Below are positions 1-64,000 of a stretch of DNA of 64,000 nucleotides, piece after piece. The notes beneath the pieces are model-generated. The model was not told the origin of the DNA. It searched no databases and saw only the letters and a list, made by a program, of their open reading frames with translations. The stretch spans positions 56,240-120,239 of the forward strand of contig JAPJBO010000710.1 in NCBI GenBank assembly GCA_030068145.1, in the 5' to 3' direction. A program made the translations under genes and the position numbers. Each line of letters begins with the position of its first letter. The stretch's first letter is position 1. The DNA comes from Diplonema papillatum. Lineage: Eukaryota > Euglenozoa > Diplonemea > Diplonemida > Diplonemidae.

Positions 1-705
1 TGTTGGAGTTCAACATTGCCGCGTATGTGCCTTTCTCACCTTCTGGTGCTGGCACTGGTGCTGGCGCGGCGGAGCTCCCGCCCTCCTGAACGACTTCTCG
101 GAAGCGGTATGTGCTTTCCCGATGTCTTCAGCACGTTGGTCAACGGCCTCGCATAACGGTGCTCCGTCTATCGTCGCTACAACAGCCATTGGTATTAAGA
201 GCCTGGCGCAGACCTCAAAGTCTATCACAAGCGGATGCAAGTGGTTGTGTAGCCTCGCAACTCTCATGCTTCTTTCCTCCCTCTTCTGAGCCTCCTTGTC
301 CAGGATTTCCACACGGGTTGGCTTGGACCGCCCGTCGGAACACATTTCCGGTCGGACCCAGGGGCGCCGTAACAGCCAGTACACTAGTGGTGCACCAGTC
401 GTTTCTTCGAAACGAAACGGCGTTTCTATACACCGCCAAAAAGAAGGAAACGGACACGGAAATGGAAACGGAAACGGTTCAAACGTTGTTCTGAGGTTAA
501 AAAGACCGCTGCAGGTGACACGGGCAACTCCCCCCCCTACAACCGCAGCGGTCTTTCAAACCTCAGAGCCATTCGACCCTTTCTAATCAAACGTGGCCAA
601 AATCATAACTTGGAGAACAAGGTATCTTGCAACCTGTAGTCAACCGTTCCAGGACACCGTACCACCCCCCCTTGTGGGGGCTGGAAGGGGGTGTGGCGTG
701 GGACG
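1..705. other. 5' flank, no assignable gene
   Basis: Open frames exist on both strands, but none has a recognisable domain. A minus-strand frame at about 10-384 has fairly protein-like composition and could be an exon of a gene running leftwards out of the window; this is weak. A short run of CGGAAA-type hexamers lies near 440-480. The segment just before 706 carries C-rich and G-rich tracts. Confidence 0.3.
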
Positions 706-3633
706 ATGGACACGTACAGCCTCTTGGTGTACGTTGACAATGCCGTCACGCCAGTGCGAATGGACATCGCAACGTCGGACGCGACGGATTTGGTGATGCA
801 GGTGCAAAGGTCAATAGGTTTGCCGGTGTTGAACGTGAGCTATTGGGATGAGAGCGCTCGGGAGTACGTCGCGTTGCAGAATTTGACGCCGCTGCAAGGG
901 GGGATGACGAAGGTCTGGGTGGCAACGTCAGGGATGAAGGCGCTGCCTATTACGGAGGAAAAGGACCCACTAGAGTTCACGACCATTCGCGAGCAGATCG
1001 AGCAGCTCACGCCGCCTGCTGATGGGTGCGTGTTCGAGGTGTGGGAGATCCTGCGCGTGCAGAACCACGCCCAGGAGCAAAACTTCAAGAAGCACAGGAG
1101 CCAGCTCTTTGACCCGGCCGCGCGCACCGCCCTCAAGTTCTACGCCGACGCGCAAGCTCCGGACCGCGTCCTGAACGAAGGATTCCGCATGCCAAGCCAG
1201 CCGGGCCCGTACGGCTTCGGTGTCATATTCGGCTCCGACGTTACCGTACCGTACCCTTCCCAGTCCGCTCAGTTCGTCCTCTGCGAGGTCGCCATTGGCC
1301 GATACACGACGCTGCACAACGAGGAGGACCGTGCCGTCACCTACGAAGTCCTCCAGCACATGGGCTACGACTCCGTCGTCGCGCGGACGTCGAACCACCC
1401 TATGCTCTCGAAGCTCGAGGAGAACATCATCTACCACCCACATCAGGTGCGATTCTTTTTACTCTACTACTAAACAGGTTGCGTCGTAAAAAACGAAGAC
1501 ATGCCACGCGTGCCTGAGTGAGCAGTCACAAGTTGGGCCGCGCCGATTGTAGGCGAATAGATGTGTTCATAGCTCTTATGAACCTTGTACCAGCAGCCAC
1601 CTGACACTCACGAGCCCCACGTGTCGAGCAGTCTTCCCATTCCAGTCGGGTACTTCGCGTATGCGACCCAGCTCACAGGATTACTTCTTCGGGTGTTACC
1701 GTAAACCTACCGACCAATCTTACAACAGGCGATCCCGCGGTATCTGATAACTTGCGGGCTGAAGCAGGAGAGAGGGTTGACGAGGTCCAAACACGCGGAT
1801 ACCTGCCGGCATCACACAGGGGAGGCGCTGAAACTGTGGTGTCTGACGTGTGATCAGCTGGTCTGTGCGTTCTGCATGTTCAGCACGCACGCAAGTCACA
1901 CGGCAAAGGACATCACCGAAGTGGCCGGGAGAGAGAGGGATCTGCTCATGCGGTGCGAAGTGGTTCTGCAGAGGACGATCGAACAGCGCCAGAGGGACTT
2001 GGGCGACCTGGAGAAAATGAAGGCACACTACAACAACGTCGCACGGGATTGCGTGCGGAACCTGCAGGTCTCAGTGGAGGACCTGAAGGGCCACCTCGAC
2101 GCGCAAATGCAGAACCTCCTCCGGGAGATTGACGACAAGGAAATGGCGACGGCTGCGAAGCTCAACGGTGTCGTCACGCCGCTCCAAGGAGAGGTACGCC
2201 CCGGTTTAATTCTGGGTAAATGTGGGCACTATTGCGGTTGACTGCGGAGAATTCTGCTTGGGAGTTGATTTTTGAGGGCATGAGCGCCTCCGAAGAAAAA
2301 GCCCATCACACGGGTCCAGACTATTTATCCCGGGTCTCTGAGTCGCGTCCCCCTCCTTCTCTTGACGCCTGGTCTTCATCTCGCTGGACCGCTCGCTGCT
2401 TTACGCTTCCTCTTCGTTTTGCAGCACACGTCTCACTCTCTGCTTATTTTTGTATCACCTGTGACGCGGGCCGCTACACTGCTCGCTGTCGCGGGCACCG
2501 CTCCGTCATCGTCTCCTGGGTCCCAGCATCTTCCTACTCCGGCGCGCCTTGTGCCAATTCCTCTGCTTGCACTTTCCCGCTTCGCGTATTCTCTTGCTCC
2601 TCGAGCCCTCGTATCGCTGCCCACAGGATACAGCGTCTCATCAGACTCGTCCGCACTCCTACCGCACCGAGCCAGCCTAACGCTTCCTGTCGGCACTAGC
2701 TGAGAGCAGCTCCTCCAAGCGTCTCTCCCTTCCGCCCTGCGCCTCGATTTGGATGAAACGTGTCAGATCCTGAAACTCGCCCCCTGACGAGCGAGCAAAA
2801 ACAAGTTTGAAAAAGTCTCAAGCGAACTACAACTCTACAAAAACGGGCTTGCTTTCTCGAAATACATACTCTGATGGATTGTCTACTCACCGGTCACTCA
2901 ACCCACGCAGCTCGCCACCCTCATCGCGAAGCAATCACAACTACGGGAAGCCTTGCAGGTATCCCGCGTGTCGAGGCCTTCGTCGCAGGCCGAGTTTGTG
3001 AAGCGAACGGTTGACCTGCACACCAGTCTGAACACAGCCCCCCGCTTCGATGAAGCCCCGGATGCGACCGGTGCAGCCCCTGGCATCGACCTCAGGATAA
3101 ATACGCAGCGGGTCCTAGAAGCCGTCAAGCAGCTCGCCATCGACGACCGCTCGGGTCTCGGAAAGAAGCAGGCGCATCCGCTGGGGACTGTGGCGTTGCA
3201 TCCGGAGGGGCTGCTGGCCAGGGACGACAGTCTCGACACCGTCGAGGCGCGCCTGCAGGTCTTGGAGACCGGTCACATCTGGATCATCCCGAACGTGCGC
3301 GAGCACTTCGGAACCGACCAGACTCGCGACATCTTCTCGGACCCGTTTTTGATGGACGGGCAGTACTGGGAGATCAAGCTGTCGTTCCTGCAAGCGGAGC
3401 GGGCGCTCGCTGTGTACCTGCATGCCGTCCGGCACCACTACCGCACCAACTTCCGGGTAGCCGTTCTCAAAACCGGCAGATGGCACGTAAAAAGCACCCG
3501 GAACTGGGCGGACGAATTCAGAGGCCGCGGGTGGGGCATCAAGCCCTTCATCGGCCTTGACGAGCTCATGAACTACGTTGAAAATGATACTCTGAAATGG
3601 GTTATAGCCTTCACTGGGGATGGTCTATATTAG
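706..3633 (+). CDS. PARP-like / B-box / coiled-coil / MATH protein, three exons
   Basis: Exons 706-1446, 1729-2193 and 2911-3633 join in phase 0 at GT-AG introns and give about 642 residues. The first ATG is at 706. Residues 1-75 look like a ubiquitin/PB1-type fold. Residues about 100-260 match the PARP catalytic fold, including the E-N-I-I-Y end strand (E239) and the family's final YLI strand, which is supplied by exon 2 and supports that acceptor. The catalytic His aligns with F145 and the catalytic Tyr with I174, so NAD+ transfer is probably lost. Residues 273-304 form a complete B-box 2 (C273, H276, C285, C288, C293, C296, H301, H304). A coiled coil follows, and residues about 520-642 are a MATH/TRAF domain. 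No RING is seen. In known families B-box plus coiled coil drives oligomerisation and MATH binds peptide partners; the role here is inferred as a scaffold or modified-protein reader. Introns: 1447-1728 and 2194-2910. Confidence 0.82.
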
Positions 3634-4708
3634 CCGCGATCTTTTCGTGTGCGTGCACGGGAGAGGGTAAGGAAGGTAGCGCGTCTTGATGTGTCCCGCA
3701 AGTGTCGGTGCATCTTGACGGCAGGGTGTGCAAGGGCGCTGCCATTTCTTTTGTTTACTCCGCGGACTTTCGGGAAGGCCTAGCAACCTTTGCAAAATGT
3801 GTCGGATGGGTGGCAGTGTGTGGATTAACTCCATAGAACAGGTGCATGCACGAAACAACGAACAAAGATCCCAGCTTCTTGAAAGTCGAGCGGCCCCTAG
3901 TCGCGTTCCCGGTGAACACCGTTCCTGTCACTGATCATGCATCTTCGGTGTTAGTTTCCGAGCGAGTGTTGCTCGTATCCGTTCGGAGCACGTCGCCGAA
4001 AAATGAAAAAGCACGCGCAAGAGCCCAGACAACTTGGAATCAACTGCCTTCGGGTGGGCTAGGTCTGGCACTCGTCGGGAAAAAAGAACGGCCGTGTCCG
4101 ATATTAGAGCCGCCATAGAACTCCGCCGCATCCTCGCGAGAGAGGCTCCGGCGAGTAGCAATCAAAAAGAATGAAATTTGTAGAAAACGCGGGGGAAAAT
4201 GTGTCTCTGACTGTATTATCTCTTGAACACTCCTTTTCATTTTGCGGTCATTCAGACAGCCCAAATACGTCGAGTCCCTCGGGACGGGATGTGAGTGTGC
4301 CATACCTCCTAAGCTCATCCCCGGATAGGACCGGATATCCGCTGATATCGCGCTATCCATTAGGTGCACCGAAGTGCAATGCAGATTGGAAGCTATGTTT
4401 TGTATGTTGTGCTTGATAGTTGCGTTCTTCGGCGGCCACACAGAATCCCCACCGCGCCTCCATTCTTAATGCACAGTGAGGAGACCGGGTTCTCTCCGGA
4501 GAGATGGTCCCTGCACTCTAACTCGTCTCACTCTCTTTTAATTAGTGCCGATGGCAGACTCATCTGATACACGCACCGCTGGCGGTCGACGTTGTTTCAA
4601 GCAGGGTCTCTTGCTTGGTGTTACCCAAAACACTGAAAACAAACAGTAAATTAGTGGGTGTGGTGCTTGTGGAGACATGTAAGCGCGCCGCTGGGTCCCG
4701 CCGGAGGA
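3634..4708. other. Intergenic with a dispersed repeat piece
   Basis: No gene is recognised. About 4480-4540 carries a segment (GGAGAGATGGTCCCTGCACT and flanks) found again in the same orientation at about 21085-21150. This marks a dispersed repeat or a shared UTR-like block. Confidence 0.5.
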
Positions 4709-7700
4709 ATGGCAACGCGGGCGAAGCGCGTCAAGGTTTGGAGCGGCAGCGGGCTGGTGAAGAAGCGCCCGATCGTGATCCCCGACCAATTCGGCGGCGC
4801 GTTTGAGCCGCGGCTGCTTGCCAGCAGACCTGGGTCCGGCTGCACTGCGTGGGCAGTTCGGTCAGGCGTGCTGCACGAGCGGCCTGCCGCCCCCGCCGGG
4901 CATGGGCCGCCGTCCGCCCGGGAAGGCTCGCCCCTGCCCGAAGAGTACCACGCTGTGTCCCAAGGCATCCTCCAAGGCCTTCTACCTTACCGCGCCCCCC
5001 TCGTCCGCCGCCCCACAGACCCCGCCTCCCACGTGCCGGCCACCTCGACGAATCCGACGTCGCAACCTCCGTCCAACCCGGCCCTCGGCCGCCGCGTTAG
5101 CCGGTACCCATGGAACCCTCGACAGCCCCACCGCCCCGTCACGCACACCGCCACCCACACGCCGCACGAACCGCCCCCCGCTGCCTCCAGCAGCATGCGA
5201 GACCCCACCTGCTTCAATGCCCGGCCGCCCTCCGACCCCCGCAGGTACTGGCGGTGCCCGAAGTCCGCCGGCAAGCGGGCCGCGCAGTGGGTCACTCCGA
5301 GCGTCCGCAGGGGGGTCGTGGTCCGCCGGGACACACGGCCGCCGGCGCCTTCGCAGCCGACGCCAGGACCTGCCGAGCTGCGCCGGCAGCGCAACGACGA
5401 CCTGGCGTCAGACGCGGCCCGGGCGCTGGGGCCTGCACCCGCAAACGAAGGTACATACCGTTACTCTTACTTCGTGTTACCACCACCTGACTGCGTGGAT
5501 GTTACTGGTGCTAGAAGTCACCAGGACCTCCAGGGGTTCAAGCGAATTTCAATCTCTAAAAAGAATAGGCGCGATGTTTGTTTGTACATGCCGGGGGGAT
5601 TAGCCTGTTAGTGAGTGAATATGATCGGCAGGCGAATCTTTTTCCACCTGCCCGCCGACTTTTCTACACTGCTTGTAGGCTACTTTTCTTCACTGTGGGC
5701 GGGCTTTTGCGGGTTTGCGGGTTTGCAAAAGTCCTGTGCCACAGGCCAAAGGTGCACCTGTACCACAAGTCACAACTGCGCCTGTGCCACAAGCCGTACC
5801 AGGCCAAGCTCCCACGGTCGTGCACAACATTCCGGTAGGCAGCGGTGCCACTGACCTTCAGCACTCAAGACGCATCTGGCATCACCCCCAGGAACAGCGT
5901 TCATGTGACACTGACTCGTGCTCTTCCGAGTAGATCACCCTTATTTCTTCTTTCGACGGCATGCACAAATACGGCATCTTTCGCATTGCTCTTGTGCCAA
6001 AAAGTAGCCTCTCGCAGTGTCTCTAAGTCGTCTGGCAGTGGAAAAACTATCTTCTTGCCTCGAGAAGTTGTTTTCTTGCACTCGAGTTTTCCGGATTGCC
6101 ACTCGGGCCCCCCCGCCCCCGGGGGGGCCCTCGTGGCAATCCGGAAAACTCTCGTGCAAGAAAACAACTTTTCTCTCGGGCAAAAAATAGCTATTCCCAA
6201 ACACGCAGCCAGCGTTCTCTTTCGTGTTTACAATTAATTGTTGGTACGAAAAACACCAAGAATTCGTGCGTGCCGGTTGAAAGATTTCCCACTTGTATTA
6301 TTCTGTGTCATTGGGGGTCTGTAGCAGGTAAGGGGTTCTGATCAACCGCCAAAGCACGCTGCCTACGTCTTTTTAGCAGGCACGATACATCGAAGGGCAA
6401 CCCGCAAGACTGTACACGGAAGAAGCCGTGCATGCCCCCCCAAACCCACCCAGTACGTATTAGCTTTAAAAGAAGCCATCGATGAAGGTCACCCGGAGAC
6501 TCTAAAATCCCGGATCTCAAGTGAACTATAACTCTAAAAAACGAAATCAACACAGGCACCCTCCCCGCCGAAGTCGCGCGTCACTCGCCGGCCGCCGGGT
6601 CCGCCGCGACGCCGTCGTTCGTCTTCCTCAGCGCGGCCGCGCCGCCATATATCCGCCGGGCCTCGAGCGCCGCCAGCGGCGCGCGGTGGCTGGCCGCCGC
6701 GGGCGGGGCGCCCGACGACGACGACGAAGACGCGGACGCCGCGGTGCCGCTGCTGCTGCCTGCAACCCGCGAGATTGTACACGAAAGAACCCAAACCCAC
6801 GCAGTACGTACAAGCTTTAAAAGAACCCATTCGACGGAAGGTCACCCGGAGACTCTAAGATCCCGGACCTCAAGTGAACTGTAACTCTAAAAAACGAAAT
6901 CAACACAGGCGCCCTCCCCGCCGAAGTCGCGCGTTACTCGCCGGCCGCCGGGTCCGCCGCGACGCCGCCGTTCGTCTTCCTCAGCGCGGCCGCGCCGCCC
7001 CGGGCCTCGTCCGCGTCGAGCGCCGCCAGCGGCACGCGGTGGCCGGCCGCCGCGGGCGGGGCGCCCGACGACGACGACGAAGACGCGGACGCCGCGGTGC
7101 CGCTGCTGCTGCCGCTGCCGCCGGCCGCGGCGCGGCAGCGGGCCCGCCGGGCGCGCCCGCGCGGCTCGCGCGCCCGCTCCGGCACGGGTCTGTTCGCGAA
7201 TGATAAAGGCGGCTCGACGCCGTCTCCGTCTCCCCGGCCGGGGAAAAAACGGGGGACCATGCTCGCCGACCCCTTCGCCGCCGCACCGCCGCGGAGGGGT
7301 ACTGCTGCCACCGCAACCGCTGCCGCTGGTGGCAAAGAGGTAGCCGGCAGCGAGTTGTGCAGTCTGTCGTCGCCGGTTGTCGCTGGGCGCTGTCGAGCTG
7401 CTCCCGGCGCTCCTGCTGGCCCGGGCTCGTCGACCCCTTCGCCGCGGCATCAAAAGCGCGGGAAGCGGGCGACGGCGGTCTTCTGCCGGCGGTCGCCCCG
7501 ACACCTCCGGCTAAGCGAGCCGGACGCGATTCCGTCGCCGCGGAGCCGCGTCCACCTGGGAGCGGAGGGGGGCGCCCGCGAAGCGACCGGGCAGCAACGG
7601 TCGCCGTCGAGCGTCGAGGGGCCGTCGACGCCGCCGCGGCGGCGAAGGAAAGCCACCCGCGCTTTTCCCGCGGCGGGCGCGAGGGGTGCGGCGCCATCGC

Positions 7701-9873
7701 CGCGGAACCGCTTACTGGGGAGGTCTGCAGCGGAGGGCGGCACCCGCGAAGCGACCCCGTCGAGCGCCGAGTGGCCTTCGCCGCCACCGCGTCGAAAGAG
7801 CCCCTGTGCTGGGGGCGCGGCGCCGCCGCCCCTGGAACCCTTCCCAGCGGAGGGGGGCGCCCGCGAAGCGACTGGGCAACGCTCGCCGTCGAGCGCCGGG
7901 TGCCCGTTGACGCCGCCGCGCCGGAAGAAGACGCCGGACCGAGAAGAAAGCCCTACGGAGCACTCGCAGGCGGCTGGCGGAGAGCGGGGCGCCGGGGGCC
8001 GGCTCCTGCTCGCCGCCGCGGGGGCGGGACCGCGCCGAAGGCGCACGGCGGCCGGGGCGCCGGCGGCGGAGCTGCTGCCGGCGGCTGACGGGACGGACCG
8101 GCTGCGCCGACACGAGCCCGAAGAGCGGGGGACCGCATGCCTCGCGCCTTCAGCGGGAGTTGGGCATCCGGCCGCGCCGCCTCTGCGCCGCGGGAACCCC
8201 GCGCCGCCGGGCGACCGGGGCGCGTGGGGCGCGGCCAGCCACGCCTCGCCGTCGAGTGCCAGCGGAGCGTCGCCGTCTGCTGCGAGGGGCGGCGGCGGCG
8301 GCGGGAACAGCGGGGCGGGGGTTGCGGTTGGCCGGGGGCCGCCGTCCGTTGGAAGTGGCGGCGTGCTGCAGCTGCGCGATGAGGGGCGCGGGGCAGCTTG
8401 CTCCCGCGGGGAATCGCCCGGGAACCGGGCGTGCAACGGAGCCGGCATACCAGGAAGGGAGGCGGCCGTGGGCTACCCGAGAAGCAGGCACGCCATCGGG
8501 CTCGACCCCCGCCCCCGCCGCTGGAACAGCGGCAGCAGCAGCAGCAGCGGCGGCGGCGGCGGCAGGACGGGAAGCCGGCGGCGGCGGGAGGCCCGGCCGA
8601 GGACGGTGGTCGTGTTCACGAGCCGGTGCGGGCTGCAGGTCGTCGCGTCGCGCGGCGGCGCCGGCGCGGCGGCCGGCGGCGTTCCGCGGGAAACCGGGCC
8701 GCCGCCCGGGTTCGTCGAAGTGCGCGGCCGCCCCGGCGTGCACGTGCGCCGCCTCGACGCCGCCCACTGCGTGCCGCCGCCGCCGGCCGCGCACCGGAAG
8801 ATGTTCGTGCTGAGCGGCGTCCGGCTCGCTTCGGACGCCAAGCGGCGCGTCCGCGTCGCGGCGCCGAAGACGCCGGCCTTCAGGACCCCGCTGGCCGGCG
8901 GGCTCGAGCGAAAGTCCACCGTCAACGACCTGGTCCGCAACGGCTCGCCGGAGCCGTCGGAGGTGGACAGTGCAGACGACCCGATGGACTTCATCGCCGA
9001 GGCCGCCGGGTCGCTCGACCCGGAGACGTACCGGCAGGTCATGGAGACCGCGCGTGCCGTCTTCAACCCGGCGCCCGCCGCCAGCGAGCGAGCGCCGACG
9101 TCGCCGTGCCGGGCCCCGCTGCCCGCCAGCCACGTGGCGCTCCCCGCGGAGAACTCGGCGCAGGAAGGGGAGCTGCTGAAGGAGATCGTGGCCGGCGAGG
9201 GCGCCGCGCTGCCCGCCGACATCGTCGACCCGGTATTCGTTTTTTTTTTTTTTTTTTTTTTGAGAGGGAGCCCGCCAGTTGCAAAAAAATCTCAAGGATG
9301 ACATTTGCTCACCTGTCAGTCTCACACCGAACCCTGAAAAAGCTCGAGGGACCGTCCCGGTGCATGTTTCGCTTTGAACAGTGGGTTGTCTCGCCGCAAG
9401 ATGAGCAGGAGGTGCCGTGCACCATACATGGGAGCTCACTGGGGCACTAGCGGCTGTAGCGCTACACGAAATGCAGGTAGTTTGAGTGCCGGGCGTTAGC
9501 GGTTACACACTGCACTCTAATTAGTGGATTTCTAATTAGTGGATCCCCCAAAAATCGCGAAAAAATAAAACCGAGAGTCAGCCGGAGAGTTTATAATTCT
9601 TAGTGCGCGTCTCGGGTAAGCGGCAAGCCGCCGATGCCAAAAGACACCCCCCTACAACGACACGCCCACGTATTGAAGGGTCGAGATCTCGTTCGTTAAC
9701 GGTTCAACGAATCAACGTGACAAATCACACCACCGACCAGGAGCGGCCATGCGCCACCACACAATTCATCGAGAAAGAGCTCTCAATCTGTCAATCCTTG
9801 AGATCGTCCCGACCTAGTTAAATTCCCCGTGTTGAGTCAAATTGAGCCGCATACTCCACGCCTGCTGGTGTCA

Positions 9874-9906
<33 letters not shown>

Positions 9907-10959
9907 ATGTACTCCCCCCTGAACCCATCATTTTTGATTTCTCGTTCGGGGAGTGCCGTGGGGGCCGAAGTGATCAATCTGTCAATCCTTTCTACCTTCG
10001 ACGAAGCGCGTGGCGTTTGTTGTTTTTGTTATTGTTGTTTTGAAGCAGCACCGAACTGCAAGCTCGAAAGAGAAGACGCTGGCAGACCCGACCCCAACCG
10101 CACCCCCCGTACGCAGGTAACGCTGCGCATCATCAACACGCCGGTTTCGATAAACAACACGTCGGCTGTGTACGACACGGACACGTTCACGGAGGCGGAA
10201 GACCTCGTCGCTCAGGGCGTCAAGCCCAACGAGGCGGGCCGGCTGCCCGAACACTGGGTGTCGGCGCACGCTGCCGAAGAGCTGCTCGGGACGGTGAAGG
10301 CGTCGTGGATAGCCCTCGGCTGCTGCCCGACGACCGTCAACGAGCGGGTGGCGCAGCGGCTGGAAGAGTGGAAGTTCGAGTACCGGCTCAAAGCCTACGA
10401 GCGCCTCCGCGCCAAAGGCCACCGGAAGGAGGAGATGCTGCGGCTGGTCGCAGACATGGTGGAGTTGGTCGTGAGCTTGGTCGACACAGTGTCCGGTGAC
10501 CGCCGGCGGCAGAAGATCGCGAGCGGGATCCGCGAGGAGCAGCGGGGGCATGCGCTGGCCGTCCACGTCGCCGCCGTGACGAAGTCTTACGGGGCCGTCG
10601 TGCGGGCGGCGCGGCTGGCGGCCGAGCAGGAGGCGGAGCGCGCGAGCCTGCACCAGAGGCTCGGCGTCGTCCAGAACAGGCCGGCGAGCGAGCGGGCGCC
10701 GCGCGTCGTCGAGAACCTGACGCAGCGGTGCCGGCAGCTCGCCGGGACCGCGGCGTACTGGAAGGAGCACCGCGGATCGGCGCTGGCCGAGTTCCAGCGC
10801 GTGCAGACGCGCCTCGCGGAGCTGTGGGCCGCCGCGCAGACGGGGCCCCCGGCCGGCGAACAACCGACGCCCCTCCATGCCTATCCTGTCGTGTGTCTCC
10901 CGATGCCTGCTTCCGCTGACGTCTTGACCGCACTCAGGCTCCACGTTGATCCGGAATGA
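4709..10959 (+). CDS. Large unrecognised protein, three exons, low-complexity middle, helical C-terminus
   Basis: Proposed exons are 4709-5450, 6909-9232 and 10117-10959. Exon 1 ends in phase 1 at AAG/GTACAT, and exon 2 resumes in phase 1 after CAACACAG. Exon 2 ends in phase 0 before GTATTC, and exon 3 resumes in phase 0 after TACGCAG. The joined frame gives about 1302 residues and ends TGA at 10957. Residues 1-250 are Pro/Arg-rich. The middle is Ala/Arg/Pro/Gly-rich with short repeats, an Asp/Glu run and poly-Ser/Gly. A more ordered part (about 960-1020) precedes exon 3, which is highly helical and probably coiled coil. I recognise no family. Intron 1 holds repeat M1 and a duplicated copy of the exon 2 start; intron 2 holds an antisense SSU rRNA piece. 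The exon joining is inferred from phase and splice sites only. Confidence 0.6.
5639..6203 (+). repeat. Repeat M, copy 1, inside intron 1, with long hairpin
   Basis: This segment matches 45396-46118 over most of its length, with an internal deletion relative to that copy. It ends in an inverted repeat (about 6061-6175) with nearly perfect 45-50 bp arms separated by a C-run/G-run. It lies in intron 1 of the large unrecognised gene. Confidence 0.75.
6395..7110 (+). repeat. Tandem duplication of intron tail plus exon 2 start
   Basis: About 6395-6764 and 6765-7110 are two copies of one unit. Each contains the TCACCCGGAGACTCTAA block, the intron tail ending CAACACAG, and about 200 bp of exon 2. 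The first copy (acceptor at 6555) also keeps an open frame for about 110 codons but then reads into the next intron tail. It could be a dead copy or an alternative exon start. Confidence 0.75.
9600..9990 (-). rRNA. SSU (18S) rRNA fragment, antisense in intron 2
   Basis: The reverse complement contains the universal AAACTTAAAGGAATTGACGG region, GCGGCTCAATTTGACTCAAC, GGATTGACAGATTGAGAGC and GTGTGATTTGT. This places it in the 3' half of SSU rRNA. It is truncated on both sides and lies antisense in an intron. A 20-bp poly-T run sits about 340 bp away at 9241-9260, on the side expected for a poly-A tail of the inserted strand. It is probably a non-functional insertion. Confidence 0.85.
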
Positions 10960-12138
10960 ACACTTCGTCGAGGGAAATGTACAAGCCCCCTCGACGAAGA
11001 CCGAACGGAGTTGCACAACTCCTAGCTCTCTCGTGTATCTTCCAATGCACGTATCTGCTCCGACGCGTCTTGGCTGCACTCTCAACAGAGGAAACTCAAA
11101 AAATGTTGGTCCTCCTGGATAGAAGGTCAGTGAATTAGTGAACCAAGCGAGTGGTCAACAAGCTGTTGCCACTTCGCTCAGTGAATTAGTAGTGGTCAAC
11201 AAGCTGCTACCACTTCGCTCAAACTTGCACCGTTCTCGCTATGAACCTGCCTCCATGGCAAACGCCGTGGAGACAGGCTTGCTCGCGCGGCTTCCCTCCA
11301 CATTTACATTTACACCTCACTTGTCGATGAATCGAACTGTTTCACCCTTCTTTGTTCAACTGCGGGCGACACACGCTTGGGAGGCAGGGCAGGTTCTGGG
11401 GACTCATCCTCGGCAACGACTTGACTGCATAACGTACAGAGGTGCGTCAGAGGGAGGAACCTAGAGGCGAAGACAGGGCAACCGCCTGGCGGCAAGTGGC
11501 AGCGCCCACGGAACGAAACCCTGGGGTGGCAGCGCCCACGGAACGAACCCCTGGGGTGGCAGCGCCCAAACAGGAGCCCAACCGATTGGTCGAATTAGTC
11601 CGTACGTCACGAACTCCTTTTCTGAGATCAAAAGCGTCTTCTTCTCCGGCCGCCCAAAGTGAACTGTGAGTGCATGTACAAATGCACGTGCAAGAAAAGC
11701 AGGAACGCAGGGCTCACCCAACTGACGGCGAATGTTCGGCAACCTTGCTTGCCCGTCCTTGTGTTTTAGAACTAACTTTGTTTGTGTGTACGTGTGTAAA
11801 CCCTGTTTTGAGTGATTTAACACAGCACGCTGCCATCCGACACTTTTTGATATAGACAAGCAAGCTTGTTACCATAAATAAGACCCCACCCCCCGCCTCA
11901 ACCGTCGGCCGGAACTTGGAAGAAAAGCACAAACCGTGCGGGAGTAGGGTTCGATAACACGAGTGTCACACGACCGAGCCCTCCCCAGGCCGGGCTTGTG
12001 CACGGCCACACACTCTGAACCCAGCAACACAGGCCAGGAGAGGGAGCGGGGAACGGGAAAGAGCGGGGAACGGGAAAGAGTGGGGAGGAGAGGCCCGCTC
12101 GGTTGGGGTTTGGCTTGGGGGAGGGGGGAGAGGGCGCG
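10960..12138. other. Intergenic with small tandem repeats
   Basis: Two direct repeats of about 50 bp lie at 11130-11220, and three units of about 31 bp (core GGTGGCAGCGCCCA) at 11505-11575. The stretch just before the next start is purine-rich. No gene is seen. Confidence 0.55.
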
Positions 12139-14379
12139 ATGCCGCGGCCGAATTACTGGTCGCAGCCGCAGGTGCCCGTGCGGCACTCGCCGGGCTCGAG
12201 AGACGACGCGGGCAGCGTCGGGGGCCGGACGCTGAATGACGCGCCGAGCAGCACGGGCACCAAGCGGTTGCTCCCGCCGCATTTGGCCGACACCCCCCCG
12301 CTGCGCGAAGAAGGCAGAGCAGAGACCGCCCTGCGCTTGAGATCGAACGGCGAGAGCAGAAGGGAAACTGCGCTGCGGCTGAGATCATACGGCGAAAGCC
12401 GAACGGAGACCGCCCTCCGCCTGCCGCCGAACGGCGATCGCAAAACGGAGGCTGCGCCGCACGGGAGGTTGGCTGGAGGCAGGCCGGATCCTGTGGTTCG
12501 AAATGGAGGAGAACCCGGGGTGCACTTGCGCGCGGGGAAGCCGCGGGGCAGTGACGAGGCGTTGGCCATCGCGCACTCGCGGGCCCTCGCGATGGGCGGC
12601 GAGCCGCCGGCGCCTGACCGGACGGCGTCGGCCGGCAGCGTCTGGGCGGCGGCCGCGCACGAAAAGCGGTTCATCGGCACGCAGCACGGCGCCCCGGCAG
12701 GCAACGACCCGGCTCCCGCTGCTGCTCCCGCTGAGCGGAGCGTTGCGCTTCCGCCGCGGAATCCCGTGCGCACAGCCTCGTTCTCGAACCTGCGGCCCTC
12801 GCCGAAGCCGGCGGGCATCCTGCGGACGACGCCGTCGCGCTCCGGCGGCGACGCCAGCACGCTGAACTCGCCCGGCGGCCTCGTGTCCGGCGCGAGCCGC
12901 GTCAACTTCGAAGACCAGAAGAACCCGAACCTCTCGGGCATGTGCGCCGGCACCCCCGCGTCGACGTCCCGCCAGCTCGACTACCCGGGCACCGCGGTGA
13001 AGCCCACGGGCCCCGTGAAGGAGCACGGCGAGCCTCCAGCCTCCAGCCGACCCCCCGCCCCATCCCGCCACCTGCAGCGCCCGCCGCCCACCCCAACCCC
13101 AACCCCCCTCCCCACCCCCCTCCCGGCTGCGGGCGACGGCAAAGGAGGGGAAGCCCCGCGGCAGGTGGGTAACCGAGAGGCAGAAACCGTCGCCGCCGGC
13201 TCTGCCGGCGAAGACGCGGCCGAGGCGTCGGCGCGCGGGGATTGCGCGCCGAGCGATGGAGCCAGCGTCGGGCAGGTGCTGCCGCTGCACGTGTACCGGG
13301 TGCCGTCCGGGCACGCGTGGACGCCGGCCTTCGAAAAGTGGGCCGAGCTGCCGGCCGCGCGAAAGGCGGCGGCCGTCGGCGGCGGCCTCGCCGTGGCCGG
13401 GCTCGCCGTCTTCGCGATCCTCTCGATCGCCGCGGTGGCTGGCGGGGCCGGCGAGCAGCCGTACTGCTTCGCCGAGGAGGGCCGCGAGTGGCGGTACACG
13501 CTGGTCAACGAGTGGGCGACCGTCGAAGGCGCGTCTTCCGCCGTCACGCTGCGCGACGTGCGCGACGTGTGCCACGTCAGCGGGTCCGAGATGGACATTG
13601 CGTTCTTGCACAATCCAGAAGGCGAGCCACCATACGGCGTCGTCAAAGCGCCCGTGATAGCCACTGCGAGTGTGCTGGGCCGAGGCGACGTGGTCTTGAA
13701 GGCGTTGTCTGCCCGCAGCGTCCTTTACGACCCGCGCCGCATTGCGTCGGAAGGCACCGGCGGCATCTGGGCGGCTGACGCGATGCTGCACATGGTGATG
13801 CGCCTCGACGTCCGCCACCCCCTCGGGGTCTCCACCGCGATCGGCAGCTACGGGGCCGCCGGCAACGGGTACCGGCAGTTCGACACGCCGGTGGCGGTGG
13901 CGGCGGCGCCGGACGGGATGCTGGTGCTCGACAAAGGCAACGCCAGGCTCGGGATCTTCAACGTCACTGGCCAGGTCGCCGGGTGGCTGGCCGACAGCCG
14001 GCTGGGCGCCGCGTCGGACTTGGTGGTCGCGGGCGACAATGTGTACGTGGCGGCCGGCGAGCGAATATTTGTGTACAACTGGAGGGACAGGACGTACGTG
14101 GCCGCGTACAGTTCGATTGCCGACGACGAGCCGCTGAGCAGCCTGCGTGCCGCTTTAACAGGAGAGCCGAGGCGCCGGTCCGTCGAGAGCCTGTCGGCGA
14201 CGCCTTCGGGGCACCTGCTGTCGGTCGAAGGCGGGCAGCTCGTCCTCCGAACGCTGGCCGGGCGCGTCTCGTGCACCTTCGGCAGCGTCCGGGGCGCGGT
14301 GGCGGCGGCGATGCTGCCTGACCGCAGGATCGTCGTGGCGCAGAAAGGGACCCTCCAGCTTTTCGCTTCCCGTGACTAA
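12139..14379 (+). CDS. Single-pass membrane protein with NHL-type beta-propeller
   Basis: An open single exon of 746 residues; the first in-frame ATG of the coding-like region is 12139. Residues about 65-105 hold three to four copies of a 15-16 residue repeat (core ETALRLRSxGESR). Residues about 110-400 are Pro/Ala-rich and probably disordered. A hydrophobic Ala/Gly/Val/Ile helix at about 411-437 is a transmembrane segment with no N-terminal signal, consistent with a type II topology. The region from about 480 to the end has blade-like repeats (G-x-W-A-A-D; F-x-x-P-V-A-V-A-x-A-P-D-G; V-L-D-K-G-N-x-R-L-x-I-F) typical of NHL/six-bladed propellers. The propeller is probably outside the cell or in the lumen, binding protein or glycan. 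Substrate unknown. Confidence 0.75.
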   Translation: MPRPNYWSQPQVPVRHSPGSRDDAGSVGGRTLNDAPSSTGTKRLLPPHLADTPPLREEGRAETALRLRSNGESRRETALRLRSYGESRTETALRLPPNGDRKTEAAPHGRLAGGRPDPVVRNGGEPGVHLRAGKPRGSDEALAIAHSRALAMGGEPPAPDRTASAGSVWAAAAHEKRFIGTQHGAPAGNDPAPAAAPAERSVALPPRNPVRTASFSNLRPSPKPAGILRTTPSRSGGDASTLNSPGGLVSGASRVNFEDQKNPNLSGMCAGTPASTSRQLDYPGTAVKPTGPVKEHGEPPASSRPPAPSRHLQRPPPTPTPTPLPTPLPAAGDGKGGEAPRQVGNREAETVAAGSAGEDAAEASARGDCAPSDGASVGQVLPLHVYRVPSGHAWTPAFEKWAELPAARKAAAVGGGLAVAGLAVFAILSIAAVAGGAGEQPYCFAEEGREWRYTLVNEWATVEGASSAVTLRDVRDVCHVSGSEMDIAFLHNPEGEPPYGVVKAPVIATASVLGRGDVVLKALSARSVLYDPRRIASEGTGGIWAADAMLHMVMRLDVRHPLGVSTAIGSYGAAGNGYRQFDTPVAVAAAPDGMLVLDKGNARLGIFNVTGQVAGWLADSRLGAASDLVVAGDNVYVAAGERIFVYNWRDRTYVAAYSSIADDEPLSSLRAALTGEPRRRSVESLSATPSGHLLSVEGGQLVLRTLAGRVSCTFGSVRGAVAAAMLPDRRIVVAQKGTLQLFASRD

Positions 14380-14760
14380 GCTAGTCACCCTCTCGGTTAG
14401 CAAGTCTGTCACAGCGATCCAGGAACCGCAGGTTGTTGTGGGAGAGAGAAGGGGAATGTTGTGACTAAGCTAGTAACCCTCTCGGTTAGAAAGTCTGTCA
14501 CAGCGACGTCCAGGAACCGCAGGGTTGTTATGGGACAGAAGTCTCTCAGCTATTCGCTTTTCGTGACTAGGCTAGTCACCGTCACAGCGAAGTCCAGGAA
14601 CCGCAGCATTTTCCGTGGCGGAGAAGGGGTCTCGCTAGCTTTTTGCTTTTCGTCGTTAAGCTAGTCACCTCTCCAGTTTTTTGCTTCCTGTGGCTAAGCC
14701 AGCACCCGCTCATTTAGCAAGTTTGCCACAGCGACGTCCAGGAACCGCAGTATTGGTGTG
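14360..14760 (+). repeat. Tandem repeats running from the stop codon into the 3' UTR
   Basis: Four to five degenerate units of about 90-110 bp share GTGACTAAGCTAGTCACC, GTCACAGCGA and CCAGGAACCGCAG. The first unit begins inside the last codons of the NHL-type gene, so the repeat supplies its stop codon. Related but weaker sequence reaches about 14960. Confidence 0.75.
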
Positions 14761-15780
14761 TGCACAGAAGTCTTTTCGGTCGCCACGGGTCTGCTTGCCG
14801 CGGTCCAGTCGCTGTCTCATATAGCGGCACTCCAGAGACTTAACTCGCCGCCGTCACATTCCGGATGCAGTAGATTATAAATAGGGATCTCTCCAGCTTT
14901 TCGCTTTCCGTGGGCCAGCTGGTTTAGCTAGTTCGTCGCAGCGCCGATCGCAGTATCGCAGGTTCGTGGGTGACGCGCCATGTTAGATGCCTTTTTTGGC
15001 CCCGCGTGCTCTGTGCACTGCTCTCCTAAACGGAAACGATCGGAGTGATCAGTTGAAAGATTGTCGTTGAAGCAAGCCAAAGAAGTCCGGCACGCAAAGT
15101 GCAAGAAATACGTACCTTAGTTTCCTCCGCCCTCTGTACTCCTTTCCGATAGATTCTTTCTCCTGATATACACGTAGAGACAAAAAAGAAGGATGAAAAA
15201 AGCAAACCAACAAACCGCAACTCTTTCTGCTTTTCGTTTTGTATTGCGCGAAAGAACGTACCGATAGCTGGAAGGCGTATGGGTTGTGTTGTCTCTCGGA
15301 GACCACTCGGCGGCCCACTGGATGCCCAATAATGCGAGAAAGCTGGAACTTCTCCTACGAACATCTGTTTACAGAATGCCGAGTTACAACCCGTTCCTAC
15401 GAGTGGGTGCGCTGGCCGAGGCAGAAGTGGATATTCCGAGATACCCTGGGTAGGTACCCATTGGCTGCTCTACTTGTTTTGCGCTACCATGCACTGGGTC
15501 TTTTTACAGGGACCCAATGGAATTCTAATAATACCTGCCGATGGATGCGAAACATGCACACGATCTGGCGAATTATTTGATCCCCTCTACACTGAGCGCA
15601 TTTCAGGCTACGCATGCGCAAGCTGCGAGGCAGTTGTACCGATGTTCGACCCGAGTGTCGGGAGGAAAAACGGAACGGATCCGCTGACGAGGGTGTTTCC
15701 CGCCGCACCCTGTGTAGACTGAGCGAAGGACATACTGACAATCCGCACATCAACGCAACAGCTGAGAGGTGTATTCGACA

Positions 15781-15863
15781 TAGAATGGTGTTATCAAGTG
15801 GGCGTCAGGCACAACAGATCAGCAGCCTACTATGCCTGACGCCCACTTGATAACACCATTCTA
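15781..15863. repeat. Perfect 31-bp inverted repeat with 21-bp loop
   Basis: 15781-15811 and 15833-15863 are exact reverse complements. The arm contains GTTATCAAGTGGGCGTCAGG. It lies about 350 bp upstream of the calcineurin B start. Perfect identity suggests recent origin or selection for the hairpin. Confidence 0.9.
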
Positions 15864-16144
15864 GGCAACCCAGACCTTGAGCCCTCCATTCAAGAAGAAC
15901 GCCCTCTGGGTGGCTCAGCGAATGTCGCCGCGGAAAACGTAAATAAAAACCACCGCTACCAGAGAAAAGAAAAAGGAAATACACATCCCTCACCACCCAC
16001 CCCTTTCGTTTTGGCTTTGAACTCGCTTCCGTACTACGGCTGGTGAGGCGGAAACGGTGCTCCACGGGCACGAGCAAATCGTATCGGTAGCAATACCTGT
16101 AAAAGCAGTTCGATAGAAGTAGATAAGGAGGAGGCGAGCGTAGA

Positions 16145-16199
16145 AAGAAGCCCCCCCCCTCCTCCCCCACTCCCCCTCTCTCGCATCCACACCACGTAG
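16145..16199 (+). promoter_or_regulatory. Pyrimidine tract and AG before the calcineurin B start
   Basis: A nearly pure C/T tract is followed by a short AC-rich spacer and AG at 16198-16199, 12 bases before the ATG. This has the form of a 3' splice site. In a euglenozoan it would be a spliced-leader acceptor; otherwise it could end a 5' UTR intron. Function inferred. Confidence 0.4.
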
Positions 16200-16211
16200 T
16201 GCCTGTCAACC

Positions 16212-17576
16212 ATGGGTAACAACCACTCTTTCAGCGCAGAGGAGCTTGAAGAGCTCCAGAAGGGCACCTCGTTCACGCAGGAGCAGATCATGAAGCTGCA
16301 CAAAAGGTTCCGAAAGCTTGACAAGAACGGCGACGGCGAGATCTCGTGGGACGAGTTTGAAAGCATCCCCCACTTGCAACAAAATCCGCTTCTCGGCAGG
16401 TGTGTCCCAGCAGTTTCATTCCGCTGATGAACGAAGCAACGGGCGATGGTGACAAAGATAGAGCAAATTGCGCGTTGAACACGAGCCAGCAGAGGGCTTC
16501 GAGGGTAGAGGGCTGCAGGTGGTTCACACATGACGTGCGGCGTACAGAAAAGACGAATTCCCTCCGTGACACCTTCAAGTCCGGAAATGCCATTCTGTGG
16601 TCCATGGTAAAGAAACAACATCGAAATACCGTCACCAAGGTCACGAGAAGGCACTGCAAGTGAACGAAAAATGAGAGAAAACCAGAGCTGATCACTTCTT
16701 CTCACGTCATCGAACACCCAACAAACAGAGTGCTAACTATTTTTGACACGAACAAGGACCGCTCCGTCGATTTCCGCGAATTCGTGAAGGCCCTCGCCAT
16801 CTTCTCCAACGACTGCGCGAAAGAAGACAAATTGAACTTCACCTACAAAATGTACGACATTGACGGCGACAACAAGATCAGCAACCGAGACTTGTTCCAG
16901 ACCCTCCAGGTCTTTCTTCTTTTCTTTCTTGTTTTTGAAAGACCGCAAATCCTGCAGGAAGTTCGTTGGTGCTACACACGATTGCGGGTGTCAGAAATTC
17001 AAGGGTAACCCAAATCAGGCCGACCCCGTGGGAGATGCGCGAGAACCGCCCGAAACGTGGGAGTTACCCCGGTATAACGGTACTCATCAGCATGCCGTTC
17101 CATGCCCTAGAGACTCAAAAATGCCGGCTTCTCAAAACTCGAAACAGTCTGGTCTTTTGAAATCCAAATCTTCTACATCCAATCACAGATCATGGTCGGA
17201 ACGAACCTGACCGACATCCAACTCCAGCAAATCGTCGACAAGACCTTCATCGAAGCGGACGAGAACAGGTATGTTCCAGTAGCAAACATAGTATTATGCA
17301 CATGTGGCGGGTCCAAGAGCGATGCGTGGGTCTGGCCTTGGCCAATCCTGTTTTTCGGGCTTGGCGTTTGCTGTTCGCGCTTCCCCCCAACAGGAACACG
17401 GGTCGTTCTTGTTGTAGGAACTGAAGAATTTGCTGTGTTTTTTCCTCCAATGGAGTCGAATTAACGCAAAGCAAGGCCCTCCTAACATCCACAGGGACGG
17501 CTACATCGACTTCAACGAGTTCGTCAAGATCGTCGAGGCGAGCGATTTTGGCGACAAGTTGACGCTCCAGTTCTAG
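16212..17576 (+). CDS. CNB1: Calcineurin regulatory subunit B, four exons
   Basis: Exons 16212-16399, 16729-16909, 17189-17268 and 17495-17576 join at GT-AG introns of 329, 279 and 226 bp to give 176 residues; the family is usually about 170. The start MGN fits N-myristoylation. Four EF-hand loops are visible: DKNGDGEISWDE, DTNKDRSVDFRE, DIDGDNKISNRD and DENRDGYIDFNE. The family signatures QQNPL and LQQIVDKT are conserved. The protein would bind Ca2+ and activate the calcineurin A phosphatase. Exon phases are 2, 0 and 2, and every join restores a family-conserved stretch. The assignment is very secure and defines the splice signals used for the other models. Confidence 0.97.
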
Positions 17577-20500
17577 GCCGTGTCGGGTGGTCGCGATTGC
17601 TTTCCCTTCACTCAGCAAGCGCCGCGCAATGCACGCCTAACAGCCGGCGTTCCACGTTCGTGGAGAGACGGACGAGAAGGAAAAAAAAAAAAGTCAGGGA
17701 TTTAGAAAAAAGCGCGAGATTAAACCAGAAAAAAAAAAAACGGGGACCACTTCCGGGGCTGTCTGAAACGGTGCAGGCGCCCAACGGATCTGACCTGTTG
17801 CAGAGCGCAATCGCGGTTGCGATATCTTCCGTACGAGTGTGTCCCTGTGTGGGTACGTGTGCAGGAGGTTTGCTCGCCGGAAGTGGTCCCCTTCATTACG
17901 AGTAAAACAAAAAAGAATCTACCTGAAAACAAAAGAACCCCCCCGGGTGATACGTTTTTTACCATGCACCCTCGCTGCCCACACACACACACACACACAC
18001 CCACACCACACACACGCTATATTTTTCTTTCCCCTTTTTGTGTCCATTACCGAGTCTGTTTTTTTTTTTTTTTTTCCCCCTTTTTTTTTCCCCCCCCCCC
18101 CCCCCCCACCCTTTTTTCGAAACAGCAAGTGATGAGCCTCAATCTGTGCAGCCGCCCCGGTACCTTGCGAGCGTTTGGCACATCGTACACGCCGCACGTG
18201 CCACAGCTGCGCGCACGTCCGTGGGCTCTGAACGGGAGGACCGCATCTCCGGTGCTCATGTGAGCAACAAAGAAATGTCAGATCCCACCAAAACCTTTGT
18301 AAGAGGCTAAAATGAAAAAAGAAGAAGCCAGATCCCAGCAGAATCTGAAGCTTGAAATGCAACAGGTGGTTCGGAATGATATAGCAACCCGAGAGAACGT
18401 GTTCGTTCCCATGTCGTCTGGTACTGCTGTCTGCTCCATAGCGTGCTCTCCGAGAGTTGGCACGTTTTGGACTGACGTGTGTGGCGCCTCGTTGCTTGTT
18501 GCTCGGGGGCGCCCCAGCAACAAAAATCTCAATGTGTTGCCCCCCAAACGAAAGCGCAGCCCCAAAGAGCCCGTTGCTAACTGGGGCTCGACACTTCCAG
18601 ACTTCTTGCTTCTTCTCGCAGCGGTGGATCACATCCCGACCTCCTGGGCCGTCTTCCTGACCTTCACAATACGTTGTGGGCCACCCGCAAGAGTTGATAT
18701 CACTAAGAAATGACCACAGCAAACCAGGACAAGTTGGAGACTGGCTGTGGCTGGTTCCTGCGGCTCTCTGGATTCGACTTGCAGATGAGTGGGGTCGAAG
18801 GCTGCAGTAATCTCGGTCGGACAGTTTGCACAGGCGGGATAATCCGCCGCTGGCTGTATGTAAATTTGTTGCATTGGTGTGATTGTCGGGCCTTCGACTA
18901 CCCTGCGCAACGCACTATCGGACAGTTTGCACTGGCGGGGTAATCCGCTGCTGGCTGTACTTCCACGTTCCTTGTCTGCTCTTTTGATGTCTCCGTCACG
19001 TGCCAGCTTCGTCCTGTCACAGCCCTCGTACCCCTGCCCGCTCTCCCCTTCCCTGCCCCTGGTCAGTTGAAGCATTTCACGCTCAGCAAGTAGATGCAGA
19101 GATTGTGTGCTTCGTGGGTTCTTTCTTCCGGTATCTGTGCGCCGACGTCCAGCTTTGAATGCGCACGCTTCGGAGACCTCGAATCGCTCCGGGCGACGTT
19201 CGTCGACCCCCCTTCTGTCAACAACAGCATCAACTGCATTGGGTGTTTTTGCTCTGCGGATTGTCTGACAAAGATAACTATCCCATATACGATACCTAAA
19301 AGAGCCCTTTCGACGATGTTCACCCGGAGACTGAAGCGAACTATCAAACCCCCGGATCTAACCCCCCCCCCGTCCCCCCGCCTCACAAGTCAAACGGAGA
19401 CTTCAAAACCCCGACTGCTTACTACAAGAAACAGTCTAAAAACGACGAAACGCAAGAACGCGTGTTCGTAGCTGCCAATCGCCATCAAAGACAGATTTGC
19501 TTTCTTTAACCAACCCCTGAAAGGCGGTGCGAAGTTCTGCCATGGTGCATCGACTCCCTCAACGAAACTGTTGCAGCGCGGCAGAAAAAACGAGTGCACG
19601 AGAACCGCGAAGCACAGGCAGTTGCGAAATACTCAGCTACTTCTGCGCGCACACCAATGCGTAGCCGAACAAACCCGTGCCGCTGTCGTGGAATGTGGTC
19701 ACACGATGGCGGCGCATGGGCGCGAACCGACAACCGCAAAGCGGAATCACGCAAGTATAGCCACTACGCAAAGCGAAGTAAGAATCAAAAAAATAAGTAA
19801 GTGCTGACCGCGCATTCCAAAGTGACCGAAGCGAGTGAGCCCCCAGACGATCAAGTTAGCTCCCGCGGAAGACTGGAGGGACATCAGGCGACGAAGCAGA
19901 CAAAGACGAGCGTTGCTTAGATCTTCCTCCAATTGCACAGCTCAGGGTCCAAGCAGGCATCTACTGGGAATTGCCCGCCCGACTGACGACTGCGGCGGTC
20001 GATCCCTCGAAGAAGGGGAAACGGTAAGAGTCCGTCGCGTCCGAGGAGCCCTCGTCTCCTCGCCCAACCGAAATACTGCGGTCACTACCGGACCGTCATC
20101 CTTTTTTTTTTTTTTCGAAGAAAGAATCGGAAAAAAAAAAAAAAAAAAAAAACAGAAAGAAAATCTAAAAGCAGTTCCCCCCAACACTCCTCGCGCCCCA
20201 CGCCTGACAAACCAGACTCACACCGCTGTCCTGTCTGCAGACACTCAGGTTCCGCGCTGGTGGTGGTCCGCCTTATGTGTCCGTGGCTTGAAGGACCGAA
20301 ACACGGCATAGTGCGGTGTTGAGCACATATCCATTCCAAGCGCGTTCTTGCAATCCCCCCCACACCACTCCTCGCTCCCCACGCCGGAGCGTCCATTTCA
20401 TTTTTAAATTCTTTTTCCTTCTGTTGTTCTTTTGTTTCTGCCGCTCTCTCTTCTTCTTCGTTTTTTCTTGCTGTATTTTTATCGCTTTTTTTTGAGACGG

Positions 20501-21237
20501 GATACCATTTCTAATCGTCTTGGAGATGGACGAATCAAGCATAGCTCTGGATGTTGCATCTGGGAGGGATGATGGTCTGGACTTGAGAACCTGCCGGTCG
20601 GAGGCGCGAATCTATTTTTTTTGCAAAAACACCTGCTTTGTAGGAAATACTTGAGGAGGCTGCGAAATCTCGAAGGCTTAGTGTGTGGTACTCATCATGC
20701 CGATGACTCCCCACCTGGGCACAAGGCAATCCCTCGAGTATTTTTTGCGCCAACCTTTGCACTGTTGATACTCGGAGAACGAGTAGTCGGGCAGCGTACT
20801 GCATGCAGTTTCCCAAAGAGAAAAAAAAAAAAAAAAAAAAAACAGGTGAGAACCGCGAATTGGTGCGCCAACCCAAAACAAATAAAGCGCGGTGCTGGTC
20901 CCTTTTTTTTAGTACTAACAATCTTGTGGGTTGCCCTTCAATGTATTGTGCAGGCTAAAAAAGACGTAGGCAGCGTGTTTTTGGTGGTTGATCAGAATTC
21001 CTTACCTGAATACACACATGGTAAATACAAGTGGGAAAACGATCAACCGGCACGCACAAACAAAACGAAGCGCCTGTCTTTTTGTGAGGAGACCGGAAAC
21101 TCCCCGGAGAGATGGTCCCTGCACTCTAACTCGTCTCTCTCTCTCTCTTTTTTTGAATACGCACCTGCCGTAGGAAATACTCGAAAAGGCCGGCCCGTTG
21201 CTAAACCTCGAAGGGGGGTCACCGGCGTGCCGAGTGA
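17577..21237. other. Long intergenic region with low complexity and repeat pieces
   Basis: It holds poly-A, poly-T, C-run and CA-repeat tracts near 17680-18115, 20100-20150 and 20820-20845. A direct repeat surrounds the 57-bp sequence at 18860. The CACCCGGAGACT block occurs at 19322. About 20203-20345 is shared with 34461-34605. About 20940-21075 is an inverted match to 6255-6390. No convincing protein gene is seen; the frames are broken and of biased composition. Confidence 0.5.
18860..18916 (+). repeat. 57-bp sequence shared with the SSU rDNA insertion
   Basis: It differs by only three bases from 30758-30814. It is flanked by diverged direct repeats of about 41 bp (core CGGACAGTTTGCAC, about 18817-18857 and 18917-18958). 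Confidence 0.85.
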
Positions 21238-21565
21238 GCGCTGGAATGTAACTTCTGCCCAGTGCCCTGAATGTCAACGCTGAGAGGTCAGGTCAAGCGC
21301 GGGTAAATGGCGGCAGTTACTATGACTCTCTCAAGGTAGCCAAATACCTCGTCTTTTAATTAAAGACGCGCATGAAATGGACCAATGAGATTCCTTCTGC
21401 TACCTACTATCCGGCGAAACAGCAGTCAAGGGAACGGACTTGAAACTGTCAGCGGGGAAAGAAGAACTTGTTGAGTTTGACTCTAGTCTGACTTTGTGCA
21501 GCGACACGAGAGGTGTAGAATAAGTGGGAGGCCGCAACAATGAAATACCACTACTCTTGTCTCTC
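21238..21565 (+). rRNA. LSU (28S) rRNA fragment, domain IV-V region
   Basis: Near-universal motifs appear in order: ACTTCTGCCCAGTGCCCTGA, AAGCGCGGGTAAATGGCGG, ACTATGACTCTC, AAGGTAGCCAAAT, GACGCGCATGAA, CAAGGGAACGGACTTG, GGGGAAAGAAGA, GACTCTAGTCTGAC and GGTGTAGAATAAGTGGGAGG. Sequence to about 21730 may be a divergent continuation. It is cut off from the rest of an LSU gene. Confidence 0.9.
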
Positions 21566-22027
21566 CGCGAGTCAGTGTCGCTCTGGGCGAGCGATCGTCG
21601 TGGCGCAACTCGCTTGTTGCAATGGTTGCCGGTAGCGAGTGGTAAATTCGTAGCCAGAACCGGAATCAGATTCCTTGCTCCCTCGTTTCCGCCAAGCGGC
21701 GAAACGTCCCTTTTAGACCTTCTCCAGCTCTGGTGAGGCAGTCAATCCGAGGACCGATAGGAGAGCGACGCTACCCCCCCTCATCTCCCCACTGGTGCTC
21801 TGCGGAGGTCTACTTCGCAGATTGCCAGCGCCGAGAGCCCACGCAGTTGTCAAGGACGTGCTACTGCGTTACCCGTGGGTACCCTTTCGCACGTGAACGC
21901 ACCTCTCCCTCGTCTTTGAGCCGGTCCATCCCCTCTTGATACACCGAAGAATACAGCACCGGGCAATTCGATGCAGCTCTAGGGACTAGGGATGGACCTG
22001 ATAGACCGTGGTGGACCGTGATTCACT

Positions 22028-22130
22028 GCGATAAACAGCGGCAGGCACTTCGATGCAGTTTCTGTGTAACAACTCGCCTGCCGAATGCACCGGTCCCGAA
22101 AATGGATGATGCTCAAGCGATCCACCCATA
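22028..22130 (+). rRNA. LSU rRNA fragment, upstream segment placed downstream
   Basis: GTGTAACAACTCGCCTGCCG and GAAAATGGATGATGCTCAAG match the LSU segment that normally lies 5' of the piece at 21238-21565. The order of the two pieces is therefore swapped here. Confidence 0.75.
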
Positions 22131-22699
22131 GTTGGCCGCGTACTAAGAGATAGGGACGGACCGGCTCAGTCTTGTGTTCCTGCTTCTGCGTTCCTTAACT
22201 TTCTCCTCCTTATTGTACCTCATTTTCATCCAATTTGTGCTGGTCGGAACCGTAGTCGTGGATCAACGTGTGGGTATGCGCATAAGGATAGCTGCGAGGG
22301 CGCTCGTACAAAGGTTTCCCCTGAAAGCTTGCTCTTTTTCATTTCGTGTTGTTCAATGGTCTGTTTTTTTTTTTTTCCTTCTCCCCCCTTTTTTTCTTCC
22401 ATCCTGTTTGCCGGTTTTTCTTCTTCCTTTGTCTTTATCGTTTTTCTTGTTGCCGTGAGAGGCGAAAAGCAACAGCAGCGTTTCCTTTCTTGCCAGGGTT
22501 GTTCTTCAACGCGCTGCACGTGATCTCGCACTTGCTGAAGAACGAACTAGTAGTGGGTTCGTCTGTAATGCCCCTTGAGTGCTCCTGGAACGCGCCGCAC
22601 GACAGCCGTTTCGGCTTCCCGTCTTGAAGCCGATGCAATACCTTTGAGCACACATGGCCGCAATCATTCGCATCGAGCACGACAGGGTCTGCCGGGCTG

Positions 22700-23757
22700 C
22701 TACGGAATGGCGTCATTCCTCGTGCAACCACCACCTCTTAGAACCCACTGCGTATAAAGGATGCGCTCTTAGAACCCACTGCGTATAAAGGATGCGCTCT
22801 TAGAACCCACTGCGTATAAAGGATGCGCAGCTTAAAATCACCCGGAGACTCTAACGCAAACATCAAAGACTCCAAAATTTACGGATCTCGAAGCACAAAA
22901 CTGAAAAGGACAGCAAAACAAGGTAAGGCGCGGCGGGAGAGGGCTGCGGAGGTACGTAACCGCATGTCGCCCAGTGCGCGCCCGGTCGTTGCCGGCGTCC
23001 GCGTGGCGTCAGCGGTCCTTGCGGGGTGCTGCCAAGAAATGGCGTTATTCCTCGTGCAACCACCACCTCTTACGAACCCGCTGCGCATAAAGGATGCGCA
23101 GCTTAAAATCACCCGGAGACTCTAACGCAAAAATCAAAGATTCCGAAATACCTTTTTTGTTCTCGAAGCACGATACTGAAAAACAGTCTTGAAAAGGACG
23201 CAAGCACTTCGAATACAAGGTAAGGCGCGGCCACCCGGCCGTGCTCCACCCCGGTCCTTGCGGGTGGAGCACGGCCGGGTCGCCTCACCATCAAGACCGA
23301 GATCGTCGCGCCCGGGCGGTGCGCCGCCGAAATCCGGAACTTCTGCGTCTCGGGCCGCGGGGTCCACGTTTTTTGTGGCAGACCCGTCGAACCCCTGGGC
23401 CGTCGACCTCCCCGCCCTGCCCTACTGCCAAGAAAGGGCGCCGTTCCTCGTGCAACCACCACCTCTTAGAACCCGCTGCGCATAAAGGATGCGCAGCTTT
23501 AAATCACCCGGAGACTCTAACGCAAAACGCGTTAGGGGACTTCACAAGGTTCACAACGGAGTGACACAACACCCGAAACGAGCTGCACCCTCTTGCTTTT
23601 CTCAACCCCCCTCCATACTCAAGCCTCTACGGTCAACCGGAGACTTTAATGCCGACTTTCTCATAAAAATCAAAGATTCCGAAATACCGGTTCTCGAAGC
23701 ACAATACTGAAAAATTGTCTTTCAAAGGACGCAAGCACTTCTAAAACAAAGGTAGGG
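22700..23757 (+). pseudogene. Tandem broken copies of the 5' end of the GT61 gene
   Basis: Three leader units each contain CTCGTGCAACCACCACCTCT, a C-G-[CT]-A-T-A-A-A-G-G-A box, and the TCACCCGGAGACTCTAA block (or a variant), with a fourth leader piece at about 23630. Between leaders lie partial copies of the GT61 start: about 22960-23042 and 23260-23441. Both copies stop at the same point, the bases coding for the C-Q-E stretch (CCAAGAAAnGGCG). The second copy includes a roughly 20-bp palindromic duplication around 23229-23283. Within 22736-22830 a 31-bp piece holding TATAAAGG is repeated three times. These look like unequal-exchange products of one promoter plus 5' exon. Confidence 0.75.
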
Positions 23758-23791
23758 CGCGGCGGGAGGGGCTGCGGGAGTGCGTGACCCG

Positions 23792-24991
23792 ATGTCGCCG
23801 AATGCGCGCCTGGTTGTTGCTGGCGTCTGCGCGACGTTAGCGGTCCTTGCGGGGTGGAGCTCGGCCGGGTCGCCGCTGCCGGTCCCCGCGGCGGCGCAGG
23901 CCGGTCCCGCCATCAAGACCGAGATCGTCGCGTCCGGGCGGTGCACGGCCGAAATCCGGAACTTCTGCGTCTCGAGCCGCGGGGTCCACGTTTTTGTGGC
24001 CGACCCGTCGAACCCGCGGGCCGACGGCCTCCCCGCCCTGCCCTACTGCCAAGAAATGGCGCCTAACGACCCGCCCGTCCTCACCCGCTACGTCGCGTCC
24101 AGCGAGTCGAAGGGCCTCCGCTTCGCGGACGACGAGGTGGCGTTCGTCTATCCGACGACGCCGTTCTACCTCACTCCGTGGCACTTGTGGATCAACACGC
24201 TCGCGGCCTACGACACGGTTGAACGGTACAACCTGTCGGACAGTCCGGTGTTCGTGCAGTGGTACAGGGGTAAGTACCGGCACCGGCCGTCGTATAAGCC
24301 GACGCTGCAGCCGCCGCCCGCGGGGTTCAAGATGGCCCCGCTGCTCAACTGCTTGGGCAAGGGCGCGGTGGGGTTCGACGAGCTGCCGGCCGCGGCGCCC
24401 GGCTGCTTCGCGCGCGGCGTGGTCGGCGTCGCGCGGTGGGCCGAGGGCCTGCCGCTGGCGACCGCGAACAACAGCTACGGGCACCACTACGACAAGGGGC
24501 TCGTGCGCCGGTGGATGGCGCGGCTCGGCGCGTGCGTGGGGTGGGATGCCCAGGCGGCGCGGGCCCGGGCGTGCGGCGCGCCTTCCTTCGCGGCGAGCGT
24601 CCTGCGGCGCCAAAAAGGCCGGCAGATCCTCAACGCCGACGCTGTCGCCGCCTCCCTGGGCGCCGTGCCGGGGTTCCGGGTGGCCGAGGCGTTTGCCGAG
24701 GGGCTCACGCTCCAGCAGCAGCTCGAGGTCTTCTCGGAGGCCGACGTCGTCGTCTCCGCGTTCGGCTCGGGGCTGACGTGGCTGCCGTTCATGCGGCGGG
24801 CCGGCGTCGTCCTCGCCATCATCCCGGGGCAGGGCGCCGGCGGCGACAAATACCTGCCGGGGCTCCGCGGGCCCGCGCTGCCCGTCAACACCTACACCTC
24901 GATCGGAACCTGGGCCCAGCACCTCGACTATTACACGTTGACCTCCGGCCCCACCGCGAAGACGAAGAAGTACGCCTCTTTTTTCCGTTAA
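23792..24991 (+). CDS. GT61-type (DUF563) glycosyltransferase, membrane anchored
   Basis: 399 residues from ATG 23792 to TAA. Residues about 5-28 are a hydrophobic signal-anchor, giving a type II ER/Golgi topology. The C-terminal half shows the family core: a strand ending V-V-V-S-A-F-G-S-G-L-T-W, in the position of the GT61 S-A-H-G-A-G-L-T motif, followed by P-F-M and a hydrophobic strand ending I-I-P, and before it an F-x-V-A-E-x-F-A-E-G-L-T-L-x-Q-Q region. The His of the usual H-G-A motif is Phe here. Members transfer sugars such as xylose, arabinose or GlcNAc to glycans or proteins; the acceptor cannot be told. The 5' part of this gene has been duplicated in pieces upstream. Confidence 0.78.
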   Translation: MSPNARLVVAGVCATLAVLAGWSSAGSPLPVPAAAQAGPAIKTEIVASGRCTAEIRNFCVSSRGVHVFVADPSNPRADGLPALPYCQEMAPNDPPVLTRYVASSESKGLRFADDEVAFVYPTTPFYLTPWHLWINTLAAYDTVERYNLSDSPVFVQWYRGKYRHRPSYKPTLQPPPAGFKMAPLLNCLGKGAVGFDELPAAAPGCFARGVVGVARWAEGLPLATANNSYGHHYDKGLVRRWMARLGACVGWDAQAARARACGAPSFAASVLRRQKGRQILNADAVAASLGAVPGFRVAEAFAEGLTLQQQLEVFSEADVVVSAFGSGLTWLPFMRRAGVVLAIIPGQGAGGDKYLPGLRGPALPVNTYTSIGTWAQHLDYYTLTSGPTAKTKKYASFFR

Positions 24992-26484
24992 CATTTCTCC
25001 TTAAGTTGCATGAGATGCCAGTCTCAGCAGATTACTTAACCGCTTAAGAGCACAGGACTTCTCCGGCCGTCTTGCGTCGCCGTTGGCAACGTTTCAAACC
25101 GGAACGATGTTTGCTGTATTTTATGGTCAGGCAACCTTCCCAACACACTCTTGCCAGACGGGAGCGGCTTAGGGAAGAGAAACTACTCTGCGGCATCACA
25201 AATTCCCAACAGGGTTACTCACCAGGCCTTTGTTGCAGCTGTCGACTTGTAGCGTACCACGCTGGCTGCTGCAGTGCGTTCCCTGCTTCGTGCCGATGTT
25301 TCTGGCACTCGATGCCTCGCCTCGTTTCCAGAGGTTGCAGGAACCCGCGCTGCCACCTTACGGGACCTGGTTATCCGAAACATGGGCGGGACTGGCGCAC
25401 CCCTTTAGAGGTCTAACAAGATGTGCGCTTTTGCAGAGCGAACGCGTTGTTCGTCGTGTTCTTTTGCTCTTTTCGCTGTCGAAACGACAGCGAAATGCTG
25501 TCCGCACATATTATCGTGCGTGGGAATTCTTTGTTTACCGCAGCTGGAGTTGTAACCAATTTCAAATTGCTTCACGGAATCACGAAAACCCACGACAAAC
25601 AGCTGGAAGGACCAGGACGTCGTTGCTCCCCCGGAGCTGCTTGCGGAATTCGTAGCAATAGTAACGGAGCACTTTAGCGGGCAATTTGTGAAGTCTTGCG
25701 ATGCGTGGTAGCAATCGAGAAAGCTCGAACCGAGTCGCCTGTTCGTGGCAGTTTTTGAAGCCTTTCAGTGTTGCAGCCATGGAGGATGCTCGATCCGTCG
25801 GTACGCGTGGGAGGGTCGTCTTTCTCGCTGCCTCGCAGAAGGAGTAGGCGTCGTTCGCTTGCCCAGACCCAGTCAGGAAGCATGACTTGATGACGTGATG
25901 ACTTGACTGTCTCAGAGTCGTCTTCAGCTCGCATGTCCGGACGCAACCCCGGTAGTAATCCATGAGGAACAGATGTACCCACAGGGGTTCTTGTTCATTT
26001 CTCGCTGATTTTGCATCGGTTGAGATTGGCGTACGTTTTTAAAAAGCCGCTCGATACTTTGTCTTGTGTAGTGGCTACAACGTTAGTGGCACCCCCGCAT
26101 CCTCGTGGCCGAATGACGAGTTCCTAATTCACGTCATCCCGGTATGTACGTACCGGATTACCTCCCGCATACGCACATACAGAACACCGCTGATCAGCCA
26201 TTCTGAGCTCATTCCCGGGGTTCCTCGTGTGGCGGTCCAATCAAGGTCAATGATGAAGTGCCGGGCACAGTTGTCACCTCGGGAATCTCTATCGGCTATC
26301 CTCAGTGTTGGGCATTGCAGTTGGACCTTGCCGTTGGGCATTGCTCCTGTGCATTGCAGCAGCGGTTTTCGTTCAATGAGAGGAAAGGAATGAAGAAATC
26401 CGAGTAACAACTTCCGATGGGGTGATACCCCAAGGGTACTCTGGACACCCTGCGGGGTCACTCCACCTATCCCATGTCGCCAGT
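24992..26484. other. Intergenic, nothing recognised
   Basis: No long coding-like frame, RNA or clear repeat is seen on either strand. Confidence 0.5.
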
Positions 26485-28099
26485 TTAAAACCTCCTCCTC
26501 CTAACAGCAAGTGACATGTTAGTGAGGTTCTCGCCTGTTAAAGACGAAACTGGAACCCGTGAAGGTAGGTCAGCCGGGTTCACTGTGACTGAAAGCAGCG
26601 ATGCCTTCAAACAGCCAGACAACTCAATTTTGGTGTCGACGGCCTTCTCGTATGGGTGCAACGCGTTCATGAGTCTGCGGAAGAATTTCAGGGCGAAATA
26701 AAACTCGCCCGCAAAGACGCCAACAATGGCTGACGTGTGCAACAACCTGCCAGCCAAAGACTCAAGAGCTGCCGCTGTCATCAACCAACGACACCTCGGA
26801 CGTGCCGCTTCTATACGCTGTGCGCCGTGTACTGGCGCCGCTCCGCTCTCCATAGACTCGCCAGCCCATCCGTAGACACCTGCCTGTCAGCTTCCGGAAA
26901 CTCCCCAGTGAGCGCACCAACGATGCGATGCCTTCCGTCAGCGGACCCGTCACAACGACCATCCGGCTCTTGGCTCCGCCCCTTCGGGAGTGTGCTCCAG
27001 TCGATGATGACCTCCGTACCCGTCACCAGGACACCGCCACCTCGCTCCATCGCGAAGCCGTCTTCCACGCGAGCATGGCCGCGAGGCGTATACTAGGCGA
27101 TTGGCGAAGCGCCCATCCGATCAGCGTATCCTGGGGGACAGCCTCCGCCTGAGTCAGGCTCCCCCGATGTCGCTGACACAAAAAAGCACGCCGTATCCGG
27201 GTTCACCTCCAGCCCACGCCTCCGATCCACCCTCAAACGCGTAAAGGAATCCTCCAAGGCATCGCTTCCAGCCCTATCCTGCCATCCACTAACGTACCGA
27301 ATGCGCAACGCCTGCAGCAACCCCTCGGGATCCACTGCCATCTACTCGGCCCCTTTTCCACGTACCTGAACGACACCGGCATCTCCGGCTCAGCGACAAC
27401 AGTCGTTGCAGCAGGTCTACTTCGTTCCGCTTCCATGGCCAACGACTTCATCTTGAGGCCCTGCACCTCTCTCTTCTGCTCCTCAATACACCCGAGCGCC
27501 TGCGCGTACATGCCCGTGAGCTGCACCATTGTGACACCGGCGGGAGTTTTGCTGCGGGGGTTGCGGCCAACGTCGGTGGTGGAACCGTGCCTGCTTTGCC
27601 CAACACTTTGTGGCAGGCCGCCTTCAGCCTCTCCTTGTCTTCGTCGCCGGCCATCAGCACGGCTAGTCCGCGTTGGAGGTCGAACCCCCGCAGCGTCCGC
27701 CGCATCGGCACCTATCGTCTCAACCAAAACCGAGAGGACTTTAGCCCTTCATACATGACCGCAGAACGACTTCATGTCCGTGACCTTAAACTTCCTTTTG
27801 GTAAACACGTCCGAATCCAGGAGTCTTTCAGCGCGGCGGGGGAAACGGTACTCCCACTTCTCCGTGTTCGGAAGCGGGGACTGCTGACTGTCCGGCATTT
27901 CAATAACGAAACAAAATGTTTCCCCTGAAGACCAGACACCCCATGTCGATTCGTCAAGCCCAGCAGATTCCCTCGGAAAATCCGTGAGGCAGCCAGCAGA
28001 GGAAGTTGCGACCCTGAGCTGGCAATCAACACAAGTTACGCCAACCTCCGTCATAGACTGCCAGCTGTATCTTTCTTCTAGGCAAAACCGCGGTTTCAC
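26485..28099 (-). pseudogene. Decayed coding region, possibly a retroelement
   Basis: Consecutive minus-strand frames with protein-like composition (about 28099-27749, 27727-27340, 27341-27093, 27068-26811 and 26853-26485) switch phase several times, as expected for one frameshifted ORF. The last part has a helix resembling the RT thumb / pre-RNase H region of DIRS- or LTR-type elements (A-L-E-S-L-A-G-R-L-L-H). No catalytic motif is intact, so the family is unproven. Confidence 0.35.
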
Positions 28100-28654
28100 A
28101 TTTCTTCGGCATTCATGTTCTCCCCGTCAGCGGCTCGTCAAGCGTCAGCAAACCGGTCCCTTACGCAGCTCTCCTACAGTGTTGTAAGTGGCAAGTGAAT
28201 GCGTGACCCCTGCAAAAGAGTCGAACTTTGAGTGTGTAGGCCCCTCCGAAGAAAGGCCCATCCCGGGTCTCTGGGTCGCGTGATGGCCCTGCATATGAGT
28301 CGAACTTTGAGTCGTGATCCGCAGGCATCCGCAGACTCGGCCCTGAGGGGAAATTGTGATTCATACAACGCCGACAGCGCAATAATAGTGAAAGCCCAGC
28401 TCGACACATCGTTTGCTTTCCCTCCCCGCCAACGGCCACTAAAAAATGCAAGACTACGCGGCCTCACAAACCGCAAAACGTTTGCCACAGACAGGCAGGA
28501 ACTCCCGGCGTGAGTTTCAGCGACCATCCATCTTAGCTGAGCACAAAACCGAACCCAGTCTAAAACGAGCATAGGTCACCAACCCTTCCGCCTCCCCTCC
28601 CTGAGAGAAAGACAGGCATTTGACTAAGCTCTTTCCGTCTTCGGATAGGACGAG

Positions 28655-30019
28655 ATGTCGGTGCCCATCCGGTCGGTGTTGGTTGTCGGAGGGAGGGACA
28701 GCGGCGTCGATGAGTTGTTGACTGCGCTGACGGGGCGGAAGCGGAATCTCACGTTCCCGTGCTTGCACCGGATGCGGGAGGTCGTCGGAGAAGAAGTTCT
28801 GCAGGCGGACGTCGAGCTTTTCTTGCGCAGGGACGCCACCGTGCCGGCTCCAGGGGAACCCAAGGTGTTCGATGCGGTCGCCCTGGTGTTCCACACCGGC
28901 TCTGCGGACTCCGCCGACGTGCTGACGGAGGCGTGGAAGGACGCCATTGACGCCGTCGACGCGCCAAAGATTGCCATCGGAACCGGTGCTGAAGTGGGCG
29001 TTCCGCAGTTCATTAAGGACGACCTTGCCGACGCGAGCGGCGCCGAGCCGTCCAAAATGCTGTCCCTCGCAAAGACCGCCGCGCTCGGCGAGCAGCTGAA
29101 CGCGGCCGTGCACGAGACCTCGGCGGCGGCCCCGTCGCACGTTCGCGACGTTTTCACCCGGGTGCTGCAAGCAGCTGTGGACCCTTCGCTCACAACGGTT
29201 CTCGCGGAAGAGCAAGTCAAAGACAACCGCCTCGTCCTTTTCAACTACCTGCGGGATGCCAACATCGGCGTGCCCCTCAAGGACCCGCAGAAGCGTCAGA
29301 AGTCCGCTATGGAGAGCAAGTTGGGAAGGGCGGCGGCGGCTGCTATGGGGGCGCGGAATCAGAATAAATGGGAGGTCCGGAAGACAGACGCGGGGAAGGT
29401 GTACTACAGAAAAAGGGGTACGAAGGCGTGGCAGAAGGAGCGGCCCGTTGACTTCGATGGCGATCGTACGCAAGAGGACAGGGAGAAGACGGCGAAGGAT
29501 AGGTTGGAACACGAGGTGGACATCCTCAGAGCACGGTCCGTGGCCGCGGCGAAGGTCGGCTCCCGGGGGCAGCTGGCGGAAAAGGAGCATGAATACGAAA
29601 CCGCTTTCGAAGAGGTGATGACGAACCTCACCGCGAGACGCGATGCGCTCTCCGAAGCAGTCGAGCATCTTCAACGCGAATACGAAGGCATCAAAGCCGT
29701 GGAACGCCTCAACGAGGGCCGCAGCGAGAGGCTTGACGACCTGTACGATCTCAAGGCGCGCACGAACACAATCGTTCAAGAACGCGTTTCGGATGACATC
29801 GACCATGAAGAAAAAATGGAGAAGCTACGAGCGCAGTTCGCGGCCTTGCAGAAAATGGAGCTCATGCCCGTCGTTGCAGACGAGGCGTTCGAATCTGCTG
29901 CTCTGTATGCGGTTCCCCCTTCGACCGTTTTTCGGCAACGTAAGGGGAACAGGGGAACACAGGGTCAAATCCCACCAATGTCAGCTGCGGAGAAATCCCA
30001 GCTCGTGCAATTCAGCTGA
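28655..30019 (+). CDS. WW-domain coiled-coil protein with degenerate GTPase-like start
   Basis: 454 residues in one exon, ATG 28655 to TGA. Residues 5-25 (R-S-V-L-V-V-G-G-R-D-S-G-V-D-E-L-L) have the strand-loop-helix shape of a Walker A region but lack the Lys. Later strands F-D-A-V-A-L-V-F and P-K-I-A-I-G resemble switch and base-binding strands of small GTPases, so nucleotide binding is doubtful. Residues 238-264 form a WW domain (W, then Y-Y, then W with P after three residues). Residues about 275-420 are strongly helical, with charged heptads. The role may be Pro-rich ligand binding plus coiled-coil assembly. I do not recognise a named family for the whole protein. Confidence 0.72.
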   Translation: MSVPIRSVLVVGGRDSGVDELLTALTGRKRNLTFPCLHRMREVVGEEVLQADVELFLRRDATVPAPGEPKVFDAVALVFHTGSADSADVLTEAWKDAIDAVDAPKIAIGTGAEVGVPQFIKDDLADASGAEPSKMLSLAKTAALGEQLNAAVHETSAAAPSHVRDVFTRVLQAAVDPSLTTVLAEEQVKDNRLVLFNYLRDANIGVPLKDPQKRQKSAMESKLGRAAAAAMGARNQNKWEVRKTDAGKVYYRKRGTKAWQKERPVDFDGDRTQEDREKTAKDRLEHEVDILRARSVAAAKVGSRGQLAEKEHEYETAFEEVMTNLTARRDALSEAVEHLQREYEGIKAVERLNEGRSERLDDLYDLKARTNTIVQERVSDDIDHEEKMEKLRAQFAALQKMELMPVVADEAFESAALYAVPPSTVFRQRKGNRGTQGQIPPMSAAEKSQLVQFS

Positions 30020-30149
30020 GTATCTACTGGGGGCTAATTACTATAACCGTATACAATTGAACCGTATAATACAAGAAAGGTAAATTTCCCTTATATCCCA
30101 CCCCAAACAAATTTGTGCCCTTATATCCCACTTCAAACAAATTTTCCGA

Positions 30150-31045
30150 GACTAGAGGTATGCTAATAGCTCTATCGAGCCAACCCCACTTTTTAGGGGG
30201 TGGCTGCAGACGGCTCATTAAATCGGTGGCAATCTACGCGGGGAAGGTGCCTTTTGGGCCCAGTTGGATAGCAATGGTAACTCCATTGCTAATACATGTC
30301 CGAAGAATCCAACTCGATTCAACCCCGTGGCCTTAAAACCGCGGGGTCGAGGTGGATACAATTGACCGAGATAAGAACCAACGCTAGCAATAGCAGCGGT
30401 GTGTGGATGAACAGGTCAATCGAGTGATAGCACACGACTTCAAGTCGGTGCAAGCCCGCAAGAGCTTCTGCCCTATCAGCTTTTGACGGTAGTGTAGTGG
30501 ACTACCGTGGCTGTAACGGGTAACGGGGAATTAGAGTTCGATTCCGGAGAGGGAGCCGGAGAAACGGCTACCACATCTAAGGATGGCAGCAGGTACGCAA
30601 ATTGCCCAATAGCAACACTGCTGAGGCAGCGAAGAGAAATAGCCTCGACACGTACTTAGTACGTTAGAAGCAATGGATGATATCTAAACCTGTCAATGAA
30701 CACAATTGGTGGACAAGTCTGGTGCCAGCACCCGCGGTAATTCCAGCACCAATAGCGGTAAATTTGTTGCATTAGTGTGATTGTCAGGCCTTCGACTACC
30801 CTGAGCAACGCACTATGCACACTCCGTGTCTACCAATAGCGTATATTAATGCTGCTGCTGTTAAAAAGCTCGTAGTTGGATCCAGAGCTCAGGTTGCAAG
30901 GTGGCCCAGTTTGCTGGGCATCAGCGTACTGCTGGTATTCAGAAGGCTGGGATCAACCCCTCGCATCAAGACCTGTGCTCTATGAACGGTGGTAATGGTG
31001 CCTTGCAAGTAATCTCTTCATCGGGATGAAAGCGCTTACGCGTCC
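30150..31045 (+). rRNA. SSU (18S) rRNA 5' half, interrupted copy
   Basis: It runs from around GACGGCTCATTAAATC through GATTCCGGAGAGGGAGCC, ACGGCTACCACATC and CCAGCACCCGCGGTAATTCC to AAAAAGCTCGTAGTTGGATC and part of V4. It then stops abruptly at a J-type repeat array. A 74-bp insertion breaks the highly conserved CCAATAGCG/TATATTAA site. The 3' half is missing here; a different part of SSU lies antisense at 9600-9990. Probably not functional. Confidence 0.88.
30758..30831 (+). mobile_element. 74-bp insertion in SSU rDNA with 10-bp target duplication
   Basis: ACCAATAGCG occurs at 30748-30757 and again at 30832-30841, exactly flanking the insert. Removing the insert and one copy restores the universal rRNA sequence. 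The first 57 bases match 18860-18916. The insert begins GTAAAT but has no terminal inverted repeats or poly-A. Confidence 0.8.
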
Positions 31046-31047
31046 AC

Positions 31048-31328
31048 AACTTAGCTTCACTCGAACTTTGTTTCCCCCGAACTTTGCTTCACCAGAACTT
31101 AGCCTCCCCAGAACTTAGCTTCACCCGAACTTGCTGCTGACTTAGCTTCGCCGAACTGAGCTTCACCGGAACTTAGCTTCACCCGAACTTTGCTTTGACT
31201 TAGCTTCGCCCGAACTTTGTTTCGCCAGAACTTAGCTTCACCTGAACTTTGCTTTGACTTAGCTTCGCCGAACTTTGCTTCACCCGAACTTTGCTTCGCC
31301 AGAGCTTAGCTTGACCAGAACTTTACTC
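31048..31328 (+). repeat. J-type minisatellite array
   Basis: Degenerate units combine AACTTAGCTTCACC, CGAACTTTGCTTCGCC and variants. Same-strand arrays lie at 44448-44590 and 55976-56695. This array separates the SSU fragment from the LINE remnant. Confidence 0.85.
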
Positions 31329-31341
31329 TCGCCTGGCTGTA

Positions 31342-32844
31342 ATGAACGAACTGAAACAGAGAATTTCGGTAAACCATCAAGAGATACTTAGAACGCTGAA
31401 TCTCACTTATGCCCTCCCGGTTCTGCTGTATGGCTGTGCAATTTTTGGGAATGCCATTAGCGATAGCAACAAGAACCTGCTGAGAACCGACCATAACAGA
31501 GCCCTCAGAATTGTTTCTGGCCTTCCCCAGTCCACTCCGCTCCACGCACTTCATCTAGAAACTCGAGTCCTCCCGCTCGATATTCTGGTTGATGTCAAGA
31601 GTGTATCCCTGGTAGAAAACTTACGACGACAGAAAGATACAATAGCCAAGCGGCTCTGCGCCTCTCTTGGCTGGAGCAAAGGACAAATGCTTGAAAAAAC
31701 GAACGCAGTAATAAAATCAGCAGGTCTGAACGAAGTCGCCCGACAGAACCACGTCACCGACCCACTTACTCCGGAACTAATTGCAGCCCCCTCAACAAAG
31801 TTCACAACCAATATCCCAGGAGTAAAGAAGTCTAACCCCCCGACAATTAACCGGCGGCTAGCAGAAACGTTCCTGATACAGAATGGCCCATTTGACGTAA
31901 CGATATTCACCGATGGATCAAAAGCTCACCTTGACCCCCACACTGGATCGGCTTGCGTCATAGACATGACCGGACTTCCAAACGCTAAATCTATCAAACT
32001 CCCCAAAACCATACTGAAAGGCCGGCTTACATTACAGCTTTTTCGTTTCTCAGACACATCGATTGCAGCGGCCTGTAGTGCTGGTGTCCATGCCTCGGTA
32101 TTTCGCACCGAAATGGTGGCCCAATTATTGGCTGCAGTGCTGCTTCCCTACCTGCTCGAACAAATGCCAAGTGAAACCCGCCTTAGAATAGCAATCTGCT
32201 CAGACTCGCAGTCTGTACTTCGGGTTCTCGAGAAAGGAATCCGGGGTCAATACGACAAAGCAACTGAGATGATCTGGAAAAGATGGCACTACATGCTATC
32301 AAAAAACGCTTCCTTACATCTTATACATGTACCCTCCCACTCTGGTCTACGGGGCAATGAAAACGCCGACAAGGTTGCAAAATATGTACAGAAGAAACCA
32401 TCCCCCCAGAAACTGGTTAACCTTGTACCCGTGGACCTCAACTCAGCAAAAGCCCGGACACTGGAATCGATCCGACAATTATGGCTAAGGCAAAGGCCGC
32501 AAGGCCATCACTACCGAGCCACGATGCCAAACAAGCTACCCAGCAACCTCACTCTCCAACAACGTTCTTTCCTTCTACAGATTAGGTGTGGTCACTCCAG
32601 CCTCAACAAAGAACATCTGTGCAGCGACGAGAACAGAAAAAGGTTTATACGGGACAGCACATGCTGGCACTGCAAGAGGAAGACTGGTGATCTCCTTGCG
32701 CACACCCTGCTAAGCTGTTCAGCAACAATGACAACAAGAACAAGGTTCTACCCCGGGAAACCGGAGTTGCCTGTATTATTCGAACCTCTTAACTGTGAAA
32801 AAACGTTACAAATGCTGCATGAAACTGGTGACTACGCTTCATAG
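31342..32844 (+). mobile_element. 5'-truncated non-LTR retrotransposon: RT end, RNase H, zinc knuckle
   Basis: An uninterrupted 500-residue frame starts inside the RT thumb (N-L-T-Y-A-L-P-V-L-L-Y-G-C). It continues into an RNase H domain: T-D-G-S near residue 193, E at the V-F-R-T-E-M helix, S-D-S-Q-S, and the H-S-G-L-x-G-N-E-x-A-D motif. It ends with a C-W-H-C ... H-T-L-L-S-C knuckle. This order fits ingi/Vingi or I-clade LINEs. Codon use is much more AT-rich than the host genes. The RT catalytic part is missing. Confidence 0.88.
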
Positions 32845-32848
32845 TATT

Positions 32849-33193
32849 TTACGACGTAGACTGTACAGAAAGTAGAGAAAATGTAAAGTCCCCACCTTGA
32901 CGCCCACCCCCACGCTCCAAACCCCGTGCTACCTGCGGCCCTGCCTGCTGGTAGGGCTGCGGCCCTGCCTGCTGGAAGGGTTGCGGTCCCCCTTGCAGGA
33001 AGGGCTGCAGCCCCGCCAGTAGGAAGGGCTGCGGCCCTGCCTGTTGGAAGGGCTGCGGCCCCGCCTGCTGGAGGGGCTGCGGCCTCTCCTGGTGGAAGGG
33101 CATCGGCCCCCCCCGTTGGCAGGGCTGCGGCCCTGCCTGCTGGACGGGTTGCGGCCCCGCCTGCTGGACGGGTTGCGGTCCGCACGACCACAA
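32849..33193 (-). repeat. 24-bp repeat tract, possible GPQPxQQA-type peptide
   Basis: About ten copies of a 24-bp unit (core GGCTGCGGCCCTGCCTGCTGG) keep an open frame on the minus strand, giving an eight-residue G-P-Q-P-F-Q-Q-A repeat. Because the unit length is a multiple of three, several frames stay open, so coding is uncertain. It lies downstream of the Pro-rich ORF on the same strand. Confidence 0.45.
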
Positions 33194-33303
33194 GCCGGAC
33201 CAAACTTGTGAGTGTGGGACTGTCCGTTTTTCCGTCGGGACTTACCCACTAAAACCACCTAACTCAGAGATTCGAGAGATGCAGAGGGTGCTACCCACGG
33301 TTC

Positions 33304-34461
33304 TCACCGTGTACGCGGCGCGATGGAGGGGCCACCCTCCACGCGGGACTTGGCCAGTCCTTGCGCTGTCTGCCGCAGGGGTGCCCGGTGGCTAGACGGA
33401 TCTTGCGTCGGAACCCCTGCGCTCGCTGTGGCGCGGCTTGGCGGTCCCCAATTCCGTTTTTCTACGGTCGTTGGGGTACCTGGTGATCGTCCAGTCTGGG
33501 CGAGTCCGGTTGAACCGGCAGACTGTGGCAAGGGTACGATCACGCCGCTCAACTCACTCGGGGAGACACCCTCCACAAGCGACCGGCTTGCGACCGGTCT
33601 GGGAGAGTGCCTCGGGTGAGGTTGCTGCTGCACCTGGGTGTTTTGGGCGCTCTTGCTCAGGCTGGGGTCCTGAAGGCGGGCTTTTTTGGGGCAGTATTTC
33701 TCACCCAGGAGTATGGAGCAGGGGGGGTCTTTTCGCTTCAGCCGGGGCGGTGGCTGATGGGCGGCGATTATTATTATTTCTGGGGGGGAGGGAGCCTTTT
33801 TCGGGGGGGGCGGTGGTGGCTGGTCGTCCCCCGGGGGGCGCGGTTTTTTCAAGAGTTGTGGGTTGCTCAGTCCCACCGGGGGGTCTTTTCTCTTGAGTGC
33901 CTGCGGGTTTGTTTCTGGTGCTGGTGCGTTTTTCGGGGGGAGTGGCTCTCGTTTTGGGGGAGGTGCCTGCGGGTTTGTTTCGGGTGCTGAGGCGTTTTTC
34001 GGGGGGGGGAGCTCTCGTTTTTGGGGGGGTGCCTGTGGGTTTGTTTCGGATGCTTGGGCGTTTTTCGGGGGGGGGAGCTCTCGTTTTTGGGGGGGTGCCT
34101 GCGGGTTTGTTTCAGATGCTGTGGCGTTTTTCGGGGGGGGGAGCTCTCTTTTTTGGGGGGCTGCGAGGTTTGCGGGTGGTTGGCGTTTTTCGGGGGGCTG
34201 GGGGGCTTTCGCGGCTGCCTGCAGCTTGAGCGCCTGTGTGTGTGGATTGAGGCCTTTTTGTAGCCCTTGCTTTTTTGGTGCGGGTCGGCCTTTTCCGGGG
34301 AGATCCAGGGGCTTCGAGGTGGCCGGGGCGGTCTCCCCCTTGCGGACCTGCGGCTTTGGGGTTGGGACGACCGGTGGCAGCGGCGGCACGACCGACGAGG
34401 ATGGCGTGTCCTCGACCCCCAACGGGTCCCGCCTGGTCCCCGCCGAGCTACGAACAGCCGC
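33304..34461 (-). CDS. Pro/Lys-rich repeat protein, probable exon
   Basis: A minus-strand frame of about 385 codons begins directly after a good acceptor (GGTTTGTCAG, 34462-34471) and has no early ATG, so it is probably an internal or last exon. Residues about 100-190 contain four copies of a 19-residue unit (core KRELPPPKNA plus SETNPQAP) from 57-bp DNA repeats. A Pro run and I-I-I-I segment follow, then KR-rich parts suited to a nuclear or gag-like basic protein. No domain is recognised. The acceptor-side intron is part of a sequence also present at 20203-20345. Confidence 0.45.
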   Translation of the reverse strand, partial: AAVRSSAGTRRDPLGVEDTPSSSVVPPLPPVVPTPKPQVRKGETAPATSKPLDLPGKGRPAPKKQGLQKGLNPHTQALKLQAAAKAPQPPEKRQPPANLAAPQKRELPPPKNATASETNPQAPPQKRELPPPKNAQASETNPQAPPQKRELPPPKNASAPETNPQAPPPKREPLPPKNAPAPETNPQALKRKDPPVGLSNPQLLKKPRPPGDDQPPPPPPKKAPSPPEIIIIAAHQPPPRLKRKDPPCSILLGEKYCPKKARLQDPSLSKSAQNTQVQQQPHPRHSPRPVASRSLVEGVSPSELSGVIVPLPQSAGSTGLAQTGRSPGTPTTVEKRNWGPPSRATASAGVPTQDPSSHRAPLRQTAQGLAKSRVEGGPSIAPRTR

Positions 34462-34605
34462 CTGACAAACCAGACTCACACCGCAGTCCTGTCTGCAGAC
34501 ACTCAGGTTCCGCGCTGATGATGGTCCGCCTTATGTGTCCGTGGCTTAAAGGACCGAAACACGGCGCAGACGGGACCAGTGCGGTGTTGAGCACATACCC
34601 ATTCA
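34461..34605. repeat. Dispersed repeat shared with 20203-20345
   Basis: Both places contain CAAACCAGACTCACACCGC, CTGTCTGCAGACACTCAGG and CCGCCTTATGTGTCCGTGGC in the same order and orientation, with a short indel near 34565. The following 34606-35084 shows no recognisable feature. Confidence 0.8.
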
Positions 34606-35708
34606 AAGGCGAAGTCCCAGTCAAACACAGAAATGAATCGCTCCGCGTATTCCTGCGTATTGTTTCCCATGATACGGTCCTTTGTTTTCAAACCTTGAGC
34701 CCCCCCCCCAGAAGGAGGACATTCTGATTCGCTAGCCTGTGCATCCAGCTGCCGTTTTAGCATCGCAGACACGGAAAGCGATAACGTAGTAAGAGAAGTT
34801 GCAATCGCTCACTTTTGCTACTCCCGTGATACAGGCGCAGAAACTGGGCCGTAATTGCCAACAGAGCAAGCCAAGAGGGTAAAACCATACCTGAACGTTA
34901 TCATAGTCGATGGACCAAATTTCCTTCTTCACGACCAAAGCAGCAATAGGAGTGGACGAGTGGTAAGTGGGGTGGTCGGAGCCTGTGGTAGCGGTCACGA
35001 CCCCTTCATCGGGCTTCCCCCCTGTAGACTACTGCACAGTAGGACTGGACCTGGCTCTGGCTTGCTGCACTCTGGCAGTCACTGCTAACAATGCTGGTAG
35101 ACTTGTATCGTAGGGCCTGGGGGAAAACCCGACGCACCACAAACAATCCTTTTCAATTCCGGGTCCATTTCTCGCATCGGAGCTGATCGCGAGCAGGAAT
35201 TCGAAAAAAGTCTGCCACGTGGAGTCACGGTGGACCAGCCAAGAAATGTCACCAGCCAGGGATCGATTCCTGTCCTTCCCACTGCAAACCTGGTGCGGTT
35301 CCCACGCCCGGTGCCTGCATCTTGTAAGGACCCTCGAACCACGCACATACTGGATGGTCCCTGGTCTACTTTTCACGGATCTCTTCATCAGAGCTGATCG
35401 CGAGCAAAAGGTCGTCGAAAAAGGTCTGCTGCGTGAACCAGCAACATAATGCCACCACCAGGGGATCGATGCCCGTCCTGCTCAATGCACACCGGGTGGT
35501 TTCCAAGCCCGGTGCTCTGCATCCTGTAAGAACCCACGGACCACGCACGTAGTGTTTGATTCCCGGGTCTATTTTTCACGGATCTCTTCATCGAAGCTGA
35601 TCGCGAGCAAAACTTTGTCGACAAAGGTCTGCTACGCGGACCAGCAACAGAATGCCACCACCAGGGGATCGATGCCCGTCCTGCTCAATGCATACCGGGT
35701 GGTTTCCA

Positions 35709-37084
35709 GGGCTAATTCCCATTCTCGAACACAATTTAACTTTTTGCCCATTCTCGAACACTCGCTAACTTTTTGCCCATTCTCGAACACTTTTTAACTT
35801 TTTGCCCTTTCTCGAACAGTCGCCTAACTTTTTGCCCATTCTCGAACATTGAAAATTGCCCAGGGTGGGATTCGAACTCACCACCCATACATCCAAAAAA
35901 TCCCAGCCATTTTTGGGTTCGCCATTTCCGATTCCGATTTCCGTCGGATCCGTTCCTCGAACAAGGTGCCAGCATTGTGGTTGGCTGCTGCGTCCCGGCT
36001 CGGTATCCTGGTTGCGCACTGGGTCACTGACACCGCAGACTACGGGTAAACGGTTTTCTAAAGGTATTGTGCACACAGATTCGTGCATAATTCAGGTATG
36101 CGCGAGTGACCAGCCCGTTCTACTTGTAGCGCTTCCAAATTCTGTGCCGAAACCTCTTCAGAATCAGAGCCACTGTTTTACCACGAGTAGTAACCAGCGA
36201 CGGGCGCGACGTCACGAATGACTCCAGAGGAGGAGCGGGCCAATCAAGATTTGAGTGATGCTACTCTTACAGTAGAAGCTGCAAAGAAAAAGTGCCAGTC
36301 GTCTGAAAATAATCAGGAGCTGGCGGCTGGTGACTGGATCTTGTCCTCCCTGCCGCAGGCTGGCAGGCTGAGAGAGAGACTGGAATTGCCGGCGAGCCGC
36401 CAGGGCGCATGGCAGGAGCCATTTCTCCTGCCATCATGCAGCCATGTGCCAAGTGTAACCGCTGCCACTTCAACTCTGAAAAAAAGTTGACCAAAAAAAT
36501 TGGACCCCGAATTTTTGACCAAAAATTGACCGAAATTTTTTGACCCAAAAAAATTCGGTCAAACTATTTGAATCACTTTGCTGCAAAGTTTGCAAGCTGC
36601 TTCTCCTGGTGTAGGTCAGTGAACTAAGGTCACTCAATGGCCGCCGCACAATTTGCAAGCAAGACGAGCAAACTCAGTGAAGTCTGTGCCGGGTTTTTAA
36701 ACGGGGTAGCTCGCACACCACCGTCACGTGTAGAAGAGCTTGAAGCAACCAAGAACCCGAGTGTAGATGCCGAAGAGGCTGCGGCCTGAAGTTAGCAAGG
36801 GTACCGTCTTCGAATCAGTGAACTCAGCTGTTCTCGCGGTAAAACTTGAGGCAAATGTCTCGGGGAAGTGACATTTTCATCACAAAAACTGGAATGTTCG
36901 AGAATGGGCAAAAAGTTAAATAGTGTTCGAGAATGGGCACAAAGTTACCGAGAATGGGCAAAAAGTTAAAAAGTGTTCGAGAATGGGCAAAAAGTTAGCG
37001 AGTGTTCGAGAATGGGCAAAAAGCTAAATAGTGTTCGAGAATGGGCACAAACATAAGGAAGTGTACTATAATGGGAATTGTCCC
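35709..37084. mobile_element. Fold-back element A (Mutator-like ends), 10-bp target duplication
   Basis: GTGGTTTCCA is present at 35699-35708 and 37085-37094. The ends read GGGCTAATTCCCATTCT and, inverted, GGGACAATTCCCATTAT. Inside each end is an array of about 28-bp units (TTTTTGCCCATTCTCGAAC), left at about 35715-35850 and inverted right at about 36895-37050. A tRNA T-arm-like stretch (reverse complement GAGTTCGAATCCCACC) lies just inside the left array. The middle has sequence shared with element K near 47770-47900. No transposase is seen. Confidence 0.87.
36218..36490 (+). CDS. Small ORF inside element A
   Basis: ATG 36218, 90 codons. The first 40 residues are acidic and helical; the rest is unremarkable. 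No homology is recognised and it may be chance. Confidence 0.2.
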   Translation: MTPEEERANQDLSDATLTVEAAKKKCQSSENNQELAAGDWILSSLPQAGRLRERLELPASRQGAWQEPFLLPSCSHVPSVTAATSTLKKS

Positions 37085-39254
37085 GTGGTTTCCAAGCCCG
37101 GTGCTCTGCATCCTGTAAGAACCCACGGACCACGCACGTAGTGTTTGATTCCCGGGTCTATTTTTCACGGATCTCTTCATCGAAGCTGATCGCGAGCAAA
37201 ACTTTGTCGACAAAGGTCTGCTACGCGGACCAGCAACAGAATGCCACCAGCCAGGGGATCGATACCGTCCGTGTCCAATGCACACCTGGTCAGGCTGGTG
37301 ATTTCTACGCCCGGTGCCCTGCAAATTGTAAAAACTACTGACCACGACATAGTTTTCTGTCTCCGGGTCTATTTCTCTCGGATCTCTTCAAGGGAGCTGT
37401 TCGCAAGCAAAAATTCGTCGGAAAAGGTCTGCTATGTGGACCAGCGGGAAAATGTCGCCAACCAGGGGATCGAATCCCGTTCTTCCCAATGCACACCGGT
37501 GGTTTCCACGCCCGGTGCCCTGCATCATGCACGGACCCACGAACAATGCGCATACTTTTTCGTTTCCGGGTCTATTTTTCACAGTTCTTTTCATCGGAGC
37601 TGATTGCGAGCAAAAATTCGTCGAAAAAGGTCAGCTACATGGACCAGCGGGAAAAAGTTACCAACCAGGGGGTCGATACCCGTCTTGCTCGATGCCCACC
37701 TGGTGGTTTCCACACCCGGTGCCCTGCATCATGCACGGACCCACGAACCACGCGCATACTTTTTCGTTTTCGGGTCTATTTTTCACGGATCTCTTCATTG
37801 CAGCTGATCGCGAGCTAAGATTCGTCGAAAAAGGCCTGCCGCGTGGTCCGGCGGGAAAATGCCACTACCCAGGGGATCGATTCCCGTCCTTCTCAATCCA
37901 CACGTGGCGGCTTCCACGCCCGGCGCCCTGCAACTTGTAAAGGGCCCCAAACCATGCACATAGTTTTTCGTCTCCGGGTCTATTTTTCACGGATCTCTTC
38001 ATCGGAGCTGAAAACGAGCAAAAACTCGTCGAAAAAGGTCAGCTACATGGACCAGCGGGAAAAAGTTACCAACCAGGGGGTCGATACCCGTCTTGCTCGA
38101 TGCCCACCTGGTGGTTTCCACACCCGGTGCCCTGCATCATGCACGGACCCACGAACCACGAGCATACTTTTTCGTTTTCGGGTCTATTTTTCACGGATCT
38201 CTTCATTGCAGCTGATCGCGAGCTAAGATTCGTCGAAAAAGGCCTGCCGCGTGGTCCGGCGGGAAAATGCCACTACCCAGGGGATCGATTCCCGTCCTTC
38301 TCAATCCACACCTGGCGGCTTCCACGCCCGGCGCCCTGCAACTTGTAAAGGGCCCCGAACCACGCACATAGTTTTTCGTCTCCGGGTCTATTTTTCACGG
38401 ATCTCTTCATCGGAGCTGAAAACGAGCAAAAACTCGTCGAAAAAGGTTTGCTACATGGACCAGCGGGAAAATGTCACCAGCCAGGAAATCGATACCCTGC
38501 ACAAGCCGTGACACGGCCCAGAGGGCGGGGGGGGGTACCAGGGGGGGGTTGGGCGACTCTGAAAACGAGAACGAGGCAGAAACTCTGGTTTCGTCGCAAT
38601 TTTTTTGCATTTTTGGGTACCTACCTGAGGTTTTCTGACGAAAAAGACGTGAACATATTTTCAGTCGTCTGGGCAGCTATTTTAGCTATTTTTAGCTATA
38701 AATCACGGATTGGAAACGATAGTTATATAAAACGATCATTTTCGAAAGTGAAATATCATCGTTTTTTATCGTTTTCAAAAAACGATCGTTTTTTGCTTCT
38801 CAAATTTTCCTGTTGTAATTATGCACCAACCAATCTTTGGCGCGTCTATTTCTTGTGCAAAATTGACTTTGGTGGCCAGATTCAGCTGTTTCATGGCCTT
38901 TCATGTAGGAAAGGGTAGCCAACATGCTCTTTTTCTCGTCCTTTTCCGCAATCGTGCGCTTTCTAGCCCACTCAAGGATTATCGACATGTATCCTTTCCA
39001 ACTCAACTCTGAGGCTGGCGGCGTAGACTGAAGGTTTGCTGCTCATCGAAGTGCTTTTTCTACTTATTTGTGGACTCATCCTCGAACACTAGCTGCAATT
39101 GCGCTTCCCAGCTGTGGCTTCTCCCGCCGGATGCCCTCGGCCGCGCTCCTGTGCTGTGGCGGCTTGTGGCAACTCTTGACCAAGCCAACAAGTTTCTGCT
39201 ATTTCCAGCTTCTTGTCCAGCTCGTCCGTTTTGATGTACTTCTTCATGATTCCT

Positions 39255-39749
39255 GGGGGGGGTCGAATACAAGAGGTACCTCTTGTATTCGGCGTGCTGA
39301 TCCTGCAATTTTCCCGAAAAAAGAAATAGAAAACAGCACCGCAAACCCGGAACCCGCGGGAACTCCCTTCTTCTTGGAAGAGACGCACGTAATTTGTGGT
39401 CCCGTCTATTTGGCACGGTTCTCTTCATCGGAGCTGAACGCGAGCACATTCGCCGAAAAAGGTCTGCTACATGGGCCAGCAAAGAAATGTCACCAACCAG
39501 TGGGTCTATTCCCGTCCTTTCCATTGAAAATCTGTGGGTTCCACGCCCGGTGCCCCGCATCTGGCAAAGACCCACGAACCACGCACATGCTTTTTGGTCC
39601 CCGGGTCTATTTTTCATGGTTCTCTGCATCGGGATCAGAAAATCGTCGAAAAGGTCCGTTATGCGGACCAAGGAAAAATCCAACCTTTTTCCAGATTTCC
39701 AAAATGCCTCTTCTATTCAAGGTACCTCCTGTATTCAACCCCCCCCCCA
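39255..39749. mobile_element. Inverted-repeat element Q carrying S monomers
   Basis: A G-run plus TCGAATACAAGAGGTACC on the left faces an inverted GGTACCTCCTGTATTCAA plus C-run on the right. Between them are about 1.5 S monomers. The left segment itself is palindromic around GGTACC. No target duplication is visible. Confidence 0.5.
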
Positions 39750-40105
39750 GTAACTTGAGTTTTGACTCCTTCACCTAAGGCAATGCTTCGACCCGGCGAA
39801 CTCCGATGAACGGGGCTCCTTCAAAGACGAATCTGATGCCTACCCTCGACTGTCTGCTCGTTCCAGTGCCATAGCGCTGTCGTGGCAATAATGTGATACC
39901 ACCCATTCCACGAAAAAGTGTCACAGATTTTCCGTCTGAAAAGCAGCCCTTTTGGGTCAAAATTTTGGAATTTTTGGGAATTTTTTTTTGGGATGGAAAG
40001 CGCTATCCCTGGCGATTATGGGCAAGCAATCAGCTCGCGTGGCGACCAAAATCTGGCGTGCAGATGGACAAAAGGTCGGTTTTGGGGCTGTTTTAAAAAC
40101 CCAAA

Positions 40106-40177
40106 AAAAACGATTTCCGGCGGGAATCGAACCACCGACCCACAAACCCCTGTGTGGGTGTGGTAACCTCTGGACCA
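40106..40177 (-). tRNA. tRNA-like sequence in element L
   Basis: The minus strand reads TAGCCCATGGTCCAGAGGTTA (A-box-like D arm), a stem CCCACA/TGTGGG, and GTGGTTCGATTCCCGCC (B box). The acceptor stem is poor and the anticodon loop is too large, so it is a tRNA relic or tRNA-derived module. Confidence 0.4.
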
Positions 40178-40379
40178 TGGGCTAAAAAAACGGCGGAATT
40201 TTTTTTTGTTCACTACCGAGTGAGAATTTTTGGACTCATTTTGAGTTCTTGGCGAAATAAGCTCTGAGAGAGCAGAAATACCGTCCTGGGACACTGGAAA
40301 CGAGTAAATGACGATCTCGCACTTTCCGATAAGAATTCCAACTGAGCAGGCGCTAAAAGCGAATTTTGGCCCGAGGTTT

Positions 40380-40446
40380 GGCAACATAGCCTAACGGTTA
40401 CCGCACCCTCCTGGGCCCCTGTAGGCCATGGTTCGATTCCCCCGGT
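40380..40446 (+). tRNA. Second tRNA-like sequence in element L
   Basis: ATAGCCTAACGGTTACC resembles an A box, and CATGGTTCGATTCCCCC matches a B box/T arm. No clean acceptor stem is seen. It points outward, opposite to the one at 40106-40177. Confidence 0.4.
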
Positions 40447-41038
40447 CCGATTTTTTTTTTTTGCGATTTTTCGGTGTGAAAAGCAGCCGTCTGGAAATTA
40501 TTTACGAGGTCTTTTTGGGAATTCTTTTGGTTTTCGAGTAGTTCTGGGATGCGCGATTATGGGCAAGCTGCCAGCTAGCCCAGCGATCAAAATCTGACCC
40601 CCTCCTGGATGCAGAGAGAAAAAAAACCGATCTCCAGGACCCCATTTTTTCGGGTGCCGACCTCCATTTCCGGGGGGGGGGTCGGTCAAAATTTTTATCC
40701 GACCAAATATTCGGAAAGCCCTGTCCTCAACGGATTCAAACGTGTCCTCAAAATCTCGAAACCGACCATTTTCGGACCTGCAGATGGAATTTTTCGGCAG
40801 AAATCCGAAAAAAGCCGAAATCTGTGACACTTTTTCGTGGAATGGGTGATACACAAAACCTTACTCGAACTACTCGTCACTCGACACACCGAAGCAAACC
40901 CCTATGGAAAAAAAACGATCGTTTTTTTTTTCACGATCGTGTTTTTTTAGGCCAGAATCACGAATTCTCGTAAACGATCGTTTCCAATCCGTGATAAATA
41001 GCTAAAAATAGCTAGCTGGCCAAATAGCTAGCTAAGTC

Positions 41039-42025
41039 TCACACTGGTGCAAGGGCCCCTGCTGCGTGCGCCTTCAGCCCGGCCTCCATGTACCGGACGC
41101 ACGTCCCGTACATGTTCCCCCAGGCCCGGGCCGCCACCTCCGCCCTGTGCATGGCGGAGTGGTGCTCCACCTCTCCCCGGGTGGCGACCACCGCCCCGCA
41201 GCCCGGGCAGACCTCGCCCGCGAAGCCCAGCTCCGTAAGCGCGAGCGGCTCTGACTCGCGCATGGCTGCCCACAGGGCGGCGGCCTCGGTGAGGGCTGCC
41301 CACCTGATGGCGGCCCTCAGCTCCTCCTCCTTGAGCAGGAGCGCCTCCCCGGGGTCGAAGGGGCTGTCCCACCTCCACTCCGGAGCGGCCTCCGCCGGGG
41401 AGGAGGACCGCTCCGTGGGTGCGGCGGGCGGCTCCGGGAGCTGGCGGGAGAAGGCCCATGGGGCTACAGGGGCGGCCTGGAACCGGGCGGCGACCGGGGA
41501 GGACCCGGTGGCTTGGGGGGGGGAGAAAGTGGAAGACACACCGTCGACTGGCTCCCACCTTCGCGGCAGACGACCCATCAGCCGTGGGTCCTGCGGGTGC
41601 GCCGCCTCGCACGCTGCGTCGTCGCAGCCTTCGATGTCGCACGCAGCGACGTGGCGGTGCCGGCACCCGGCCCGACGGCACCCCAAGGCCGTCAGGGCCT
41701 CGATGCAGGCCGGTGTGGGCACGTGCCTGAAGCGGCACGGCTGGCGGCTGCATCCGCCGGGCGAGTTGAACTCGCGGCAGAGGGGGCGGTCCCCCCTGCG
41801 GTCCTCCTGCGGCGGGGGCGCTCTCCCGCCGGCCTTCTGCGGTGCAGCCGTCGCTGCCCTTCTCGATGCGGCCTCTCCGGGCCCCTGTCGTTGCTGTGCG
41901 GTCGTCACCGCCTTCGACGTCGGCTTCGAGGCCGACGGCTGCGCGGCTTCCGCCTTCCGCCCCTCGCTGACATGCGGGGGCTTGCGGCCAGGCGATCCGA
42001 CTGTTTTCCAGCCGGATCGGGTCAT
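41039..42025 (-). CDS. Tandem CCCH zinc-finger protein with C-terminal C2HH finger
   Basis: 328 residues from ATG 42025. The first half is basic, with Ala/Pro/Lys-rich sequence. Then follow three CCCH-type fingers: C-x8-C-x4-C-x3-H (C-R-E-F-N ... F-R-H), another C-x8-C-x4-C-x3-H ending C-R-H-R-H, and C-x4-C-x4-C-x3-H. The C-terminal part has C-P-G-C with two spaced His and an Ala-rich helix. CCCH fingers usually bind RNA. The frame extends upstream through a GT/CA microsatellite, so the true 5' end may be spliced. The ORF abuts element O and is surrounded by transposons; it may be a retroelement ORF1/gag-like protein or a host gene. Confidence 0.6.
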   Translation of the reverse strand: MTRSGWKTVGSPGRKPPHVSEGRKAEAAQPSASKPTSKAVTTAQQRQGPGEAASRRAATAAPQKAGGRAPPPQEDRRGDRPLCREFNSPGGCSRQPCRFRHVPTPACIEALTALGCRRAGCRHRHVAACDIEGCDDAACEAAHPQDPRLMGRLPRRWEPVDGVSSTFSPPQATGSSPVAARFQAAPVAPWAFSRQLPEPPAAPTERSSSPAEAAPEWRWDSPFDPGEALLLKEEELRAAIRWAALTEAAALWAAMRESEPLALTELGFAGEVCPGCGAVVATRGEVEHHSAMHRAEVAARAWGNMYGTCVRYMEAGLKAHAAGALAPV

Positions 42026-42039
42026 CCTGGGGGGCGCGC

Positions 42040-42160
42040 GTTGTGTGTGTGTGTGAGGTTCTTTGTGTGTGCGTGCGGGTGTGTGCGTGTGTTCTTTTTT
42101 TTCGTGCGTGTGTGCGGGGTAGTAGGTGGTGGGGGTAGGTGGTGTGTGAGTTGTTAGCGC
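42040..42160. repeat. GT-rich microsatellite
   Basis: Imperfect GTGTGTGCG runs lie just upstream of the CCCH ORF. The following stretch to 42515 holds a short + strand frame with a duplicated ACCCCCGCCCAAGAA block and nothing else clear. Confidence 0.7.
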
Positions 42161-42515
42161 GCGTGTGCGAGCTAGGGGTGAACACAAAGTGCGGGGCTTG
42201 CGTCCTGCACCGTGCGCCTCTCTAGCTCGCTTCCTTTGGTTACCAACTTCCTTTGTTCTCTCTCGGACGAGGAGCACGCGAGGGCGGTGCTCGCCGAGAT
42301 GGACGAGGAGGTGGCGATGGCCATCGACTCCAGCGCCCACGAGGGCGCGGAAGCGGCAGAAGCCCCCGCCGCCAACCCGCAGACCCCCGCCCAAGAACAC
42401 CCGCAAACCCCCGCCCAAGAAGGGTTTTGGACGTTGTTGCGAGCAGTTTTGTAGCGTTATTTTTAGCGTTATTTACAACCTTTTCTAACACCTTGTTCTT
42501 GCAAAAAAGGTGTTA

Positions 42516-44177
42516 GGGTAGGCGGTTTTTTTTTTTTGGCCCATGTCCGCGCGCGCGTAAATTTTTGGGAACCCCCGGAAAAAAAAAACTTTTGCCAAAA
42601 AAAAACTTTTGGGATCTGTGCATTGGAACCGGTCGTGAGAGCGACTGCAGGCGTAGTCACGAGCGTGTCCGGCTCGCGAAAAGTCGAAAACCTGTTCATC
42701 ACACCGATACTTCACGGCGATGCAAATCGCGTAGACTTTGTTTACCTCAGTGTGTATTGACTTTGAAGCTGACTATGCCCGGTGCTGGGTTGGTGCGCTG
42801 GGCAAGCAATATCGTGCTACTTTGACGTTGGTGTCAATCTAAATAGCAAGATTTGCGTAGCTCCTGCTGGACGCAGTCGAAGCACGCGGGATACAAGCAC
42901 AGCCTCAGCCTCGAAAGTGTGCGCGGTTTTACCGGCAAGGCATGTCGGGAGGTTTTGCCACTGTGGTGCGATTATCACACAGAACCAGTCCGGGGCAGTG
43001 CACGCGTCTATGCCTTCCGACGCCTCAAGCAGCTACTAGTATCTGAGACTCGACTGAGGAGGCATGAAAAGGACGCGGGGCAAGCGATGCGTTCACGGTG
43101 CTTGCGACTTAGTGCACTTGACCGGCGGCAATGCCTTGTGCCGCGGTATATTTGCGAAGAAAACGGCACTCGTCGCCTGACAGTCTAGACCGCACATCCC
43201 TGAGCATAACTGCCTTCGTTGCACACGGCGTCTAACCAATTGCCGTGTGCTAGAAGCACCTGCCCTCCGTGCGGATGTCGAGACATCAATGGTCTCTTTC
43301 GATGTGGGTGAGGTACATCTTGTGAGTCCGGCGCCGTTTGCTACGCATCAGAAGGTGGCCACTGGCTAAAGCTTGCTGACAGGAGGGTCGGCAGAGTACC
43401 GACAAACTCCGTTTACACCAAGCAGGGCATCTTTGTGTACTCGGGTAATATTGACAAAGCCACTACACCCGAAGTGACGGTGTCGACGTCCGCCTTTGGG
43501 GGTTTCAACAGCAGACCGCCGCAGAAGCCGCGAGAGCAACCATCCTTGCACAAGGTGGAGGAAAGCAGAAGTTGAAGTTCACCATACTATCTGCGGGTAG
43601 CTGGCGCTTATTCTCGCCGATGGAAATGCCACCGACCAGCCGTCAGTAGGCTCTCGCACGGTGGTTCGGTAGGACCGTGACATCGCAATGGGGCATGTCA
43701 GAAGAGAGATAAGAGATTGACGGACACCCGCGCAATCGACAGTCCTCTGGGTCACTGCTTTATTGTTCGCAGCGTACCCAGCGAACCGCGATCTCGAGTT
43801 CAAACCCGAGTGTTTTTTCTCCTGTGGCATCGTCTATCATCTGCAGCCTCCGACTATGGAAGGTTTTGTCGAAACGCACCCCGCGCGGCGTTCAGGACTG
43901 TTGAACTCTAGACTGCCACCGCAACCCCTCGGACACATCAAGTTCATCTTCACACTCACCTTTGAGCTCATCGTCCAGAAATTCTACCAACAACGGGCAC
44001 AAAAGTGCCAACAGCGGACTGGCCAGTAGTATAGCCGGCACATATGGTGTGACATCCAGTAGCAGAAAGTCTTGTGGCAAAAGTTTTTTTTTTCTGAAAA
44101 GTTTTTTTTTTTGCGCGCGCGCGCGTAAATTTCTGTGGGCCGACGGACATGGGCCAAAAAAAAAAAACCGCCTACCC
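42516..44177. mobile_element. Inverted-repeat element N1 (Harbinger-like), TTA duplication
   Basis: The left end GGGTAGGCGG, a T-run, then GGCCCATGTCC and a GC-alternating run match inverted sequence ending at 44177. TTA directly flanks both ends (42513-42515, 44178-44180). G-rich ends with TTA/TAA duplications are typical of PIF/Harbinger elements. The 1.4-kb middle has no recognisable gene. Confidence 0.65.
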
Positions 44178-44447
44178 TTAGAAGAAGGTGTTGCAACAAA
44201 GTGTGCAAGAAGGTCACCCGGTCGTTTTTCAGCACCCTTCTCTCTCTCTCTCACTGGCGGAAAACGCGTCACGGACCTGCAAACGTGATGAAGCACAGCG
44301 CTCACCGACTTAGCATCGCCACCTGACCGTTTTTTTTTTTTTTTCAGCGCCCCATGGTTTTATCGGGGGTAGGTGTACTTTTCCTACATTACTCGCGGTC
44401 GGCCGAGCCGTCTTCGGGGAGCTCATCCTTTCCATTCGCTCGGAGGC

Positions 44448-44590
44448 AGAACTTAGCATCGCCCGAACTTGGCTTCTCCCGAACTTTGCTTCACCAGAAC
44501 TTAGCTTCACCCGAACTTTGCTTTCGTCCGAACTTGGCTTGGCTTCGCCCGAACTTAGCTTCACCCGAACTTTACTGTTATCCGAAACAA
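44448..44590 (+). repeat. J-type array, second locus, with tRNA-like neighbour
   Basis: Same units as 31048-31328. Just beyond it, at about 44612-44700, the minus strand contains ATGGTAGAGTGAACCG and AGGTCGAACCCGGG, which resemble A and B boxes. The stretch 44700-45300 contains poly-T and short palindromes and no gene. Confidence 0.7.
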
Positions 44591-45395
44591 ACCCCGAAAA
44601 TCATGTTCGACCGGAAAAGTGGCTCGCCCGGGTTCGACCTCGGGACCTCCAGGCTGGACTCCAACTCTGAAGCCTTGCGCGGTTCACTCTACCATCATGG
44701 TGTCATTTCCAGGTCAATTTCAATTTCAATTTCAAAAATTTGGAAACCGCACCCGGGTTAGGCTTGGGGATACGGTGCTAAGGTTCCTTGTGCCTTCTCT
44801 TCATCCTTGGGGCGTTTGTTTGTTTTCTGTTTCCTTTCGTTCGTTCTTGGTATGGTTGTGGGGGGGTTCTGTGGTTTTTTTTTTTTTTTTGCAAGAGGCA
44901 CAGGGGTTTTTCCACTCACCAGTTTCGGGCCAAACCCGTGGTGAAAAAAAATTTCACTCCGGCAGAAAAGTTTTTCTGCCGGTGTGGTGTGGTGTGGGTG
45001 CCAGTCGACACGTGCCTGTGTCTGTCTGTGTGTGGTACGCGTCGTTGACCTCGTAGCCCCATAAGCGGGGGTCCCTCTGGCCCTTCACCCCACTCAAGTT
45101 TGGGGTGCTAGCTCACTCCCTACCCTCTTGCTCCTCTTCAGATCAAGCAGGAAACGGATTCAGAGAACATGCAGAACAGCTACACATGATGCCTGACCAC
45201 CTACACCCAGCAACGCAAAATCCCTTTAGTGAAAAAAGTTTTTTCACCAAGCCCATTTTGGGAATTTTTTTTTTTTTAGTGAATTTTTTTTTTTCACTAA
45301 GGGCAGACTATTTTTTTTTTTTTTTTGATCCGCCTAGCGCGCGGAAAATTTTGGGAAACCGTGGAAAAAAAAAAATAGTTGAAAAAAAATAATAT

Positions 45396-46118
45396 TTTTT
45401 CCACCTGCCCGCCGACTTTTCTACACTGCTTGTAGGCTACTTTTCTTCACTGTGGGCGGACTTTTCTTCACTGTAGACACTTTTGGTTTCCGTCACAATT
45501 CCGACACAATTCCGGCACTTCCAACACGATCTCAGGGTGAGGATGCCAAAGACAAAGAAAGATGTTGCGAAACTCGCCGCCGAAGCTCGGGAAAACGAGT
45601 TGCTGGGCACGGCGAGCCAGGCAAAGTACGAACAGCGCTACACTGGCCTGATCTCGTGCACGAGAACCTTGCGCCGGATCTGGGCAAAGGACCCAAAGGT
45701 CCTGTGCCACAAGCCGTGCCCACGGTCGTGCACAACATTACAGTAGGCAGCGGTGCCGTACTGAACTTCAGCACTCAAGACGCATCCAGGTGCAGCGTTC
45801 ATTTAACACTGACTCGTGCTCTTCTTCGAGTAGATCAGTGTGCACTCCAAACCCTTGTTTCTTCTTTCATCACAGATCAGGCGTACGCAAATACGGCATC
45901 TGTCGCATCGTTCTTGTCCCTAAAAGTAGCCTCTCGCAGTGTGTCAAAGTTGTCTGGCAGGTGGAAAAGTCATCTTCTTGCCTCGAGAAGTTGTTTTCTT
46001 GCACTCGAGTTTTCCGGATTGCCACTCGGGCCCCCCCCACCCCGGGGGGCCCTCGTGGCAATGCGGAAAACTCTCGTGCAAGAAAACAACTTTTCTCTCG
46101 GGCAAAAAATAGCTATTT
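45396..46118 (+). repeat. Repeat M, copy 2, with long hairpin
   Basis: Matches 5639-6203. It contains an ATG at 45543 followed by a Lys/Glu-rich frame of 67 codons absent from copy 1, and a stretch encoding V-P-Q-A-V-P-T-V-V-H-N in another frame. The hairpin at about 45981-46095 keeps the arms of copy 1 with few changes. Confidence 0.75.
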
Positions 46119-46976
46119 CAACAAAACAAGTTGTCGACAACTAACAAGTAAAAGAATAAAACAAAACTACGCATTTCTTTTTTGCTGTGGGAAGGGCACA
46201 ACAGGGTGCCATGGGGGACTCCAGATGGTCTCTGAAGTCCGCGCTTCGGCTGCGGAAACACCAAACCCCGCTCGTGGGGCCAACAACGACACGTCAGCGG
46301 AACGCCGGATTAGAAGCTCGCTGCGAATCTCTAATTTGCATTGACCCCCTGACCTATCTGTTGCTGCAGCACCACGAAAGCTGTGACGCCGGCAAATTTC
46401 ACCTTGACTATGTGAGTGTTGCATGCTAATGCAAAAACAGGGCACAAGCAAATGGAAGGGACACTGCCGTGTTTTTGCGCCATCGATGTTGAGATTGGTG
46501 CAGTGAAGGATTGACACCTCCTTGAGATCAACGACCTGTCGTTGTCCTTCATGGAGATGTTTCAGCAGATCATAAAAGACCGTCACCTCCAGACGCCTGC
46601 CGAGTATGATGATGATGTGGTGGTGTCGGCTAGGGCTGATAGCAGGAGTGTGTGGAGAGATGTTTCTCTTGGGATGTCTGCGCAGGCCATGGACTCCATG
46701 CAGTACCGGGAGGTTCGGTACGTTGTGAAGCAAAAGTTCCCGTAGCTCGAACACCTGTCAGCGCCTTCGACCTGCTGATGAAAAAGAGCCAAGCCCGCGT
46801 GAAGCCGCTGCAAGTGGGTGAAACGCAGTCGTGGATAGTGTTGTTCAACAGGCTAGTCCAGGACTACGGGCTGGTGCCCATTACAGCACGGTTTTGTTAG
46901 ATTTGCCCATTACAGCACGGTTTTGTTAGATTTGCCCATTACAGCACGGTTTTCTTAGATTTGCCCATTCGGTGCC

Positions 46977-48653
46977 TCAAAAAGTGTCACTTGCAGGGTT
47001 CGTCCCCGAAAAAGTGCCACATGCAGGACTCGAACTCACGACCTTCAGACCTTCCGCTGCATCGTGACTGTGACATCCACATTTTGGACGACGGACAATG
47101 GGCTGTCACTGGGCATAGCTGTCAGCCGCATTTTGGGCCATCTAACCACAAAATAGCCACAAACCTTGTGGCTCGTTTTGTGGCGGGCACAACTTCAGAT
47201 GGGGTTTTGGACGGAGCTGCTACACCGGGCTCGGTATCCTGGTGCGGCACTCATTGGCGGTAAACGGTTTACTAAACCTCTGTAGTAGTAGGTTGAACTT
47301 GATATGCAGCAACAATCTGTGACGATGCCTGTGAAGACTGCACAAGCCGCAACAGACTACCTCTTTGCACGCGTCGTGTCATTTTGCTTCGGTCGCTTAT
47401 TGCCCCGCGTACTGTTTGCGCTTCACGTCCCGATGTGCAGTTTGACGACGAGCTCGAGGAACCACCAGATGATTCGGCGCACTTCCTTTTCTCCCCGCGG
47501 CCGAGATCTCGACTCCCCTGTGTTTTGTTTCACCTGCTCGTCTCCGCGGCTCCGCTTCGGAGCCGCGGAGACGAGCTGGGTAGCAGTGGGTTCGTGGGCG
47601 GCCATCTGCTTCTCGTTCGCAGGCGGCTGCTGCGGCCTCGGCTTCTTGCGGGCGCTTCCCCCTACTTGCTCGTCGTTGCGTCGCGCGTCGCGCTTCCGCT
47701 GGGAGTAAGGCGCCGTCCGTCCATATTGCTTGCACGTTCACCGTTCGGTGTTCCCGCGGCCGACCCTTGTCCCGGTAGTAGTAGGAATTATGCACACAGA
47801 TTCGTGCATAATTCAGTTCGCGCGAGACCCGTTCTACAGTTCTGTAGACACAACTTCCACTTCTTCTTACGATTTCTGTCCGATAGCCTCTTCAGAACCA
47901 GGCCGCAACTTGAACCCAAAACCTACAACACTTGGACCCAAAACTTGGACCCAAATGGTGCCAAAACCGGGAACCAAATTGAGAACCCAAAACTTGAACC
48001 TAAACCCTAAGCTTGGATCCAGACCCAAAACTTGACAGTCACACTGACTAATGGATACGGGTAGCTGATTCGGACTCTCATCATTCAGGTGGATGCGGGA
48101 TGCGAACGGAATGCGTCGCTGCGCCTGCAGTGTGTCACTACATCGTCGCTGCGGCAGTGCCGCAAGTGCGTGCAAGGCGGTCACCGCCGCGGTGAGTGGA
48201 GAGCTTCGGAATGCGTGCTCGTCAAGTGCGCGGAACACGCGAAGCGTGCGGCGACTACGAAGGTGCCATTGGGATGATTTAGCCCGGAATTTCGGATGAA
48301 TGTTCCATGACAACAACTGCCATTTTCTTCTCAGTCTTGGCCGGCGACGTGGTTCAGCAGAATTTCAGCCAGAAACGGCTTAGCAGCTGGCCCAAATGCT
48401 GGCCCTAAAACCCGTCAACCTCATCTGAACTTCTGACAGACTGAAGGTGTCCACCTGGCCACAAAGGTAGCCACAAGGTTGTGGCTACTTTGTGGCTGAC
48501 AGCTATGCCTGGTGACAGCCCATTGTCCATCGTCCAAAATGTGGATGTCACAGTCACAATGCAGAGGAAGGTCTGAAGGTCGTGAGTTCGAGTCCTGCAT
48601 GTGACACTTTTTCGGGTTCAAAAAAAGCCAATCCCACAAGTGACACTTTTTGA
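46977..48653. mobile_element. Inverted-repeat element K with tRNA-like termini
   Basis: Terminal inverted repeats of about 230 bp begin TCAAAAAGTGTCACTTG. Each contains a tRNA 3'-half-like segment (AAGGTCGTGAGTTCGAGTCC on the outward strand). It interrupts the left terminal repeat of element B, which is continuous on the right. The middle has a perfect 17-bp-arm hairpin near 47537-47573 and a degenerate ACCCAAAACTTGG repeat at 47920-48030. Target duplication not clear. Confidence 0.7.
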
Positions 48654-49259
48654 GGGGGCAAATACCATTCTCACACAAAAAAACAAAATTTTACCGTTCT
48701 CACACAAGTTTCAACAAACCTTACCATTCTCACACGGTCGCAACAAATTTTACCATTCTCACACAAGCTCCGACAAATGTTACCATTCTCACACAGTCGC
48801 AACAAATGCTACCATTCTCACACAGTCGCAACAAATGCTACCATTCTCACACAGTCCAAACAATTTCTTACCATTCTCACACAGTCGCAACAAAATGCTA
48901 CCATTCTCACACAGTCGCGTGTACACAAAATGATTAGAAAGCTACAGGGCAGTGTGAGGTTTAGCTACAAAAAGCTACAGCTAGCTACAGCGTAGCTTTT
49001 TGTAGCCTTTTGTAGCTTTTTATTATCGTGGTCAACTCTACATACTTGGGGGCGTGATTGAGCCCCTCAGGCTCGAATCACTAAGCTGCGCATTGTAAGC
49101 GGTTCGTCCGTTCGAGAGTCTTCGGCTTGGGACTGCTCGTCTGCGATGGGAAAGATCGGGCGATACACAGAGCCTTTCGTGTTAGATATGCATCTGGTAC
49201 GCTCCGACAATGAGAAATCCAGGTAGCCGACAGAGATGTTTCCATTCCCTGCAGTTGAC

Positions 49260-50399
49260 TCATTCGCTTTCCGTGTCTTGTTGGGCTATGGCTTCCATGC
49301 CTCTTTTATGGACTCTTGACCATTCAATGTACTCTTTAAAGGTTTGCGAGCTCCATCTCCCGGCCTTAAGGAGGATGCACAGCTCTGGGTTGCTGTCATT
49401 TATGTCCTGCGCGGCGCCCCTGCGGAAGCTATGTGTACCCCACCCTTGCACAGGCTGTTGGAACAGGGTGGCCTTCATTTTAACGGATTCAAGCATGTCT
49501 GGGTATGTCATGCTGAATATTTCCGCACCGGGTGCAACATTATCTCGGATGTGAGGCCACAGGTGATGAATGGGGCATAGCGCCCGCCATCCTTTCTTCC
49601 TCGCCTGCATGTTGCAAATGCAACCCCTAGATAAGGTGTCACCTTGTTGGTTGTTCTTTCTTGTTCTCAGAACAATGTAGAGTTCCTGTTGGAATTTAAA
49701 GACTGCGCTGTGTCTTTTCGTCTCTTTAACGTCCCGGAGTGCATTAACCGGCGAGTCAGTCTCAATTCCACGTCTCAGCGGGATCGCTTCGTCACCGGTG
49801 CGTAGCAAGTAGACGTACGATAGAACTGCCAATTGACGAAACTCGTTTAACGAACGGTTGGAGCCGGCAACAACAACAGGGGATGTATCGTCCACAATTT
49901 TATCGAGAAGCCGCGACGTGATCGCATCCATTTTACGTTTTCCGGTTTGCCTCCCTCTTATCCCTCGAATCACTTCCTTCACCAAGGGATCTCTCAGCGG
50001 AGAATTGATCCCCAAGAACCGTTGGACTTTTTCGAGCGCTGATATTGTGCACTCTGCGGTATCCGCATTGGTGTGGATTGCTATGAACCCACGAATTTCT
50101 TCGGGGTCAATGGGGAAGTGGGGACATCGTTTGAGGTCCGCGTAGTGCGTCCAGGCCCTTACTGCGACGAAGTATTGGTGCCACGTCTCACCTTTGACCG
50201 AGGATGCCGTGAGCGATTGAACGGCTTGATCGATCGTCGCGCGAGCGGCCAGAGGTGGTAGCCCCTCGAGGTATTCCAACTTGCGCTTCCGACTCACAGT
50301 GAAGTCAGTTATCACCGACTCCTCGGTTGCATCGCGTTCCATCTCCGCTTTCAACATGGCGATGACCTCCGGTCCAGTCGGATACTTGCGTCCAGACAT
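49260..50399 (-). CDS. Tyrosine recombinase (Crypton/DIRS-type)
   Basis: 379 residues from ATG 50399, the first Met before the coding-like region. The N-terminal half is helical and SAM-like. The catalytic domain shows L-L-R-T-G-D-E (catalytic Arg), H-S-F-R-R-G-A-A (H-x-x-R) and, after W-S-S-Q-T-F-K, E-Y-I (nucleophile Tyr). A C-x-C...C-P-I-H-H stretch lies between. This R...HxxR...Y order defines tyrosine recombinases, which cut and rejoin DNA through a Tyr-phosphate link. The frame is intact and may be active. No reverse transcriptase is adjacent, favouring a Crypton or captured gene. It lies inside fold-back element B, but typical 10-bp target copies are not made by this enzyme class. Confidence 0.85.
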   Translation of the reverse strand: MSGRKYPTGPEVIAMLKAEMERDATEESVITDFTVSRKRKLEYLEGLPPLAARATIDQAVQSLTASSVKGETWHQYFVAVRAWTHYADLKRCPHFPIDPEEIRGFIAIHTNADTAECTISALEKVQRFLGINSPLRDPLVKEVIRGIRGRQTGKRKMDAITSRLLDKIVDDTSPVVVAGSNRSLNEFRQLAVLSYVYLLRTGDEAIPLRRGIETDSPVNALRDVKETKRHSAVFKFQQELYIVLRTRKNNQQGDTLSRGCICNMQARKKGWRALCPIHHLWPHIRDNVAPGAEIFSMTYPDMLESVKMKATLFQQPVQGWGTHSFRRGAAQDINDSNPELCILLKAGRWSSQTFKEYIEWSRVHKRGMEAIAQQDTESE

Positions 50400-51013
50400 T
50401 TTGTCAGTTGGGTGGGTGGGTGGGGGAAACTTTCTCTGTACGTGGTGTACGTGAGTTCTTCCGTCGAAGACGTTTCCTGAGCGGTCGTAGAGGTTGACTA
50501 ATCGATAATAAAATACTTTCAGTTCTAAAGAACTGAAAGTTTTCTTTTTTTTTTTGGGAGGGGTTCCCAGCCCATTCAGGATACTTTTCGCCCCAATTTC
50601 TTCAGTTTCGAAGTTTTCTGGGCATATTTTGGTTTTTCCTGGCACCTGCTTTGCCCTGTGCACTGAGGCCTCACTGCCGGGCCCGCTGCAGCCTACCGAG
50701 GGTCGGTGAGGCTGCAACCACGCAGGCGGCGAGGGTGATGCAGCAGGGAAGCCTGGGGCGCCAGAGTCACGACGGTTTCATGAAGCGAAGCCAATCAGGG
50801 CCCCAACCGCAGAGCGAAGAGCGCTCGAGACAGTGTGGGCCCGGAGCCCCGGCTGGAGCTCTCATTGCACTCCAGAGCCCCGGGCTGAGTCAGGTATTTG
50901 GCCGGTACCACCACTTACCAACACTTGGGCAGATGCTGCAGTGTGGACTGCCGAAGCCACCGTTTAGACCAGTCACTCCCGTCGGACGGGGCCCCCCAAA
51001 AAGCCCCTCGGGG

Positions 51014-51565
51014 CAGTGTGGGGGCTGGCACCGGTGCTGGCCGGTGCCCAGTGCTGAGCACCAGCACCGGGCACCGCGGCGTGATTCTGTGATGCAAAGT
51101 TTTGCATTCCGCGGTGTAGTTTTCATGCCTAGTGCCCTGAACGTCGGAAAGCCTCAACGAACCACGCAAATACTGTGGGTTCCCTGGGTCCATTTTGCAC
51201 AAATCTCCTCATCGGAGCTGAACGTGAGCATAAAGTCGACGAGAAAGGTCTGCTACACGGGCCATCAAAATAATGTCACAAAACAGGGGATTTAGCATTG
51301 CAAAACTGGTGGGTTCCATATCCGCCGTAACCCGGTGCCCTTTACCTCGTACGAACCCAAGAAACGCGCACATACTTATTGGTCGCCGGATCCATTTCTC
51401 ACGGCTCTCTTCATCGGAGCTGCTCGCGAGCAAAAACTCGTTGAAAAAGGTCTGCTACGGGGTGGGTAAAGTCAAATACCAGCCCCAGCACCGGAGAGCA
51501 CCGGAGAGCACCGGCCGGTGCTCTCCGGTGCCAGCACCGGTGCTGTGGTGCCAGCCCCCACACTG
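51014..51565. mobile_element. hAT-like element P, 7-bp target duplication, S monomer inside
   Basis: Ends CAGTGTGGGGGCTGGCACC inverted at both sides, with CTCGGGG at 51007-51013 and 51566-51572. Subterminal CACCGG/GCACCGGTGC palindromes form GC-rich arrays. The middle is an S monomer. 550 bp is too short for a transposase. Confidence 0.65.
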
Positions 51566-53872
51566 CTCGGGGCCTCCTGGGGATTCGCCACAAGAACGCA
51601 CTCACCCGCCCTTTGGAAGATAGTGGAGACCATTATCAAAGACCGCCCCACGTTCCTCCATCGATGGACTCCTCAGTCCGGAGGCTTCCGGTAGGGAGAG
51701 GCACAGAGAAGCAGCTCTACACCGTGACGGCGGCAATCCGGAAAAAAGGTCTTTTTTTCCGGTTGTTATTCACATGCTGCTCGTCTTCGACCTGGCGCGC
51801 GCTTTCGACGGGCCCCGGCAGGCGGGACTCCCGGGAAGAGCACGCCGCTCAGCACGAATCAACCCCGACTACTTTACGCGTAGTCCCCGGGTGAATGCCC
51901 AAACTTGACACATTGCAATTCAAGTCACTTTGGCCCTTTGGAAAGTTTGGGGTCTTATAATCTTAGAATTTGAGTGGCGTCGGTTCAAACCCGCCTCTCT
52001 GGTCTTTGGTATTTGTTGCGACTGTGTGAGAATGGTAGCATTTGTTGCGACTGTGTGAGAATGGTAACATTTGTTGGAGCTTGTGTGAGAATGGTAAAAT
52101 TTGTTGCGACCGTGTGAGAATGGTAAGGTTTGTTGAAACTTGTGTGAGAATGGTAAAAATTTGTTTTTTTGTGTGAGAATGGTATTTGCCCCCCGAATGG
52201 GCAAATCTAAGAAAACCGTGCTGTAATGGGCACTCGAAAACACCGAATGGGCAAATCTAAGGAAGACCGTGCTGTAATGGGCAAATCTAACAAAACCGTG
52301 CTGTAATGGGCACCAGCCCCCAGGACTACCCCATAGAATTCGACAGGGCCCTCCTGGTCGATGAAAAAGGGCATCCGTTCTATCAGGAAGTGGCCAAGAC
52401 CCTTCTCAAACTTGATGGACTCCCACTTTCTGTGCAGCTGTTGCAGTAGTATGAGGGCACCAACAAGGTGATTGCCCAGCGCCGTACCGCCGACATCCCC
52501 CGGTGCACCCTTCAGAACCTGCAAGAACAAGAAAGTAGCCTGAGAAATGTGTTGGCCTTGCCGTGGGTCGCAGAGCTGAGGTATTCTCAGCATCCACTGC
52601 ACGAAACTGCAGGAAGTGAGAGGTGTACCCGTATCGTCACGCAGCAAGCGCAAAACCAACAGCGCACTGAGCAACGCAGTGTGGGAGTTCCATCCAGAAA
52701 GCCTGTGATTGCGACTGGAGCAGTCCATCGTGAAAGCGGAGGGGTCTTCTTCTTGGGGAGAGCTGGAAGGGCAATTCGCCGAGGCAATTCGAGCCGTTTT
52801 CACTGGACACCGTGCCCAGCCTCTCTGACGATCGCCAGGCTCGGTTCTAGCCAAGGCCCACGACTAGACGCCTACTACTGTGGCAGCAGCTCTACGCTGA
52901 AGGCTCACCTGGTCCCTCCGTACAACAAAAAGCCTGAGCACATGCAGACGACGGTTATTTCCCAGTGTAAAAAGTCGCCGAAGAATCAAAGTGAGGGACG
53001 CGTACCCCTCCACACAGGAACCCACAGGGCCACCACCCCCCGACCGCTTGCCACCAAGACCACCCCCCTCCACACAGGAACCCACAGGCCAGGTGGCTTG
53101 CCAAACTATTTTTTAAAAAAAAAACTATTTTTTTTTTGCGCGCGCGCGCGGAAAATCTTCAGGGGTCGGGGGACGCGGATCAAAAAATAAAAATAGTCTG
53201 CCCTAAAGGGGAAAATCCCTGAAGAGGCACCACATTCTTTACGCGCTCGGGAGAGCACGTCCAGTTTTCGGGTTAGGCGGTACAGGCCTATTCGTGCCGG
53301 AAGGCAGGCCACAGAGACACAAGGTGAGAGAGATAGGATGGACTATGGAACAAGGATACGTGTGTGGGTCCAGCTTGAGCCTTTCACTCGACCGGCCAGG
53401 TGGCGGTCAAGTGAGGTCTGGTGGAATTGTGAGGCGCAGGGCCTCGAGACGTTGGGGACAAAAGCGTGGCTTCTCCCCTTCTGGCCTTAGTCGGCCGGGT
53501 GACGAAGCATCGCGACGTTCCTCGAACACGAAACTGACCAGGGAAGATGAGTCCAACTCCGTGAGGGTTGGACTTGGGTGTGGACTCCGTCGGAGCACCC
53601 CGTAGGGAGGCGGCAGAGGAGCAATGAATCGCGGGCCCAGTTTCCTGAACCGTCACTGACGGCGCCAAGGGGGATAACAGCGTGTAGCCTGTTGAGCCTT
53701 TCCAATCGACCAGCCAGGTGGTGGTCGAGTTCAGATGGAGACCAGAAGTTTGCTGCGAGGCCGCAGTTTCGCGGGCCTCGTCAGTCAAAATGTGTCAAAT
53801 ACAGATCAAAGAGCATCGAGGACTTCAGGGAAGGGGGGCGACCCTTGCTTCGAATCTCCGTACGATCGCTTA

Positions 53873-55866
53873 AATGGGCACGGCATCCTCTGAGTCGGCG
53901 GACCGCGAGGAGACTTCAGAGGTGTGTGGGTGGTCGACGGCTGCAGCGGGGGGATGCGAACTGGTCGCCTCTTCGGCGAGGATGGTGTACCTCGGGAGGG
54001 CGCCGCTCCCCTGCAGGTACGCGAGAGCGAGCTCCGGGAACACGAACAGGACGGCCCAGAGGAACTCCATGGCGTCCACGGGCGGCGACCTCCTGCCGAG
54101 ACGATTCCTGACCTCGAGGCCGTTCTTCATCTCTAGCCGAGGGGTCTGAACCACGGGGGCATCACAGCCGATAAAGAGGTGAACGAGCGGGGCCAGCGAC
54201 CTCGTGCCGCACATGGGGCAGGGGAGGTGCGGTTCCCTGCGGTCTGCTCTCGTGAGGGTTGGCCAGTTGGTAGCATACATCGTCATCACGAGGTGGTGGT
54301 GGCCGGTGCGAATCTGCCGCACTTCCCTTTCGGCCCGCGGTGTGAGGTGCTTGGGTCGAGGGATGCGGCGGCCGAAAACCAACCTCGAGAAAGACGACGG
54401 GTTTTGTAGGCGGGCGGCTCTACTCACGGCTTCCCGAGCTCCCGCTTCGCTGCTCTCCATCCACAGCGTTAACGGTCGTGGTGCAGACTCTCGGCGCATA
54501 AGGGAGGGGGAGGTTCCTCGCCGTAGCCGCAACCGCTTCTCGCATGTACTTCTCGGCGGCCCGTCTGGCGATACCGTCAGCCCTCTCGTTGCCGGAAAGG
54601 CCGCAATGGCCAAAAACGAACTGCAGGGTGATGGTATAGCCCCGCGCTTCGAGTTCGGCCAGCGACTGCCAGATGTGGATTGGGCCGGGTTGCGTCTGGC
54701 AGAGCGGGCCGTGGCTCAGCGTTTGCAGGAGTGACTGAGAGTCACTGACGATGAGGATGTTGAGGGGCGTGGTGGACGGAGGGAGCAGGCGCTTGAGGAC
54801 GTTCACGCAGATGACCAGAGCCATCTCCTCGGCGCGGTAGCTGTGCGGGTGACGACCGGCCGGGAATCCGGCTTCGACAGTGCGGCAGTTGCCCGTTGGA
54901 GTGGTCAGGTGCTGTCCCAGGCCGTGGTCTGCCTTTATGGGGACAGAAGGCTCCAGTTCAATGTACAAGCCGGAACCACCCCAGGTAGACCGGTCGTTGG
55001 TGCTGCGTAACCATGAACGAAGGGTGGCGCTGGCGTTGGCGTCGCAAATGGAGGGCGGCGGAGGGTCGCCGCTCACAACAGAGCCGTCCGACCAGGCGGT
55101 GCAGTGTGGGTGCGGGAGCGTCGCGAGTTGTACTTCCGCGGCTCGCTTCTTCTCAGCAGCGCTAGCATTCTTGCGTACCTTCAGGGCGGTGTTGATCGTG
55201 ACGCCGGGGCATGGAGTCCACGGGGCGAACCGGTTGGGAATACGAGCCTGCCGAATACACTGGTCTGTGCCCGCCTTGACAGTGACCCGGTCGTACGTCG
55301 TCCTCAGGCGCGTATCGAGTGATAGTTCGCGCATCCAAAGGGCCCGGTTGTGCCGCAGCCTCTCCCGGAGGGCCGCGATCTTGTATTCAACAAGGGAACG
55401 GATTGGGAGGATGCCGGACTCTTGTTGGGCGGCAAAATCGGAGGTGCCTTTGCGGCAGCCCAGGATGAGGGCAAGTGCACGGCGATGGAGGCGTCCGAGT
55501 GTTGCAAGAAGGCCGGCGGCGAAGAGGATGTACGGTCCGTAAATGCCGAGCGCGTACGTGAATGTGGGGAGCACGTATGTGAGATAGAGGGTGCGGAGGA
55601 TGGTGCCGTTGAAGCAGTAGTCCTTGCCGGCCATGGTGCCGGAGGAAGTTGAGTCGCAGAGAAAACACCTCGATGACCCGGCGGAGGTGGGGGTGGAACG
55701 TCAGCTCGCGGTCGATGGTTAGGCCGAGCAGCCTTACACTATCGACCCACTGCAGCTCTTCAACCACCCTGAGCAGGGTGCCACCGGAGGCCTTTCGCAC
55801 GACGCTGACCACCGTCTTGCCGTCGTGTGGCGCCCCGAGTCCCACAATCTTACGCTCTTCTGACAC
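53873..55866 (-). mobile_element. Decayed ingi-like LINE: RT end, RNase H, zinc knuckle
   Basis: The minus strand carries, in three phases, an RT palm/thumb end (V-R-L-L-G-L-T-I-D, then L-T-Y-V-L-P-T-F-T-Y-A-L), an RNase H domain (W-S-D-G-S, Y-R-A-E-E-M, S-D-S-Q-S, G-H-C-G-L-S-G-N-E-R-A-D) and a C-P-M-C ... H-L-F-I-G-C knuckle. Phase changes near 55640 and 54420-54610 show frameshifts. It is GC-rich, unlike the copy at 31342. The region 53206-53872 on its 3' side may be its 3' UTR. Confidence 0.85.
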
Positions 55867-55975
55867 CAGTCGCCGGACGTCCAGGGGGGGAAACTTCCTG
55901 ACCCTTTACGCTCCGGCCCGGGGTTTCTTGACCCGTGATTTGGCACCGGGTATTTGCATACTTGAGGCCCGGACG

Positions 55976-56695
55976 GAACTTAGCCTCATGCTTGCTTCGC
56001 CGAACTTACCCGCCCCAAAGGGGCCCAATAGAGCTTCACCAGAACTCAGCTTTGCTTCGCCCGAACTTAGCTTCACCAGAACTTTGCTTTGCTTCGCCCG
56101 AACTTTGCTTTCACCAGAACTTAGCCTCCCCAGAACTTAGCTTCACCCGAACTTTGCTTTGACTTAGCTTGCCCAGACTTCACCAGAACTTAGCATCGCC
56201 CGAACTTTGCTTTGCTTCGCCCGAACTTTGCTTTCACCAGAACTTAGCCTCCCCAGAACTTAGCTTCACCCGAACTTTGCTTTGACTTAGCTTGCCCAGA
56301 CTTCACCAGAACTTAGCATCGCCCGAACTTTGCTTTGCTTCACCCGAACTTTGCTTCACCAGAACTTTGCTTCGCTTCAGCAGAACTTAGCTTCGCCCGA
56401 ACTTTGCTTCGCCAGAACTTAGCATCGCCCAAACTTTGCCTTGCTTCTCCCGAACCCATTTGCCTCACCAGAACTTTGCTTTGCCCGAACTATGCTTTCA
56501 CCAGAACTTAGCCTCACCAGAACTTAGCTTCACCCGAACTATGCTTTGCTTTGCCCGAACTTTGCTTCACCAGAACTTAGCATCGCTCGAACTTTGCTTT
56601 CACCAGAGCTTAGCCTTAGCTTCACCCGAACTTTGCTTTGCTTCGCCCGAACTTAGCTTCGCCCGAACTTTACTGTTTCCCGAACTTCAACTGCT
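55976..56695 (+). repeat. J-type array, largest copy
   Basis: About 25 degenerate units of AACTTAGCTTCACCCG / GAACTTTGCTTCGCC type, including higher-order duplications near 56060-56280. It ends about ten bases before the target site of element D. Confidence 0.88.
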
Positions 56696-57445
56696 GCCTC
56701 TAGTGGGTGGATTCCCGATACATCACTCATTTACACTTCTTTCCCAATACATCACTCATTCACACTTCTTTCCCGATACATCACTCGTTCAAACTTCTTT
56801 CCCAATACATCACTCATTTACACTTCTTTCCCGATACATCACTCATGTACACTTCTTTCCCGATACATCACTCATTTACAACTTCTTTCCCGATACATCA
56901 CTCATTTGCAACTTCTTTCCCAATACATCACTCATTTGCAACTTCTTTCCCGATACATCACTCATTTACAACTTCTTTCCCGTTCGGTCACTCATTTGCA
57001 TTTGGCTGAAGTTCAGCCTCAAATTCAGGTTTCCACCGAATTCTGACAGTGTAGTGTCACTCGAATGTCATCATGAGCTACGGTAAAGAACATAATAGGG
57101 GCCTGAGGTGTGTCACTTGAACGTAAAATGCATTCGACGAGGATTTAATTTGTGTACAGTGAGTCAGTCGAATGACCGAAATCAGGAAAAGGAAAAAGGC
57201 CGCTCCAGCCCGGAGTCCGAGTCCAGGAACGTGACGGTCAACCACAGCTTGCAAAGCTTGAGTCGGAGGCAGCACAGTGCTACAACCCCGTCCGATCTGC
57301 GACCGTCTCCACGAGCTTGTGCTCAGCAAGCGGCAAGCCCCAAAGGTGCGCCTCACGACTTGATGCCTTAGTTGGTCACTTGGTGGACGTTGGTACCGTA
57401 ATCGACCCGTAGCCCGTGGCACTGCACGTAAGCTTGGCTCCCGTG

Positions 57446-57527
57446 TAGCAGGTTTTCCCTGCGTACCAGAAATGGGACACCCGCTAAATTAGATCGATAC
57501 AGAGAAGATTAGCATGGTCCCTGCCGT
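57446..57527 (+). ncRNA. U6 snRNA-like segment fused to S-type sequence
   Basis: A 5' hairpin (GCAGG/CCTGC, 57448-57462) is followed by GATACAGAGAAGATTAGC and ATGGTCCCTGC, which hold the invariant ACAGAGA box and the AGC triad of U6. After that the sequence leaves U6 and becomes inverse S repeat (CCGTAAGTGGATCC), also found at 59952. It looks like a chimera, not a complete gene. Confidence 0.65.
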
Positions 57528-57551
57528 AAGTGGATCCCTGTGGTTCGTCGG

Positions 57552-59366
57552 AGTCAGTACCCAAGATAGTACGGTTTTTGTTAGAGTTGATCAAGATAGT
57601 ACATGTTTCCTTAGAGTTACCCATTATAGTACATACCTCTTAGAGTTGATCAAGATAGTACATGTTTCCTTAGAGTTGCCCATTATAGTACATCCCAAGA
57701 TAGTACGGTTTTTCTTAGAGTTGATCAAGATAGTACATGTTTCCTTAGAGTTGATCAAGATAGTACATGTTTCCTTAGAGTTGATCAAGATAGTACATGT
57801 TTCCTTAGAGTTGTCCATGATAGTACGTTTTGCTCTGGTACGGTCTCTTATCCTGTTCTGTTCTGTCCTGTGGGGCGGAACGAAGCCCGGGCAAAACGAG
57901 GCTGGGATAAGGTCCAAAACAGTACGTTTCCCGAGTTTGTGCCCAAAACAGCACCTTTTCCTGTTTGTGCCCAAAAGAGTACTTTGTTCTAACTTGAGTG
58001 CGGGTCCAAGTTTTGAGTCCAAGTTGTGTCCAAGTTTCTGCAGAACCAGGTTCGGTTCGCAAATCCAGACTCTCATCGAATCAAGGACCAAAATGGCAAG
58101 GTTTGCTGCCATGCCGATCAAAAACTGAAACACAACAGGCATCAATTCCCTCAGCCGGGTTTTCCTCGCGTGCAGCACGGTGCACCGCGTTTGAGACCCA
58201 AGTTTGGGGACCCAAGTTTGGGGACCCAAGTTTGGGACCCAAGTTTGGGACCCAAGTTTGGGACCCAAGTTTGGGACCCAAGTTTGGGACCCAAGTTTGG
58301 GACCCAAGTTTGGGACCCAAGTTTGGGACCCAAGTTTGGGACCCAAGTTTGGGACCCAAGTTTGGGACCCAAGTTTGGGACCCAAGTTTGGGACCCAAGT
58401 TTGGGACCCAAGTTTGGGACCCAAGTTTGGGACCCAAGTTTGGGACCCAAGTTTGGGACCCAAGTTTGGGACCCAAGTTTGGGACCCAAGTTTGGGACCC
58501 AAGTTTGGGACCCAAGTTTGGGACCCAAGTTTGGGACCCAAGTTTGGGACCCAAGTTTGGGACCCAAGTTTGGGACCCAAGTTTGGGACCCAAGTTTGGG
58601 ACCCAAGTTTGGGACCCAAGTTTGGGACCCAAGTTTGGGACCCAAGTTTGGGACCCAAGTTTGGGACCCAAGTTTGGGACCCAAGTTTGGGACCCAAGTT
58701 TGGGACCCAAGTTTGGGACCCAAGTTTGGGACCCAAGTTTGGGACCCAAGTTTGGGACCCAAGTTTGGGACCCAAGTTTGGGACCCAAGTTTGGGACCCA
58801 AGTTTGGGACCCAAGTTTGGGACCCAAGTTTGGGACCCAAGTTTGGGACCCAAGTTTGGGACCCAAGTTTGGGACCCAAGTTTGGGACCCAAGTTTGGGA
58901 CCCAAGTTTGGGACCCAAGTTTGGGACCCAAGTTTGGGACCCAAGTTTGGGACCCAAGTTTGGGACCCAAGTTTGGGACCCAAGTTTGGGACCCAAGTTT
59001 GGGACCCAAGTTTGGGACCCAAGTTTGGAACTCAAGTTTTGGGCACAAACTCAGGTCCGAGTCAGGAAACCGTACTCTTTTGGTATTTCACCCAACCAGC
59101 AGCCCGTGCCTGGGCCACGGCTGGGGAAAGGGGGGTCTCTAAAAAAAACGAAGAAAAAGCAAAAACTACGGTTTCTGTGCATTTTTCTTGCATTTCTGGG
59201 GGCCTTCCAGGAGTTTCAAGTGTGTGTACTATAATGGGCAACTCTAAGGAAACATGTACTATAATGGGCAACTCTAAGGAAACATGTACTATCTTGGGTA
59301 ACTCTAAGAGGTATGTACTATAATGGGTAACTCTAAGAAAGTGTGTACTATAATGGGAAATGACCC
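57552..59366. mobile_element. Fold-back element E, 9-10 bp target duplication, empty site known
   Basis: GGTTCGTCGG lies at 57542-57551 and 59367-59376. The right end, inverted, reads GGGTCATTTCCCATTATAGT; the left end AGTCAGTACCCAAGATAGTA matches less well. Units of about 30 bp (AGATAGTACATGTTTCCTTA) form the left array to 57830, with an inverted array at 59222-59360. The uninterrupted target with the same flanks is at 59953-59990. Confidence 0.88.
58195..59028 (+). repeat. 13-bp tandem array, about 64 copies
   Basis: GACCCAAGTTTGG repeats almost without change; the first two units have an extra G. Each unit boundary makes CCCAA...TTGGG, a partial palindrome. The length of 13 explains why long frames stay open on both strands. 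It lies in element E between inverted segments (GAGTTTGTGCCCAAAAC at about 57933 and inverted at 59036). 1.5 units also occur downstream of the tRNA-Gly gene at about 62545-62566. Confidence 0.97.
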
Positions 59367-59437
59367 GGTTCGTCGGCCTTGCATTGCCGCAGGGTACCAT
59401 GGATTACCATGGCGAACACGTCCAAACCGGTCCAAAA

Positions 59438-60167
59438 CAGTGTGGCTCCTGGGGCCTGGCGCGTTTGGCGTGGCGTGGCGCGCGCCAAGCGCGCCAAGCC
59501 TGGCGCGTTTGGCGCGGCGCGGCGCGTTTGGCGCACCCTGTAGCCCCAAGGAAATTTAGGCTCCCTCGTCACATGCACGGGGCAAAAAGGGAATTGATAA
59601 TTTTCCCGGGCCATTTTCCAATGCACAAACAGTGGAATCTGGGTCTGGCAAAAGTTGTGGTGATACTTTCCCGCTGGTCAACGTAGAAGATCTTTTTCAA
59701 CGACGTTTTGCTCGCCCTCAGCTCCGATGAAGGGAACGGTTCAAAATAGACTCGGGGACCCATACGTATGTGTGTGGTTCGTGACTCCTCATAAGATGCA
59801 GAGCACCGGGCGGCAGGTTTACCACGGGAAGGACAGGAATCGTCCCCAGGTAGGTGACAATTTCCCGCTGGTCCACGTAGCAACTTTTTCCCGACGACTT
59901 TTTGCTCGATTTTTTCTCGGATGAAGAGAACGGTGCCAAATAGACCCGGAACCGTAAGTGGATCCCTGTGGTTCGTCGGCCTTGCATTGCCGCAGGGTAC
60001 CATGGAATACCGTGGCGAACACGTCCAAACCGGTCCAAAAACGCTGCTTGCAGGGATCGGGGCTACAGGGTGCGCCAAACGCGCCGCGCCGCGCCAAACG
60101 CGCCAGGCTTGGCGCGCGTGGCGCGCGCCACGCCACGCCAAACGCGCCAGGCCCCAGGAGCCACACT
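59438..60167. mobile_element. Inverted GC-rich arrays I around S sequence
   Basis: CAGTGTGGCTCCTGGGGCC and then TGGCGCGTTTGGCG palindromic units, ending near CACCCTGTAGCCCC, form about 110-bp arms at 59438-59548 and inverted at 60060-60167. Inverse S monomers lie between. The ends resemble those of element P. No target duplication is seen. Confidence 0.65.
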
Positions 60168-60191
60168 GGGTGTGGGAAGGCATGACACGGA

Positions 60192-60580
60192 TTAGGGGAA
60201 AAAGGAAAAAGAAATGGGGGAGAAAAAGAAGGGGAGAGGGGAAGTTGGGGTTTTGAGGGTTGTCCTCGGGGTACAGGGGGGTGGTTGGAGGGTTTGAGTG
60301 ACAGAGGTTACGCTTGCGCTGTTCGCATGAAGGCTCTCGTTTCTTTTTCTCTCTTGTTCCGTTTCAGCAAAGATCTCCTTCATTGGCCGCCTGGCTTTGT
60401 TTGCACTACAAGACGCATTTCATTCGCTCTTCTTGATTCCTTGCAGTGGCTTACTTGCAGCTAAGTCGACTCGACAGCTTGAGAGAGACAGCATGACGAT
60501 GGTGGCAATGAGGATTGAACCCGAGACAGGAAACGAATACAATTTGTGTTGCAATCACTACCAAATGCAAATTAGTGACC
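60192..60580. other. Interior of element D, nothing recognised
   Basis: Purine-rich then mixed sequence inside element D; the frames are short and unremarkable. Confidence 0.4.
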
Positions 60581-60772
60581 AACTGGGAAAGAAGTTGCAA
60601 ATGAGTGATGTATCGGGAAAGAAGTTGCAAATGAGTGATGTATCGGGGAAAAAGTTCAAATGAGTGATGTATTGGGAAAGAAGTTGCAGGTGAGTGAAAG
60701 AAGTTGTAAATGAGTGATGTATTGGGAAAGAAGTTGACCGTGTGTGATGTATTGGGAAAGAAGTTGCGAATG

Positions 60773-62383
60773 GGGCCAAAACCCATTACAGTATGTTATC
60801 CAAACTTTGAACCCATTACGGTACATGATCCAAACTTTGAACCCATTACGGTATGGTCCCAAACTTTGAACCCATTACGGTATGGTTTTCCAAACTTTGA
60901 ACGAATTACGGTAGGTTCCAAACTTTGAAACCCATTACGGTATGGTTTTCAAACTTTGAACCCATTACGGTATGGTTTTCAAACTTTGAACGAATTCCGG
61001 CAAGTGTAAAATTTGAGCCCAATTTAGGTACCATTGTCAGTCGAAGTCTGCAATTTGTTAACAACGCATGTAATTGGGCGACAAATTCATCTTCTGTGGT
61101 GACTCTACAGTGCCACGTCAGTGGTCGATCAGTCAGACTCTAAGGCGGACGGGTGATGGTTGCAGCTACCATGTCTTCAGTTGGCCTATCCTAAGTCATC
61201 ATCCTTCTGCACCGCAGTAGCAACAGATTCACTTTCATCTCCAATTCGGCGACCTCCGAAATCCACGTTCAACGCAAAGATGCGGCGTTAGTCTGTGACA
61301 CGTGAACGGTTGGCTGTGTGCTGTTGCTACAGCTGTAGTAAACCTCGTGATCAGCAGGCAGTGAAACCAACGGCCACGTCCGGATTGTGATTGGACCGGA
61401 AGAAGCTGTTTTGGGAAGCTGTGGAACGTTCGCGCCATTCGCAGATGATTCTGTCCATCACTTGCGTCAACAGGAAGGCGAAAAGAGAGAGATGAGGAGG
61501 AGGAAGGGTAAAACTTCATGAGTAAACTTCATGATCAGCAGTGAAAGTTGGCTAATCAACCGTGGGTTTCCGTGCCCCCGTACAGAGGGAGCAGATTTCG
61601 AGCAGCATTACTTCGCAGTCGGTCTGACTCCGCGAGCGGCAGCCGTCTGGATCCGGAAGTAGCAGCGGCGTTTCAGCCACAGGGTCGACTCGAGCGTGAA
61701 CCTCACCCTGGAACCCTTTCACAAAGTTTCAGGACTCCAAGTCCGACTCTAGTTCGCAATCGGACGAGCCCGAATCGGAAGTGGACTCGTCGGGACCTCC
61801 TCCCATGAAGTCTGATGACGGAGGGCCGGGCGGACCGCCGACCGGCTGGACAGGGAAGGAAGGCATTGGACCGGACCCTGGGGTGGGCGGATCAGGGGCG
61901 AGTGCGCCGCCATGGTGGTTGCCCAACCATGCACCGACTCTTCTTCAAACCCGAGCACTTCCCCTGGGGATGCATCTGTGCGAGGTCCTTCAGCAATCGA
62001 GAGGTCCAAAGCAAGCAGCCAACCTCGAGCATGTGCCAAAAGACACAAACTGGATCCATCGACGCCAACTTCACATCTATGATCTCTCTCCACGTCCGCT
62101 TCTACGTATCTCGTTGGTGTTGGGCTTATAACCTGACAGTGACACCGAAATGGGCTCAAACTTTGAGAGTCAAAGTTTAGAAATCATGCCGGAATCGGTT
62201 CAAATTTGGAACCTCACCGTAATGGGTTAAAAGTTTGAAAACCATACCGTAATGGGTTCAAAGTTTGAAAACCATACCGTAATGGGTTCAAAGTTTGGGA
62301 TCATACCGTAATGGGTTTCAAAGTTTGGAACCTACCGTAATTCGTTCAAAGTTTGGATAACATACTGTAATGGGGTTTGGCCC
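60773..62383. mobile_element. Fold-back element H inserted in the array of D, 10-bp duplication
   Basis: GTTGCGAATG lies at 60763-60772 and 62384-62393. Terminal repeats begin GGGCCAAAACCCATTACAGT with a single difference in about 40 bp. Units of about 31-33 bp (TTGAACCCATTACGGTATGG) fill 60780-60990, with an inverted array at 62190-62375. The middle (61000-62180) has several Ser/Pro-rich frames but none convincing. Confidence 0.9.
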
Positions 62384-62576
62384 GTTGCGAATGAGTGATG
62401 TATTGGGAATCCACCCGCCTCTAGTCTCGCTGGGCGCCGGTCTTTACCGGCGCAAATGTACTCCGACCAAATATGTATTCGGAAAGCCCTGTCCTCAACG
62501 GATTCAAACGTGTCCTCAAAATCTCGAAACCGACATTAGATTTGTCCCCAAACTTGGGTCCCAAACCGGGGAAAAA

Positions 62577-62647
62577 TGCGACCGCCGGGAATCGAACCCG
62601 GGTCAAAACCTTGGGAAGGTTCCATCATGCCACTAGACCACGGTCGC
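62577..62647 (-). tRNA. tRNA-Gly (CCC anticodon)
   Basis: 71 bases. The acceptor GCGACCG pairs with CGGTCGC, and the discriminator is A. The D arm has TGGTCTAGTGGCATGA. The anticodon stem GAACC/GGTTT carries loop TTCCCAA with anticodon CCC. The T arm is CCGGG-TTCGATT-CCCGG. One weak D-stem pair is seen. It lies just right of element D. About 40 bases downstream begins a sequence shared with element L, so a tRNA-derived repeat is also possible. Confidence 0.85.
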
Positions 62648-62889
62648 CACAATTTTGGGTGCACACCTGGTACAGCGGTCAGGGCGCCAGATTGTTAGCG
62701 GGACACTGTACTTGCCATGTTGGTACCGCGGGGCTGCCGGTATCCGGTTGCTTCCGGAGCGGTAGTCCAAAGAAATGCTTCTTCAGCACACAGTGAACGC
62801 CAGTCTCACTGCGACCTGGGCTGGCCTGCATCTGAGTGCAGGTCCGACCAGGTAAAAAAACCCGCGATGCAGTGACTCTTCCCCCTGCA
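62648..62889. other. Gap between tRNA and LINE tail
   Basis: The presumed 3' UTR side of the LINE remnant to the right; no feature is seen. Confidence 0.4.
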
Positions 62890-64000
62890 TCAGGGTGGAT
62901 TCGCTTCGTCCGGTCGCGCCCCACCAGATGCAATTACGATCCTCGCCACCCCTTGGGCTATAGAAAAGCTCAAGCGGTGGAAGAGGTCCTGGCAGGCGGC
63001 CGAAGCGGTCCGGTCTTCACGGAGGGCGTTCGCGCGGGCGATGTGCCGCAGCTCCGTGATTGCTCCTGGGCACCAGGCCCCGAACGTGTCTACAACTAGC
63101 GGCACCGCTCGCCACTCCCGCGGGTCCGGCTCATTTGCGATGATCCTGTTGTAGACACGCTCCTTGACGGCAACAGCATACGCGGCTGCTGCGCCCCCTG
63201 GCTCCGCTGCGGCCCTGGTCGCGTAGTGGGGCTGCGAGAGCTGTAGGGGGTATGTGACTGCGACGTCAAGTAGGACGGTGGTGCCGTCCCGGACGTAGCT
63301 GATGTCCGGGCGCTTGCGCCGCGTGTTCGCGAACACGGCTCGCTCGATCGAGGGGCCCAGCAGCCCTCGACGTGCGAAGTCGGCGACAATGTCCCGAAGC
63401 GCGTTGTGCAGGCGCGTCCGGCGGCCGCTGCCGAAACACGTTTGGGCGTGCGAGCCGATGACGTCGGTCGCCCCGTGCCCGCAGAGGCGGCACTCCCCTG
63501 GCGCGGCCGCAATTGGCAGCCCCAGCCGAAGGCGTACTGCCACCGCCAGTTCGGCCGAGGACAACCACATCCCGGTATCCGCTTCCGGGTTGCCGTACAG
63601 CCACGCCGAGGCGTGCTTGCCGGAGCTGCTTTGGATCCTCGCCCGGATCCGGTCTTGCGCCTGGGACAGGGCCGCTCCCTGCAGTTGGCTCGAGCGGGCG
63701 AGCTCCTCCGTTAGCAGGTCGAGGAGGTTCTTCCGCTTCTCGGTGGCCAAGGCGGACGACCACACCTTCTGTCCTCGCCCCTCGTACTGGGTCCGCGCCT
63801 GCATGACGTCCTGGATCTTCTCCAGGACGGACTCATACGTTGCAAGGCGCGGGTCCGCGAGGGACGCTTGGACGGTGTCGTCCTGCTGCCACGTGAGGCG
63901 TGGCCCCAGGGCCTCGGACACGAGGGCGGGGAGATGCGTCCCCCCATCTAGTGCCGCCGCGATGTGCGCAATCCCTGTCACGTCTGCGCAGCTGTGGAGG
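62890..64000 (-). mobile_element. C-terminal part of an R2/RLE-type LINE polyprotein, runs off the edge
   Basis: The minus frame is open to the window end, so the N-terminus lies beyond 64000. A helical region ending L-R-L-G-L-P is followed by a C-x2-C-x10-H-x4-C knuckle (C-R-L-C ... H-A-Q-T-C), R-x-R-L-H-N-A-L-R-D, and then R-P-D-I-S with L-L-D-V-A-V-T-Y-P about 14 residues later. This is the PD-(D/E)xK restriction-like endonuclease of early-branching LINEs (R2, NeSL and relatives). The endonuclease nicks target DNA for priming. It reads intact within the window. Confidence 0.82.

Follow-up and report, generated by a model that had tools for sequence, protein, structure and literature searches.

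The window, i.e., the whole 64,000-nucleotide stretch of Diplonema papillatum DNA analysed here, contains six array-ended elements, designated A to F (Table 1). Their inverted ends consist of short tandem repeats, which gives them a fold-back (FB-type) structure, and represent terminal inverted repeats (TIRs) of the often long kind that characterizes Mutator-like elements (MULEs). A preliminary description of this DNA listed five inverted array pairs bounded by exact 9- to 10-bp direct repeats. All five are present and real, with units of 29 to 30 bp, but the list was incomplete: a sixth pair, that of element C (48655-52192), has no flanking repeat at these positions, unlike the other five pairs in the window. 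The nesting of fold-back transposons with minisatellite ends, proposed in the same description, is also seen, as C lies in B, and F and E lie in D, with E within the right D array. Element A is inserted into a 204-bp satellite, other monomers of which contain the A target uninterrupted. Together with the paralogue of the F target (Table 1), this provides uninterrupted paralogues for two target sites, those of A and F. The duplication flanking F is best read as 9 bp, because all 10 of the 10 F-family pairs have at least 9 bp, and nine of them exactly 9. The arms of element C are 183 bp long and 98% complementary. Tandem repeats are abundant in this region in general (83 TRF rows in the window), and solo arrays exist, such as the one at 30080-30144, which has no partner.

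Table 1. Array-ended elements in the window, with their arrays, target duplications, and related sites
Feature	Position in the window	Strand	Description
Element A	35709..37084	.	1376 bp, non-autonomous; ends GGGCTAATTCCC / GGGACAATTCCC
Arrays of A	35718-35848, 36895-37051		29-bp units
Target duplication of A	35699-35708, 37085-37094		GTGGTTTCCA
Element B	46868..52319	.	5452 bp, including nested C; end GGGCTGGTGCCC on either side
Arrays of B	46875-46969, within 52196-52319		29-bp units
Target duplication of B	46858-46867, 52320-52329		CCAGGACTAC
Element C	48655..52192	.	3538 bp; GGGGCAAATACC at both ends; located at the inner edge of the right B array, nested in B
Element D	56705..62416	.	5712 bp, including nested F and E; ends GGGTGGATTCCCGATAC / GGGTGGATTCCCAATAC
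Arrays of D	56712-56997, 60585-60772 plus 62384-62416
Target duplication of D	56696-56704, 62417-62425		GCCTCTAGT
Element F	57551..59366	.	1816 bp, nested in D; ends GAGTCAGTACCC / GGGTCATTTCCC
Arrays of F	57562-57826, 59225-59357		30-bp units
Target duplication of F	57542-57550, 59367-59375		GGTTCGTCG
Paralogue of F target	59951..60000	+	Read-through; duplicated 9-mer present once
Element E	60773..62383	.	1611 bp, nested in the right D array; ends GGGCCAAAACCC / GGGCCAAACCCC
Arrays of E	60780-60991, 62170-62374		30-bp units
Target duplication of E	60763-60772, 62384-62393		GTTGCGAATG

Every element end in the window, when read inward, opens with the cap G(G/A)G-N6-(C/A)CC, which is followed by the array. 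The inward-read ends are GGGCTAATTCCCATTCTCGAAC and GGGACAATTCCCATTATAGTAC in A, GGGCTGGTGCCCATTACAGCAC in B, GGGGCAAATACCATTCTCACAC in C, GGGTGGATTCCCGATACATCACTC in D, GGGCCAAAACCCATTACAGTATG in E, and GAGTCAGTACCCAAGATAGTACG and GGGTCATTTCCCATTATAGTACA in F. The comparison of the array units also included A2, a sister family of A, and families H, K, and M, found on contigs C177, C65, and C8, respectively. Among A, A2, B, C, E, and F, 11 of the 15 pairs have units that resemble each other in the same orientation (shuffle p<=0.02); the shuffle test detects no likeness in the pairs A-B, B-C, C-E, and C-F. The units of D, H, K, and M show no significant likeness to those of any family (45 pairs in all, 11 of them alike).

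In the genome assembly (271,365,524 bases in 2,910 contigs), the end pattern GGGNNNNNNCCCATTAYAGYAC has 509 matches and none when reversed. The family-specific end patterns, whose match sets overlap in part with this one, are found 188 times for C, 154 times for E, 30 times for D, 254 times for F, and 186 times for one end type of A, and the reversed version of each has no match in the whole genome. The 182 ends found in 316,173 bases examined, window included, form 55 pairs, which represent a non-random sample, because many stretches were chosen for having two close ends. Exact 9- to 10-bp flanking repeats are found in 48 of these 55 pairs (the window copy of C has none), compared to 2 of the 2,970 cross-pairings that served as a control; this length falls within the range of ~8 to 11 bp expected for target-site duplications of MULEs. 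By family, such repeats flank 13 of 14 pairs in A, 5 of 5 in A2, 9 of 9 in B, 6 of 11 in C, 3 of 4 in E, 10 of 10 in F, and the single pairs of D and H. The window accounts for six of the pairs, five of them with repeats. Flanking repeats were expected at other genomic copies as well, and they are indeed found in 43 of the 49 pairs outside the window, albeit in this non-random sample. Among the first 30 ends listed, 11 have a partner with a 9- to 10-bp repeat within ~1.5 kb, and 19 have none in the piece examined.

In the single A pair without a repeat, both ends are of one type, which makes a mispairing probable. Two C pairs without a repeat are almost identical in their flanks and may stem from a single event that was copied, and two further ones may be mispaired across nested elements; the remaining pairs of this kind are the window copy of C and one E pair. 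The arrays had also been expected to have inverted partners. Where ends lie within 7.5 kb of a neighbour, the inverted + - order prevails, in 29 of 42 cases for C (among 100 of its 188 ends listed) and in 34 of 41 cases for F (100 of 254 ends listed), and some arrays are solo. Over 1,685 bp, the core of B in the window shares 99.94% identity with those of L038 and L040, B copies that are located on other contigs and have different target repeats. Such near-identical cores at different sites suggest that B has moved recently and, hence, that some elements have been mobile recently.

The PF10551 profile has at least 150 matches in this genome, all of them above the curated cut-off (150 of the 245 candidates were scored). 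PF10551 and PF00872 are found in open reading frames (ORFs) that lie within elements of C and E and next to arrays of A and B, and MULE/Mutator-type DDE transposases are associated with families A, B, C, E, and F. Thus, contig C170 contains a C-family element with a 990-aa MULE ORF (PF10551) and the 9-bp repeat CCCATTCGG. It adjoins the left B array in a B-family element that has an 844-aa MULE ORF (PF10551) and is disrupted on its right by additional insertions; the array next to this B ORF is counted on one side only, because the first and second arrays have the same orientation. On contig C571, a 3,764-bp E element with CACTGCAGAG on both sides holds a 756-aa MULE ORF (PF10551), and on contig C183, an F element of ~4.24 kb holds a 773-aa ORF that covers a PF10551 genome match. 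A 754-aa MULE ORF (PF10551) lies beside A arrays on contig C56, one-sided in the stretch read, which does not reach the left end; on contigs C489 and C730, A ends are found ~1 kb from PF10551 matches of the same score group as at C56. Since copies of the same families elsewhere contain or adjoin MULE ORFs of 754 to 990 aa, the elements in the window appear to be mostly non-autonomous Mutator-like elements. A D-family transposase was not found among the 30 D ends listed, of which the D locus read was that in the window, and D is provisionally assigned to the Mutator superfamily by its anatomy only.

Families H, K, and M come from loci that were picked by PF10551 score group alone, with arrays disregarded. 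The transposase ORFs of H (1001 aa) and K (999 aa) are each accompanied by inverted 31-bp arrays and by a repeat, GAAAAAAAA and TTGTTTTTT, respectively, both low-complexity and weak; M has a 1197-aa transposase ORF, with one array seen. A 29- to 31-bp array is therefore found beside the transposases of 8 of the 8 families examined, and on both sides in five of these (C, E, F, H, and K). The transposases of A, B, C, E, and F are 36 to 56% identical to one another, whereas those of H, K, and M show 20 to 25% identity to this group and 30 to 34% among themselves. The units had been said to differ completely and the members to be sequence-unrelated. The former is contradicted by the unit comparison described above, and the latter does not hold because of the common cap, the unit theme shared by A, B, C, E, and F, and the identity of their transposases.

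Families A, C, and F have two distinct end types. Of the 14 A pairs, 13 combine an ACAATT with a CTAATT end. Among the ends listed, 26 of the 29 C pairs and 33 of the 34 F pairs formed by neighbouring + - ends no more than 7.5 kb apart are heterotypic, and none of 20,000 label draws gave an equally high value for either family; the heterotypy of D (5 of 6 pairs) is not significant, as 1,919 of 20,000 draws gave a value at least as high. The window copy of C is the sole one with identical 22-base ends among the 29 C pairs listed. Because its ends are identical and it has no target duplication, it probably represents an aberrant copy or a product of recombination.

This copy also contains an ORF (49260-50777, minus strand) for a Cre-like tyrosine recombinase, which matches Cre with an E value of 1.2e-5 over 158 residues. 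The position of this ORF inside C and the missing target duplication could indicate that C is moved by the recombinase it carries, as a Crypton or another tyrosine-recombinase element would be. However, the C element on contig C170 has a MULE ORF and a 9-bp duplication, and the recombinase is matched at no fewer than 108 other places in the genome, some of them in ~2.5-kb tandem arrays, and therefore represents a separate repeat family, which makes its involvement in the movement of C very improbable. An even less credible view is that the arrays are nothing but ordinary minisatellites, or artefacts of the assembly, and that the flanking repeats arose by chance. It would fit a genome that is rich in tandem repeats and has some partnerless arrays, both noted above, but the difference between the end pairs and the cross-pairings and the lack of matches to all six reversed end patterns show that the flanking repeats are not a chance occurrence, and transposase ORFs lie between the inverted arrays. 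The pairing control rules this view out. It is highly likely that the six elements are MULEs, mostly short non-autonomous copies, with TIRs that are arrays of 29- to 30-bp units behind a cap.

Family A is often found next to arrays of other elements. The 100 of the 509 ends that were listed, after removal of 8 ends whose element was already counted by its other end and of 1 duplicate flank, were treated as insertion events. Another MULE's array is located within 60 bp outside the end in 14 of 40 A/A2 events and in 3 of 51 events of B, F, and E combined (Fisher p=0.0007), a contrast noticed after the fact; by the same criterion, the counts are 2 of 19 for B and 1 of 30 for F. As a background, array matches make up 1.4% of the sequence 300 to 1500 bp outside the first 30 ends. 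For new ends, the prediction set beforehand was at least 25% for A and at most 10% for F. The prospective sample consisted of 20 A ends beyond contig C181 and 20 F ends (one from L115, sampled earlier), the F flanks being ~80 bp long, rather than the intended 200 bp, for an adjacency criterion of 60 bp. Arrays adjoin 5 of 20 A ends versus 0 of 20 F ends (one-sided p=0.024), or 5 of 19 versus 0 of 18 once duplicate flanks are removed (p=0.027), in agreement with the prediction, for A only just at 25%. The 204-bp satellite or 13-bp arrays host 7 of 60 A ends and 1 of 51 F ends, which indicates that A is found in repeats generally. The A ends are clustered on contigs C23, C56, C170, and C174. As for family C, its location at the edge of B arrays in the window and on contig C170 suggested aiming at the inner edge of these arrays, which is not supported by 19 further C ends inspected by eye: one is at a B edge, two are at E arrays or ends, one is near an A end, one is beside a 13-bp array, and 14 are elsewhere.

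The behavior of A might mean that its transposase, bound to the array units, steers copies into its own and sister arrays, thereby building nests. Both the post hoc and the prospective excess of array adjacency over the background point in this direction, whereas the insertions into satellite and 13-bp arrays argue for a bias to repeats generally, the A ends tend to share contigs, and the prospective A count barely reaches the predicted value, so that such steering is possible but doubtful. We lean slightly toward the view that A accumulates in repeats because it is purged from other places by selection or because it jumps locally in repeat-rich regions, with no special role for the arrays. 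This would account for the satellite and 13-bp array insertions and for the clusters of A ends, but less readily for the rarity of array adjacency of B and F in the same genome. A general preference for repeats explains the A-array adjacency about as well as aiming at arrays.

Fold-back ends with internal tandem repeats are typical of the FB and TU elements. Maize Mu/MuDR shares the MULE transposase family with the elements described here, and its TIRs are long and single-copy, not arrays. The maize Mu end GAGATAATTGCCATTATAGACGAAG, a primer sequence in the available part of its source (PMC2563033), has the same layout as the right end of A, GGGACAATTCCCATTATAGTACAC. Plant MULEs with tandem TIRs resemble the present elements in the duplication of terminal sequence, which has been proposed to raise transposase recognition; however, in the tomato and Arabidopsis members, judging from the accessible text, the whole TIR is doubled once, families are few, and there are no short-unit arrays (PMC3310237). 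Drosophila Tetris and Galileo have fold-back ends with internal tandem repeats, and the duplications of Tetris are 8 to 10 bp long, but Galileo has a THAP-domain transposase, and Tetris has ~220-bp units and a transposase that is given as unknown in the portion of that report available (PMC4079207).

So many members packed and nested in 27 kb had been considered new, but the kind is not, as array-ended MULEs are already in print for several families of Aedes and as Tm1 in Meloidogyne. In the accessible sections of the Aedes aegypti study (PMC5225508), MULEs such as Muta1 have, as here, a MULE transposase, several array-ended families per genome, 8- to 9-bp duplications, and many non-autonomous copies with foreign cores. 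Subterminal tandem repeats of 9 to 15 bp are found in 10 of the 12 long-TIR families, and the array-ended ones are termed type 2 foldback. They differ in having units of 9 to 15 bp, rather than 29 to 31 bp, and an animal host, and those sections make no mention of left and right end types or of insertion into arrays. The Mutator/Foldback element Tm1 of Meloidogyne similarly has composite TIRs of tandem units, with asymmetric terminal motifs A1 and A2, 8- to 10-bp duplications in 45 of 53 cases, and a copy with a MULE (Phantom) transposase. It differs in being one family with 13- to 15-bp units and with no target preference reported in the available text (PMC3169594). In a survey of MULEs across eukaryotes, the word "tandem" is absent from the main text, as far as available, and a table names a minisatellite once, for Rehavkus (PMC6446971). 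No description of the present case was noticed in the literature searched, which was short of most subscription papers. What is unusual here is that many diverged families of one genome share array-type ends (8 of 8 examined, 29 to 31 bp), that A, C, and F have two end types, and that family A is often located beside arrays of other elements.

In the proposed mechanism, each array unit would be a transposase-binding site, and the array would represent a stack of such sites that raises occupancy and makes a short copy more competitive for transposase supplied from other loci. Cut-and-paste by the DDE transposase would involve a 9- to 10-bp stagger, and repeated insertion into older copies might produce the nests. 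A more general proposition, that minisatellite ends are the rule for the Mutators of this genome, with transposases down to 20 to 35% identity, that these ends come in left and right types in several families, and that A is drawn to arrays, is unlikely to hold in its entirety. If true, own and sister arrays would serve both as transposase-binding stacks and as landing sites, and elements would telescope into nests. This one genome provides several natural series of MULE ends and transposases that vary in unit sequence and number. Such series allow direct tests of why ends consist of tandem sites, whether two different types of end are required, and whether insertions are directed by arrays. 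Array-ended MULEs also illustrate one origin of minisatellites and of dense nests.

The open reading frame (ORF) carried by element C, one of the six Mutator-like fold-back elements of the window, is similar to the Cre tyrosine recombinase, with no matches in Pfam or NCBIfam. It has 110 matches genome-wide, 11 of which, including the window copy, share the top score, and it forms ~2.5-kb tandem arrays on three contigs (C728, C2126, and C2331). Element C itself (positions 48655 to 52192) has two ends of identical type and lacks a target duplication, which distinguishes it from the other 28 C pairs among those listed.

ORFs are also enclosed by A and B ends elsewhere in the genome. At C23, a 15.3-kb A-end pair with a 10-bp duplication encloses a 1500-aa ORF (ubiquitin-hydrolase domain; the GIY-YIG match is borderline), representing either cargo or a nested element. 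At C25, a 6.9-kb B pair, also with a 10-bp duplication, encloses a 937-aa ORF. The transposase of the further Mutator-like family H contains a GDGDCF stretch reminiscent of OTU proteases; Pfam searches show no OTU match in this protein.

Features of the window and of other genome stretches (L035, L037, and L054)
Feature	Location	Strand	Remarks
SSU rRNA fragment	window 9489-9841	-	
LSU rRNA fragment	window 21253-21381	+	
Solitary H-family end	window 30080-30144		GGTAAATTTCCC; 2 array units
SSU rRNA fragment	window 30142-30753		immediately adjoins solitary H end
16-bp arrays	window 31048-31323, 44449-44586, 56032-56671		AACTTAGCTTCACCCG-like
RNase H-like ORF	window 31315-32844	+	near array 31048-31323
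Cre-like recombinase ORF	window 49260-50777	-	phmmer to Cre, E=1.2e-5
RNase H-like ORF	window 54420-55700	-	near array 56032-56671
13-bp minisatellite	window 58189-59039		GTTTGGGACCCAA; 65 copies, within element F
110-bp inverted repeat	window 59438-59547, 60059-60168		99% complementary; core of element D
1500-aa ORF	L035 5499-9998	-	ubiquitin hydrolase, E=1.3e-20
937-aa ORF	L037 788-3598	-	DUF659 match slightly under cut-off
H-family transposase	L054 1734-4736	-	GDGDCF in C-terminal part

An array of ~40 copies resembling the minisatellite of F is enclosed by an element of A2, the sister family of A, at C170. The cores of A and B share a 45-bp block with 89% identity (positions 36062 to 36106 and 47783 to 47826, respectively), outside of which they differ. 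The inverted repeat in the core of D perhaps represents a further short inverted-repeat element.
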